DNA from: Antedon bifida
Taxonomy: Eukaryota; Echinodermata; Crinoidea; Comatulida; Antedonidae
Assembly: GCA_963402885.1 (NCBI GenBank)
Contig: OY727099.1
Coordinates: forward strand, 12,574,001-12,638,000
DNA length: 64,000 nt
Direction: 5' to 3'
Made by a program: the position numbers and the translations under genes. Below are positions 1 to 64,000 of this stretch, piece after piece; the stretch's first letter is position 1, and each line of letters opens with the position of its first letter. The notes below the pieces were generated by a model that saw nothing but the letters and a program-made list of their open reading frames with translations, did not search any database and was not told the origin of the DNA.

Positions 1-401
1 AAGGCAAGTATAGAATAAAATGTGAAAAAAGTTTAAAATTTCAAAAACTAATATAATCATACATACATTGCACCTGATACATTTTGTAACTTTCAGCATA
101 TATTAGCTAATATGATTTATGCACATACAGTTTTCAGATTAAACACAAAAGTATCTATATCCCCTGACCTATATATACATTCATATACCATTGATCGATC
201 ACATAATAAATTAAACAATGGTATTTTTGGTTGAATAGTTAATTGGCCTAGAAATATTGTACATATGGCGCTCACTAATCAGCCGTTAGTAATTGCCCAA
301 TTGAAAATCATATTTTAGGAACAAAGTTATTAACATATCAGTACATTAAAAACATGGAAATGGATCAAATGTGACCTAAAGGAAGGTTAAGACATACTGT
401 A
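1..401. other. AT-rich non-coding stretch
   Basis: I see no gene, exon or clear repeat here. It presumably belongs to the long minus-strand SASH1-like locus, or lies beyond its next exon; the sequence does not decide which. Confidence 0.5.
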
Positions 402-582
402 AAGCGTGGTTCCCACTAGCGACGCAGCGCAAGGACGTAACGCAACGCAAGTGAATTGACCAATCACAAGCGATGGCTTATTCGCTTGTGATTGCTAACT
501 GTCTATAACTTCGCTTGTCATTGGTTAAAACGCTTGCGTTGCGTTTACGTCCTTGCATTACGTTCTAGTGGGAACCAAGCTT
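402..582. mobile_element. 181-bp MITE with long terminal inverted repeats, TA target duplication
   Basis: The two ends are inverted copies of each other (AAGCGTGGTTCCCACTAG on the left, CTAGTGGGAACCAAGCTT on the right). The similarity continues inward for about 75 bases through ACGTAACGCAACGCAAG-type words. TA flanks both ends (400-401 and 583-584), as expected for Tc1/mariner-type insertion. There is no coding capacity, so it is a non-autonomous foldback element. The superfamily rests only on the 2-bp duplication. Confidence 0.75.
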
Positions 583-586
583 TAGC

Positions 587-1372
587 TGCTAAAAGAAGCA
601 AGAAGATGCACTGCCAAAAGTAGCAAGAAGATGCACTGCCAAAAGAAGCAAGAAGATGTTCTGCCAAAAGAAGCAAGAAGATGTGCTGCCAAAAGAAGCA
701 AGAAGATGCGCTGCCAAAAGAAGCAAGAAGATGTTCTGCCAAAAGAAGCAAGAAGATGCACTGCCAAAAAAAGCAAGATGTCCTGCCAAAAGAAGCAAGA
801 AATGTGCTGCCAAACGAAGCAAGATGCGCTGTCAAAAGAAGCAAGAAGATGCGCTGCCAAAAGAAGCAAGAAGATGTGCTGCCAAAAGAAGCAAGAAGAT
901 GCACTGCCAAAATAAGCAAGAAGATGCGCTGCCAAAAGAAGCACGAAGATGCGCTGCCAAAAGAAGCAAGAAATGTGCTGCCAAAAAAAGCAAGAAATGT
1001 GCTGCCAAAAGAAGCAAGAAGATGCACTAAAGAAGCAAGAAGATGCGCTGCCAAAAGAAGTACGAAGATGCACTGCCAAAAGAAGCAAGAAATGTGCTGC
1101 CAAAAGAAGTAAGAAATGTGCTGCCAAAAGAATCAAGAAGATGCGCTGCTAAAAGAAGCAAAAAGATGCGCTGCCAACAGAAGCATGAAGATGCGCTGCC
1201 AAAAGAAGCAAGAAGATATCCAGCCAAAAAAAGCAAGAAGATGCGCTGCCAAAAGAAGCAAGAAGATGCCCTGCCAAAAGAAGCAAGAAGATGTGCTGCC
1301 AAAAGAAGCAAGAAGATGTGCTGCCAAAAGAAGCAAGAAGATGCACTGCCAAAAGAAGCAAGAAGATGCACC
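587..1372. repeat. 25-bp minisatellite, about 31 copies
   Basis: The unit is roughly AAGATGCGCTGCCAAAAG followed by AAGCAAG, with a strict 25-base period (successive ATG positions 606, 631, 656, 681). A few units are shortened or mutated. Because 25 is not a multiple of 3 and the unit is poor in stop codons, long open frames of 60-184 codons run through it in several frames on both strands. They are Lys/Arg/Cys-rich one way and Phe/Leu/Ala/Ser-rich the other. These frames are by-products of the repeat and are not called as genes. Confidence 0.95.
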
Positions 1373-4300
1373 ATCAAATCAGGACCAAACACTCAATAAA
1401 TCTATACATTTTTCCTTCTCATTTAATGAATATAACAATCAGGCCTATATTTTTGCTTATTCTGCGTTTATTATGCTTTTTATGCTGTTGAACAAACTTT
1501 TTAAATTCCAAATATTGAACTATATATTCAACTCATCAAACTGGTATGTTAGTTAATTAAAAGAAAAAAAAATTACATGATGATGTGTGATTAATGTGTT
1601 CAACTTGTTAAATTTTTTGTTTAAAAAAGTGTGAAATATTGATTGGTTGGTATGATTTATCTTAATCTCCAGAAAAATAATGTAATAGGAACAACAATAT
1701 GTTTTGCAATTTGTATGGCGCTAAGAAATGATTAATTGCCAAAGTAAGGAGAGATAAATAAAACTGGAATTGATTTAATATTTAAAGTATTATAGTATTA
1801 TCTATTTGTCTGCTGTAAATGCCAAAGTTGGGTTGAGGTAAAATATTTTAAGATAATTGGTTTTTGAAAGGAAGATTTTGACTTGAGAAGCAAGACTATT
1901 GCTCTGTGTGTGTTAATGTCTCTCTGTTATAAAATAAACTGAGAATTTTCCTCAAACTTTGTATAAGCTTCCATGAGCTTAGATGTAATGTATTCGGGTA
2001 GTACTGTCTTTTTGATTTGAATGAATGCTGGCTGCTAAAGGTGTACTAGTGATTGATATGACACCACCATTGTCCAACCGTGCATAGATCAAATTTGAAC
2101 ATCAACTTTTTCAAAAAATCACCATTGCATTGAGGCCATGTTTTTTCAGCATAAGCTATCTAAGCGATTTACCAAATATTTAGCAGACTAGAAGATTTGA
2201 TACGGTACTATTTCTAGCCACAGTGGAAAAAAAAATGTACTCAAAGTTGTTCATCTTTAAGAATGTTAGATTCTATCACACTACAGGACACTACAAACAT
2301 CTCATGATTTTGTATCTGCATTTGATTACACTTATGTGACAAGTTCCACTACATATCACCAACAATTTCTCATGAATCTGACATATGTCAAAACTCATCA
2401 TCTTTCATTTCTTGAAGTAACATATCAGATAATTTTCTTCTTGCTGTAATCTTTCTTTCACAGTCCTTCACACAGATTCTAAGATATGAAATGACTCAAA
2501 CAAACTTGAATCCATTCCACGCCTATAATCAAACTAATATAAAATGGGTTGAACACAGTAGTGCAATGTACAGCAAATGTTGGTATAGGAATAATAGCAT
2601 GTGTCCAGTTTGAGTCTCAACTAACTAAAATAAATTTCAGTAATCTTTATAAAAAATGTGCCATAATATAAAATGTCAGTAGTTTTTTTTACGCTTCACA
2701 TCAAATTGTCATTCTGTGAGTATATGCACATTTTTTAAGCATACACAAAATGATTTTCTAACTTGACTGAGTATTGTAGTTGCTTGAGACATTTTATTTT
2801 TATTTTATTTATTTTATTCAATTTTCAGGCACAAAAATACATGACAACAAGACAGCGGTGCAGCACCCTGAGGATTGCCATGAGTGCAAAGCACTATCGA
2901 GATGGCTCTCCATATACTGCACTTGAACATATAAGTAAACCATAAAAAGACAAAGATATAAAAATTTTAAAATTGCGAGGCATCAAGTTGAACAATCATT
3001 AAAATTGAATCTAAAAAATATATATATATAAATATTATGTACAGATAAAAATGATTGTTTAAAGATAAAAAAAATAAAAAGTTTAGAGTTGCCTGACATA
3101 AGACCGGAGAGCTGTCACAAACATGATGAGGCCAGGCCACCACACATGACTTTTAGTTGTGTACATCATTGATTTGTCCATAATTCTTGCATTTTGCCAG
3201 GGGTTTCCAATAATTTACGGCCAAATTATAATTTTGTGTAGTTTGTATGTATTTTGTAGTATTAATTTCTGTGTGTCCGTAATTGTGATTTCTGTAGTAA
3301 TTACGGACGTTCCGTACTTGAGATCTTTTGAGATGGAGAGGGGAAAGATGGGTATTCTTTAAAAATTGTACCAAATTGAGAAAGATGAATACTTATTTTA
3401 ATATACAATATATCCTAATTTTGAAATACAAAAAATATAACAGTTACTGTAGGCTTTCCTAGCATATTAAATGTGTTAATATATACAATATCACACATTA
3501 AAATCTTAATATCAGGAGGCGGTTTCTCAAAATAGAAAATATAACAGACAAACATGAAACCATTCTGCACATAACAGGGGAAATAAAATATTGGAAAGAA
3601 AAGAGACGTAAATACTGATGATAATGATGATGGTAAAAAATACATATATAAATACAAATATAAACACAATTTGAAGAAGAAAAGAAACAAATCTCTTAAA
3701 TATACACAGCCATCTAATTAAAATAATGTTTTCTCCTCATCTCAACACCTTTGAACTCTTCATCTTAACTGCTTCGTTGCAGTGATTTTATTATAATAAT
3801 AATCACAATATCTAGTGTCAGTAAAACGCCAGGTCATTACATTTACTACCTTTGATGTCATAACCTTTTCACCTCATCAAGCAATTTTAAAAAAATAACA
3901 AAATAAATAAATACAATATATAGTTGTATTACATAACTGTTTGTGAATTCATTAATTATTTATGAATATTTAATATCGGTTATCCACACTAAGTCACACG
4001 CAAATTGTAAAAGCCCACGGGGAGAAATTTTCTGCTTTGCAATCAGACAACTAGAACAAAGGACACTGCAACTACTAGTAAATCATAATCATTATTACAT
4101 TTTACACAACTGAAAAGATAAATATGATTTATTCCTTTTGTTTGTTGATTTTCATAAATATGTTCAATGAATTTATTTATTTTTTATGCATTAAATATTT
4201 AATTTGTTGGCATTTTTCCAAGATGAAGTACTGTAGGCATGTGGCTGTGTGTAACATTGATTTTCTTGTATATCAAAATTTGGCTATAAATTATAATATA

Positions 4301-7300
4301 TAAATACAATTTTAAAATCGTGAATAAATTATGGCAATGATGTAAGACTATTTGAATCATGTTCTGCTGTATGTATAATAAATAATAATAAAAAACATAT
4401 ATTTAATTATTATAATTAAAAGTATAGATTATAAAGTTGCCTGCTAGAGTGACATAGTATACAGTATATAAAATGCTCTAAGGAAATTATAGTTTCCTTG
4501 AGGGATTCTATTTTCTCTATAATATAATTATATTACATAACCAATATTCTATGTAGTTTGGCCTTACTCAGCATAGAATGACCGTATTTCTACTGAAATT
4601 GATGATGTTTACTGGAGTACATCAACGGATTAATTCACAAACAAATTTTGTACATTGAGAGTCGTTTTCGACAATAATTATGTCCTAATTCTTCTTCATT
4701 GAGAAACTTAACCTATTAATTGAAGTACTTTAAACCATTTTGTGGATCACCTGACTGCATTCAAAAAGCTCACCTTAAATTTCTCTATAACATTTTCCCT
4801 ATATAATGTTTGATCCACAGATATCTAGAAGTAATGCCATTTCACGTTCTCGTATTTACATAGGCTATGCAATATTATAATTATATATAAATACAATTTT
4901 TATAAAAATTTATTTCGAGGAGAAAAAATTGTGATACCACCATGTATGCAGTCAGTGAGATGGGTTAGGGGTAAGGGAAGATGTTATGGGGAATAATAAT
5001 CATAAATAAGATACAGTGTAAATACAACATATTATCTATAGCTTTTAAAAATAAATTTAAACATTTATATTGAACAAAAATACATGACCTACCTGGTGGG
5101 TCAGAGTCCTTTCTTGAAGAGTTTGTACTAAAAATAAAATTAAATATTAAATTAAGAATTAATAACACATAATTGTATCCTTTAATGCATACATGAAACA
5201 AATATCATATGCATTTCATTTTCTAACGTACACAACCAAAACATGTATCAAACTATGGACATATTGTTACGTAATGTTCAAGAGCCTATATCCATAAAAT
5301 CCAATTTACAAAGTAACGGTAATAAAAATAGTGTCTATGTTATTTATTATGACTATTTACAAACAATGCGGAGCGGACAGGCGGTTCCCGCTCAGGATAG
5401 TTACAGATTCTATGTGGGACAAGCCACGCGGTTTTCTGCTTAGCATTACTGCTTCTCTGTGTAAATTGGCTTTAAAGAATACCCTGTAATTCAAAAAGTT
5501 TGCTTCAATTTCAAGGTCTTCTCTTAATATATAAAATAGCTAAATAATATATAATAACATTAAAGTTATCATAGCCCACTGCGCGAAAAAAAAATCCCCC
5601 TTTTCTAAAAACGTGTAAAGCAAATGAACAGTAAATAATCGAATGCTCTACAATAAGTAAATCAACCAATGTTGACCATGCATCTTTAATTTTCAACAAA
5701 ATCAATTAAATGTCACATATTTATTCAGTCCAATATTCACTGATAAATTCACCACTTTAGGGGTATATATCATGCTAAAAATATAAAACATTTCGCCACT
5801 TGCTTCATGATATTGAATCCATAAACATTTAAAACGCATTTCTGATATATTATGAGTATTAATCAATGACAGCATCAATATGTTCATTTAATGTGAAGGG
5901 AAATGGAACGCACTTTGATTTTGCCTAATTTACCGTCAAGAATTGATTGTGAAAAATATTTCAACTATCAATACAATATTAAACAAGAAGCATTATTTAG
6001 ATTTTGATATACTGTACAATAAATTCAATAGACAAATACTGGTGTATTAATTGCATACATTTTTTTTTTAGGATAATCACAAGAATTTTTAAATAACACA
6101 ACATAACATTATACAAAAGCCTACAGTTAATATCTAAATGAACAGAGAAAAAAGATAAAGATTATAAGAGTACGGTATGTACTATTTGTCCTTCTTAACA
6201 AACACTGGATTTTTGTTAAACAAATATAAATAAGCTTACAAAATAAAATAATTAACATTTAAGTCTAAAATAAGCTATAAATACTGTTATTAATTAATAC
6301 TCTACTTTTTCACAAAAGAGTAGTGAATATTTTTAATTTAATGTATGCCTACAATAGAATACTTATTTAACACTCATCATGGAAAAAGGTGTCATTTTAG
6401 GATACATTGACAATTGGCATAAGGCCGGCATGGCCTACACAAGTCGTAAGGTAATCCATTTAATTAAAATCCCAAGGCGTTCGCACGAATGATGTTCGTT
6501 ATCACTGGTGTTAAACAGTATTCATCTTTTTTAGTTTGCACATGGTGTCCCCAATTCCTGAGCTGAATTCACACGCTTCAAGATTAATCTTATTATTTTA
6601 TTATCAAAATTACAATACTTTGCAAAAACATTAAATAATTTTTCAATCTCACTATTAATAAGGTTAAATTTTTTGGAAGCATCACTGGAGTCAGCTGTGT
6701 GTTGGGTCGTACGCCCCAACAATGTGGTGTAGAAGCTTGTAGCCAAGTGAAGTTCGAGGCTTCAAACAAAGCTTTTCTTTTGAGACCAGCAGCAACTGTG
6801 ATGATAAATGTTAGTGTGTGCACAGTGTGTTGAGCGTTGGACTACTGATTGTGAAATTGAGGGTTTGAATATAACGCTTGTATCCACCCAGGTGTACAGA
6901 TGGTTACCTAGTAAGGTCAAGACTTTGCACTGATTACTAGCTGTATTATGGGAATATGTTTCCATATGTGTTTGATCCAGGATATTATTATTATTAAATG
7001 CTTAACTACCCTAGCCTGGCTTGTTTTCTATTTATTTGAAATTGAAACCATACCATATAATTACTAACTTTATGTTTATTTTACATTTTTGCTGCCAACA
7101 AACATTGGTATTTATTTTGTAGAACCACCTTACCTATGTGAACTACCAACACTTTTTATGTCAGGATTCATGTCTTCCGACTTCCTCTGGAATAAAAAAA
7201 AAGAAAAGAAAAAGTTTTAAATAGATTTCATTCATGTAATGATTATAAATAGATAATAATAGAAAACAATATTTATAATGCGCTTTATACAATCACTGTC

Positions 7301-7565
7301 TCACAGTGCAATGGACTACAGTAGATTTCACATACAACATCTGCCATCTTCGCTTAAAGTCTTTCCAAAATGTTCTCCAAATATTAACTGGGTTCAAAGG
7401 ACCTTCAAGAAGACTTTTTCTATACTACCAGAACTGATCGAGAAAAACATTGTAAAAAGAACACCTTTTCAGATTTCGTTCCTTTTCAGTTGAGCAATTT
7501 CCAAACTTCCAGAAGGAAAATAATTATATACTTTGAAATTTATCAAAATAACACACATATAGTAC
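1373..7565. other. Non-coding, probably intronic; no supported exon
   Basis: AT-rich sequence with microsatellite-like AT runs. It lies 3' of the SASH1-like exon on the minus strand and should hold its next intron. Two possible minus-strand exons (5093-5127 and 7336-7424) have splice-like borders but no convincing protein match; they are listed as rejected. A GC-richer patch at 2828-2945 follows a polypyrimidine-AG on the plus strand. It is open for 38 codons but matches nothing I recognise and may be repeat-derived. Confidence 0.5.
6830..6995 (+). repeat. SINE-like fragment
   Basis: A stretch reading GTTGGACTACTGATTGTGAA, then GAGGGTTTGAAT (a tRNA B-box-like word), then a TATCCACCCAGGTGTACA...GGTTACCTAG block, ends near CCAGGATATTATTATTATTA. 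The same tail (CCAGGATATTATTATTATTA) recurs at about 47613. A tRNA-derived SINE is the simplest reading. The family is unnamed and the copy is diverged. Confidence 0.35.
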
Positions 7566-7700
7566 CTGACTACTTTGAGAATCTTGAGAGAATTTTCGCT
7601 TCCTTAGTTCTTCCATTTTCTCTAAGACATCATTGTAGTTTGTGGAAAATTGAGAAGCTAATGTCTGTGCCAATTCTTCTAAAGTTCCAGAAGATCCATC
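7566..7700 (-). CDS. SASH1: SASH1-like internal coding exon (N-terminal conserved block)
   Basis: On the minus strand a 135-nt exon runs from an acceptor (CTTATTGTAG at 7701-7710) to a donor (CAG|GTACTA). It is phase 0 at both ends and encodes 45 residues. The peptide aligns along its whole length with the N-terminal block of vertebrate SASH1, as I remember it. It starts Asp-Gly-Ser, has an acidic LEELAQ segment and ends in MEELRKR followed by Phe-Ser-Gln-Asp; human SASH1 has MEELRKR-Arg-Val-Ser-Gln-Asp at the same spacing. SASH1 is a scaffold with SLY, SH3 and SAM domains, involved in signalling and adhesion. None of those later domains is in the window, so they must lie past the left edge or in exons I missed. 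The donor is weaker than consensus. The ends match in phase with both upstream candidate first exons. Confidence 0.75.
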
Positions 7701-10700
7701 CTACAATAAGAAAATAATAATGCTAGTTCAACAACATTAATAAATACATGATGGTGTAAAAATAAACCAGTATTGGCATGGGTAATGATATTGTTTTTTG
7801 CCATGAAGAAATAGTTGGCAATATGGCAGAGCTAGAAATTGAAAACAGGAAACTGAGAGTGGTATAGAAAGAAAGCAATTTCCTTCACAAAAAAAAATGT
7901 TTAATTCTTGATGAGATTCCACATCATGGAAAACCTAATATTTAATTTTCAGTTTGTTCATATTCAACAAATCTTTAAGCTTTATTAAGAGATCACTTGT
8001 TAAAATCTGACATATATAACGAAAGATAAAGAAAATTTAAAAAAAACCTAAGTTATTGGCAACTAGTTGCGCACATAACTTGCTGGTAAGATACAGTATT
8101 TGCCTTCTTCAAATCAGAGTAAAGTGTTTTCAAATACTGTTTCTGAGATGCACACACAAAGTACTGTATGCCATTATGACATTTATGTTTTGTGTTTAAA
8201 ATTCTCCTTTAGGGCAAGTATTTTGTTTGAATTCATTTTGACTGAATAATGATATCAATTTGATGCTCCTTTGATTGTACATTTACAACTAAATGCCATA
8301 ACCAAATGCAGCAGACAAAAAGTATCATTAAGAGCCTTGTTGAGTATCCCACTGTTTAATCATGAGAAAATGTCTGGATCAAAAAACCACAATAAACATT
8401 TAATACTCATAGAAAAAGCAGGTCTGCAATTTTATTAGTTTTTAATAACAGTAAAGCATTATGCTCTAAAAAAAACTGGGTAGGTATTATAGATACTGTA
8501 TATTAGTATGTGTTCATAGAGAAAAGTAAATTATTAAACCCAATCAATTCCATGTTTTAGCCGCACGTTTCATTTCATTAACAATAAACTGTTTTTTTTT
8601 GTATGTAGACATATTTAATGTTATGCTAACAAAATGAGGCCAAATTAAAACAAAAATTTAGTTTCATGTCACCTCCCTCATTAAATTTTGTATTTTCCAT
8701 TTATTTTTTTCAAAGAAAGAAAAAGGCATTCATCAATTGCATGATCACTATTGTTCGTTACGTGATCATTATTTTTAAATGTTGATAGTACGGTAGCCAT
8801 GAGAGTGTTGTTCACTATTTTTAGTTTGGTTTAGTTTTAATAGTAAAAAATCTTAAATCTTGAACATGAAACAATTCTTTATTGGGGCCAATACTGCTGC
8901 TATCACCAAATAACCCTTACATTTATAGTATAATCGCCTTATTTTTGACATTTAAATATGAACAATTCAATTTTTAATACATAAAATGCAATGTGACCTT
9001 AAATTAGATAGAACGTAGGCAAAGTGTCTTTAATAATACATGACCTTGCAAATAAAATATAATGTGTAATATTTCTCTCATTATTGAGAAAGGAGTATTA
9101 GAAGAAAATTGGACATTATAGTTGTTTAGGATTTGTCTACGCTGTGTATGCTACATGTTCACCTGTTTATTTAGTGATATATGACTAGCGTACATTTTCA
9201 TTCACAATGTATCTGTCACATAATATAATGTACAGACATGGACGTACATGTTTCCAGGAGACAATTATAATACACTTGTAAAATATATTCACAAATTCTG
9301 ATGGAAACGACTGTGTAGTTGTTGAAGCAATAATTTATAGTTATTTTAGTTGGGTTCAAATAATATATTGATACATCTTGCTGCTTTATGCATGTTTGCC
9401 CTATGGACAAGTACATTTAATTATTTTCACATCTGCATTTTAAATTATTTTCTGGATGAGTGATAGGTATTTTCCACTTGGGTAAGTAATACCTGCATGA
9501 AAATATATTAAATACCACATATTTGATAAAAATATTTATAGATCTGGTATATTAATTGTACTTTTCTAGAACATGTTCATCATGATTTTGGAAAGATCAG
9601 ATAAAATGAACTTTATTTTCATTGACACTTCATGCACATGTGGTAGCACACCCTGTAACTTATCTTTGCAAACAGCAAACCACTGTGTATTGCAAGCTCT
9701 TTGTCATGTTTTTTCTTCCATGTCTCGAAAAGAAATAATGATAGTGGTTGTTGGGGAATGATGCTCCTAATTGAGTGTGTGGTTTGTGGACTGCGCCATT
9801 TATTGAGAGGGGTTTTCAATGAATTTTCTACTCATTTAGTATATCTTGGTCTTCGAGGAGAATAAGGGTATTGTTGGTTTATCCATGTAAGCTGGCACGA
9901 AATAGACTTAAAACTTTGGTACAACTAAATAATGTTAAAAGGATTTTAAATTCAAGTTACTATTTATATACAAAAAAGAAAATTGACATTAGGCTACAGT
10001 AAATTATAATTTCTAATCTAAATAAATACATTGAATTATTGTTTATTTAAATTTACAGAATGTACAGTGTACGTGCTATACATATTGTGGTCAGGCTAAA
10101 TAAAAATAATGATTGATATACAGTATGATAATATAAAAATGATTTTGGTTATATAATTGAAATTATATCCTGTTATTGTGAATATGAGGATTTCAGTCCC
10201 CTATAACAATACATAATATATAAACATGTATACTAATATTCTAACACGGCAGTTGTAATTCAGCATTAAGCACTAAAACTGGCATCATGATTTCCTTTCT
10301 CGTTGCTTCTTTTGTGCTAATATTGATCGTTTCTATCCGACTTGTAATATCAGGCTAATGTAAGGTGTTTCATTAGAATTGTATATCTATATCACTCATC
10401 ACAATGTGCATTTCACTGCAGCAGGTTTGTGAAATTAAAGGGGCTGCTGCAGGTTTCATGCATGAGTGATTACATGTCCAGCATGAAACAGGGAGATGTA
10501 AAATCTATGAAATAATAATGCGACATCAAAAAAATATGTTGATAAATTAATTTGTTCAAAAGATTCCCTATCCAATCAAGTTTGAACAAAACCTCAAAAC
10601 ATTCAATAATGTAATGGTTAATTCAATGGCAATGGCATATCAAGCAGAAGGTACAGGGTTCAAATCTCATTCTCAGTTTTCCTTATTTTTATACAGTAGA

Positions 10701-12597
10701 TGAATTGACATTGATACTGTACTAAAATATGTTCAATTCAATTCAATTAAAAAATAAATGTCTCTTTGAATTGAATTGAATTGAACATATTTCAGTACAG
10801 TATCAATTTATGTTAATATACTTTAAATGACATATAATAATATTTGATTAATTCATCTATTTTAAAAATATGTAACAGAAATAAAAACTTATATTACAGG
10901 TATTTCATTTTTCCAACAAATTGTAAAAAACAGAAAGTAGCAAAAGACTGACAAATTGTGTTATTAACACAGTACCATATTAAAAATGATAAGTTCAAAT
11001 TTTATAGTACGTACATGGTATTCCTTTGTTTGATAAATAAATTTTAAGGAGAACGACAAAAAAATGATTATAATGACAATGCCGATATTGATGCTGAAGT
11101 CAGTAAAGTTTACTAAAGAAGCTGATCTTAAAACTTAATTCTTTTATTTTGTAAAATGTTATTATCTTGTTGCATATATTTTGAACATATTCTAATAGAA
11201 TTTGCACAATATAATAATCAATAAATTATTCTTAAAATAATAGAAATGGTTGATAAAAGTTGGTTAACACGGTCACTATGATACGGCACATCATGTAGAT
11301 AATTGGATTTTATTAAGCACACCAATCTCTGTTTGAATTAACACACAGGCCTTGCTTATTAGATTACAAGAAATCAACATTTCACAGATAAATAGCGCGA
11401 TAGGGCTGGCAAATTGCATTAGGTTTTGTTAACAATCGACACTTTGTTTAAAACGCGTGGAGATTATTAGCCTACTTATTAATTCTATTAAGCTTTGTAT
11501 ACTCACTCTGTACTGTAGAATGTGGACATTTGCTACTGAAGTTGATTGACAAGAAAATCTTAATAAGATAAGGTTAATATGAGCAGTCAATTTATGTAAA
11601 CTGGATTTTACTTTCAAATTATATAATATACTTATTATTATATAATAATAAAGAACTTTTTTGGGTATAGATACTGTACGAAGTTCATAATATCTCAATA
11701 TTTCTGAATATTTAAATTAAATATTATATAATACAGTATTTATCTTGGGCACTGTGTAACATAGTTTCAATGGTTCCAAGTAGCATCACAACGGATACTG
11801 TATAGTTCCATAAATCAATTGCGTGATAAAATGCAATAGCACTCGAATCTGCTACATCTCACTGACACCAGGCAAGCTTCGTAATGGTGTAAGGTGGACA
11901 TAAATAGATTTACAATTTGCTTGCTTTTGTGTTAGCATTCGTCAATGACAATACAGGCTTGGTTGCAATTGTATTTCTTGGTATAGATCATTAAATAGAT
12001 TGTATCTTTCAATACATTTTTTTCCATTCTGCATTCAGTCGTTAAAATCGGACGTGTCTTGTTAAACGAGCTTGAATACATTAATCAATTAAGATGAATT
12101 GATATCATGAATGATCAATAAACATTTGTGTAAATATAATTTTGATTGCAACAAAACTAGGTCAGTTCTTCACAGTGTGTTATACATTTAACTGTCATTT
12201 ATATCTTCTTCATTTTAATGACCTAATAAAAATACTAGTTTATATTTAAGATTAATAATATATGTTATACTGTATCAATAGATTTAAATGTATAATACTA
12301 AGAAAGCGCAGTGGACAAGATGATGTCACATACAACAACTTTCCCCTTGGTGGTTATTCGCCCATCTATGGAAGAGACTGAGAAGAACTAATTCATCGGG
12401 GTGATCCCCTATTCCTAAAGATACACTGGGTTTTTAAAGTGCATACAAATTAGCTGTGTTTGAAGTCCTTTTTCTACTGTACCTCTGAGCCTGGTTTTGG
12501 CAATCTAATGGACCCTACAACACTGAGAACTGAGGGTCATTAGGGTCCCCATGTTGGGGCAAAGTTATCCATCACTCTAGCGTTTTGTTTGTAAATA
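7701..12597 (-). other. SASH1-like intron, left part
   Basis: No exon was recognised. It contains a short fragment at 9005-9045 resembling the end of the 56-kb foldback arm (AACGTAGG...GTGTCTTTAAT). A TATTGTTGGTTTATCC block at about 9868 recurs inverted at about 33998. A diverged tRNA-SINE fragment lies near 10597-10680. A GC-richer patch at 12330-12590 looks repeat-derived, but I cannot assign it. Confidence 0.45.
10711..10806. repeat. Near-perfect hairpin, 38-bp arms
   Basis: The left arm TTGATACTGTACTAAAATAT plus GTTCAATTCAATTCAATT is matched by its reverse complement at 10769-10806 with one mismatch and a loop of about 20 bases. It contains a CAATT pentamer run. It may be a small foldback insertion. 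Confidence 0.8.
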
Positions 12598-12600
12598 TAA

Positions 12601-13491
12601 AGCCTTTTCACATAGAATTGCGGCAATATCCCAGTAAGCAATCCGGTAATATTGCCGGTCTATACCCATTCACACAGAAGGTAATATTACGGTAATTTTA
12701 CCGTTTTCTGTGTGAAAGGCCACAGTGAAAAAGGCGCAATATTTAAAGATTACTGTCTTAATAAAATAGAGGTCGCACTTTTTTAGAAAAAAAAAATGGC
12801 GGGCACCGCCGACGAAACATGCCATGCGTGCACATGTTTGCTGATGTTGTTTTGTGTGTCCGTCGTTTAGTTTTATTGGTTTTTATTTATGATGCATAAC
12901 ACCTATATTTTTGCCCAACACCACTCAGTGCTAATAACTGCCCGATCGTGATGGCCATTCTACAGAAACAAAATCTATTAGGCCTATAAATAGACGCGAA
13001 TTTAATTATCAGAAGCTGTTATGAGCTAGCACCAGGCGCGCGCTCGGGGGAGGATGTTCCTGCTAGAACTATGCTAACTAGGGCCTAGGCTAACATACGT
13101 TACAGCAAGTTAAATAATCTTTGGACCAACATCTGTTATATTTTTATTATTATTGGCCGTATTCTTCCATTGTATTATTTACACACTAACCTAAAAAATA
13201 TATATATTGATATCATCTAATAATTTGGCCTAAAATAAATGCCACCATCTTTCTCAATCAAGGAAAATGTCTCGAATTTATCCTTGCCTCGCTGCGTAAG
13301 CAGGCGTTATATCGTGGACTCTTTCACACGATCAGGTTTATGACCGTGACGGTAATATTACCGCAATTTTACTATGTCCAGAGGTGGTCTAACGGAAGCC
13401 GGCATTAAGGGGTTTTAACCCTTTCACACATAAGCTGGCGTTCGCGAATTACTGCAATATTACCGTCTTACAGCTCTGTGTGAAAGGGGCT
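12601..13491. mobile_element. 891-bp foldback element, TAA target duplication
   Basis: The ends are inverted copies: AGCCTTTTCACATAG on the left, and CTGTGTGAAAGGGGCT on the right (reverse complement AGCCCCTTTCACACAG). TAA flanks both sides (12598-12600 and 13492-13494), the three-base duplication typical of PIF/Harbinger elements. Inverted CTTTCACAC-type words also occur inside (about 12709 and 13319), so each end can fold on itself. The middle holds a GC-rich ATGGCGGGCACCGCCGACGA patch but no open frame of useful length. Confidence 0.65.
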
Positions 13492-14181
13492 TAAGTGGTA
13501 TACAGGCTACTGTATTTTTATGGAAATAAACAATAACAAAGCTTTAAATAATAATATATTCCCATGAACCTTACCTGAACTATCAAATACAAACAAAGTG
13601 TATATCCTCTACAGAATACCCTACCAGAATAAATAAACACTTTTGGTGATATTGAATTCACAACTACAGGCTTTTGGAAATGAATGAAAGTTCATATATG
13701 CTGGTGGTACTGTACATACATACATTAGAAAAATATCTTAATATTCAAGGTATGTTGAATGTTGTCCTAGAACCATATGGGCATTAATTCAGAACATCAT
13801 ACAAAAGTTTCTTCAAGCTTATTTTTGTCACAGATGAAAAAATATGTTAGGCTTAACAGTTCCTTCAAGTTTGTTTTTTTTTGTCACAGTTGAATCCAGG
13901 GTCCTTCCATAGTTAGTTCAGGAATCAATCTGATTGGTTAAATAGTTTACTAATGGTTAAAATCGCTGATGTGTGACTTGTATTGCTAGTGTCATAAAGA
14001 TAATCTGGTACCTTGAGTTTTTTCATCAAACTCCAGGTCAGTAAAATTATGCTAAAACAAAGTTTGGCACAAAAAAATTTTAAAAGTATTGGTTTTCTGA
14101 AAGTTATGTGATCTTTCACATACAATATGTCAGATTCTAACATTCAACCCAGACTATTAGCAAGTATCTATGGTTATTTTA

Positions 14182-15103
14182 GGGTCTGTTTCTGCTGAAA
14201 AAATCAAAATAATCGATTTTTTCCAGTCACCGCAAACCACAAAAATAATCGCGTTGCAATTGAAAATTGCTACGACTTTAATCGGTTATTCAGGTAATCG
14301 GCTTTTAAAATTACGTCACCATTCCTCCACAGCGCATTCAAGTTATGAAAGGCCGATGAGAGTTGGTTCATGGAGGTATAAAATAGTTTTTTATACCTCC
14401 ATGGTTGGTTTGTTTACATCCTATCGCTGCCTAAAACTCTCACATGTAGGATTAAAAATTACTTTTACGTAAAGCTATATTATTTGTAAAATAAACATCT
14501 AGGCCTACTACTGTACCACATACAACAGAATAATGATGTTATATTAATAAAGACACGTCGGCGAGAAAAGTTCTTTTCGCCGTTCGTTGGTTCTACCTTC
14601 GGCCTGCTAGAGGCTATATATTTCTACCGAAACAGACAACAGGCCTAAAAAAGGACATGTAAAACATCGTTAGCCTGGACTGGTGGGATGTAACGGTGTA
14701 CTTGTAACACAGAATCCTGGAGTCTCTCGGTATAATTCTCCCCCACAAAATAATAAAAATCAAATCATTGTTTATTCGGTCTACATCGCGATCGTTGTTT
14801 TGCTGATCGTCGTCGTCGATATCACGCAAATAAACAGCATGCTTTGTGACGTGAATAAGTTTGCCATACTCTAGAGGTCAAAGTGGGGTCAATAATCGCT
14901 ATTTGTGTTGCAGCTCAAGACTGCTCCACAATAATCGGTTAAAACAAGAAATAATCGATTAAAACACGCAATGGATTGAGTGTTTTCAATCGGTTATTTT
15001 TAATCGGTTATTTTATTTTGCGCCGTTTCTGCTGCCCAAAAATAATCGATTAAAAAAATAAACAGTTAATAATCGATTATTTCTGCTCAGCAGAAACAGG
15101 CCC
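14182..15103. mobile_element. Harbinger-like MITE, 922 bp, TTA target duplication
   Basis: The terminal inverted repeat GGGTCTGTTTCTGCTGA on the left pairs with TCAGCAGAAACAGGCCC on the right, and TTA flanks both ends (14179-14181 and 15104-15106). A GGGCCTGTTT-type terminus with a TTA/TAA duplication is typical of PIF/Harbinger elements. The interior is rich in AATCGATTATT and AATCGGTTATT words. It holds an almost perfect hairpin at 14369-14403 (arms CATGGAGGTATAAAA). A second, inverted copy lies at 39198-39995 and a degraded one at 24664-24894. No transposase is present. The open frames on each strand are incidental. Confidence 0.8.
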
Positions 15104-16189
15104 TTAGTTAAATTAGAATCTATCTACTATCTGCTATTATTTGTATGTGATTTAATATACCAAAAATTCCAAACATATTTCCTCTATTTAACAAGAATAT
15201 GGTCACACATTAAAGACTGATAATAGGGAACAAGAATGTATAGATAACATATAGTAGCAGTAAGTATTTAATCTTGTGAACATTGGTTTGATGAAACCTA
15301 TATTAAAGTAACCTATTTTTATAACACTACAGACAAAACTATGTTGATAATATACAATCTTAGGAATAAAATATGTAGGACTGAACAGTAATAAATGAGG
15401 ACAAGCATATGCATGATGGTAAGGTTTCATATATTATATAAATATATATATATATATGGAACACGGTAAGCAACACTATACTATATGGTACGTTGTAATA
15501 TAACACAAGAAATAAAAAATACATTTTTAAAAAGCATTACATTACAATTCTAAAGTGATAAAGGAAATTTAAAATTGTCAACAGAACATAGACAAACATT
15601 TCTGGCTTTGATTTTTTTTATTTGCGGCGTGAATTAATAGCTTTGAATAAAAAAATATATGTACTTTACCACATAAATTGGGTAAACATGTATTCTTATT
15701 TTTCCCACATTCCCAGACATAAACAACTTCAACAATAAATATATATTTGACATTAGTCTATTAATACCTAGTTTGTTTGTTAGCCTCTAATTTAACGTTC
15801 ATGAGAAAATCCAAACATAAAGAAAGTAATTCATAATTGAAAGTGATTGCAATCACACTTTAGTTATCTATTTCAGGAAATATGTTTCAAGGAGAATTGG
15901 CAGATGATTCCCTATCTGTACACTGTATTGCTTGTTAAGAAGTTATACAGTTAATAGTCTTAAGTACTAATTCACCATTGTATCACATGCAGTAGCCTAC
16001 CTGTAATTCCTATCAGTATAAATATATTCTCTGTCAAGTTAATTCTGTAATTCCTATATTATCTATCAGGTTGATTCATCAAACATGCTGTAGACAGTTG
16101 AGAAAGCTAGTCTTCATCCACTGAACCTTAATAAAGAACTGGAGGTAGAAAACATTCCCATCAAGCCCAGGAGTGCCAAGTCAAAGCTC
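15104..16189 (-). other. SASH1-like intron, no gene seen
   Basis: AT-rich sequence with a short TATATATA run near 15446-15458. I see no exon. Confidence 0.5.
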
Positions 16190-17010
16190 AAATAAATAGG
16201 GACTTTCCCCTAAATAAGAAACAGATGTGACAGATGTACTCTTTATCAACCTGTGAGGTAAAATGTGATTTTCCTCAAAACATGAAATAAACAACCTTGT
16301 TAAAGGGTACTGTAAAGAAAATGCACCCTTTCTACTGTACCAATATCAGGTGTAGTACATGAAACAGGCTCAAAATATAAGGGTAGATACTCTATGCACC
16401 CTTCCTATAAATAAACATGGATTTTGCTAAAAATAAGAAATACAACCAACCCTCATAGTGAGGACGGTTACACAGTAGTACAGTAAGTATTGTCAGAGGG
16501 TAATGCACTCTTTCTATCATAATATCAAGGGTGTAAATTCAAGCCTCGAATAAACTTGGATTTTCCTGAAAATATGAGGGTAGAAATTCACCTTTCCTAA
16601 CAATCCAAGTCCTGATTGAAATCAACTTGGATTTACCTAAACATTATAAATAGACTTGTCAGAGGGTAGTAATTCTATCCAAATTCAAGGAAACTGGGAT
16701 TTTGCCAAAATAAGAATAACCATTGAAACAACAGTAGTGTTCACAGGGGTGTAAGCATAAATAAATAACAAATAAGAAAATATTAGTCATGTCAGTCGGG
16801 GTAGTAATATGGTACCATTTATGATGGTGTAAATGAAAGAAAAGACTCATCAATAAGCTGGGATTTCCTGAAAACTATATGCAGACAGGTGTGAACAGGT
16901 AGTGAAATGTACATTCCTTCAATTTCATGAATGTTGTCCAGATTTAAATACTGTAATGTGGGTTTTTCCTCAAAATAAAAAATATGCATTCAGAGGTATT
17001 TGAAGGAAAT
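16190..17010. repeat. Degenerate tandem array around a GGGATTTTCCTxAAAATAA core
   Basis: A core like AAATAAAC-TGGGATTTTCCTGAAAATA recurs near 16195, 16263, 16415, 16555, 16627, 16693, 16860 and 16970. In several units it is followed by a GTCAGAGGGTA...GCACCCTTTCTA segment. Spacing varies from about 70 to 170 bases, so units have been lost or expanded. It looks like an old satellite-like duplication rather than a coding array: stops occur in every frame. Confidence 0.6.
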
Positions 17011-20000
17011 AATATTTTTTCTATAATTAATGAGATTATACATTTTTTATTTAAGTTTATTTATTTATTGCCATGAAATTTAGAAAATTCCAACATTATT
17101 ATTATTTTTTGAAGAATTTCATTTAGCCTATAATTTTTGTTAAAGATGAAATTTCTTTTTGGAAATAGCTATAAAAAACGGCAAAACAAGTTTATGAATT
17201 TGTACATATAGTATCATAACAATATACTGTATTTTATGCTTTTTACTAAAAGAATAGAAACAAATAAATTAATGTTTTAAATGTTAACATTGTTCAGTAC
17301 AGTGTGATGAAAAATACATTTCTGAACATTATTGAGTTGGAAATTAAATGTGACTTAACATTCTTTAGGCAAATTAAAAATGGCACTAATGTTTTCTGTG
17401 ACAAGATGAAGTTTCTATGGTAATACTAAAACTGCACTAGAATAATTATTTCCTAATATTAGCGTACATGCGGTAATTCCATCTGATTGCAAAGTGCTGT
17501 AAAGAAGGATGGAATCATGCAACACTATCTGTAGATTGCATATTTAATGCTCTTTTACTGCTGACGCATTCTTGTGTTGTCTATCAATATATTTTACATG
17601 TTGTCAACATTTGTTTTTCCTGATCTTTTAACTTAAGAAAGACACAAACTGTACAATTTAAACAATCCATGATTTGTGCTGTTTTCACTCTGATAACGAT
17701 GGGAGTCTGATATTTTGAATCAACTAAAAAATATCCGATGTCCCGATAAAAAGCAATTTCCTCCCGATATTTTGGATAAACATATATATAAATATTTCTA
17801 ATTTCTACTACTCTTATAGAAAAAAAGAAGAAAATATGCTAAATGACGAATCTGCAAGATGTTTATATTAAATTTGTGTATTTGTTTAAAGTGAAATAAT
17901 GAGCTGACATCATATTTTCTGCCTTTGACAAATCTGACATACCTATGTTTACTATTATAAATACTGTACCAATACCTTACATTTTTAGTTGAGCCATATA
18001 TGGCTTGGATGTCATTTTCAAACAATTATAGCATCCGCTATAGTTTTGGACATGATTTCGTATTATTTACAGTGTTCTTTGTGTATGCCAGTTTTATCTA
18101 TTATGATGGACCAATAAAGATTAAATAATAGAATTGAACACATGTTTATGGTCCATAAAAGTCTATTCAATTGTATATACTGTAGATCCCTAGACAACTT
18201 ACAAAAAAAAATGTTTTTTTCCACTACCTAAAATACAGGTTTTTCTGCCACAATTTGCAGGACGTCATCTTATAACCAATGAAAGTGATGCAATATCTGA
18301 AATCTGGTATTTTTTTTAGAAATATTATACCATGAGTTTGACTTGCGAGCATTCTTATATATTTTTACACACTGTTTAAATATTTTCTATGCCTTCCAAA
18401 TAAATATATCAAGGTCAAACTGCATTGCATTGCAAAAAATATATATATATATATAAATTATCATGTTTTTCTAAAATGAGGATAATCGATGTTCCCTGCT
18501 AATAAGGTAAATCTTGACCTAAATTAAATTACTTTCCACAAATGGATATTTAAAACAGGAAATGATTAAAGGTGAATCAGTGGTAAAACCATTTAGGATT
18601 AAATATTAATCAACGGCCATGCAATACTATGCAATAACAGGATAATTGATGGTCATTTACAATTGGTAAATCACTTTTTCCAAGGAATTCAATTCTATGC
18701 TTATACTGTATTGCCATTTTTTTATTAGTTTGTATAGTAGGCCAGACTATATTTACAGTACACAAAATGTTTACTACTGGTTGTTAAAAAAAAAAATGAT
18801 AATAAATTATTATTTCTGAAGAAAGAATAATTGAACTGTTACGTCAAAAAGTCGAGCAGCGTTGTTTATAAGAAATGTTTCTTGTTTAAATAAGAACATC
18901 AAAGATGAAACCAACCTAGTAGAAATCTAACAACACAATCATGATGAAATTTCAGAATATAAAAATTATTTAAAAACCAGAAAAAAAGTATTGTTTAACA
19001 CATTAAAAAAAGACCACAAAATATCACCGACACATTTTTTTTGCCAAAATCTTGGGAAAAAACCCATCATAGTCTGAAAAGAATATGAATCTTTAAAATA
19101 AATGTATAGATATTTATTTATTTCAACAATACTTTATATGATGGTGGTCCATCCAGGGACCTTCAGAAAATTATATTTGGGAAAAGATGAAGAATTTCAT
19201 ATTTCAAAGATACTGTAGTCTTTGATTGATTGATTTATTTGGTTCATACATAAAATACATTTTAAAATGGCACAGAAAACATACAAATACACCATTTAAA
19301 AAAAATACAACACCAGAAATATATCACAAAAAACAGAAGACGTCGAGCAAGGGAAACAGAACAAAATGAACCAAGGATAATTAGATACAGTTTCACATTT
19401 TCAGTGTAACTTATTTCCATCTAAGTCCATGTACATTTAACTGAGACATCTTTAATTATAGTAATTTTAGTAATATAATAAATGCATGAAAATGTACATA
19501 GAATGCAAAATAAACAAATTATTGTACCTAAAAACACCAGTCCACTGTACAGTTAAACAGTTCACATAAACCTTTAATTGTATCTTGAATCCCAATATAA
19601 CAATTCATATAATAATGTAAACATACAGTTCACAGAGAGGACAATATGTAAATAAGATATTAATATATTCATCTTTAAATTGTATGGAGTTTTTTAATAA
19701 CAAACTGTCATTATTATTGCATACAATAACTGCCATATCACCTTATTAATCGTAGATTGAATGGAACCATTCTCATAAAACGATGAATCACCATTCTGAG
19801 ACATGACAGATCGTGACATTTTTGTTCATAATTATGTGTTTCTCCAGCTTCTTCTTTGAATTTTTTTTTACTGAAGTCTACAGAATATTTTTTCTAATGG
19901 ACACTCTTGAATTGATTGAAGAAGGAATGTTAGAATACAATTTATTCAATTTTTTAAATACTGTATTTAATCAATAGTCTTCAGCATCATTAATTTCTTC

Positions 20001-20819
20001 TGACCGATATAACAGTCCGATGAATGCATAATCAAGCCTAAATAACCAAATAACCTAATAACACATTGACATAAATACTCTCTCTAATTTATAACTTTTT
20101 TTACATGCTACAGTATATCTCCACTACAAGTGTAGTGTTGAACTATTATTAGCAGTATCCTCTCAATATAGAAATCAATTTCGGACAAAGTGAACTACCG
20201 AAATATTGGTTATACTACAGAATAAGATGAACTAATCTACTTTTGTACCAATACAAAAAATGTCAAATAATATTGTAATTTGTCTTCGAATGCTCTTGGT
20301 CTATGTTTTAATGGCTTATATGCCTAACCTACTGTATCAGTACTAGATAAGTGTTTATTTTATCTATACTTCTTCTAACTTTGATCAGAGAACCACTTTA
20401 CACCATTCTGGAGAGCTTGTTTGTCATCAATTGATATTATGTGTTATATTTATACTGTATCAGGGTACAATAGTTAAGGAATTTGTTCTACAGTTAAGTT
20501 AGGTAGTCATTTTTTGCCACTTGCTGCCAATTTGTACACTTTGATTAGAGAAATTAAGTGATTTTCGACCACTTGGAGCTTAACATTCTAGTACCAAACA
20601 TACTTTACAGTTTGTCATATTGTGTTTAAATTAAAATTATATCATCATACAATGATCAAGAATTGAGACAACAGCATGAGTACTATATTGAAAAAAGCTT
20701 CCATGACTTCATGCAGCTTAGATGCAAACAGCAGACTTCTCATTATCACTGTTTTAATATGAAAATTCAAGTGAAACTTGTGTACGTGTTCTGGAAAAAA
20801 TCAATAATGAGCAATCTGT
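17011..20819 (-). other. SASH1-like intron, no gene seen
   Basis: AT-rich. A segment near 19208-19300 starting TTTGATTGATTGATTTATTT resembles the antisense 3' end of a CR1/L2-like LINE, but it is too short to assign. I see nothing else. Confidence 0.4.
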
Positions 20820-21420
20820 TTCAAAATTTCATACTAAAGGCAAAGGAACTCAGAGTTGTACACTTTTATTTTCCTATAGAAACAAAGCTTTGATAAACTG
20901 ACAGTTTCTAAATTGAAACCATCAGGACTTTGTCAGTAATTTGAAACAGAAAAATCTTTTTGGTTAGTGATGTCATAACTGAGTGGTTAAGATTCCATAT
21001 AATACTAAACTAGCAAGGAACTCATAGATCACACTTATATTTCTCTATAGAAGAAAGGAATTGTTGCTAAAATGAACAGTTATGGAAATACTAAAGACTG
21101 TCACTTGGACGTATCTTAACTTACTTTCAATAGCGTAAGGAAAAATCTTTCAAAGGTTTAGATGATTTCATAATTGAATAAACAATGTATTTACTCTAAT
21201 TTACTTTACAGCAATTACATACTAAAATAGCAAGGACTCATACATTCAAACTTTTATAGCAGAAACAATTATCTAAAGTTAAATTTTGCAGTTGATCTCC
21301 AGACTTTCACTTTTCCATTTTTACAGTAAATGAAAATGTGTTCCGAGTTTAGTTGATACCATAACTGAGTAAATGAAGTATTTACATAACAATTCCATAA
21401 TAAAATTTAGAACAATTATT
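20820..21420. repeat. Three diverged tandem copies, about 190 bp each
   Basis: The blocks share the order ACTAAA..AGCAAGGAACTCA, then ACACTTxTATTT.CTATAGAA, then GACTxTCACTT, then GGAAAAATCTTT, then GATGATxTCATAACTGAGT. They occur near 20830, 21005 and 21220. Divergence is high, so the duplication is old. Confidence 0.5.
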
Positions 21421-21604
21421 GCTTCTTTCCACAACACCTTCCAAAAGTAAATTTAACTCATTTGATTGAATGTTTTAAAAGCGAGTAATAAAATGTTTCA
21501 AGATAGAAAATAAGTTTTGTCTTTGTTGCCCAATAAATTGAACACATTATTAAGCTGACTTATATGATTCTCAATGTAAACACACATTATGAATTAGAAC
21601 AGAA

Positions 21605-21862
21605 TCAGCATGTTACAGTATAATCATCATGCATTAGCCCTGGCAAAGGAATGGCTACCTTTTCGGTTTTCCCGGTTGCTTTAATTTCAAACTCTTTTAT
21701 AGACAAAGTATCACAGAAGCGATTTTCCACAAGTTCAATTATTTTGTCTTTATGAAACTATGGATATTGAGATGTTTTAAAAAGTATAAAACTTACCCCA
21801 GCAAAGAAGGCCAAATGCTTGATAGTTCTGCTTTCATTTGACAGTGTTAGTTTGATTGTAAG
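21605..21862 (-). other. Interrupted open frame, possible gene relic (unidentified)
   Basis: One minus-strand frame stays open for about 86 codons apart from a single TAG at 21758-21760. The part after the stop is 50 codons with a protein-like mix of charged and hydrophobic residues (KDKIIELVENRF, KATGKTEK, IPLPG). There is no suitable start, and the borders are only weakly splice-like (GGG|GTAAGT at about 21797). I do not recognise a family. It may be a decayed retrocopy, a missed exon pair, or chance in a moderately AT-rich segment. Confidence 0.2.
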
Positions 21863-22278
21863 TCAAAAAGCTCACTTTCTTTAAAATAATAACAATGCAT
21901 TTAGCATGCCTTTGAGTCATAATACAAGCTTTACCTGTTTAGTGTGAGGAATTCTATTGTAGTATTTAAATACCTCTAGCCTTTGTTTTCAAATCCATGT
22001 GTATATTGAGTCACACTTTTATTCAATTGTTAAACTTATAAACATTTAGGAAAAAAAGAAAATTGTTCAGTCAGGTGTAAGGAGTTACAGGAATTTTCAT
22101 TGGTACACAAATATTTCAAATAGAGTAATTATTATTGCAAGACACATTCTCATTACTCTCAGATGAACCTATTCATATATGTCACATTATTTTTTCAATT
22201 TTAAAATATCCATATAATTACACACATAGAAATGGTGTTGGTAGTATGTATGAGTGTCGCTTCCTGGACAAACGAAGT

Positions 22279-22295
22279 GGGGGGGGGGGGGGGGG
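22279..22295 (+). repeat. Homopolymer G17
   Basis: Seventeen consecutive G bases. The small open frames on both strands that cross it (Gly-rich or Pro-rich) are artefacts. Confidence 0.95.
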
Positions 22296-24276
22296 ACAAA
22301 TACGAAAGGAAGAAGTTATAACTATCAATTGTACCGTCTGCTACAGCTCCCTCTAATATAGAATTCCTAATGTTTATATACCATTCTGTGATTAGAAATC
22401 CTGTACATTCTCTATACACTAGCAGACGGTGTTTTTTTGTTCAACGTGTGAATTGTGAATTTCCAGGGCATTTAAATTATTATGCGTGAAATACCATAAA
22501 CAAATAATTGTTTTTGTGTCTACTATAGAAATATTTTACTTAGACAAATAAAAAGGACTGTTTCCATATTCCACACAATATGATATATTGTATAGCACCA
22601 TTTGCATTGTATGTACTTCCAGAATATAATAATGAATATATTTTGAAAACATCTGTAAACAATCAGTATAGACATGTTTACTGAAAATGATAAAAATCAT
22701 TCTGATTGAGTAACTAGAAAATTCACTCCAATTCTATTGAAAACAAAACAGAAAAGATAGCAATGCAAAAGGCAATCATTATTGTTAATAGAATAGCATT
22801 TTAGGGGAATAATAAAGCAAGTTTATACATTTACAAGTTTGTTTAATAATGCCTGTACCACAAATTGAATGTCTATTATTGTCATTGTTAGGTTTTTATT
22901 GTTAATGAGAATGTTGAAGAATAAAGTTGAACAAACAAGTTGTTAACACAAACATTTATTTTATATCAGAACAAAAGTGACTTAATACAAAATACTAAAT
23001 TTAGTATTATTTTATAGAAATAATGAATTCTGTTCTGTAGCTATTCTGAAATATAAATAGAAATATATGGAGGAATTTTATTGCTAAACATCTGTAGACA
23101 TTGTTAGAAATTTGTCATGGTTTCGTTTCTACGGAAAAGTAAATAGAAATATTTTTGAAATTGAAAATATCATAAAAATAGATTATCGTATTCCTTTGTT
23201 AAAAAACCAGGTCCTGAACAAATTGTGGTAATACCTGTCTGACGCCAAGTGAATCCTTGCCGTATGATTGGCTGATTTCGAGTTGTGTACTGTTGGTCAT
23301 TTTCTTCCATTTTATCAATCAAGTTTACTCATCAGTGTTTTGTAAAAATGTTAAGGTGTAGACAGGATAAGTCGATGAATTACATAATACCAAAACCCGA
23401 AATGTAGAATTTGCCATTTATAACCGATTTGCTCCCACTTGAGTATGTGGTTCACGGACAATAACATTATCAGATTGGGGTGTTTTTATAATTTTTTATT
23501 TTCGTAATTCTATCCTCTTTTCGATAGATTCGAAATTGTCTTGTCAGTTTATCCAGGTAAACTAGGCATGAAATAGACGGCAGAGTTTGCCATCTTTGCT
23601 CTGCATCTAAAAAACAATTACACAAACCAGAAATGTTGTTTAGTCTATGAGTGCCGCTTATCTGGACTGACAGGCCTTTTCCTGCCAAAGAAAGAACAGA
23701 ACACTATAAATTTTAAAAAACCTATACAAGATGTGCTATCATCCATAAGCGGCACCCAACTATACACACTTTACTTCATCATTTCTTGAAATGTAAACAC
23801 GTTTTTAGTCGTGTGGACGCGACTCAAAAGTTCACTATGTCTGTCTGTCGGTCCGGTATCACTATGCGTTTTATCGCTTTTCTGTACTTTTTTAACTGTT
23901 TTGATGTACAGTAAAGTACATTACTTTTTGAAAGTTCATTTTTTTCTGAGAGCACGTGACTTATGGCTGTTGGCCTTGTTTTAAAAGCGAGAGGACATAC
24001 CTTGATCTACTATTTTGATTATTATTGTGTAAAAATATATACAAATTATTCAATACAACTGGGATACTTTCACCAAAGAGAGGAGCCAAAGTTAAGTATT
24101 TCATACAGATTGATTGAAGATAAAAGTGGTGGGTTTTATGTTGATGAATTAAATAATTTACTTAATATGACCATAGAGATATTATATAATATCTCTATGA
24201 TATGACAGTATAGTGTTATGAAACAAATATTGAATGCTATGCATTTGTTGAAAGATTGTGTGTTCTAATTAAACTT
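22296..24276 (-). other. SASH1-like intron with repeat fragments, no gene seen
   Basis: The segment at 23545-23600 (CAGTTTATCCAGGTAAACTA...GAAATAGACGG) resembles 9876-9915. A CTGTCTGTCGGTCCG-containing block at 23805-23860 looks repeat-derived. An 80-codon open frame at 23963-24205 has no family resemblance or splice support and is not called. Confidence 0.4.
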
Positions 24277-24640
24277 GTGAAAATATTCTTCTCATTCAAT
24301 TTCAACTCAGAAACATTCATTTGGCATACTAATAAGAAATACATATTTCCATCTTACGGATAAATAACTGCATGGATTCTTGTTTAAAAAAATATTATAA
24401 TTATACAGTGGAATATGAAATAAGTTTGTATAATCAGGTTTATAAGAAGAATTGTTGAAAACCTGTGAAAATATTCTGCTCATTCAATTCATAAACATTC
24501 ATTTTTTGCATGAAAACAAGAATACATATTTCCATGGCTTGTTGTTTTTTTTAAATATTATAATTATACAGCGTAATATGAAATAAGTTTCTATAATGAA
24601 GGTCAACAGGTTTATAAGAAGCTTACAGCATTTCAGTCAG
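24277..24640. repeat. Tandem duplication, two copies of about 185 bp
   Basis: GTGAAAATATTCT.CTCATTCAATT...AACATTCATTT...ATACATATTTCCAT...AAATATTATAATTATACAG.G.AATATGAAATAAGTTT.TATAA...CAGGTTTATAAGAAG appears at 24277-24464 and again at 24465-24630, with small indels. Confidence 0.75.
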
Positions 24641-24663
24641 TTTTCATAAACATAATTTGTAAT

Positions 24664-24894
24664 GGGAGTTTGATCGTTGATCAATAAATCGGTAAAAATC
24701 CAGCAGTCAAATAACTGTTATTCTGTGTTGTAGCTAAAACTGCAGCGATAACTGGTTATGATGTTCTATCTCCCAATCATGTGGGTGTTATTTTCATGCT
24801 GCCATTTAACCGGTTATTGAAAATCTGTCTTCGTTTCTCATACAAACAAATTGCGGGAAATTTGGTAATTTTTTTTACAGAAAAAGCAGGCCCA
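24664..24894. mobile_element. Degraded relative of the Harbinger-like MITE
   Basis: It resembles the right part of the element at 14182-15103. The shared order is a TCAA-TAA-CTATT-TGTGTTG-AGCT-AAACTGC block, then an ACCGGTTATT-like block, then a terminus CAGAAAAAGCAGGCCC matching CAGCAGAAACAGGCCC. The left end is missing or unrecognisable. Confidence 0.5.
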
Positions 24895-27800
24895 AAGTAA
24901 TTATTTCTGTACAATACAGATGCAAGCATAATCCCATGTGATATTATAAGCCATCCTTTGAATAATGTGAAATCAACTGTTTAAGATAGTCCAATTAATT
25001 CATTTTGTAAATTAATATATCTACCAAAAGATAGGCTTATACACCTGGGCCACACCTACTGTACATGTAATGAATCTTCTTTCCAAAATAGGTAAGTGTA
25101 TAAAAACAATGGCAGAGCAAGCAGACAAGACACAGATAACAATTATATTATGTGATATATTTACAATTGACTATTTTTAGAATACTAAGCCTGTTTTCCT
25201 AAAAACCTTCTTCTAAAATCTCTAAAAAATATTATTGATTATTCTCAGTTAAAGCACTTGATGATCTATAGCAAACATGGATAGGAACATTTCTACATTC
25301 AGTACACCCAGAGTACACCTCAGTAAATATTGACTTAAATCTGTACTGTAGGCTTGACAATGATATCATGTACAATACTGCACAGGTGTCAAAAAGAGCA
25401 ATAAAGTTTTATTATATATTCATTATTTAAATCCTTAGTTTACCTTGATTTTAAATTTGTAACAAGCTTATTGGTGGTATGATAAACCCTAGATATACTC
25501 AGTCCAAGGACAGGTGAACCTCAAACTAATTTTTTAATTTACAGAAATAACTTTTTTAAAAATGTGCTACTGTACTCTATCTCATCCTAAACCACAATGA
25601 CAACAATTAGTTTGAGATGGGAAAACTTAAGTATTGTTTGCCAACAATTTATTTTAAGTTTGTAGAAAAGTATCATGAATTCAATATTGAATGGTGCCCG
25701 TCATCGATTTTAAAAATGCAAATGTTTATACCTAGATTAGATATAGTAGCCTCTGGTCTGTCATGTTAATGTTTTGGCGACCGGCCTAAAAACTATATAT
25801 TTTTTTTAATGGTTTATTGGCATGATGCTACAGAAACAGACTCTTAAGATAACTATGCTATGAAAATAGTTTTCTTCAAAATAGGAGGGAACAGCAAGCA
25901 TGCCTTTTGGATCCATCTCTGTTGAAGGATCATTTCATTTCATTATTTATTCGGTCTATTTCAGTTATTATAGATAACAAAAAAAACTGAAATTGGGGAG
26001 ACCAGGGTCAACCTAAGTGAACTTAATCACTGTAGCTGAGCCGGTAGACCAAACCCCAAAGTCAGTTTACACATGACACAACTTTCTATATTGGCAAAAT
26101 CAGGTACAAATGCATCGATCCAATTTGTAAGTCGGGGCATCACAGTTTTCAGTACAGATCAAAATAAGTTAAATTTGGTATTCGACCTAGTATGGTTCAA
26201 TGTATGGTCTTGTGGGTTCAATGGATTTGGAGATTAATATTACACAAAGAACTGCTGGTCCTTGGATTATTTACAGGATTTGTTACAGCTTAGACTTAGT
26301 TGATTATAGAAAAACAGAGGTATAGAACCATAACCCTATAATATCAAAGAAATGCCAGCCATGTAAATATTTATTTGTGAGATAAGCCTACATTTTACAC
26401 AAATATTTGATAAATGATCAATGGTTTTAGAAATAATTAGAGGACTTTGTGTTAACCCTAATTTGTATCACTAGAAACGTAATTTTATTGAGAATAACAT
26501 ATATTCAAAATTGTCAAAAATTCATAAATCTAATTTTAATATAAAATTGAATGGTCTATGATAAAAAAAAATATGACACAATAAGGAAGGCATCATAAAT
26601 TAATGAGGTACATCATTACTGATTATATGTTAAGGTCACATAGTTCATTTAATTTCTAATAAAAACCATTAAAAACTCATTGTAATTATAATGTGATTAC
26701 TACCATATATCATAATTATATCATATTTCAAACTCATTAATACTCTGACTGTGGTTGCGTAAAACTAATGTTTTTAAAACATAAAACTGATTAAGCTGGT
26801 AAAATTTCAGCATCTTAATCTGTTTTTAATGTTTTATTGTAATTACAATGATACATTCAACCAAAAAGTTTATCATACACCAAACAACAAAATTTGATAT
26901 ATAATAATTATCTTCATTCCTATTATATCTGTGGCACAGAACCAGTGGCATAACAGGCTCGCTCACTGGCTAAACCCAAGGGGACTCAGAGCATAAGCAG
27001 CCTCACTTCAACTACCCAGTGTTGGATGGAGGGCTCTTTAAGAGTTCTAAACCAGGGCATTTTCCTCATACGTTAAGCTAACTGTATAAACTGTATAGAA
27101 CATACACACATATAAACAAAATATGGATTTGAACCCTGGATTATTAGAATGGCAGGTAAGACCACAAAGCTGCTTATCCACACAAAAATCAAGACCTTAG
27201 ACAGTAGATACTGCAATATATCAAATTTCTGACTGACTGACTAAAACAGTTAGGGGAAAATGGCAAAATCATGCCCTCATCAATCAACTCCTAGAAAGTA
27301 GGAAGCCTTTTGCCATTTTCCCCTGACTATAAAGAAAAATAAAACAGTAGATTTTCTAAAATTGGAAAAGATATGATGTAGGTACAAGATTTATTCAAAC
27401 TGGAAAAATAAGCAGTACAGTATTTGGAAATGTTTAAATATATTAAAATGCAAGATATCACAAGAAGCAACGCAAGTACTTGGTGATTATTCTAGACCAA
27501 AACACCCATACGAAATAGTGAAGTCATTTGGATCCTTCAAAATCTGACCAAAGGTCGTCAATACCCACACATAATTCACATTACTTTATCTTGAATTCTA
27601 TGACAACAACAACAAAACCAATATTGTAAATATTTTGTTTATCATCTTTTATCACAAATTATTATTGTTCACTTGGCACAATTATTGACTGTTGAATGTT
27701 TTTCCATGTTAAAAGAATGATGTCCTTTAAAACATTGGCAAATAATAGCTTTTATAATACAGTACACATAAATAGATTCTTTTCATTTTAAAGGATTGTA

Positions 27801-28663
27801 GGTCACATGATATTCAATAAATGTTCTATTGGACTCATAATGATGTCATTGAGTGCATGTCATCGTTTTGCATGTCTATATTTGATACACAGTGAGCATG
27901 AAAATGTGTTATACCTCATGAAATTATTTGTACTATTGCACTCATAAACATTCATTATTTGTATAATATTGTGCTGTACGTATGCATATCTGTAACACTA
28001 GAAAATGGAGAATGAAGTAACAACAGATTGTAATTTAGCAAGGTGTACATATCAATATGATCATAACCTATTCACACAAGCAGTAATATTATCCCAGGGT
28101 TTAGGCTAGGCTTAGCTTCAGGCTTTTTAATCAATGCCAACATCTGTCAACTAGAGTCCTATTTTCGCTGTGTGTGCTCTTGTTGAGATGTAGATATCAC
28201 AGACATAAACAGACATAATTTTTTGGTATGATTTATTTGTACACAAGCTGAAATTATTGTAGAAAATAAACTTCAACAAAAGTATATTGATTTGAGTGGC
28301 ATACTGATCGGGCCTTTTTCTGCTATGAGCAAATAAATTGAAAAAAATGTATAATAAATTTAATACCCACAACCCAATTTCTTGGCACATTATTTAAGGC
28401 TTGTTTCGCACTAGGAATGAATGTTTTCTTCGCAAGAAATTACGATTATCCTCTGTTTTTTATGTTATTCTTATACAGTATTAACTTATTGAGAAGCTTC
28501 TGTCTCCAAAAGAACTTATCAAATATATCATTGAGGAAATCAATTAATTCCTCATCGATTATACAACCAGAATAACTGTTTAAATTATTTCCTATAACTA
28601 CAATTAATCATTTGATAAAAGTTCATATGTACTGGTATAAAAATAAAGTGTTTTTAAATGAGC
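24895..28663 (-). other. SASH1-like intron, no gene seen
   Basis: It contains a LINE-tail-like patch near 25925-26060 (TTATTTATTCGGTCTATTTC) and a GC-richer patch at 26935-27060 with CTCACTGGCTAAACCC. The latter recurs inverted at about 31798-31815 as GGGTTTAGCCAGTGAGC. A tRNA-B-box-like TTGAACCCTGGATTATTAGA (minus strand) lies near 27130. I see no exon. Confidence 0.4.
27249..27327. repeat. Inverted repeat, 20-bp arms
   Basis: GTTAGGGGAAAATGGCAAAA at 27249-27268 pairs with TTTTGCCATTTTCCCCTGAC at 27308-27327 with one mismatch. A related sequence (GTCAGGAGGAAAATGGCAAA, then AGGCTTCCTACTCTCTAGGAG) occurs at about 47650-47690, so this is a dispersed repeat family. Confidence 0.75.
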
Positions 28664-28734
28664 TTACAGCACAAATTCAACATACCTTGAATTTTCAACA
28701 CGTTTTATGTGTCTTCATCAGAAGAATCCTGTAA
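28664..28734 (-). ncRNA. Hammerhead-ribozyme-like motif (degenerate candidate)
   Basis: Read on the minus strand, TTACAG is followed by the core CTGATGA (28715-28721). Next come a small stem GACAC/GTGTT, then GAAA (28693-28696), then a stem ATTCAA-loop-TTGAAT (28675-28692), and finally CTGTAA, which can pair with the initial TTACAG. The order CUGAUGA, helix II, GAAA, helix III, UH site, helix I is that of hammerhead ribozymes, which occur in Penelope-like retroelements and in some introns. Weaknesses are an extra A before helix II and poor pairing of helix I next to the core. It may be an inactive retroelement relic. Activity is not shown by sequence alone. Confidence 0.3.
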
Positions 28735-31339
28735 TGTTACAGTAGGAGTTAATGTTAATCAACAATTATTTATTATATTTAATATCAATTGAATCCACCT
28801 AATTGTACAAGGTGTAAATTCTCCTTTCTCTTTTTTACTACAGAGTGAAAATTATTATCAATTCAAATCGTTATTTTTATTGATCCTTTCAATAATATAA
28901 AATATAATTTCAAAATATAATAGGAAAAATAGCCATCATGGCTAGTATATACTTTCACGTTTGCTAAAATGGAAATTAACAATAAAAGGCAAATTACCAT
29001 CCTTTATAACATTTTATATAAATGTTAGCATTTTTGTCCTTCACATTGCATATTGTCTTTAAGTTTGAACTGAATTGGAATCCATGTCTTCTGCCCTATG
29101 CAAATTATTTCCACCACCTTCAGAAAAAGCGTTTCGGTTCCTGCATACTCAGTACACAAAGAAACAAGTTAAAATGTACTTTTTTTCCCTGCCCAAAATA
29201 TCAATGAATTCATTGTTTTTAAGAATCATCATTTCAAAATTAATTCAACCTAAATTAGTTCTTAAACTCCCTAAAAGACCGAGATAGTTCACAAAGTGCT
29301 TAGACACTAATGTACAAACGGCTACTGTACACTGTGTTTCAATCAATAATCAAAATCTATATTTTGCATTTAATATCTCGAAGTATAGCTGTATGTTCAA
29401 ATGATATTATAAATAGGATTTGAAAGTAATTTTGACATTGTTTTAAATCCCTGAGCCTAATAAAATGACATAAATTTATTATCCTCTCTTGGCCACCCAG
29501 GTTAAATGCTGTTAAGCTATAGATATAACTCAGAGTAACATATTAACACTAGTTATACCTGACAACTTTAATGTACGTATTAAAACATGTCAGAATGATC
29601 AAAGAGGAAAACTTTGACATTACCATTAAGTGCTAAAATATTACAAATAGATAATGCGTTAAAAATAAATTATAAGAATAGCTTTTTGCTGTACTTTCCT
29701 GATATTATTGCAAAATTGAGTAACTATATACTATTATTACTAAACTGTTGATAGATACTGTAGTCCAATTGCCCATTTTACTTCAAAATCAAGTTTTGTT
29801 GATGATACAGGTTGTGATGTCTGCTAATAATGATAGTTATTATAAAAGGGGCCTAGCAAATGGAAACAAAATACAAACAGCCTTCATAAAGTACTTTTGC
29901 ATTGGCAAAGTTATGCAATTTTTGTTAAGACCATCTGTAAAATGCAAATTGGATATCACTTTAATAATAATTACATGGATTTATACAGCACAACTGATTT
30001 CTAATAGACAAGATAAAAAATGAAATAAAATAATAAAAATAGTAAAAATATGTTTTCTTTGCAACTACAAGTACTATTTTCTTGGATCATACATTTTGTT
30101 ATTCATTTTATAAAAAAGGTAAAAAAAGAAAAACTAAACAAAAATGAGTTTTAGAACCACAATCCAACTAGGCCTAGTGCAGATAACCAATTACATATTC
30201 TTTTAAAAAATATTTTCATTTTCAAACCAGTAGTTGAGTAGTAGTAAAATAACTATGTAAATGTTGCATAATTACACTATATTTCAATGAGTAAATGTAT
30301 GCAATGCTTTATACATTGAACATGTCATTGCAACATTGCATTGACTTAACTGTTAACCTCTTAAATGTTAAACAGTTAATGACTTTTACAGCTCTTTTCA
30401 ATTCAATCCACTTTCAGTTTTGTTGTATCTATTGTGCCCTTGTAATGGAAATCCTGTAGGATCAGCTGTTAACCAGGTTGTTAACACCTCAGCCATCCTC
30501 AACAGCCCCCCATGGGTTTACCCTTGAGATGGCTAGACTATTACCACATTTACAAACTCCTATACTTCCTACAGTGTGGATATAGAACTAAAGTTTCAAA
30601 GAAATGACAAATTGCACCTCTCTTTCAATGTCTACACAATATCTTCACTATTCTATCAAAACTTTATTTCTCCATTTTTTCTGAAAATGACTTTTTGTAC
30701 CCAATATGTTGTCAGGGTTACCGTGCAAATGGCAATTCATTTTTACAGCAACAGTCACAGAAAACCGAACATGTTGTGTTTAGAAATCCTATATTTTGAA
30801 ATGTGAAGATTTTAAATCCACAATTTAATTTATTAAATATTATTTTTTATTCTGTTGCATTTTACAAGCACAAAATACAAAAAAAAATGTCCTGTAAAAA
30901 AGTTTTGTGGAGATACAAGCTTTGAGTAGTGATGATATGTAAATAAAATAATATAATACAATAAATATTTTAGTTCACTGTGATAACTATTACGTAATCC
31001 ATTTTTTTTAGTTGGAAGTGATTTGGGGGGGGGGGGGGGTGTTGTGGGTCTTATAGATGGTTCAACAACCCATGTCATGGTCATCGATTTTAAAATAAAT
31101 TGCCTCTTCAACTCTAAATCTAGCACAACTTGAATGGTTCAAATACTCATCATAATGTGTTAGATGACTCATAATCTGTTACCATCTTCCATTGACAAAG
31201 AAAAATGTGCAAAACAGAATTAATACAGAATTGTTAGAGCATGTAGCAAGTTAATTAGAAATGTGTAGAAGAAACTTACAACACTATGCAAAATGATAAT
31301 GTTATGGAGGACTATGATGTTTAAAGACAATGATGACTC
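28735..31339 (-). other. SASH1-like intron, no gene seen
   Basis: AT-rich. It includes a homopolymer G15 at 31025-31039. The small open frames at 29022-29287, 29748-30023, 30576-30806 and 30833-31126 have random composition and no splice support. Confidence 0.45.
31025..31039 (+). repeat. Homopolymer G15
   Basis: Fifteen consecutive G bases, the second long G tract of the intron. Confidence 0.95.
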
Positions 31340-31353
31340 AATGACAATAATGT

Positions 31354-31680
31354 TGATGATGATGATGATGATGATGATAATTGGTAGTGTTGATATGAAT
31401 GTATGATGGTGAGAATGAACAAAGCAATAAAGATGACAGTTTTTTAATTTACACCACGTGGTGTAAATTATGATGATGATGGCAATTGATGATGATCATC
31501 ATCATGATAGCGATGATGGCAATTTACAATGATGATCATGATGATGGCAATAGATGTTTGACAGTGATGATGATGATGGTTATGATATTGGTGATAGTGA
31601 CGATAGTGATGATGATGGATATGATGATGTTGATTGTGATGATGATGATGACAATTGATGATGATATGGCAACAATAATT
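31354..31680. repeat. Imperfect GAT/ATC microsatellite block
   Basis: A pure (GAT)n run at 31354-31378 is followed, after a short unique piece, by a 31470-31680 stretch of interrupted GATGAT units mixed with GATAGTGAC and ATGGCAATTGATGATG words. His-rich and Met/Asp-rich open frames across it are repeat artefacts. Confidence 0.9.
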
Positions 31681-32619
31681 GAATATGTGAATGTAGACAA
31701 CTATATCATGGTAAAGCATTGGGCATTTTTAGCATTTTTCTACATTTTAATGCCTTTTTTTTCCTCTGGGAACTACTCAGGGGCTCCCATAAGAAGGGTT
31801 TAGCCAGTGAGCACTCATAGCCGTTAGGCCACTGTAAAAATGGCATTCAATTCAATAGTAAGTACACTAAATATATTGTAGTGGAAATGCTGTTATCTTA
31901 AAAGCATACTTAATTAATGTACTTGGTTCTAATATAATAATACAAATACTACAAAATTATATTTTGAATTGACACCTGTCATTTATTTAAAATAGAATTC
32001 ATTTTACGCTAAAAATAAATTGGAAAAAACTGTTGTTTTCAATGCATGTTTCATTAATGATATTACAGTTACCTTTTGTTCAATTCAGATAAGGTGTACA
32101 ACAATGACTATGTACTTGACCTCACGGGCATTTACTGTTGTGCAAGATGTTTATCATTATGTACACTAGGCATCATGTAGTTATAATGGACACTCTCAGT
32201 ATGATGTTCACACATGTGAATACTTGTAACTTTTAACCACTAATGTCATAAACAACTGTTTATTGTTAAGAGTAAAATAATGTTTAGAAAATACAATTTA
32301 AATATTTTCTTTAATACTGTATTTATTCGAATAAACGTCTTGCTTTAAAAAAAATGATCCCTTCCATAGAACATCTTTTGGAACAAACATTCCTCTTGAA
32401 TAAATGCCTCGGAACGTTTATTTTCCCCTCAAATACATGTCCAACGAAATGCATATACACAAAATAATAGCACATTTCTATTTGTTATAGAATTCATTAA
32501 CTTCCATGATCTACAATTTACCAAGCATTTTAAAACATTTTTTTACAGTATATTGTATCACTTCTTGATACTAATTGTGTTATATTTTTTAATATCTAGA
32601 AAGTATTTGATTATACACA
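31681..32619 (-). other. SASH1-like intron, no gene seen
   Basis: AT-rich. It holds a fragment at 31788-31840 that repeats, inverted, the patch at about 26950. I see nothing else. Confidence 0.4.
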
Positions 32620-32818
32620 TCATGTTACCATTAGTTGGGGACCCCTTTGGAAACAAGCCTCTGGGCTTAAAGGGCCATCCCCTGCTTTCCATGCTTATTT
32701 TCTTGTCTTGTCTTGTATTTTTATATTTAATGTTTCTCTTTTTATTTCATTTACATTATACTGTTTTATATATTTGTACTGTATTTGGAAAGCAATAAAT
32801 ATTACTTACTTACTTATT
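32620..32818 (+). mobile_element. Truncated LINE 3' end (CR1/L2-like)
   Basis: A GC-richer segment reads GGACCCCTTTGGAAACAAGC...GGGCTTAAAGGGCCATCCCC. It is followed by a T-rich stretch and ends in GGAAAGCAATAAATATTACT plus TACTTACTTATT. A degenerate 3' UTR ending in AATAAAT and a short tandem tail is characteristic of CR1/L2-clade retrotransposons. No reverse transcriptase remains. The exact clade is inferred. Confidence 0.55.
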
Positions 32819-32929
32819 ATTATAGCCAAAAAATAAATATGGTAATCATATTTATCTCTATAATGAAATGTGGTATATGTAATGTACTGCAGATACAATT
32901 TAAATATTTTCCTCTTTATACTGTAATGT

Positions 32930-33735
32930 CTATCCACTAAAATGTCCCGATATCACATTCACATCTCTCTTTATATTATTGTTAAATTCTATTCACTGTT
33001 CACCAGATGAACCTGTTCTATATATTATTATGTTCTTTACATCGTTTAAACACAGTATTAATGTTAAATTCTATCCACTAAAATGTCAAGATATCACAAT
33101 CTGCTGTCTATGGGTTTTCTATGAAACAAAATATAAATGCTATAATATATAACAGTGATAGTACAATTTAATTATTTTGTTTTTTATAGTATTGTTTCAC
33201 TGTTTTCCAGTGTCTTTTAGCCTACATCATTTTAAAATTAACAGTCTTCTCAAATACTTTTCTGCTTTTATGATTTATCCACTAAAATGTCCAGATATCA
33301 CAACCTGCTGTCTATGGGTTTTCTATGAAACAAAATATAAATGCTATAATTATATAGCAGTGAGTACAATTTAATTATTTTGTTTTTTATATTATTGTAA
33401 CTGTTGTCCAGTGTCTTTTACATTGTTTTTAAAATTAAATGCAAATGCATTTTAATATTTCGCTCTTTTATGATTTATCCACTAAAATGTCCAGATATGA
33501 CAAAAATATTTTTCTATATACATAACATAATTATTGAAAATTTTGATAGTTTCTGTTAAATTCTATCTGGCATTTGCCCATTTTATTCTACTATGCTACT
33601 TAAAAGTCACCTATTTTCATTGTATTCGAATTAGATTTTTTTCTTTTCATTATTCAAAAACTTTATAATTTATGTTAAATTCTACCCAATAAATTGTCCA
33701 GATATCACAATTTGTTCTTCTATTCATTCTACATG
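32930..33735. repeat. About 200-bp tandem repeat, five copies, two of them close
   Basis: TATCCACTAAAATGTCCAGA followed by TATCAC recurs at 32931, 33072, 33276, 33476 and, more diverged, about 33688. Spacing between the middle copies is 204 and 200 bases. The copies starting at 33072 and 33276 also share CTGCTGTCTATGGGTTTTCT and the following 100 bases almost unchanged, so at least one duplication is recent. Confidence 0.85.
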
Positions 33736-33964
33736 ACATTGATATGACATTTTAAATACTTTGCTCTTTTAAAAATGTTAATGTTTATTGAAACAGACAT
33801 CATGTAATGAATAGGTCTACTCGGTATGAAACAAATTTACATGTAAATGCTTTTAAACATTTGTAATAAATGTCTACATATCACCATCATCTAATTATTT
33901 TCAGAATGATTATCTATTTTTAAAGAATTTTAAAAATTACATTTTTAACTAACAGTGGTTTTGG

Positions 33965-34112
33965 TAGACTATGAGTGGTGTGCTACCTAATACCTGGATA
34001 AACCAACAATAGCCTGTGCTCCCCTGATGGTATGCTATGTTGCAACAAGTTTTCCTTGAGCACCCCTCTACAATAATAGCCTAACCACAATGCCCTCACA
34101 TGGGGATGCCTC
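33965..34112 (-). repeat. Dispersed repeat, possibly a SINE
   Basis: On the minus strand it reads GCATCCCCATGTGAGGGCAT, a GGTTAGGCTATTATTGTAG block, then TATTGTTGGTTTATCCAGGT. The last block recurs at about 9868-9888 and, in part, at 23545-23565. Its composition differs from the flanking intron. Family unknown. Confidence 0.4.
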
Positions 34113-35084
34113 AACATACCACAATCAAAATTTCACTTAAAATTTTGAAAATATAATTTTTAATATATTTATCTAGTACTGCTAAACTCATGAGATGAGC
34201 ATGAAACACAAATGTAATTATAATGTATGCACAATAAAATACAAAAAAATGTATATAATATATATATACAGTGAATATGTAAGGTATTATGTTTAATGCA
34301 AGTAATTATTAATGTCTATCTATGTGTCTTAATACAATAATACAAATTATGTTTAGTAGCAGACCAATTTTACAGTATGTATACATCAGAAAAAAAACTG
34401 TTTTCAATAATTTCCGGTTGTCAGTTTATACTGACTGTTGAGTTCTTCTAATCTAAATATTCAATAACATTATACACTGTATGTAGCCTACAGTATAGCA
34501 GTTTTCACATAATGCAAAATTACACACCAAATAATTGATTGAATGTTTTAGAATTTACAGGCTAGTTCAACATACGTCTTGTAACATAACAGTTTTTTTT
34601 TTACCCTTTAAAAGACATTGGCTCATTTCTTGATGACTTTTCAACCATTAGCATACAATGACCAGTTTCTGATGCTAGAAAATAAGAAATAACAGGTATA
34701 TGTCCATCAACTTCTCTGGCAATTTGCCCATTTAACTACCTCAGAGCATCCCATTTTGATGATGTTTTGGTCGAAAGATTACCCACTGATTTTTTGAATC
34801 TTTTTTTTTGTCATATACAATAGTTGACAAGTTATAATTTGGGAAGCAAAACTTCAGAAATACAAAAATAAGACTGATACTCAGGACAACAACATCTATC
34901 ATTTTCTTTCATAGGACATTCGTTTCAAATTAATTAATCATTTTCAATATATCACCGGGCATTTTAGAGTATATTCTAAGCCTGTGGTGTTTATATATAT
35001 AAAGTACCTCTTTGGAGACTAGTGCTGTTCCGCCTTACTATGACGAGAGTGGTATTGTTCAATTGAGTTTGAACAATACCATGA
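34113..35084 (-). other. SASH1-like intron, no gene seen
   Basis: AT-rich sequence with ATATATAT runs. I see no exon. Confidence 0.45.
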
Positions 35085-35160
35085 AAGCCCCAGTGTTCTA
35101 ATGGTTAGGACATCTGAATATCAAGCAGAAGGTTCCAGGTTCATATCTCGGTTGTGTGAC
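35085..35160 (+). mobile_element. tRNA-derived SINE head
   Basis: CCCCAGTGTTCTAATGGTTA then GGACATCTGAATATCAAGCA then GAAGGTTCCAGGTTCATATC resembles a tRNA gene with an A-box-like TAATGGTTAGGA and a B-box-like GGTTCATATCTC at the right spacing. A second, more diverged copy at about 10610-10670 shares ATATCAAGCAGAAGGT and GGGTTCAAATCTC. It is not a functional tRNA: the arms do not pair well. Confidence 0.5.
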
Positions 35161-35588
35161 TATTTCTAATTCGCACAGATGTCCTAATCTTATCGTGTTT
35201 TAAATTAATTATAAATTTTTAGTATATCATCACCGGGTGGTTTAGAATTTGTTCTGTGCCTGTGTGGTGTTTATATATTGCCTGATTTGTTTATATATAT
35301 ATACCTATATCCTTCAGTAGATTTTCTGCACACACTAAAGCCTATTTGGGCAGTACTTCAGAGCAGTATTCTTTGAACTAATGCCAAGTACTTTCTATTT
35401 TGTTCTCCTCTTGGGATCTCAAACCTGGTTAGTTTACAAATTGATGGTGGGAGCTGTAATAAACTTGTTATACAACAGACAAATAGAGTAGAAAATAAAT
35501 GAAACCAGGTGTTGAAATGATTTTTTAAAGTGATAGCCAAGAACTCCAAGAAATAAGTTACTGTTTAAATTAAAAGTGTTGTACTTAC

Positions 35589-35636
35589 CCTTTGAGTATT
35601 TTTGAACATCTTTCTAAAACTTTTTCGTGAAAACAT
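35589..35636 (-). CDS. Possible alternative first coding exon of the SASH1-like gene
   Basis: An ATG in good context (ACCATG) opens 16 codons of basic sequence (MFSRKSFRKMFKNTQR) that run straight into a strong donor, AGG|GTAAGT. The exon ends in phase 0, the phase at which the SASH1-like exon at 7566-7700 begins. Both are on the minus strand in the correct order. I know of no identical N-terminus in vertebrate SASH1, whose first exon differs. A 48-nt open stretch ending in a donor can arise by chance, so this is a candidate. Confidence 0.3.
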
Positions 35637-38600
35637 GGTTTCTTACTATTGGTCTTGTTACTACTGTATAATTATTTCAAATAAAGACACAGCACACAAA
35701 GACCACAACTGCATTATCCCAAAATAGTTTCCGAAAGTGAGCTGATATAGGAAAATCTTATTTCAACTTTCCTGACATTGTTTTTAATTGATTAATGTAG
35801 CCAATCACACATTTTCTTTTATATTCCGTAACTTTATATGCCATTTTAATGTACTTAAACACACCTAATTATTTCCTATTAAAACATATCTGTAAAACAT
35901 CTTGTTTTTACTATTTCCTGACATTGTTAACTTCTTTAAATGGTATCTTATCATATTTCAACGACTCAAATTTTAATAAAGCACTGTTCTAAGAATGTTG
36001 TGCTCAAAGGGCTTTCAAATTATGCAATAGATAGATAGAAAATATATTGAAATTTAATTTGTATTATACAAGTTGTTTTCTAGTTACTGTGTTTATACCT
36101 TCCCATTTACTTATAGTAGTTTCTATTCTAAAATTCACGAGGATTTATTGTACAGTATCGGACACATTTAACAATCAAAGAAGTGACAAATCAATCATGA
36201 AATTGAGGCTTTATGACATACAGTATCAGTGACTGAGTATGCATGACAGACCCTATTCAAAGAACTCCCCATGGTACGTGACTCATGCATTGTCGAAAAA
36301 TACCCCAGCACTATTAAATTCAATGACATTCACAGAAGTACTACAGAAACATCCGTAATTCTACGACAATTCAGCCCAATTAAGGACATACGGAAATCAA
36401 GAAATATGCTATGGAAATACAAACAAATAAAAAGCATAATAATTTGGAAAAGCAAAAATTATGATCGAATCAATGATCGACCCATGCAATAAAGAGGCAA
36501 ATCATTTAAATATAGCTTGGTGGCCTTTCGTTACTACAAAGCACTGTAGTGTAAAGTCGAAAAAACATTCCGAGCATGTTCAGAAACATGTGCATGTGCG
36601 GAATGACTGTTTGATGTGATGGTAAAAAACTAATGAAATTTTCTGTCTACTATGGACATTTTTTATCACTATACTGAAAATTAATTTTAGAAAATTGAGA
36701 ACTCTGCATGGATAGAAACTTTATATGCAACATGCAGTAGGTATAGTATATCTATTTGCATGAATCGGAAGTTTTGGTCTATACAATGCAACCAGAGTTA
36801 CATAATTCAACTGGTGTGAGATTCACCTAGTGGAAAATGGGCTTTATATCACAATGGACCATGTTTACATGTGAAAGCCCACCTTTGTGATTGGGTGACA
36901 GGGGTAAATTCTGCTGCAAGGGTATGTTCAGATCCATGGAGTTATCACAAGCAAGGTCATATTATAATTAGCGTTGTAAGAGCAAGTGTACAAACAAGTG
37001 TTCATACTGGCTTAACTAAAGTTTTCATAAGAAACTGAAGTGTCACACATTTTGGAGAACATTTGGTATGCTAGAGTAAATTTGATTGGTTGGAGGTGAA
37101 AATTGTTGATGCATGACTATCGTAAGTGTCCTTAAGTGATATTACACCTTGAGCTGACGATCAGTGGCGTAATTGCTGGCTCCCACTAATCTTTTCGTGG
37201 TTCAGACCTGAATGGAGTTGTACGCCGAATGCTTAACTCTGTAGGTCTGAACAGGTCCTTCGAATTCTGAACATACTGAAACTACAGTCTATTGTCTATG
37301 ACTCACAGATCCCACTACTGTGTGTATGTTAGATATAAAGGAAAGAACTTATAGACAACACTTCTCTTTTGTTTTGCGTAATTTACACTTAAAAGATACT
37401 TAATAGTTTCCATAAGTCTAGTACAATTTTAGAACAGTAATTGAAAAGTAAACACACCATAAAATCTTAAAATTAGAACAGGATCAATCTTGTGGTTTTT
37501 ATCAATTGTGTACTAATGATGGCAAAACCACAAATGACCAATCACAAACAGCAAAGTAGATTTAAATGGTCACTTGATGATGACAATTTATAACCATAAT
37601 GGTCATTTTTTATTCAATTGTTAAATTTAATATTGAATAGAGATTTAACACACCCTGTTTATATTGAGACTACCCTTTGAACTTAAGAGTATTTAAAAGT
37701 GTATTGCATCAGGAGCAGATTTAGCAGGTTTTTGGTCGCCATTCTTCCCTTTGAAAGCTAAAAGCTAAAATAAGATACAGAAGCAGAACCTACCAGCATA
37801 TGACATCTAGAATATGAAGTCATATATCATTTTTTTTATTTTGGATAAATCTTGCACTAGCATATAAAATTTATTGATGGTTTACTAGCCAGCAATAAAA
37901 AAAAACCTGTAAATTGTAATTCACTTTTTTACCTGCTACCTGAGTCTGGTTGTTGAAATATGGTTAGCCTCTCACATTTTGGAAAAGTGTTACAGATGTA
38001 CTGTATCACAAGCAAGTTTACTAGATGATACATTTAATGTTTATTTTGCTTGCCAAAGGCTAAACTGCTAGGCCTCAGTGAGAGGGTGCATCCACTAGCA
38101 TATTTAATAATATCATATTGGTACAGTACACCCATCACATTTGAAAACTAATTGTATACATGATTGTCTAATACTACAGTATGTCACTTTAATCATAGAA
38201 AATTTAATAGTAAACTAATATCATTAGACAAGATATATACCTACATTAAAAATTCTGTTGGTAAAGATATTCAAAGCCAAAATCCTTCATCACACCAGCA
38301 GATGCAAGCTATTTAAAGTAGAAGTACTTTCATGGTATTTTAGGGTTAGGCATTTAACCATTAAATGTTTACATTGAAGTTCAAATGTTAAATTAAGAAG
38401 GATCAGTGAAGATGTTATTGTCTGTAAGTGTATCCTCATCATTTGATTGGTTGTTTTTGTATCACATGCTATGAATTACTTTCTCCTGTTTTCCAGAGTA
38501 CTATTGCACTATTCAGCTTTTTGTAAACATTTTGAGAAATTTGTGCCACACACTCGACTTGCGAGTGAGGGCCATGGCAAGCCAACCGAATGCATTTGAG

Positions 38601-38675
38601 ACTATCTCTATATTGTACACAGAAAAAAAAAGTAACATCAATTTAAATAACAGTGTAAAGATACCACAACATCGT
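35637..38675 (-). other. Between the two candidate first exons; no gene seen
   Basis: AT-rich. A block near 37195-37275 carries GGTTCAGACCTGAATG and GTAGGTCTGAACAGGTCC in inverted order, probably a small foldback element. The 73-codon open frame at 36271-36492 lacks any family signal or splice support. Confidence 0.4.
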
Positions 38676-38851
38676 GGCCAACTCAGACAGCCTCGTACGA
38701 TGTGGCCCGACGAAACGTCTTGACTCGTCAGTGCTGTCTGAGTTGAATCGCGATGAGACAAGTCGTTTTGAAATAGCGCCGAGAGAACTTTAAACATGTT
38801 TAATTTTCTCCCGACGAGACAACTCGTCGTACGATGCTATCAGAATTGGCC
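38676..38851. mobile_element. 176-bp foldback MITE
   Basis: The left end GGCCAACTCAGACAGCCTCG is mirrored on the right by CGTACGATGCTATCAGAATT plus GGCC, a terminal inverted repeat of about 26 bases with mismatches. An internal inverted GCTGTCTGAGTTG (about 38733) and several ACTCGTC/GACGAGA words add further foldback potential. No clear target duplication is visible. Confidence 0.5.
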
Positions 38852-39197
38852 TTATAGAAATGACCGTAGACATTTGATGCTGAACTTTATTCATGAATAC
38901 ACACATTCCTTAGCAAGATAGATAAAACATATTTCGTACATCATACAGTAGACAAAAAATCTATACTGTATTAAAAAGTTGAAAAAATATGAATTGCACT
39001 TGGAACAAATGATAATCTGATTGAAATAGTTCAAAGTGAAAGGCACAAAAACCCTTTATAACTTCCCATAGTTTCAGCACAAAACAGGAACTTTGTATTC
39101 TATCAATATTCTATTGTACAAAAGGTGCACGCTTCACTATACTAATTGCAGGGCTAGACCCGACATTAAAAAACGATGAAGAAATCAAAACAAATAT

Positions 39198-39995
39198 CAG
39201 CTGCTGAGCAGGAATAATCGGTTATTAACCAATTATTTTTTTAATCAATTATTTTTGGGCAGCAGAAATGGCGCAAAATGAAAAAAACATAACCGATTAA
39301 AAACACTGAATTCATTGCATGTTTTAACCGCTTATTGCGGAGAAGTTTTTAGCTGCAACACAAATAGCGATTATTGACCACATTATGACCTAGGTCAATT
39401 GGTGAGTATGGGTAATCCTCACTCACAAAGCATGCTGTTTATTTGCGCGACTGACAATCAGCAAAATGACGATGTGGACCGATGAGATAACATGTGATTG
39501 TTATTATTTTGTGGGGGAGAATTATAGCGAGAAACTCCAGGGGAACAAAAAAGGATTCTGCATTAACTGTTGGAGTGCACCGTTACATCCCACCAGTCCA
39601 GACTAACGATGTTTTGCAGGTCCAATTCGGTAGCGATACTGTATGTAGCCTAGCTAATAGTACTAGAGTAGTACCAACAGCGAAACAAACTTGCTCGTCG
39701 ACGTGCTCTTATTAATATAATAACATCATTATTCTGTTGTAGGTGGTAGTAGGTCTAGATGTTTATTGGGTTATACAGTAGTCAATTGACTATGATTGGG
39801 TTTACAAATAATATAGCTTTTACAGAAGAGTCAACTAACTCATCGACCTTTAATAATTTGAACTGCGTGGGTAATAATGACATTGATTGTTAAAAAGCGT
39901 CAGAGACAAATTTTCAATTGCAACGCGGACAATTTTGTAGTTTTTGGTACTTAGGAATAATCGATTATTTTGATTTTTTCAGCAGAAACAGACCC
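39198..39995. mobile_element. Second Harbinger-like MITE copy, inverted relative to 14182-15103
   Basis: The right end CAGCAGAAACAGACCC is the reverse complement of the 14182 terminus. The interior follows the same order of blocks in reverse: AATAATCGATTATT, then GCGTTGCAATTG, then AGCTATATTATTTGTAAA, then CAACAGAATAATGATGTTAT, then GTGGGGGAGAATTATA. The left terminus is mutated, starting near TCAGCTGCTGAGCAGGAATA. It is non-coding. Confidence 0.75.
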
Positions 39996-41838
39996 AATGT
40001 TAAGTTATCTGGAATAATCTACAGTAGTAAAGATAAGATAAGGGGTGAGGGGATTTAGAAGTGGGTGGTACTGGAGGTCTGTTGCTATGTCAGATGATTT
40101 TTATTATGGGCACTTATCAAAGATAAACGAACTTGCGACAATTATATTTTCAAATGGTGCACACTGAACATTGTCGCATGAAGCGAGATGCATCACATCA
40201 AACTGCTCTTTATGATGGGACTACAATTTTAGTGTCAACTTTAAATCGAACGCGTGGAGACGACCAATATGTCAATTCTCAACTTTCAATGTAGTGAATT
40301 CAGATGCTCCAAAAAGGATCTAATGGCCATGATTTTAAATCTTATTATATAGAAACTAAATTCTATCATGTTGCTGTATATGCAGTAGCTGAAAATAGTC
40401 AGGGAAGCAGTAGCTTAAATCAACAATTTGATTGACAGTATGTAGTTTTAAAAATATACAATTAAAAACAAACTAATAACAATCTAGTGTAGTCAATAAT
40501 TGAAACTGAATAGAACAATTCACAGATTTAATTGCTTTATAAGTGTTGCCTATCACTTTACAGAATGTATTTGGTGGACTTGGTTTTTTCCCCCCTAATA
40601 ATATCAATAAAACAAAACATACATTTTTTTTCTTTCTTTTATGTAGACAAAAACAAAAAGGCAAAACATACATGCTCCCCATGGTACTAGTAAAATTGAA
40701 AGCCACTAAATATCAGATACACTTGGCAGTGGAAATGTGAAAAATGCCAACCGCACAACAATAGAAAACAATACAACAATACATTGTATGTTTTCTGTGA
40801 CCTCTGCGTAAAGTAAATGCATGTTTTATATTTAAATACATTTTCTACAATGAGATTCGTTCCTTTAACAAAATAAAATAATTGTTAATAAACCATCATT
40901 GTTAGTTTATTCAATATGCCTACATATTGGTTCCTTTTCAACTCTACTTTTAGGTTTCTGTTTTTCTTTTGGAATACGAAAACAAATCATTATTGAACTG
41001 GCTTATTGTCTGAAAAGTGAGTCATTATAAAAGGGGTGGCCTTGTATACTTAAATGGACAAGTGTTGATATAATTGTTTTACTGTTTAAATATGGTTAAT
41101 CACTTTAATTTTTACTTACTAATTCTCACTGCATTCAACGATTTAATTGTGATAATTTAGTCAGTATAGAAAACACAATACAACAATTAAATTATCATTA
41201 TATTTAGTGTTAAACGGTTGGTATGGTAGTATGAATATTTGATTAGGCAATCATCGGAAATAGATGATGGTTCTTGACCCTATCTACAATTTAAGAAGTA
41301 AACTTGTTCACTTTGGTGGTCATTAGTTTTATCTGTTATCTGGGGGTCAAGAATCAGATGAAATCGTGCAGGACATGAGCAAAAGTAAGATTGTTTTCAA
41401 ATGAGTACAGTAGTTGCTATTGTGGGAAAAAATACAAGAAAAAAAAACAAGACCATATAAACAGTCAATCTTTTTCATTTTGTTCAAAAATTGTGATGAG
41501 TCTGAATTACGATGGGGGATTCTCCTTTATGGGTATGTAATTCATTTTTAAATGGTGCAAAAGACATCAAATTACACAAGCAAAATTTACAAATTTTGCA
41601 TTGTTTTCTTTGAGCAATTTAAAAAAAAATCCATGCACAATTTTTCAAACTGCATATTATTGCATATGAAAGCAAGTAAAATTTAAATAATTAAACATTA
41701 TGGTGGTGGACGTGAGCAGAGCAACATACCTAGTCAATAGTAATAATGACTATCATTTAAGTTAGATAGTAGTAGAGTTAAATAATGAATTAAAATTAAA
41801 ATGGTAAAATATTTATCGACTTGCTATTTTATACTTAC
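39996..41838 (-). other. Intron downstream of the SAMD5-like exon; no gene seen
   Basis: AT-rich, with no exon recognised. A SAMD5-type terminal exon (about 20 codons, entering in phase 0) was looked for on the minus strand and not found. Confidence 0.4.
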
Positions 41839-42330
41839 CGGATTGGAAAAAGGTTGATGACTCAGATTTATGTTACGTTCATGAAGAGTCTTACTTATCA
41901 TCAATTTCAACTGATTTTTGGGGTAGACAATGAAGCCGGTATCACTAACCACCCCTCCTCCACCTCCTTTATCATTTTGAGCAAATACATCTTCCTCTTC
42001 TTCAACACTGTTGTAGCAGTTTTGATCAACCGGTCCGGCCTCTCCAAATATGTTTCCAAAATCATTATTTCCATTGGAACCATTTTTTGACGGTTGGTTC
42101 GGCTCTAAAGTAAAATATACAGGGGCTCCTCCTTCTGTTTTTAAACGATTCACGGCCTCGAGAATATCAATTCGATGCACAGAAACATCTACTCCTATCG
42201 CGTCCAAATCTGGCTCCCCGATTTGCTTACACGTTTCTAAATCATCGTAACCATTATCAATAAACGCTTCTAAGTACTGAGAAAGATCTAAGGATCGCAG
42301 CCATTCCTCGACAATGTTACTATCTTCCAT
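41839..42330 (-). CDS. SAMD5: SAM-domain protein, SAMD5-like first coding exon
   Basis: The exon encodes 164 residues from an ATG at 42330 to a strong donor (CCG|GTAAGT at 41839/41838), ending in phase 0. Residues 3-64 form a SAM domain closely resembling vertebrate SAMD5 (WL..L.L.QY.E.F.DNGYDDLE.CKQIG, then PDLDAIGV). It is followed by the SAMD5 signature VYFTLEP at 71-77, an acidic and Gly-rich linker (about 78-131) and a conserved tail at 135-162 (VYPK..LK.MI...L...I.LS..P.S). That tail also resembles a C-terminal segment of SASH1. SAM domains mediate protein-protein oligomerisation, and human SAMD5 is about 170 residues. The remaining codons must be spliced on. It could use its own short terminal exon or join the SASH1-like exon at 7.7 kb, since the phases agree. 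Confidence 0.85.
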
Positions 42331-43909
42331 TTCGCATATTAAATATTTGCTTCACAAATAAATGCTAGGCCTAATACCAATCCATCTAGCCCTCCAAATT
42401 ACCTGGCTGCAACTGGGGCTATTAACAATAACCCGGGTCTCTCGCGACGTACTAAGCATGCAGTAGTTGTGGCTGAAAAAAGTCTTGTTATTTTTTTACC
42501 CAAAGAAGTGCATTCAAGCATATCATTTATCTAATAAATATTCATGATATGCTTATGCCGCCGTAAAATCATATTACAGTATCTTGGAAGTTTTTGATTG
42601 AATTTGAATGAATTTAGTTTTTTGTTTTAATTTCACATAATTGAGTTATCATCTTTGAACAAAAATTGAATCGAAATAAATGTATTTATCTGAAAAAACT
42701 TTATGATTGAATCATGGAGGTATTGAATGTAAAAAATAGTCAAATTGCCTGCCAGTTGGGTTTTTAGTTGAATTTGACCATTTATTTTGTCATTTTATAC
42801 TGAGAAAACATTTTTTTGTTTTCGTTTTTTACGGAAGGGAATAACTTTATTGATATCAAAATTATCTATTCAAAATCTGATTTAATTAATCTTCATTTTT
42901 CATGTTTTTGGGGGACCCATCTTTAATAGTTTTTTGTTCATTTGTTTTCTCCTTTTTTATGTGTGATACACTATAATATGAAGTACGACACAGATAGTAC
43001 CGCAACAACACAATAAATAATTAATAAAAACTACAAAATTAGGATAACTTATAAGTTTCTCAATGCGAAGACAATGGATACGTGTAAATTATTTAATCCT
43101 CTATTATATATGTCGCGTGTGATTTCAAAATTAGTAATACTGCCCTCTAGCTAAGTCCTAGCCAGGGGAATTTGCCAGAGTTAAAATAAACCGTTAAAAA
43201 ATATTAATACATTTTACATTACATTAAATTACTTTAAATATAAAATATACTATAAGTAGTATATGCATAAAATTACTCTTGATAGTAGCATATTATAATA
43301 ATTTATAATTATACAGAAATAAGTGAAAACAAAAGAGAAAAACAAATTGACAAACTGTTGACCTGGCAACTCAGTGTGATCAATTATTTTATTTTTGGAG
43401 AAAGCCTTCGTGGTATCTCGTGAATTAAAACACTAAATTCTGGTTAATCCTGGTATGTACGAATATTATTTTCTATTTATATATTTAATCTATATTCATT
43501 GCATAGTTTAATAAAGTTTTGTGTGTTTTGGATTTGAGGTATATTTGTTACATTTAATGTTGCAATTTATCCTTTGTTAACCTGTGCTAAGCTAGCCATT
43601 CATTATATAATAGCCTATTGTATCTACCTATAACAGCAGCTGGATGATGCCAATGAGTGTGCCAAAAATGAATGATTGTTTATAGGCCTACATCTGATAG
43701 GGCCTAGCTAGGCTAGACTTGCCAACGAAACAATAAAGCAAAACTGGAAAGGCTGAGTGAGGTTTAAAGCATGCCTCTTTCTTTACTTTATGCATGTTCT
43801 GAATTTATTCTCAACCATGGTCCATGACATGTCCGATTTTAACAAGTTTTATCACTGCATATAAACTATAATTATTGATGAATAAATTAAGTTGTATTTT
43901 TCTTTTCAG
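42331..43909. promoter_or_regulatory. Divergent intergenic region, SAMD5-like / SRSF3-like
   Basis: The two genes are transcribed away from each other. The SAMD5-like 5' UTR and promoter should lie just above 42330. On the plus strand a likely non-coding first exon of the SR-protein gene ends at 43452 with donor CTG|GTATGT, and the next exon starts at 43910 after TTTTCTTTTCAG. The region between, about 42500-43380, is AT-rich and shows no further gene. The 5' exon start is not determinable by eye. Confidence 0.4.
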
Positions 43910-43924
43910 GTAATTACAACAATA

Positions 43925-46900
43925 ATGTCATACTCACACCATAGGGATCTTGGTACCATCGATTGTAAAGTTTATGTTGGTGAATTGGGATCCGGGGCAG
44001 CTAAACATGAATTAGAACGTTCATTTGGTGTATATGGACCTTTAAGGAATGTTTGGGTAGCCAGAAACCCACCAGGCTTTGCTTTTGTCGAATTTGAGAA
44101 CCCTCATGACGCAAGAGATGCTTGTCGTAATCTCGATGGACGGTAAGTTATGATGCAGACAGTACAGTAGTTAACATTTCCCTTCAAACTTTTAGATTTC
44201 AGTTAATTAAATATTACAAGAGAAATACAATTGAACCTTTCTTATAATCTTATTTATTGATTGGATTGACATTTTCTGTGTAACATTTAAATTTTTATTA
44301 TATAAAGTATCTTATCATATGACCATGTCCTACCTTGAATGATAATTACTTTTATTTTGTGATTTATTTTTTATTTTAAACTTTTAATGTTTTTAATATA
44401 CTGTATTTAAATAGCAATTTTGTATATATTTTCTTATTGTAAAATTTTAAGCAATTTTTTTTCTTGTAAATACTGTATCTGATAGACGAAGTAACCGGCC
44501 CTAAATTCAAAGTTTTATTTTAAACTGTTATTCCTTGCCTTCTCAGATTGTGCATTTTTGTATTTTTATGGCTAATAAAGAAATACTGTAGAATGAAACC
44601 TTTCCTACTGTCTGTACACTTTAAACACATAAGAGGAGTGCTAAATTACCAACTGTTAAGCTCTGTCTCAAACTTTATAGTATGTGACAACAAAGTGTGA
44701 TGTGCCCATATGGACATAATGATGTCATAATCACTACCATATTTAAGCATACTGTACCACTACCATATTTGGGCACATACTTTTTTATCAAACTAGTTTG
44801 ATAGTGTAGAGAGAGAGCTTTAAGGTGCCAAAATTGAGTACTGTATAAGTATATAAGCTCAAATTATTATTTTCATATTCTAGAATTGTTTGTAACCGGA
44901 GAATCCGAGTTGAGATGTCATCAGGAAGATCACGGAGAGGGCGTGGTGGAGGTGGTGGTGGTGGTGGGCGTGGTCCTCCTCGTAGAAGTGGTCGATACAG
45001 AAGCAGGTAGTTTTGTTAAGAATACTTTATGTTTTTAACATCTGTTTTCTCCAAATAATAGCGTTACATTTATTTATCAGCTGTAGCAGAAACAAAACCA
45101 ATAGTAATATGATAATGGGTATTGTATGCATGTAGTAATTTCATGTTAACATTTTTAAACATATTTTTTGGAAAATTAACTATACCAGCAAATTAGAAAT
45201 TATTCATTAAAAAATAGTGTCTTTTTTTATCAACTGATTTTGTATAACATATTATACACAATTTCTGGTCTTTTTGGGTTGTTTAATACACATATAGGCT
45301 TAAAATATGTAATATTTAGATGATAGTAATCTATAGCAAAAATGACGGTTAAAGTTTACTTGTGTATTTTCTTTTTTTTGTCGGTTACCTTATATATTTA
45401 CTGCCAACTTTCCAGGCTTAACTCTTCAATGAATACAGCACAACAAACATCATGTGATCACTTCTATCCAATCAGCAGCAACCATCTTCTGATTCAGCCA
45501 ATCAACATTCAGCTCACCCTATCACCAGCATGCTTTGCACCAGCAACTCCTCCTCATTGAGTTGCGTCTGCTAATGTTCCAACGTCCCCGTCAACTCTAT
45601 TCGTCTCTCTCATCCCACAACGAAAATCCTCATAGAAGTGGACTTCGTTTTTGTCAAACAAATTCTTAAACAACGCCCTAAACAACATCAGCGCCGCCGC
45701 GAAGACTTCATAGTAAAAGGTTATCGGTAGGCGCATGTGCTGTGTGATTGACAAATAACAATCAATAAGAGAAAATCAAAACTCCTGTTAGGTAAAGTAC
45801 ACTATCTCGTTAAAAAGGGTTAAAATAATTCCTACTAAATGTTTATATACAAATTACATTTCAAAAAAAATTTAGAGACAAAATATTCAAATTATTAAAT
45901 TAAAAACAAACCTGCCCTGTCCAAACTCTGAACATTCTGCTACAAGAATGTACTCTACTTTTCAGTTGCTGGTAATTCTTGAAATAATGACGAAGAAGAG
46001 AATTATTTTGGAAGAAAAACCAAGTGGTCTAGTCTGTTACGGAAGTTCTATTTAAAAAGACCATACTACAATCTTGCTTTTTTCTTGTGCTAATATTGCA
46101 AAACTTGTTTCAGATCCAGATCACCTCGTCGAGGATACCAAAGTCGTGGACGATTTCGAAGCCGTAGCCGAAGCAGGTACAGTATTACTTTACGTTATTT
46201 TCATGTGAACTTCCTCCACCACAAAACCGCAAACTCTAAAATTCTAAAAGGTCCCAAATCCATTTTTACCATTTAAAACACTTTCTGAATACCAGGCTTT
46301 ACGGAAAACCAGAGAGCTGACTGTTTTTACTATTTATAAAGGGGCTACAGAGCAGTATGTTAGGGATTACTTGAATTCTTTAGGAAAGGTACTACTGTAG
46401 CATTGCCCACCACTGCACATTTTTTTTTATAAAGAACTATTCAAAGAGATTTTAAAAACAGAAAGCAAATCATTTAATATTTTTTGCTTTTTTGGTTGTC
46501 TGCTGTCAATGTCCCTTGTTTTATTTTCGTGTTTCAAAATGTGTTTTGCGTGACGGCTTGTGTTATTTTATATCTATAAAACATATTTAAATGCTTGCAA
46601 TTTTTAACTTTGTGGATCACAAACTCATCTGTATTATGTTATGAATGAATTATTGTAGTATGATGGGTAATATTTAATCGTTTCAGATCTCGTGGGAAGA
46701 GATCCAGGTCAAGATCTGGATCACATAAATCAGGATCAAGGTCGCCCATAAGAGATTCAAAGAAGTAAGTAGCAATGTATTGATGATATACCAATGAATA
46801 AGAATAATTACGAGGTAACACTATACTAGTAATGTTTGAGATACAGTACACCATGAACATTTCTTAAAATGAAGTTTTGGAAAGATTTCGAAATTTTGGC

Positions 46901-48249
46901 TTTGTTGTAATACAGAATTCAGTTGCGGTATAGCAATGTCTAGACATAAACATTAACTACAGGAATTCACTGTGTATATAGCGAAGTTTACTTAACTATT
47001 AATTAACATATCAATAAAGAAAAATAGCCCTGTATTATCATCATGTTATTTATAAGAAATACGATTTCTGCATGCACAATAGAAATAAAAAGGAACTAAA
47101 AAACAGAATATGTTGTTCAACTGTCGGTTCAATTCGTTAAACAGCTTAAAAGATTTTGCGGGAACAACGTTTTTAAAAGGTTGGATTACAATAAAATTGT
47201 AATAAAAGCAATGAAGGGTGAAGAGGATTAGATCTGAATACTTATTGTATTTTACAAACACACAATTCAATTGTTGGTGTCAATAGTTGTATTGTTATTC
47301 AATTGTGCACAAACATTCCAATCTGTCAATAAACTGAACTTTACCAACAGAAGCCAATTTAGTTAATAGGCTTTAAAACATGTAAGGACTAATGAGAAAT
47401 TTAACTTTTCAAAATATTCTTAATTGGGGTTAATCATCTGGTTGTATTCAAGATGGTGATATTTCCTGATATAGATGTTGTATTTGGAATTAAAGAGTTA
47501 AAGAACAACACATTCTGAGACGAGGGCATACTGTATCCCCATGCTGCGGTTTGGGTTCAGCTTTCTTTTTTTTTGCACAAAACTTTCACAACATTAGGTG
47601 CTTTATAAATCCAGGATATTATTATTATTATTGTGTATCATGATAACAGTCAGGAGGAAAATGGCAAAAGGCTTCCTACTCTCTAGGAGTTTTATGTGAT
47701 TAAGTTATAAATATCGTCCATATTGTTTTGACAACTCTTAACTTACTAATAATACAAATAATAAATAATTTATCAAAAATTACCAATTTGTGAATCAATA
47801 GATCAAAGAACTTTATTATCAACACTGGTGTCTTTAATGGTTGTTAGTTGATTTCCCTTGCATGGTCGGGTACCCCGCTTTGAATTTGTGTTTTTGTTAA
47901 AACTTTACGGATCTTTTTATTTTATATTTGTTGGTTTTCTAATTGAATTGTAAATATCCAATCTTATATTGTTTATATATATATATTAATTGCAATAAAA
48001 ATGATTGTTATTATTTTTTGAAATGACTGCGTACAGTAACAAATAAAGGAGGATGATTATGGTGCAATAACAAGTAGCAATAAAACAATGTTTATATAAT
48101 TTATATTCTTCTGCAGAAGCCGTTCTCGTTCCCGCTCTAGATCACGTTCAAGATCACGCTCGCGAAGCCCGAACCACAATGGCACTAACAGCATAAAGGA
48201 ATCGAGCAAATCGCCAAGCCTAAAACAGGAACAAGACGACGATGAATAG
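43925..48249 (+). CDS. SRSF3: SR-family splicing factor, SRSF3/SRSF7-type (five coding exons)
   Basis: Coding exons are 43925-44142, 44884-45006, 46114-46176, 46687-46764 and 48117-48249, all with GT-AG borders and consistent phase, giving 204 residues. The N-terminus is a single RRM: RNP2 VYVGEL at about 17-22, RNP1 GFAFVEFE at 51-58, with the family-specific [11 protein letters not shown] and the domain end NRRIRVE. A Gly/Arg-rich hinge and an RS domain of Ser-Arg dipeptides follow, then an acidic tail QDDDE. SR proteins of this class bind exonic enhancers and promote splicing and mRNA export in the nucleus. No CCHC zinc knuckle is present, which favours SRSF3 over SRSF7. The intron after the first coding exon interrupts the RRM at LDGR, as in human SRSF3. 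Intron 4 contains a LINE-tail-like patch at about 47810-48000. A stop-containing cassette in intron 2 suggests autoregulation. Confidence 0.93.
44659..44819. mobile_element. 161-bp MITE, TTA target duplication, in SRSF3 intron
   Basis: The ends AGCTCTGTCTCAAACT and AGTTTGATAGTGTAGAGAGAGAGCT are inverted copies with a small indel. TTA flanks both sides (44656-44658 and 44820-44822). The interior holds GATGTGCCCATATGGACATA and, inverted, CCATATTTGGGCACATAC. PIF/Harbinger-type by duplication length. It has no coding capacity. Confidence 0.65.
45416..45726 (+). other. Candidate poison (stop-containing) cassette exon of the SR gene
   Basis: In intron 2 an acceptor (TGCCAACTTTCCAG) precedes a CA-rich, less AT-rich segment that ends at a plausible donor (ATCG|GTAGGC at 45726/45727). 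An alternative donor lies at 45719/45720. If spliced after the second coding exon, the frame continues for 48 codons to TGA at 45558-45560. That stop is about 165 nt before the exon end, which should trigger nonsense-mediated decay. Human SRSF3 has its autoregulatory poison exon at the same place, between the exon ending the RRM and the RS exons. The exact borders are inferred. Confidence 0.5.
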
Positions 48250-48590
48250 TCGTAATAAAAATGCCTTTTATCTCAATTATAATGATTTTGCTTATTGAAA
48301 AAGGATTCAAAGTTATTCATCATTATTTTAATATCAAATTTAAGTTTTGTGGTGACAAATCAATTGTAAAAAAATGCCTGTTATCTCAATTATAATGATT
48401 TTTCTTATTGAAAAAAAAATATAAAGTTATTCTGCATTATTTTAATCAAATTTAACTTTTGTGGTGACAAATCAATTGTATGAATTTCTTATTTTTAAAA
48501 CTTAAAATACTGTAATGCAAACATTGTAGTAATTATGAAACATGAACATTTATTTTATCGCATTTATAAATTCTTATTTATGCAGTCTAA

Positions 48591-48818
48591 TACCCCTTTC
48601 ACATTAAACATTGTGAATAAACTCCGGAGAACACCAAAGTGTCTCTGTTAAACATATTCGCCCAATGGTGATCTGACCAGTATTTAGAGTCTGCATTTCC
48701 TTAGTTGGAAGAGCAATGTGCATTTAGATGTTAAGCTCTGTTCACACTATAAAACACCAGTGTTAACACCCTGGCGAGTGCAAAATCTGGAATTTTGCTA
48801 GTTATTGTGAAAGAGGTG
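48591..48818. mobile_element. 228-bp MITE, TAA target duplication
   Basis: TACCCCTTTCACA at the left end pairs with TGTGAAAGAGGTG at the right with two mismatches. TAA flanks both sides (48588-48590 and 48819-48821). The CCCCTTTCACA terminus and the TAA duplication match the larger foldback at 12601-13491, suggesting the same superfamily. Confidence 0.6.
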
Positions 48819-49374
48819 TAAAAATGTATTAAAGGAATAGAAGTAATTTTTTTAATTGCAAAATCTAATCAATTTAAAACATGAACTTGAATTTTGTAAT
48901 GTTTGTTAATTGAATTAAGAATCTTTGAATGGTGTGTGAAGGTTATTCAGCATTATTTTTAATTTGTTGTGACAAATCAATTGGATGATAAATTTGCTCT
49001 TTGATTTAATTAATGCTATTTTAATGCTACCGAAGAATCTATAACCAAATGACTTCAAATTAGTATGTACTTTTATTTTAAATGTTATGTATAATTTTGA
49101 TTGTGAATGTCATCATTTTTAAAAGTGTGTTGACATTAATAGAAGTATTTTTCTTAATTGCAAAATCAAATCAATTTAATATCAATTTGAAACATGAAGT
49201 TGAATTTTGTTAATTGAATTAAGAATCTTTGAATGGTGTGTAAAGGTTATTCAGCATTATTTTTAATTTGTTTAAACACTTCTTGTGGTGACAAATAATC
49301 AATTGGATGATAAATTTGCTCTTTTTTTGACATGATTTTATTATTGCTATTATATCTAAACCTACCGAAGAATC

Positions 49375-49555
49375 CCATAAACTCCCAGTCTACTCAGCTG
49401 TAAATGAGTACCTTGTTGAAAATACTAGGGAGGATAAGGCGGCATGGAAAGGAACTGGCCACCCTACCACATACTGTAATGCAGAGGCTTGCCAAATGAG
49501 CTCCTAACAGCTCATTACCCTATGTTCAGAATTGACTACGTGACCTTATACCTTT
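49375..49555 (+). mobile_element. SINE-like insertion with a 12-bp target duplication
   Basis: The 181-bp insert is flanked by identical TACCGAAGAATC (49363-49374 and 49556-49567). The paralogous repeat unit at about 49029 has the same site uninterrupted, which serves as an internal empty-site control. The insert contains CTACTCAGCTGTAAATGAGT, TGGCCACCCTACCACATACT and CTCCTAACAGCTCATTACCC blocks. It ends CTTATACCTTT, without a long A tail. A 12-bp duplication suggests LINE-type target-primed integration. Confidence 0.7.
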
Positions 49556-49873
49556 TACCGAAGAATCTATAATAACCAAATGACTTCAAATTAGTATGTA
49601 CTTTTATTTTAAATGTTATGTATAATGTTGATTGTGAATGGTCATCATTTTTTTAAAAGTGTGTTGACGTTGATAAGTTATATTACAATGCTTAGTATGT
49701 GCTTTTGGGTTTTTCTATGTGTACAGATGAATAGTACAGTAATTAATTTGACAATGTACTTTAAAACATCATGTGATGTACAGTAAATGAGATAAATGAT
49801 AAAAATATCTTGTAGTTGTTTTTCTGTATTAAGTCTTTATACTGTACTGTATGAATTAAACTTTTATGGTGGA

Positions 49874-49879
49874 AATAAA
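49874..49879 (+). terminator. Likely polyadenylation signal of the SRSF3-like gene
   Basis: AATAAA followed within 30 bases by a GT-rich stretch (TTAGTTTGTTGTATTGG). An earlier AATAAA only five bases after the stop codon (48254-48259) is too close to be the main signal. Other AATAAA words occur in between, so alternative ends are possible. Confidence 0.45.
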
Positions 49880-49900
49880 ATATAGCTTGCTTTCATTAGT

Positions 49901-51739
49901 TTGTTGTATTGGCTTTTTCATTTTACAAATTACCAGTCTTCTCAACACCATCCCTCCCCCCGCCCCTCCCAACAAAAAAAACAAACTAAATTATAAACCA
50001 TTTTTGGGACACGGGTCTTAGTAATCTTAGGTAGCTTGTTCTCTAATTAGAATTCCTCCAAAAACAAGTGGATTATAAATTACCCTATTGAGAAGGAAAT
50101 TAAATGTCAGAATGGTTATCTTGTCCTCCGAAAAGTGAGTGTATTGTATAGTAATCGGGTTGGTTTGTATCCTGTCCATTTGTCTGTATTTCAAATAACT
50201 GCAGTATTTGTCTGATTTTCTTCAAACTTGTTCTATCCTAAAAATATATGATTTCTTGGCAAAAAAGAATAATGCTAAATATAGTACTTACTTTGTTTGT
50301 TAGCACGACAGTGTCCACAATTTGTAAGTTATCATCCTGAATGTTTAGGTGTTAATGGGTGACTATGCCTATTGATTTTAAGGAAAATTGATATATTGGT
50401 CATTTTAAAATCTGACTTACCTGTATCTTACATGAGATATTAAATAGCACGCACTCTCTCTCCGAATATAGTTTTCCCTGATATATTTCTGCCAAGTACT
50501 TCACTCAGTTTCTGAGTGCTTTCATTTTTAAAAGTTTTTTTTCTTCAATCAGAAAGAAAATATGAAGGAAAATGTTTAGTTGGGTCCCCTCAAACTGCTC
50601 TCTAATTAGACACCTAATTGGTGACAGTGGCCTAGGCTGCTTTTTTGCTTTCCTGGCAGCTGTGACTATGATTTTATATTTTCTCCTTGCATCGTGTTTG
50701 TTTAATTTTTTGATTTGTATTATTGTTATTATTACTATTATGTATTATATTTTGTAAAATGTATCTTTTTCCTGAATAAATAATGATAAAAGATAGACGA
50801 TCATCCATGGCTGTGGTAATGTGGTCTTCAATAATTAGAGGGAGTCTTTGATAGCGAGGGCTTTAATTGGAGGGAGTAATTACATTACTTACGAGATTTA
50901 GTGGTAGGGATTAAATTCATAAATGTGTCACATAAGATCAACTCACTTGAACAGAAACAGCGAGGAGTCTGAGAAGCTAGAAACTAGCTCAAAACATAGC
51001 AGTCAGATATGCCTATAACAAGCGAGATGTATAGGGGGACTGGTACGCAAGATGACATTATGAACTGTCTGTGTCATCATATTCTTATGGCACATTAAAC
51101 CACTGCATAAACCATACTGTCGCAATCCATAACCTTAATGTTGTTGATTTATATCTACCAAGCACCATTTTTGGGTCAAAGTCAGCACAATAGTGTTGTT
51201 ATGTTTGTTAAATTAAAGGAATGGAGAGGTAAAAAATAAAACTATCTAATGGCTTTGTATAGTGTAACAAAGATTTACAATACTGTATTATTATATAAAG
51301 ATTACGAGATACCGGATACATAATGCATAATTTATTTTGGCATTTACTGTGCCATAGACATGTTGGCCTCTAAACAGCTTATTTACACAGTACAGTACCG
51401 TGTTTTTTTTCTCTGCTCTGTTGAGTGCATTCTACTGTATATAATTTCATAAATCCAACTATAATATCATTATATTAAGGTTATTATTAGCATTTAAATA
51501 AGCTATACAATATACATAAAAAGAGGCATAGCTGCTATTGTACACTATTTTAAAATATAAGTTAAAGTATTGGTACATGACCCGAAAACAACACGGCTCT
51601 AGCGCCTGTGTGGTTGGTCAGTATCAGCCTGACCACTAATTGATATGTTCATTTATGAGATTTCTCAACAAGATTATTAATCATTAAAATGCAAAATAAT
51701 AATACAAAATACAGTACAGCTCAAGACCAGCATCATGAC
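49901..51739. other. Intergenic, SRSF3-like to TMEM183, convergent genes
   Basis: No gene seen. A segment at about 50572-50790 starts with TTGGGTCCCCTCAAACTGCT and ends CTTTTTCCTGAATAAATAAT; it looks like the 3' end of a CR1/L2-type LINE. Its 61-codon open frame is not called. Confidence 0.45.
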
Positions 51740-52245
51740 CCAACTTCCACTCTCCCCAGCCTCCACTTACTCTCTCCTGCCTCCACTTATCCTCTCCTCT
51801 GCCTCCACTTACTGTACCCTATCCCAGCCTCCACTTACACTCTCCTCAGCCTCCACTTACACTCTCCCCAGCCTCCACTTACACTCTCCCCAGCCTCCAC
51901 TTATACTCTCCCCAGCCTCCACTTACCCTCTCCTCAGCCTCCACTTACCCTCTCCTCAGCCTCCACTTACCCTCTCCTCAGCCTCCACTTACCCTCTCCT
52001 CAGCCTCCACCTACCCTCTGCTCAGCCTCCACTTACACTCTCCCCAGCCTCCACTTACTCTCTCCCCAGCCTCCACTTACCCTCTCCTTAGCCTCCACTT
52101 ACCCTCTCCTCAGCCTCCACTTACCCTCTCCTCAGCCTCCACTTACCCTCTCTTCAGCCTCCACTTACCCTCTCTTCAGCCTCCACTTACCCTCTCCTCA
52201 GCCTCCACTTACCCTCTCCTCAGCCTCCACTTACACTCTCCCCAG
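51740..52245. repeat. 22-bp minisatellite, 22 units, splice-site-like on both strands
   Basis: The unit CCTCCACTTACCCTCTCCTC-AG is repeated 22 times with few changes; some units have ACACTCTCCCCAG in place of ACCCTCTCCTCAG. The plus strand is strongly pyrimidine-rich, and each unit ends in a polypyrimidine-CAG. The reverse strand of 19 units contains GTAAGTGGAGG, a near-ideal 5' splice-site word. Pro/Leu/Ser-rich open frames of up to 222 codons cross it because the unit lacks stops; they are artefacts. It lies directly 3' of the TMEM183 gene. Confidence 0.95.
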
Positions 52246-52261
52246 CCAGAACTTTTCAACT

Positions 52262-52267
52262 TTTATT
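52262..52267 (-). terminator. Possible polyadenylation signal of TMEM183
   Basis: AATAAA on the minus strand, 140 bases after the stop codon at 52407 and just before the 22-bp minisatellite. No other minus-strand AATAAA is evident between the stop codon and the array. Confidence 0.4.
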
Positions 52268-52406
52268 CTCCTAGCTACTGCACTGAACCAATTAATTGCA
52301 AACCCTCCGGTTGGAAAGAAACAAAGCTTTCAAAGTAATTCCTGTTTCTTGCAATAAAAGGTATGAAATAAAACAATTTAGCAAAATCACTAATATAGTA
52401 CTAATA

Positions 52407-55400
52407 TCACTTTATACATTCTATACAATTGCGAAACTGTGGATGCCACCAATGTATGATTCGAACCCATACAACCGGATCTAGCACTGTTGTTGTGAGG
52501 CTGGGATTACCACGCCGACGTGTTCTTTCGCTCTGAAAAACTAGCCTCAATTTATGATTTCGCATGTCACCGCTAACGTTGAAAAATACATCAGCTAGTT
52601 GCAATCCCATGATTTCGGCTTGTGGTAGATTTTGATAGTTACGGCAAAACACTTTTAAAATTGTCCGATAGCTATAGTTACTGGCATAAATGTCCTTGTC
52701 AAATTGCAATGGTTTATTCTTTTTAGAAACAGGTTCTTCAAACATCAGGTAATATGTAAATTCCGCACCTGGGTTTCCTTGAGACCATACGTACTTACAT
52801 ATCTGGTTTTTTAATGAATATGGACTTACAGTTCCTTCTCCAATAGGGCTGTTGATTACAGTTTTTCTACGCAATGGTTCATACATTAGATATAAGGCAC
52901 ATATTGTGATGTATCGGACTCCATAAGTTCCCTCAATTAGCTCTTTAGACAAATTCTGTGGAAGCTTAATTTTCGGATCTCTATGTCTGAGAAAGAAAAA
53001 AAAACCTTTTTAATATACACTACTACCAAGTAATCACAAATTACTCACAAAAGTAGTTAGTAGTGCAAAGTTATACATAGTACTAAAATAAAAAATCTTC
53101 ATAAATTTCTTTTTTAATGAATAAAATGTCACAGCCAAAATCTAAATATATAGAGATATTATATTTTTCCTGTTTGATATTATGAACATAATAAATGGCT
53201 TAATTTGGCACAAGCAATCAGCAAAAACGAAACTTAACATTTTTTTTTTTTATTTCCAAACCCAACCAACAGCAAAAGAAATTCGCCAATAACAAGAGGG
53301 GAAAATATATTATTATAAATTATATTCTATTACCTTAAATAGAGAGACCTCCAGAATGCTACAGTATTTGTTACTGCACAAGCATCATGACATAAACAAG
53401 CAAACCTCCAGACGTCCTCCGGTGCGATGTACTTGGACAACTGGAACCAGATATCTGGAGGATAAACTAATCCTTCACTAACCATCGCCTCCTCATGATG
53501 GACAACGTTTGGCTGCACGTTGCAATTGACATCCAATTGCTCATCTTCAGTGACATCTAGCTCTTCAAGATTTTCAATTTCAAATTCATCATCAAAGTTT
53601 TTTTCATACCAATTTAGGTTTTCTTGCAACTTTTTTTGAGTAACATCAACTATGTCCATGCTTTTAACTGCAAAAATAAGAACAAAAATACATTGACTAT
53701 GTTGATAGAAAATATTACATGAAGAAAGATACCAATCGACTGCGTGTGACCAATACAATAATAACAGTGCATACATGCCAACACTCCCATTTCGGCCGGG
53801 AGACTCCCACATTTTTAGACTCGTCTTCCAGCCTAATATTGTGCTCCTACATTTTCTCCAGGCTTACAAAGATAACTACATTTTTATGTATACTGTGTGG
53901 TTTTCTGCATTAAAAATCTACATTAAATTTACAATATTTAAGCCATTGTACGGCCATTTTCGGTCATAATTTTCTGATTTTTTTCTCAATGAAAAGGGCA
54001 TTCCCATCACATAACCACCACGCAATACTGCTTGTGACATCACACACTGCACTCCGATCCTTACCTTTTGATAATAGATAGAGGACACTGTTGACCTAAC
54101 AAAAACACCACCTCCCATTTTTTTTAACTGTAGATGTTGGCATGTATGACAGTACTTAAAATGAAAGTAGAATGCAAGAATGACATTACCTTTCTTTGTG
54201 ATAGAGCAATTCAGCTTCTTCACATTTCTGTCTGATGAATAAGCTGTTGACGTGTTGGCATAGTCATTTAAAGTTATGGCTGTAATATATAAAAAACAAA
54301 CAAAAATGTTTTTATTAAATTAAAATATACACTATAAAATAACATTTGTGATTACAGATATTGTTTCTTTTTAAATTGGATATGTCATTTTAATGTCACA
54401 TAATAGTTGAGTAGACAAAATTTAAAATATTACTTGAAAAAAAAACTGTAATTTAAAGTACAGCAGAAAAAAGTCATATTATCTGGCATACAATGCAATT
54501 TGTTTGGGACAATATATCTTTAGTTCTATATACTTGTTCTGAAATAAAAAATACACTTTACAATTTTTGACATTAGGCATGTCATTTTCTCAATCCACAA
54601 TATTCATTACAGAACCATAGCACTCATATTTCAACTATATCTCATACATTCTTCATTGCATTTTGTAGTTACTAAACTAGTATGAAGTAAGAACCTAGCA
54701 AGCATACCTACTGTACCTTTTATAGTTTTACTATCTCCATGCTATCTCTAAATCAATTTCAATATTACAGCAACAATATGAATGCATTTAGTGAAATCTT
54801 CATTTAATGAATGCCTTCTGATTGTGAAACAATTTTGATCTAAAAATATCTATTACTACAACACTGAATGGACATATCTGGTTAATTTTAATATTAGCTT
54901 ACAATGGCTAATATCAACAAGGTAAGATTAGATAGCTTCCTCCATTGCAGTATACAAGGCTGAATTGGGTAATTCGGTTCCATCAATTGGCTTTGCCAAT
55001 TTGGCAAAAGCTTCCAAGGTTACAGTATCTCCGGGTTTTCCCAAATTTCAGTTCCAAATTTGCAATGGTTAAAATTATGCAATGGCCACCACCAAATGTG
55101 GTCAACAGTGTTCATCCCCGAAAAACATGAAAAAGGAAGATGATTAAAATAAGAATTTAAATAGGCTAGTTGGGAGGTTTAATAAGTTATTCACTTCCAT
55201 AGAAAAAATAAGAAAATAATAATTTCACTTGGTTAAAGATGTATTGTCCCCCAAAAACATTTATAAAATCAGACGTTGAATACAGTAGATTATTTTGTAG
55301 TTTCAATAAAGTTAGTCACTCCAGTAGGAAAAAAAATAATAATCTTTTCACTTATAAAATGACAAAATAAATGGTTAAATTCAACCATTAAAACGGTAGC

Positions 55401-58400
55401 GGGATGATTAGGCCCTGAGATGATTCGGCCCAGGACGATTCGGCCCGGGACGATTCGGCCCTGAGGCAATTCGGCACACTTAGATTTATCGTCTTTGATA
55501 TGAATTTTATAAGCATAAAACAAGCTTTTTCCCCCAAACTTTATTTTCAGAGAGACTATGGGGTACGTACTACTAGGGATAAAGATGCAATAGCATTTTG
55601 AAAACATTGTCGAAAATGAAAATTTTTTAAAAACATGAAGGCCCTGAGGCAATTCGGCACACTTAGATTTATCGTCTTTGATATGAATTTTATAAGCATA
55701 AAACAAGCTTTTTCCCCCAAACTTTATTTTCAGAGAGACTATGGGGTACGTACTACTAGGGATAAAGATGCAATAGCATTTTGAAAACATTGTCGAAAAT
55801 GAAAATTTTTTAAAAACATGAAAAAGGAAGATGATTAAAATCAATTTAAATAGGCTAGTTGGGAGTTTTAATAAAGTTATTCACTTCCATAGAACTTGGT
55901 TAAAGATGTATTGTCCCTCAAAAACATAAAAAATAAAAATTCATAAAATCAGACTTTGAATAAATTATTTTGTAGTTTTAATAAAGTTAATCACTCCAGT
56001 GGAAAAAAAAACAGAAAAAAAAATGTTTTCACTTAAAGAATGACCTCTCGTGGACGGTCTTTAGGCCTAGCCTAGCTAGGCTTAGTTTTGTAGGCCTAGT
56101 TGGTAAACATCGGTAATGTACGAACATTGTACGCTAGCTATATACCTAGCCTGACGTTGTATAGTTGCTGCATTAATTGTCTTTCTATTTTTGCCAGACT
56201 CCGTTGATACAAATTGGGGAAAACCCGGTATTTTCGCTGAAAAGTTAGGAGTCTTCCATTTGTTTTGGCCTCACGATCGATCGAAAAGTGGGTGAATTAC
56301 AGAGGAAAAACAAAAATATCAATCCGCGCGCAATGCATTTTGGAATTTATAGCGGGCCGCTATAATTATTAGAATCAACTTATTTTTCACATTTTTAACC
56401 ATTCAAAAACGAAAAAAGTTATCGCAATAGGACCATATAGTATTATTTTTAAATTAAGTATAGTTTGTGATCTTAAATTAGATCTAAAAAACGTAGGGAA
56501 GGTGTCTTTAATTATAAAATGACTGATGATTATAAATGGTTAAATTCAACCATTAAAACCCATTGGCTGGCAGCCAATTTGTTCTAAATTTTGCTTTAAA
56601 TTACAATTTTTGGTCAAAGTGGATAGTTATTGTTAGGCGACATTAAAATGGCATATTCAACAAAATTTGTTTAAGATAAAAAAAATAATTCTTAATAAGA
56701 ATTATTTTTTTCAGAGAGACAACACATCTTTAAAAAGATGAATTGTTTTTAAAGTAAATAATTGTTTTTTCTCATCCAATTTTTGGTCAATGAATAACAA
56801 CTATATAGTATTACTATATGTGACATTAAAATTATAAATTATATTAAAGCCCCCTTCCCTACGTTTTTTAGATCTAATTTAAGATCACAAACTATATTTA
56901 ATGTAAAAATAATACTATGGTCCTATTGCGATAACTTTTTTCGTCTTTAAACGGTTAAAAATGTGAAAAATAAGTCGATTCTAATAATTATAGCGGCCCG
57001 CTATAAATCCCAAAATGCATTGCGCGCGGATTGATATTTTTGTTTTTCACCTGTAATTCGCCCACTTTTCGATCGATCGTGAGGCCAACACAAATGGAAG
57101 ACTCCTAACTTTTCAGCGAAAATACCGGGTTTTCCCCAATTTGTATCAACGGAGTCTGGCAAAAATAGAAAGACAATTAATGCAGCAACTATACAACGTC
57201 AGGCTAGGTATATAGCTAGCGTACGATGTTCGTACGTTACCGATGTTTACCAGCTAGGCCTACAAAACTAAGCCTAGCTAGGCTAGGCCTAAGACCGTCC
57301 ACGAGAGGTCGATCGCCGCGAGCTACTTAGGTAGTGCATTGTTTCTCACTTTTTATCATAATTTACCATAAAACGTACATTTAAGACAAGGAATGACATG
57401 GTTTAATGTTTTTAAAGTGATATATATGTATTATTTTCCAAAAAACGTCCAAAATTGCAGGGAAGGGGTCTTTAAAAATCAAATTATTCAGGGAACAGTA
57501 TAAGCAATGATTGTGGATCTAAAATAAAACATAGCTGTAGTGTAAATTGATGTTGGCAAATAAAGTTGTCCCACTATTAGGATCTGACATAATTGAAATT
57601 ATGATAGAAAAAAATCTTTTTTTTTCATGATTTGATCTTCACGTTCAATTGTATGGTATATGTCGTATTCGAGTGGACCGTTGAGTAGTTTTTCCGTTGA
57701 GTACTTAATTATTTAACGGAGTATTTTGAGCGTTGAGATTGTTCTTAACGAAAAAGCTTTCGTTGTCTGCAATGTTTTCTATTGAAATGACTTTCTGTTG
57801 AGCACAAATTTACAATTCGAATACAAAAAGTACTCAACGAATCTTTACGTTGACAACGAAAGTTCCCAATTGAATACGACAAATGTCTATGTTATGCGCG
57901 ATTTGAACGATTTGCGCAATTTGAAATTGCGCAAAAAAATCCTTGCGCAATTTGAAATTGCGCAAAGAATTCTTGCGCAATTTGAAATTGCGCAAAGATT
58001 TTCTTGCGCAATATTAAATTGCGCAATCAACTTGCGCAATTTCAAATTGCGCAAGAAAATCTTTGCGCAATTTCAAATTGCGCTGCACAATTTGTAAAAT
58101 TTTCAAATTGCGCAGCAGAATTCTACAAGAATGCGTGCCAACGTCGACGATCGGTTAACAATAATAATTTATTGGAAACTAATAAAATGAAACATAATAA
58201 ATGCGAAGATAACATGTGTATAATACACAGCATAAATGGTATACACAATTAAATAATATTATCACTCATTGTAACTTGAAATAAATCATAATAAATGTAA
58301 AAATAACAAAAATTAATGTAGTGAGTAATACACAACAGAGCCATATATAGAGAGAGTTACGACTTCGAATGGATTAGAAGCCATGTTTGTGTCCAACTAT

Positions 58401-59716
58401 TCCTATGTAGCGTATGGAGTTGAGTCTTTTGTTTTGAAAATGTATAACGTTCAAAAGGCTTTAATTATCGAATTTAATATCAAAACAATCAATTTGATTA
58501 AAGGTTTTTGTTAAAATAATAAAAAATTTATAAAGTTACTGCGAACATGATTTAAAACAACAAAAATAGCAATTTCGGAACGGCTCTGGTTGTGCGCTCC
58601 ATGCACGCTCTACGCGTGCGCGTTTAGTTTGTACAGCGATTCTCTATAGTAATGCATTGTTTTTACATTTTGTTGTTTAAAATCATGTTCGCAGTAACTT
58701 TATGATTTCGTTATTATCTTAACAAAAACCTTTAAACAAATTGATTGTTTTGATATTAAATTCGATATTTAAAGCCTTGTGAATGTTATACATTTTCGAA
58801 GCAAATGACTCGACTCCATACGCTACATAGGCATAGTTGGACACAAACATGGCCGGCGTGCACACCACGTGACTTTCTAAAATCCGTGAACGCAATGCTG
58901 TAACTCTCTCTATATATGGCTCTGATACACAACATAGTCTAACGCCACCAACGTTTAGACTTGCTATCAAACATAGCCAGTAGGCTCAAAGGTCTATCTT
59001 TGGTAGGCTAGAGTAGTATTAGCCGCCCGCCGTGCCCGCCGGGAACACCACCGCTTCGTTTTCATTCGTCGGGTCTTCGACGGTATGCTAACAATAACAA
59101 TATTTTCACTACTAAAATAAGGAAATGCGATATTATCTTTAATTTTGAATCATTCTTAGAAATTACTATAAAAATATGAGTGTGCATGATTTCACAATCT
59201 GTCGAAAAACCTTGCGCAATTTGCAGATTACTTGCGCAATTTAATACGTTGCTTGCGCAATTTGAAACACATGTTTCAATTCAAATTGCGCAAGGAATTG
59301 TTTGCGCAATTTTAAATTGCGCAAATCGTTCAAATCGCGCATAACATCTATATTTTAAATATAAAAGAGCAGTATAAATTTGATAAAATGAATGTACAAC
59401 ATTTCAGGTCAAACATTCAGTGCTTGTCTACTCACTATTGTTAGTATTTAGTAGGCAGGCTGAGCTACTACTTGATAATGCCGATATTCCTCCTCTAAAG
59501 CCTATCAAATAAGCCAAGTCATACCACCCTATTTTACTTTTATAGACTACTAGAGGGCCTACAGTATAATTAGATTCTACTCTAGGCCCTAGGCCTAGGA
59601 TAGATGCCTAGCCTTGCTGAAAACTTACAGCCTTCTTGAATTTTAGACATTACATGGAATTTAGCGGGATGTCGTCTACATTGTCGATTATTTTTTCTTT
59701 TCTTCTTATTATGCAT
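52407..59716 (-). CDS. TMEM183A: TMEM183 orthologue, F-box-like protein (four coding exons)
   Basis: Exons on the minus strand are 59716-59629, 54279-54190, 53667-53334 and 52986-52407 (stop TGA at 52407-52409). GT-AG borders and phases agree, giving 363 residues; human TMEM183A has about 376. A basic N-terminus (KKKRK) leads to ITLNDYAN, matching human VTVADYAN, then VKKL. An acidic linker precedes an F-box-like block YPPDIWFQLSKYIAPEDVWR at about 137-156, then AFWRSLYLRH. The long C-terminal exon has YLMYEPL, DMRNHKLRLVFQ, VLDPV and WWHPQ, all family hallmarks. The ATG at 59716 is the first in frame after an upstream TGA and restores the Lys/Arg-rich start seen in human. The segment aligned with the human hydrophobic stretch (before DMRNH) is polar here, so no membrane segment is evident. 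Function is poorly known in the family. Confidence 0.9.
53770..54148. mobile_element. 379-bp MITE in TMEM183 intron 2
   Basis: A perfect 14-bp terminal inverted repeat, CATACATGCCAACA on the left and TGTTGGCATGTATG on the right, is flanked by ACAGTG and ACAGTA. Inside, CTCCCATTT near the left end is matched by CTCCCATTTTTTT near the right. It is non-coding. A 101-codon minus-strand open frame over exon 2 and this element is an artefact of intron read-through. Confidence 0.6.
55122..56041. repeat. Duplicated block complex in TMEM183 intron 1
   Basis: A segment with CATGAAAAAGGAAGATGATT, TTAAATAGGCTAGTTGGGAG, GTTAAAGATGTATTGTCCC, AAAATCAGAC.TTGAATA and AAGTTA.TCACTCCAGT.GG occurs at about 55125-55340 and again at about 55818-56010. 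Between them lie a 15/16-bp minisatellite (about 55402-55480, unit GACGATTCGGCCCGG) and a 183-bp tandem duplication (55459-55824). Confidence 0.8.
55459..55824. repeat. Two tandem copies of a 183-bp unit, essentially identical
   Basis: Each copy starts CCCTGAGGCAATTCGGCAC and ends near TTTTTTAAAAACATGAA. I found no difference between the copies apart from the final base or two. Since 183 is 61 codons, a 184-codon minus-strand open frame with an internal 61-residue repeat spans both. There is no other sign that it is translated. Confidence 0.9.
56042..57310. repeat. 1.27-kb inverted repeat with arms of about 480 bp
   Basis: The left arm (56042 to about 56520) starts GACCTCTCGTGGACGGTCTT. It is mirrored by the right arm (about 56832-57310), ending AAGACCGTCCACGAGAGGTC-like. 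Landmarks appear in both: CCTAGCTAGGCTTAG, AATGTACGAACATTGTACG against CGTACGATGTTCGTACG, ACTCCGTTGATACAAATTGG, CGATCGATCG, CGCGCGCAATGCATTTTGG and GGACCATA. The spacer is about 310 bases and includes its own AATAATTCTTAATAAGAATT hairpin. The arms differ at only a few percent by eye, so the structure is young. The ends do not show a classic transposon terminus. Confidence 0.9.
57661..57881. mobile_element. 221-bp MITE with TGTCGTATTC ends
   Basis: The perfect 10-bp terminal inverted repeat TGTCGTATTC/GAATACGACA extends imperfectly inward (GAGTGG against CCCAATT). The interior carries several GTTGAGTA/TACTCAACG words. No clear target duplication is seen. Confidence 0.5.
57890..59346. mobile_element. 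1.46-kb foldback element with subterminal TTGCGCAA palindromes
   Basis: The terminal inverted repeat TGTTATGCGCGATTTGAACG followed by ATTTGCGCAATTT is present at 57890 and, inverted, up to 59346. TCTA flanks both ends (57886-57889 and 59347-59350), although a shorter TA or CTA duplication cannot be excluded. Inside each end lie arrays of the palindrome TTGCGCAATTT-N-AAATTGCGCAA. I count 11 exact TTGCGCAA words on the left (57911-58070) and 6 on the right (59214-59334). There is no transposase frame; the 99- and 82-codon frames on the left are repeat artefacts. A separate hAT-like element is inserted in its middle. Confidence 0.75.
58336..58924. mobile_element. Nested hAT-like foldback element, 589 bp, 8-bp target duplication
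   Basis: The ends CAGAGCCATATATAGAGAGA and TCTCTCTATATATGGCTCTG are perfect inverted copies. The arms continue for about 230 bases with modest divergence (shared inner words GTCCAACTAT, GGAGT.GAGTC, TGTATAACGTTC/GAATGTTATACA, AAAGTTACTGCGAACATGAT). ATACACAA flanks both sides (58328-58335 and 58925-58932), fitting the hAT target pattern nTnnnnAn. It has no coding capacity, so it is a non-autonomous copy. Confidence 0.8.
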
Positions 59717-59998
59717 TTTGAAACATTTTTCGATAATTGTTCATTGAACCGAGGAGAAAAAAATGTAAACAAAAAAATGATGAACTTACGCGTACCACAC
59801 GCAAGAGGGCGCGCGTACTATAAAAACAAAATAGGCCTACCACCTCTAGGCTAGGCTATAATAAAAGACTAGGCCTAGGCGTTAAAGTTTGTTTTGTGTG
59901 GTTTCCTCGATCAAAATATACTATTTAATTGTAAATATTTGACAAATTATGTTTCTAGGAGTCATTGGAAATCAATAGTCTTGTGTTTCAAACCAAAC
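59717..59998. promoter_or_regulatory. Bidirectional promoter region, TMEM183 / PGP
   Basis: Only 282 bases separate the two divergent start codons. The interval contains a GC-rich AAGAGGGCGCGCGTACTATA stretch. A TATAAAAA word at 59819-59826 lies 173-180 bases before the PGP ATG and could set its start site. AGGCCTA words follow. No separate promoter for the minus-strand gene is obvious. Confidence 0.5.
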
Positions 59999-62900
59999 AT
60001 GTCTTCTTTAAACTGTCAGTGTCAGCAGTTGACCACTGAAAATGCTGGGCAGTTTCTTGACTCGATAGACACTGTGCTCATCGATTGTGATGGTTTGTAC
60101 TGTCAATAAGTCGTTTCGCCCTAAAAAAATAAAAGTTTTGATCTAGTTATAGAGGTAGACCAGTAGATTAGGGCCTGGTAAGTGTAGACTAGAGGGATCA
60201 TCCGACTAGAGTTACAATAGTGTGCAGTTATATAGCTACAGTACATTGCATTTTTACTACTATCTAGGCCTAGCTAGGCCTAGTAGGCCCCCTAATAATA
60301 GTAATATGTAATATATTTATGTTATGTTACAAATCTGTTCCATTTTCGGAGTTATATTCTTGAATTTACATTTTAATTAAATTCAATTCTACCTAGGCCT
60401 AGAAATAATTTCTTAAAATTAATTATGGCAGGAGTGTCTGATAAGTCTTTCATTAGTTTCAATCATCATGCTCAAGATTTAATTGCAAAATGATTTAAAT
60501 TCGTTTCACCCACTCTTTCCTTTTTTTAGCAACCCCAAAAGGTGAATACCACATTTACACTGTACACATAATAATTATTTAAATTTGCATGCAGGTGTAT
60601 TGTGGAATTCAAATGACACAATAGATGGTGCAGTTGAAACTATCCAGATGCTTAGAAAGATGGTAAGCTAATCTAATTGTTTAATTCAGCTTATAAATGA
60701 GAGACACTTTTTGCTTTATTACCCACATTTTTTTTAATTCAAAGTTCATAAAAAGTATCAATCACTTTTAAAATTCAGTATTCTTAATTCTTTATTGCAC
60801 AACACAACAACAAAAAACACTGGCACTGTAAATTAAAAGCAAATTGGCAGGAAACACAAAAGGGAACTTGGCCTAAAAAAGTAATCTCGAAAAATCCATC
60901 TCGAAATCAAGCACACTAGGCATTAAAGGAATAGAAATGTGTATGATCCTATTTATATCAATATATATTAACGATCTTTATAACCCTAAACAGTCAAGCC
61001 TTATTTATTTATTTTATAGTTTATTATTTTCCAAGGTACTTTGATTGCATTTTGTATCTTCTTGTCTGCTTTGTTTCTCAAATATGTAAAATTGGCAGGG
61101 TTTACATACACATTATTGAAGTAGCAATTCACAAAATGTTTACAGCATTCATTTAGAAAAGAAGCCTACCCACAAGAGTCCTAAAAAAAGAGGTTTTATG
61201 GTATATAAAGAATATAGAAACAGCATTTTCTTTGCTTTGCAACTTAATATCTATTCTTATACATTTTTTAGTGAGCTATTAATAACATTAAATGTTTGTA
61301 TTTCTATTTCAGGGTAAACAGCCAATATTTGTAACAAATAATAGTACAAAGTCAAGACGACAGTATATAGAAAAGTTCAATAGATTAGGCTTCAAAGTGT
61401 CAGAGGTTGGTATTATTTATACAGTACTGTAAAACCTGAATATGAACGTGAATGTCTGTTTTCACATTACATAATACTGTATGTTACTTATTATTACAAG
61501 TAATTTTAACAAGATGTTTTCATTGACATCATTCATGACTGTATAAATTTAATTATACTTGGGTATGTTAATAACAATAGTGTATTTTATTTTAACCAAT
61601 ACAAATAAATTGAGCAGAATACTTAGCAAAATGCCGAGGGTGCGCTATGTAGACCTATTTACTATTTAAACCTATATTAAAGATCTATACAAATAACTCA
61701 AAATGTTTAGAAGAGGTCACAAATCAAATAGTTTCTTGACAAAAAAAAGGGGCAATCTTGAACAAATACAGAGGTATACTTACTTAATTTAATTTATACT
61801 GAATCAATGCACTAACACGGTGTGTGTCCTTTTTGTATAGGATGAGATATTTGGCACCGCATATGTAGCTGGTCTGTACCTTAAACACAAGTTAAAGTTC
61901 AGTGGAAAGATCTATCTGATTGGTGGATCAGGGCTCGCTGAAGAGTTGACAATACAAGGAATTCCGTTTATTGGTCCAGGAGTAAATGTCCATTTTATTT
62001 TGATACACTTTGAAGCTTGGCATGGGCATTAAAATTCCATTTGTGTTAAATTGTTTCTACACTATTTGTTCAGACATACATACATACTGTTGGTTTATGT
62101 ATACGCTCACCCCTCATACTTTATTTTCTACTTCAAATTGGCAGTGATTTTCATGCAAAATGAGCCATGTGGACATTTCCTGTCCTATGAAGACACCCAC
62201 ATCCACCCAACCCCCTCACACATCCCTCTCTAATTTTATGTTGCAGAGGAATTTAATGAAGACTATACCACCCCACTACCTCCCTCCTAATTTTGTGTTG
62301 TAAAGGATATGATTATTAAATTGCGAAAAAACATGATTATATAAAAAAAGATGAATTATGCAGTAAGCAAATTAAAATTAATTCTAATCTCTTTTTACAC
62401 ACAGTACGACCATGTTGAGGAGGGTGAAGATGTCCACAACTGGACCAATATTGAACTTGATCCAGAGGTTAGTATAAATTAGATGGAATAACAGTAAAAA
62501 ACACATTCAGGAATAGGCATATAGTACCAATCATAATATCAACATGTTACATGATTGGTATTGCATTGTATGCCAACCTGCTATTATATATAATTATATT
62601 TTGAACACACAACATGTAGTAGTAATCTTAAAGCTATGGAACGAAAGATGGCACTGTGTTGTTAAATAATGGAAAACCATATAAAGGATTGAATAGCGCG
62701 GTCTACCGACGGAACAAGTGTCACTGTAGCTTTAGACTGAACAAAATCTCAGTCTTGATAGAGTATAGTAAACCAAGAAAAAATGCTGAGGAGATTCATA
62801 GTAAACTTGCAGTGCAGCCGGATCTAGGGTTTTGAAATTGGGGAAGGTGGGGGTGGCGAGAATCACAAGGCCTAAAAATTGCTGAATTGGATCCGCCTAT

Positions 62901-63116
62901 TTATAGTGCACTATATTATGATGATAAAACATAAATCACCAAATACTATTTATATTTTTCTATAGGTGCGAGGTGTGCTTGTTGGTTTTGATCCTTTGAT
63001 TTCATTCCGTAAAGTTTGTCGTGCTGCAAGTTACCTTACTGACCCTAGTGTTCCATACATAGCCACTAACCTAGATGGCAGATTACCTATACCAAACAAG
63101 GGTAGAGTTATTCCAG
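59999..63116 (+). CDS. PGP: HAD-family phosphatase, PGP-type, first six exons (3' truncated)
   Basis: Exons are 59999-60092, 60595-60662, 61313-61405, 61841-61981, 62405-62467 and 62966-63116, all GT-AG and in phase, encoding about 203 residues. Motif I is VLIDCDGVLW (nucleophile Asp29, acid/base Asp31) and motif II is VTNNST (residues 61-66); a C2-type cap region follows. VFGTAY-like IFGTAYVAGLYLKHKL, VRGVLVGFDP, ATNLDGRLP and the absence of PDXP-specific features favour PGP (phosphoglycolate / glycerol-3-phosphate phosphatase) over pyridoxal phosphatase. PGP is a cytosolic Mg-dependent enzyme that removes side products of glycolysis and oxidative damage. The catalytic Lys and motif IV (GDRxDTDI) lie beyond the window. 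Exon 6 ends in the codon for Gly, matching the family's next block G-T-G. Intron 5 contains a probable small MITE at about 62630-62736. Confidence 0.92.
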
Positions 63117-64000
63117 GTGAGACACATTGTCTTAATATGTGCTCTTGATGCTTGCATCTACATTCAATGTGTGGTGATGCAGGGGCCGTGCATAGAAACT
63201 TAAGAGCAATGTAAATAATGTTTGCATTCATTACAAATTTGTGATCTGTGAATTGTGCGTAATGCGCCATGCTAATGTGTGCCAGACATAATGAAAATAC
63301 ACCATTATGACTCATAATTTACGCATTCTTCCTGGATGGTATCTCAATGTTATGTGTATAGATTGCACATAGAGACCATGTGGTCAATGCAATTGAATGG
63401 TGCCAACATATAGCGTTAATATTCTATGGGGTAAACTATTTGTAACATAAATGACATGCATTGTCATACATTGAATGTGGACTGTTGAGTAACTGCCAAG
63501 TGGAAATTGATACAATTACTTTAAAGATGTATTGTCCCTTTGACTAATTCCAAAAAAATAAAAAATAACAGATTTCGAAAAAAGGTGGGTCATTTTGAAG
63601 TATCATAATAGTTATTAACTATCACCAAAAATTTTTCGAAAAAAAAATCATTTAACTGAAATACAGACATTTTTTTGTTTTAAAAATAACTTTGACTTCC
63701 AGTCAAAGTTTTCGATCAAGACATATCCCATAATGAAACTTGCTTGTTTGGCTACTCTGTATGCATAATCATAAAACTTCCTCACGATATGTGTGAAAAC
63801 ATCTTCTCAACCATGACGATTTGTAAACAATCGTAATTAGCATATACATAATGCGTACTCATGGTTTGAAATCTTTGTTTACTTTCGCTCGCGACGATTT
63901 TCCAGACGAAATGTAATCAAACTAATTTACCTGTTAATTACGTAAACTTGTTGCTTTTGGCTTGAATTTTCGATTTAAAGTGAATAACTTTAATATTACT
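63117..64000 (+). other. PGP intron 6, start of a MITE-like repeat
   Basis: No exon with the next PGP block was found before the edge. From about 63523 the sequence TTTAAAGATGTATTGTCCCT begins a repeat whose first bases also occur at about 55237 and 55902. It continues past the window end. Confidence 0.5.

Follow-up and report, generated by a model that had tools for sequence, protein, structure and literature searches.

A SAMD5-like exon as the probable first coding exon of a SASH gene in the crinoid Antedon bifida, with a repeated motif unit spanning the proposed splice

The window under study, 64,000 nucleotides of the Antedon bifida genome (contig OY727099.1, positions 12,574,001 to 12,638,000), carries on its minus strand a SAMD5-like exon (41839-42330) and, downstream of it, a SASH1-type exon (7566-7700). 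An initial annotation had proposed this arrangement, which was borne out for the first exon by phmmer searches against PDB and for the second by alignment to human SASH1; that both exons meet in phase 0 was likewise confirmed from the exon ends.

The SAMD5-like exon reads as a first coding exon, comprising a SAM domain (SAM0), a linker and a motif (A) at its 3' end. It starts with ATG, encodes 164 aa and terminates with ...FSNP/gtaagt, at a phase-0 donor (CCG/GTAAGT). In the enclosing open frame (41827-42351), a stop and then 7 in-frame codons precede the ATG, and read-through past the donor adds only VSIK before a stop; additionally, the sequence holds a 5-codon upstream open frame (42320-42337, minus strand) that overlaps the start codon. 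The top PDB match in phmmer was the SAM domain of human SAMD5 (5zrz_B, 85.4 bits, 3.8e-23), followed by a SHIP2-EphA2 chain (63.7 bits over its full length, 38.6 in its best stretch), with the SASH1 SAM chain scoring 32.7 bits. A search of the 315.6-Mb genome returned the exon itself and no other match >26 bits, and no relatives were found in viral and prokaryote sequence collections. The SAM domain of human SAMD5 is an Eph receptor effector (PDB 5ZRZ, PMC5993539), and the positions of human Tyr27 and Asp40, residues by which human SAMD5 binds Eph-receptor SAM domains, are kept in SAM0. Eph binding by SAM0 is predicted from the retained residues, with the difference that in Antedon this domain is probably the N-terminal part of a large SASH protein.

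The SASH1-type exon, hereafter SASH exon 2, encodes 45 aa in phase 0-0, including a motif (B), and shows 55% identity over 40 aa to residues 53-92 of human SASH1. Its first Met is residue 29 and the codon immediately upstream is an in-frame TAG, therefore the exon requires an upstream coding exon. It is also single-copy, the same genome search (315.6 Mb) giving only itself and no other match >26 bits. A PqqD match (E 0.047) fell under the family cut-off and was taken as chance. Further along the same strand, beyond the window, exons encoding SH3, SAM1 and SAM2 follow in the order of the SASH1/SLY adaptor family, as established by tblastn with human SASH1 for the SH3 and the domain order, and by Pfam for the SAM domains. 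A six-frame profile search for the SPIDER domain (PF12485) gave no match, the profile being silent in control genomes too. The top PDB match of SAM2 was SHIP2-EphA2 (65.2 bits), with SASH1 SAM2 at 35.3 bits, a point which we count against joining both exons in one gene.

The likeness of the C-terminal SAMD5 motif to part of SASH1, noted earlier, proved real and continues beyond the proposed splice, within SASH exon 2. Motif A, identified in the SAMD5-like exon by comparison with the human sequence, and motif B of SASH exon 2 together repeat an A-B pair located right before SAM2; the A/B boundary is interrupted at phase 0 in both copies, and the B exons, of 45 and 44 aa, are each phase 0-0. When A and B are joined across the proposed splice and aligned to the C-terminal pair, an ungapped unit of 59 columns is obtained, with 12 identities and 28/59 positive-scoring positions (z 6.4, with p at the lowest value that 100,000 shuffles allow, within the Antedon genome alone). 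The A+B profiles, which include human rows and whose halves were joined by hand in the junction register, match at 96.5%. When both strands of a 184-kb region were scanned with anchoring at splice sites, using as queries the Antedon C-terminal copies of A and B alone, the 3' end of the SAMD5-like exon was the top non-self hit among 4293 frames ending before GT (score 30, next 16), and SASH exon 2 was the top non-self hit among 2005 frames opening after AG (score 19, next 6). Gapped tests inside the Antedon genome gave p 0.0024 for motif A and p 0.011 for motif B, and were counted against a joined gene. No convincing relatives of either motif were found in PDB or Pfam. These comparisons are best explained, and quite likely so, by A and B forming one conserved unit, present twice in the predicted protein and cut each time by a phase-0 intron. 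Human SAMD5 exon 2 is weakly similar to motif B in register (p 0.0007 to 0.13 in 12 comparisons), which would fit a former short B of SAMD5's own.

The presence of motif A in both the SAMD5-like exon and the SASH C-terminus would also be expected if this exon were a recent, lineage-specific copy of a SASH segment, lacking an ancestral link to human SAMD5. We consider such an origin highly improbable, as human SAMD5 is the top PDB match and, in a tree of 12 SAM domains built to place SAMD5 relative to SASH SAM1 and SAM2, the Antedon domain pairs with human SAMD5 (89/95, under the starred threshold of the tool) and apart from both SASH domains. The SAM1 pair was recovered at 97/96, and 6 of the 9 inner branches stayed open. 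The SAMD5 SAM domains did not group with SASH SAM1 or SAM2 in this tree, where their mutual relations are unsettled; the tree is counted against a joined gene.

Human SAMD5 and SASH1 stand in the same order and orientation as the Antedon exons, according to the initial annotation. Both genes are located at 6q24, 772 kb apart, as stated in a study on chordoma (PMC5352057). The same study describes an in-frame RNA joining SAMD5 exon 1 to SASH1 exon 2 in 4/5 chordomas, without copy-number change, and files it under intrachromosomal translocations (PMC5352057), a label that counts against our interpretation. In other reports, a SAMD5-SASH1 fusion transcript is listed for 3/48 neuroblastomas and for 4 grade I meningiomas, and as a candidate in ACTH-secreting tumours. 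A SAMD5 exon with SAM domain and motif A, SASH exon 2 and a phase-compatible junction are common to human and Antedon; in human these are two genes, whereas in Antedon no separate ends stood out above chance in a low-powered search, and the exons lie 34 kb apart instead of 772 kb. The proposed Antedon splice is the same in-frame junction as that of the tumour RNA, as stated for chordoma, but what was reported there as a fusion or translocation is here proposed as an ordinary ancestral splice. In the literature collection searched, no paper combined SASH1 with 'sea urchin' or SAMD5 with 'invertebrate'.

The interval between both exons (7701-41838, minus strand; 34,138 bp), interpreted as the first intron of a joined SAMD5-SASH gene, was then the place where ends proper to each gene would lie. 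In agreement with the initial annotation, no further gene could be recognised there: the window contained no tRNA or Rfam matches, and of the open frames in the 184-kb region, ranked by length and listed down to the 60th, 3 fall fully inside the interval (132, 107 and 107 aa), of which the 132-aa frame, the one scanned, had no Pfam match at E 0.1. The possibility that SAMD5 and SASH are two separate neighbours, as in the human arrangement (PMC5352057), with an old linkage and no joined product in Antedon, was weighed against this interval. The SAMD5 transcript would then close with a short terminal exon that escaped recognition, or be polyadenylated within the intron after VSIK, and SASH would begin with a first exon that is short and weakly conserved. 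For the former, the stop lies 4 codons into the intron and AATAAA or ATTAAA sites come after the exon, in AT-rich sequence. The separate short terminal exon that had been suggested as a check was not found above chance in the interval, the best SAMD5-type exon 2 score being equalled in 35/60 shuffles, with a short motif and a low-powered test. For the latter, the SASH1-type first exon ends in ...WTDVMGIL. The best frame of this type lies at 8906; its score of 15 exceeds the 10-14 of nine control stretches, yet stays within the shuffle range (equalled in 12/60 shuffles, the motif being again short and the test low-powered). Candidate first exons that are short, of phase 0 and followed by a GT[AG]AG donor, among them one at 35588 with a GTAAGT donor, numbered 4 in the interval and 4 on the control strand, leaving room for a first exon of SASH's own. 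Nevertheless, no candidate exceeded chance by shuffles or against the opposite strand, and the A and B halves fall one in each of the putative genes, with order, register and phase all as required. Mean CpG o/e also shows no difference between the interval (0.45) and the SASH body (0.46; p 0.40), with 0.88 in a 52-kb stretch on the downstream side of SASH (p 2e-8); this ratio is a loose marker of transcription units, with values of 0.53 upstream of the SAMD5 exon and of 0.59 and 0.46 in two stretches farther downstream of SASH (L028, L029), and bins within the interval that reach 0.93. Taken together, we regard two independent genes as unlikely.

A single locus with alternative ends, producing the complete SAMD5-SASH transcript, a short SAMD5 form by intronic polyadenylation and SASH transcripts from an internal promoter, is a tentative but more plausible arrangement. 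It is compatible with a joined gene, with which its probability overlaps, and the vertebrate state would represent a shift in usage with no clean split. The stop close after the SAMD5 donor and the joined RNAs found beside both genes in human are consistent with it; an internal promoter showed no direct sign, the 250-bp bins from 7000 to 9500 being mostly CpG-poor.

Markers of a wider conserved neighbourhood were sought as well. Of 34 PF03567 matches in the genome, none lies on C12, so linkage to UST is unsupported, with the proviso that a multi-exon gene could escape this search. An LLGL-domain match at C12:12075769 (plus strand) and, 13 kb farther along the same strand, a weak match to synaptobrevin (27.2 bits, cut-off 26.4) fit tomosyn/STXBP5, and one exon of this candidate had only weak PDB matches, to WD-repeat and LLGL chains. 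The candidate is located on the opposite strand, some 0.47 Mb past the 3' end of SASH, and human gene order places STXBP5 on the other side of SASH1; it is therefore considered loose linkage only.

Of the two readings offered by the initial annotation, the one by which an ancestral SASH gene had SAMD5 as its 5' end is favoured over a deep linkage of two genes, on account of the A/B likeness across the splice, the tumour junction and the finding of no own ends above chance, the latter by a weak test. The SASH gene likely begins its coding sequence with the SAMD5-like exon, within a unit that would probably be transcribed as one in Antedon and split in vertebrates; the existence of two genes in human counts against it. 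The phase-0 donor at 41839 would splice to the SASH exon 2 acceptor at 7700, yielding one protein with the order SAM0 - A/B - SH3 - SAM1 - A/B - SAM2, predicted to act as a multi-SAM adaptor. In the vertebrate lineage, this unit would have separated in two, with SAMD5 acquiring a short terminal exon and SASH1 a first exon of its own, and the old junction would persist as the 'SAMD5-SASH1 fusion' RNA. Overall, we propose, with a probability of roughly 0.6, that SAMD5 and SASH1 are halves of one deuterostome-or-older gene with a repeated A/B unit, joined in Antedon and split in vertebrates, and that the tumour 'fusion' is the old splice made from an unrearranged chromosome. This gives a testable evolutionary origin to a chimeric RNA that has been described as a cancer fusion in several kinds of tumour, and brings forward a repeated A/B unit in SASH1 and SAMD5 that had no Pfam model match here. 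The predicted SAM-SH3-SAM-SAM adaptor could connect Eph receptors to SASH signalling and, if the proposal is true, reports of SAMD5-SASH1 tumour 'fusions' should be reread with the possibility in mind that an ancestral transcription unit is being used.

The initial annotation had placed a SAMD5-like exon at 41839-42330 and a SASH exon, here exon 2, at 7566-7700, both on one strand and meeting in phase 0. These coordinates are borne out by our analysis, with both exons on the minus strand, and the two exon boundaries are indeed clean, in phase 0, and face each other. In contig C12, the window takes up bases 12574001-12638000. The SAMD5-like exon encodes 164 aa including a SAM domain (Pfam scan), and its top PDB chain is human SAMD5 (5zrz_B, 85.4 bits), as against 63.7 bits for SHIP2-EphA2 and 32.7 bits for the SASH1 SAM. 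From the SAM domain through the splice site, it displays 43% identity to a provisional full-length human SAMD5 sequence, all human SASH1 and SAMD5 sequences used here being provisional outside the PDB-covered SAM; its next protein matches in the 315.6-Mb genome (27 contigs) reach 25 bits. A five-codon upstream open frame (42320-42337, minus strand) overlaps its start codon.

SASH exon 2 (45 aa) was recognized by tblastn to the provisional human SASH1, with 55% identity across 40 residues (human residues 53-92), and a genome search with it returned no match besides the exon itself. With a TAG codon in frame immediately 5' to it and no methionine before residue 29, this exon needs an upstream phase-0 coding exon. 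Further SASH exons lie on the same strand of contig C12, past the low end of the window: two SH3 pieces (12562819-12562974 and 12557868-12558104; an assignment dependent on tblastn with the provisional human SASH1), SAM1 (12557547-12557696), a linker exon carrying motif A (12554998-12555153), then motif B' (12553676-12553807) and SAM2 (12546350-12546565). The latter is named by position and tblastn match because its top PDB match is SHIP2-EphA2 (65.2 bits; SASH1 SAM2, 35.3 bits). From these positions, the SASH gene spans at least from window position 7700 to about 27 kb past the window.

Ahead of SAM2, SASH reads LDVLLRQRLEDDMVDLAQEPYTDR (motif A) and, across a phase-0 intron, LGVCGIPSALVQRYTEELKHPLIEVAEGLERIR (motif B), while the SAMD5-like exon ends in LKLMISKTLHERNINLSHQPFSNP, continued in SASH exon 2 by DGSSGTLEELAQTLASQFSTNYNDVLEKMEELR; both copies of this A/B unit align gap-free through the junction. 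Using this genome alone, the ungapped comparison of the copies gave z values of 5.2 for A, 4.2 for B and 6.4 for A+B, the latter with 12/59 identities and 28/59 positive-scoring positions; gapped pairwise tests gave p 0.0024 (A) and 0.011 (B). A+B profiles including provisional human rows, which we joined in the junction register, reached a match probability of 96.5%. A stronger test of the pair is a splice-anchored scan of 184 kb on both strands, restricted to phase-0 frames opening after AG or ending before GT, in which only the C-terminal A and B copies of this genome were the query and the pair was not presupposed. The query itself aside, SASH exon 2 topped 2005 B frames (score 19; next 6) and the end of the SAMD5-like exon topped 4293 A frames (30; next 16), and the same exons came top when provisional human rows joined the query. 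Pfam models gave no convincing match to motifs A and B, provisional human letters included. Human SAMD5 exon 2 weakly resembles motif B (p 0.0007 to 0.13 in 12 comparisons), and SAMD5 may once have had its own short B.

The first half of the unit ends the SAMD5-like coding exon and the second begins SASH exon 2, with the order, strand, register and intron phase of the intact copy inside SASH. This placement, read from sequence, argues for one gene; had SAMD5 and SASH always been separate, it would be a coincidence. Two genes would call for a SAMD5 end and a SASH start of their own, and none was detected in the 34-kb interval between the exons (7701-41838), where the short motifs give the search low power. 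The best candidate for a SASH1 exon 1-like tail before GT (human, provisional sequence), at 8906, scored 15, against 10-14 in nine control stretches, and 12/60 shuffled intervals met this score; the best SAMD5 exon 2-like start scored 13, met by 35/60 shuffles, both motifs being short and of little power. Short ATG-to-GT[AG]AG phase-0 frames numbered four, as on the opposite strand. The interval also holds a 204-bp unit repeated twice (33072-33503, 86% matches).

Mean CpG o/e, from 1-kb windows, was 0.45 in the interval (34 windows), 0.46 in the SASH body (35) and 0.88 downstream of SASH (52), and 0.45 across 10 kb of the STXBP5-like gene described below. The low value fits an interval inside one germline-methylated transcription unit, and is suggestive only; against it, in the unannotated flanks o/e is 0.53 upstream of the SAMD5-like exon, and 0.59 and 0.46 in two stretches further downstream of SASH, and 2-kb bins inside the interval rise to 0.93. 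Upstream of the SAMD5-like exon, a CpG-rich stretch (56001-60000, o/e about 1.3-1.4), which may reflect a promoter or a mobile element, contains a TTGCGCAATTTGAAATTGCGCAA-type repeat (57912-58083). The window also carries a 25-bp tandem repeat downstream of SASH exon 2 (585-1369, 32 copies), where both strands hold long open frames, a 22-bp one upstream of the SAMD5-like exon (51743-52247, about 23 copies) overlapped by a 232-aa frame without Pfam match, and a 183-bp unit repeated twice (55457-55822, 100% matches).

The next recognized gene upstream (1845-3458 of stretch L010, minus strand) joins G6PD C-terminal and 6-phosphogluconolactonase domains in one frame, a pairing known from hexose-6-phosphate dehydrogenase. 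A probable STXBP5/tomosyn gene, whose human counterpart is a 6q24 neighbor, lies some 0.47 Mb away from SASH and is marked by LLGL and synaptobrevin matches that share a strand (C12:12075769-12089151, plus). The COX1 frame on contig C27 stays open when translated with the echinoderm/flatworm mitochondrial code, and table 11 reads 22 of its codons differently; this agrees with an echinoderm source, as in the initial annotation.

In humans, an in-frame SAMD5-SASH1 transcript joining SAMD5 exon 1 to SASH1 exon 2 is described in 4/5 skull base chordoma specimens without copy-number aberration, and classed by its authors as an intrachromosomal translocation (PMC5352057). Other reports place the transcript in 3/48 neuroblastomas (PMC7653769), in four meningiomas of grade I (PMC6489307) and, as one of several candidates, in ACTH-secreting tumors (PMC11852724); the passages of this literature consulted state no link to an ancestral gene. 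The SAM-domain tree did not resolve the history of SAMD5 and SASH; on parsimony, the direction of change would be a fission in the vertebrate line. By alignment, both positions used by human SAMD5 for Eph SAM binding (Tyr27 and Asp40) are kept in the SAMD5-like exon, and Eph SAM domains are also reported to be bound by SASH1 SAM1 (PMC11820823), so that two potential Eph-facing SAMs are predicted. By homology, a joined SAMD5-SASH protein may act as a multi-SAM adaptor bearing both.
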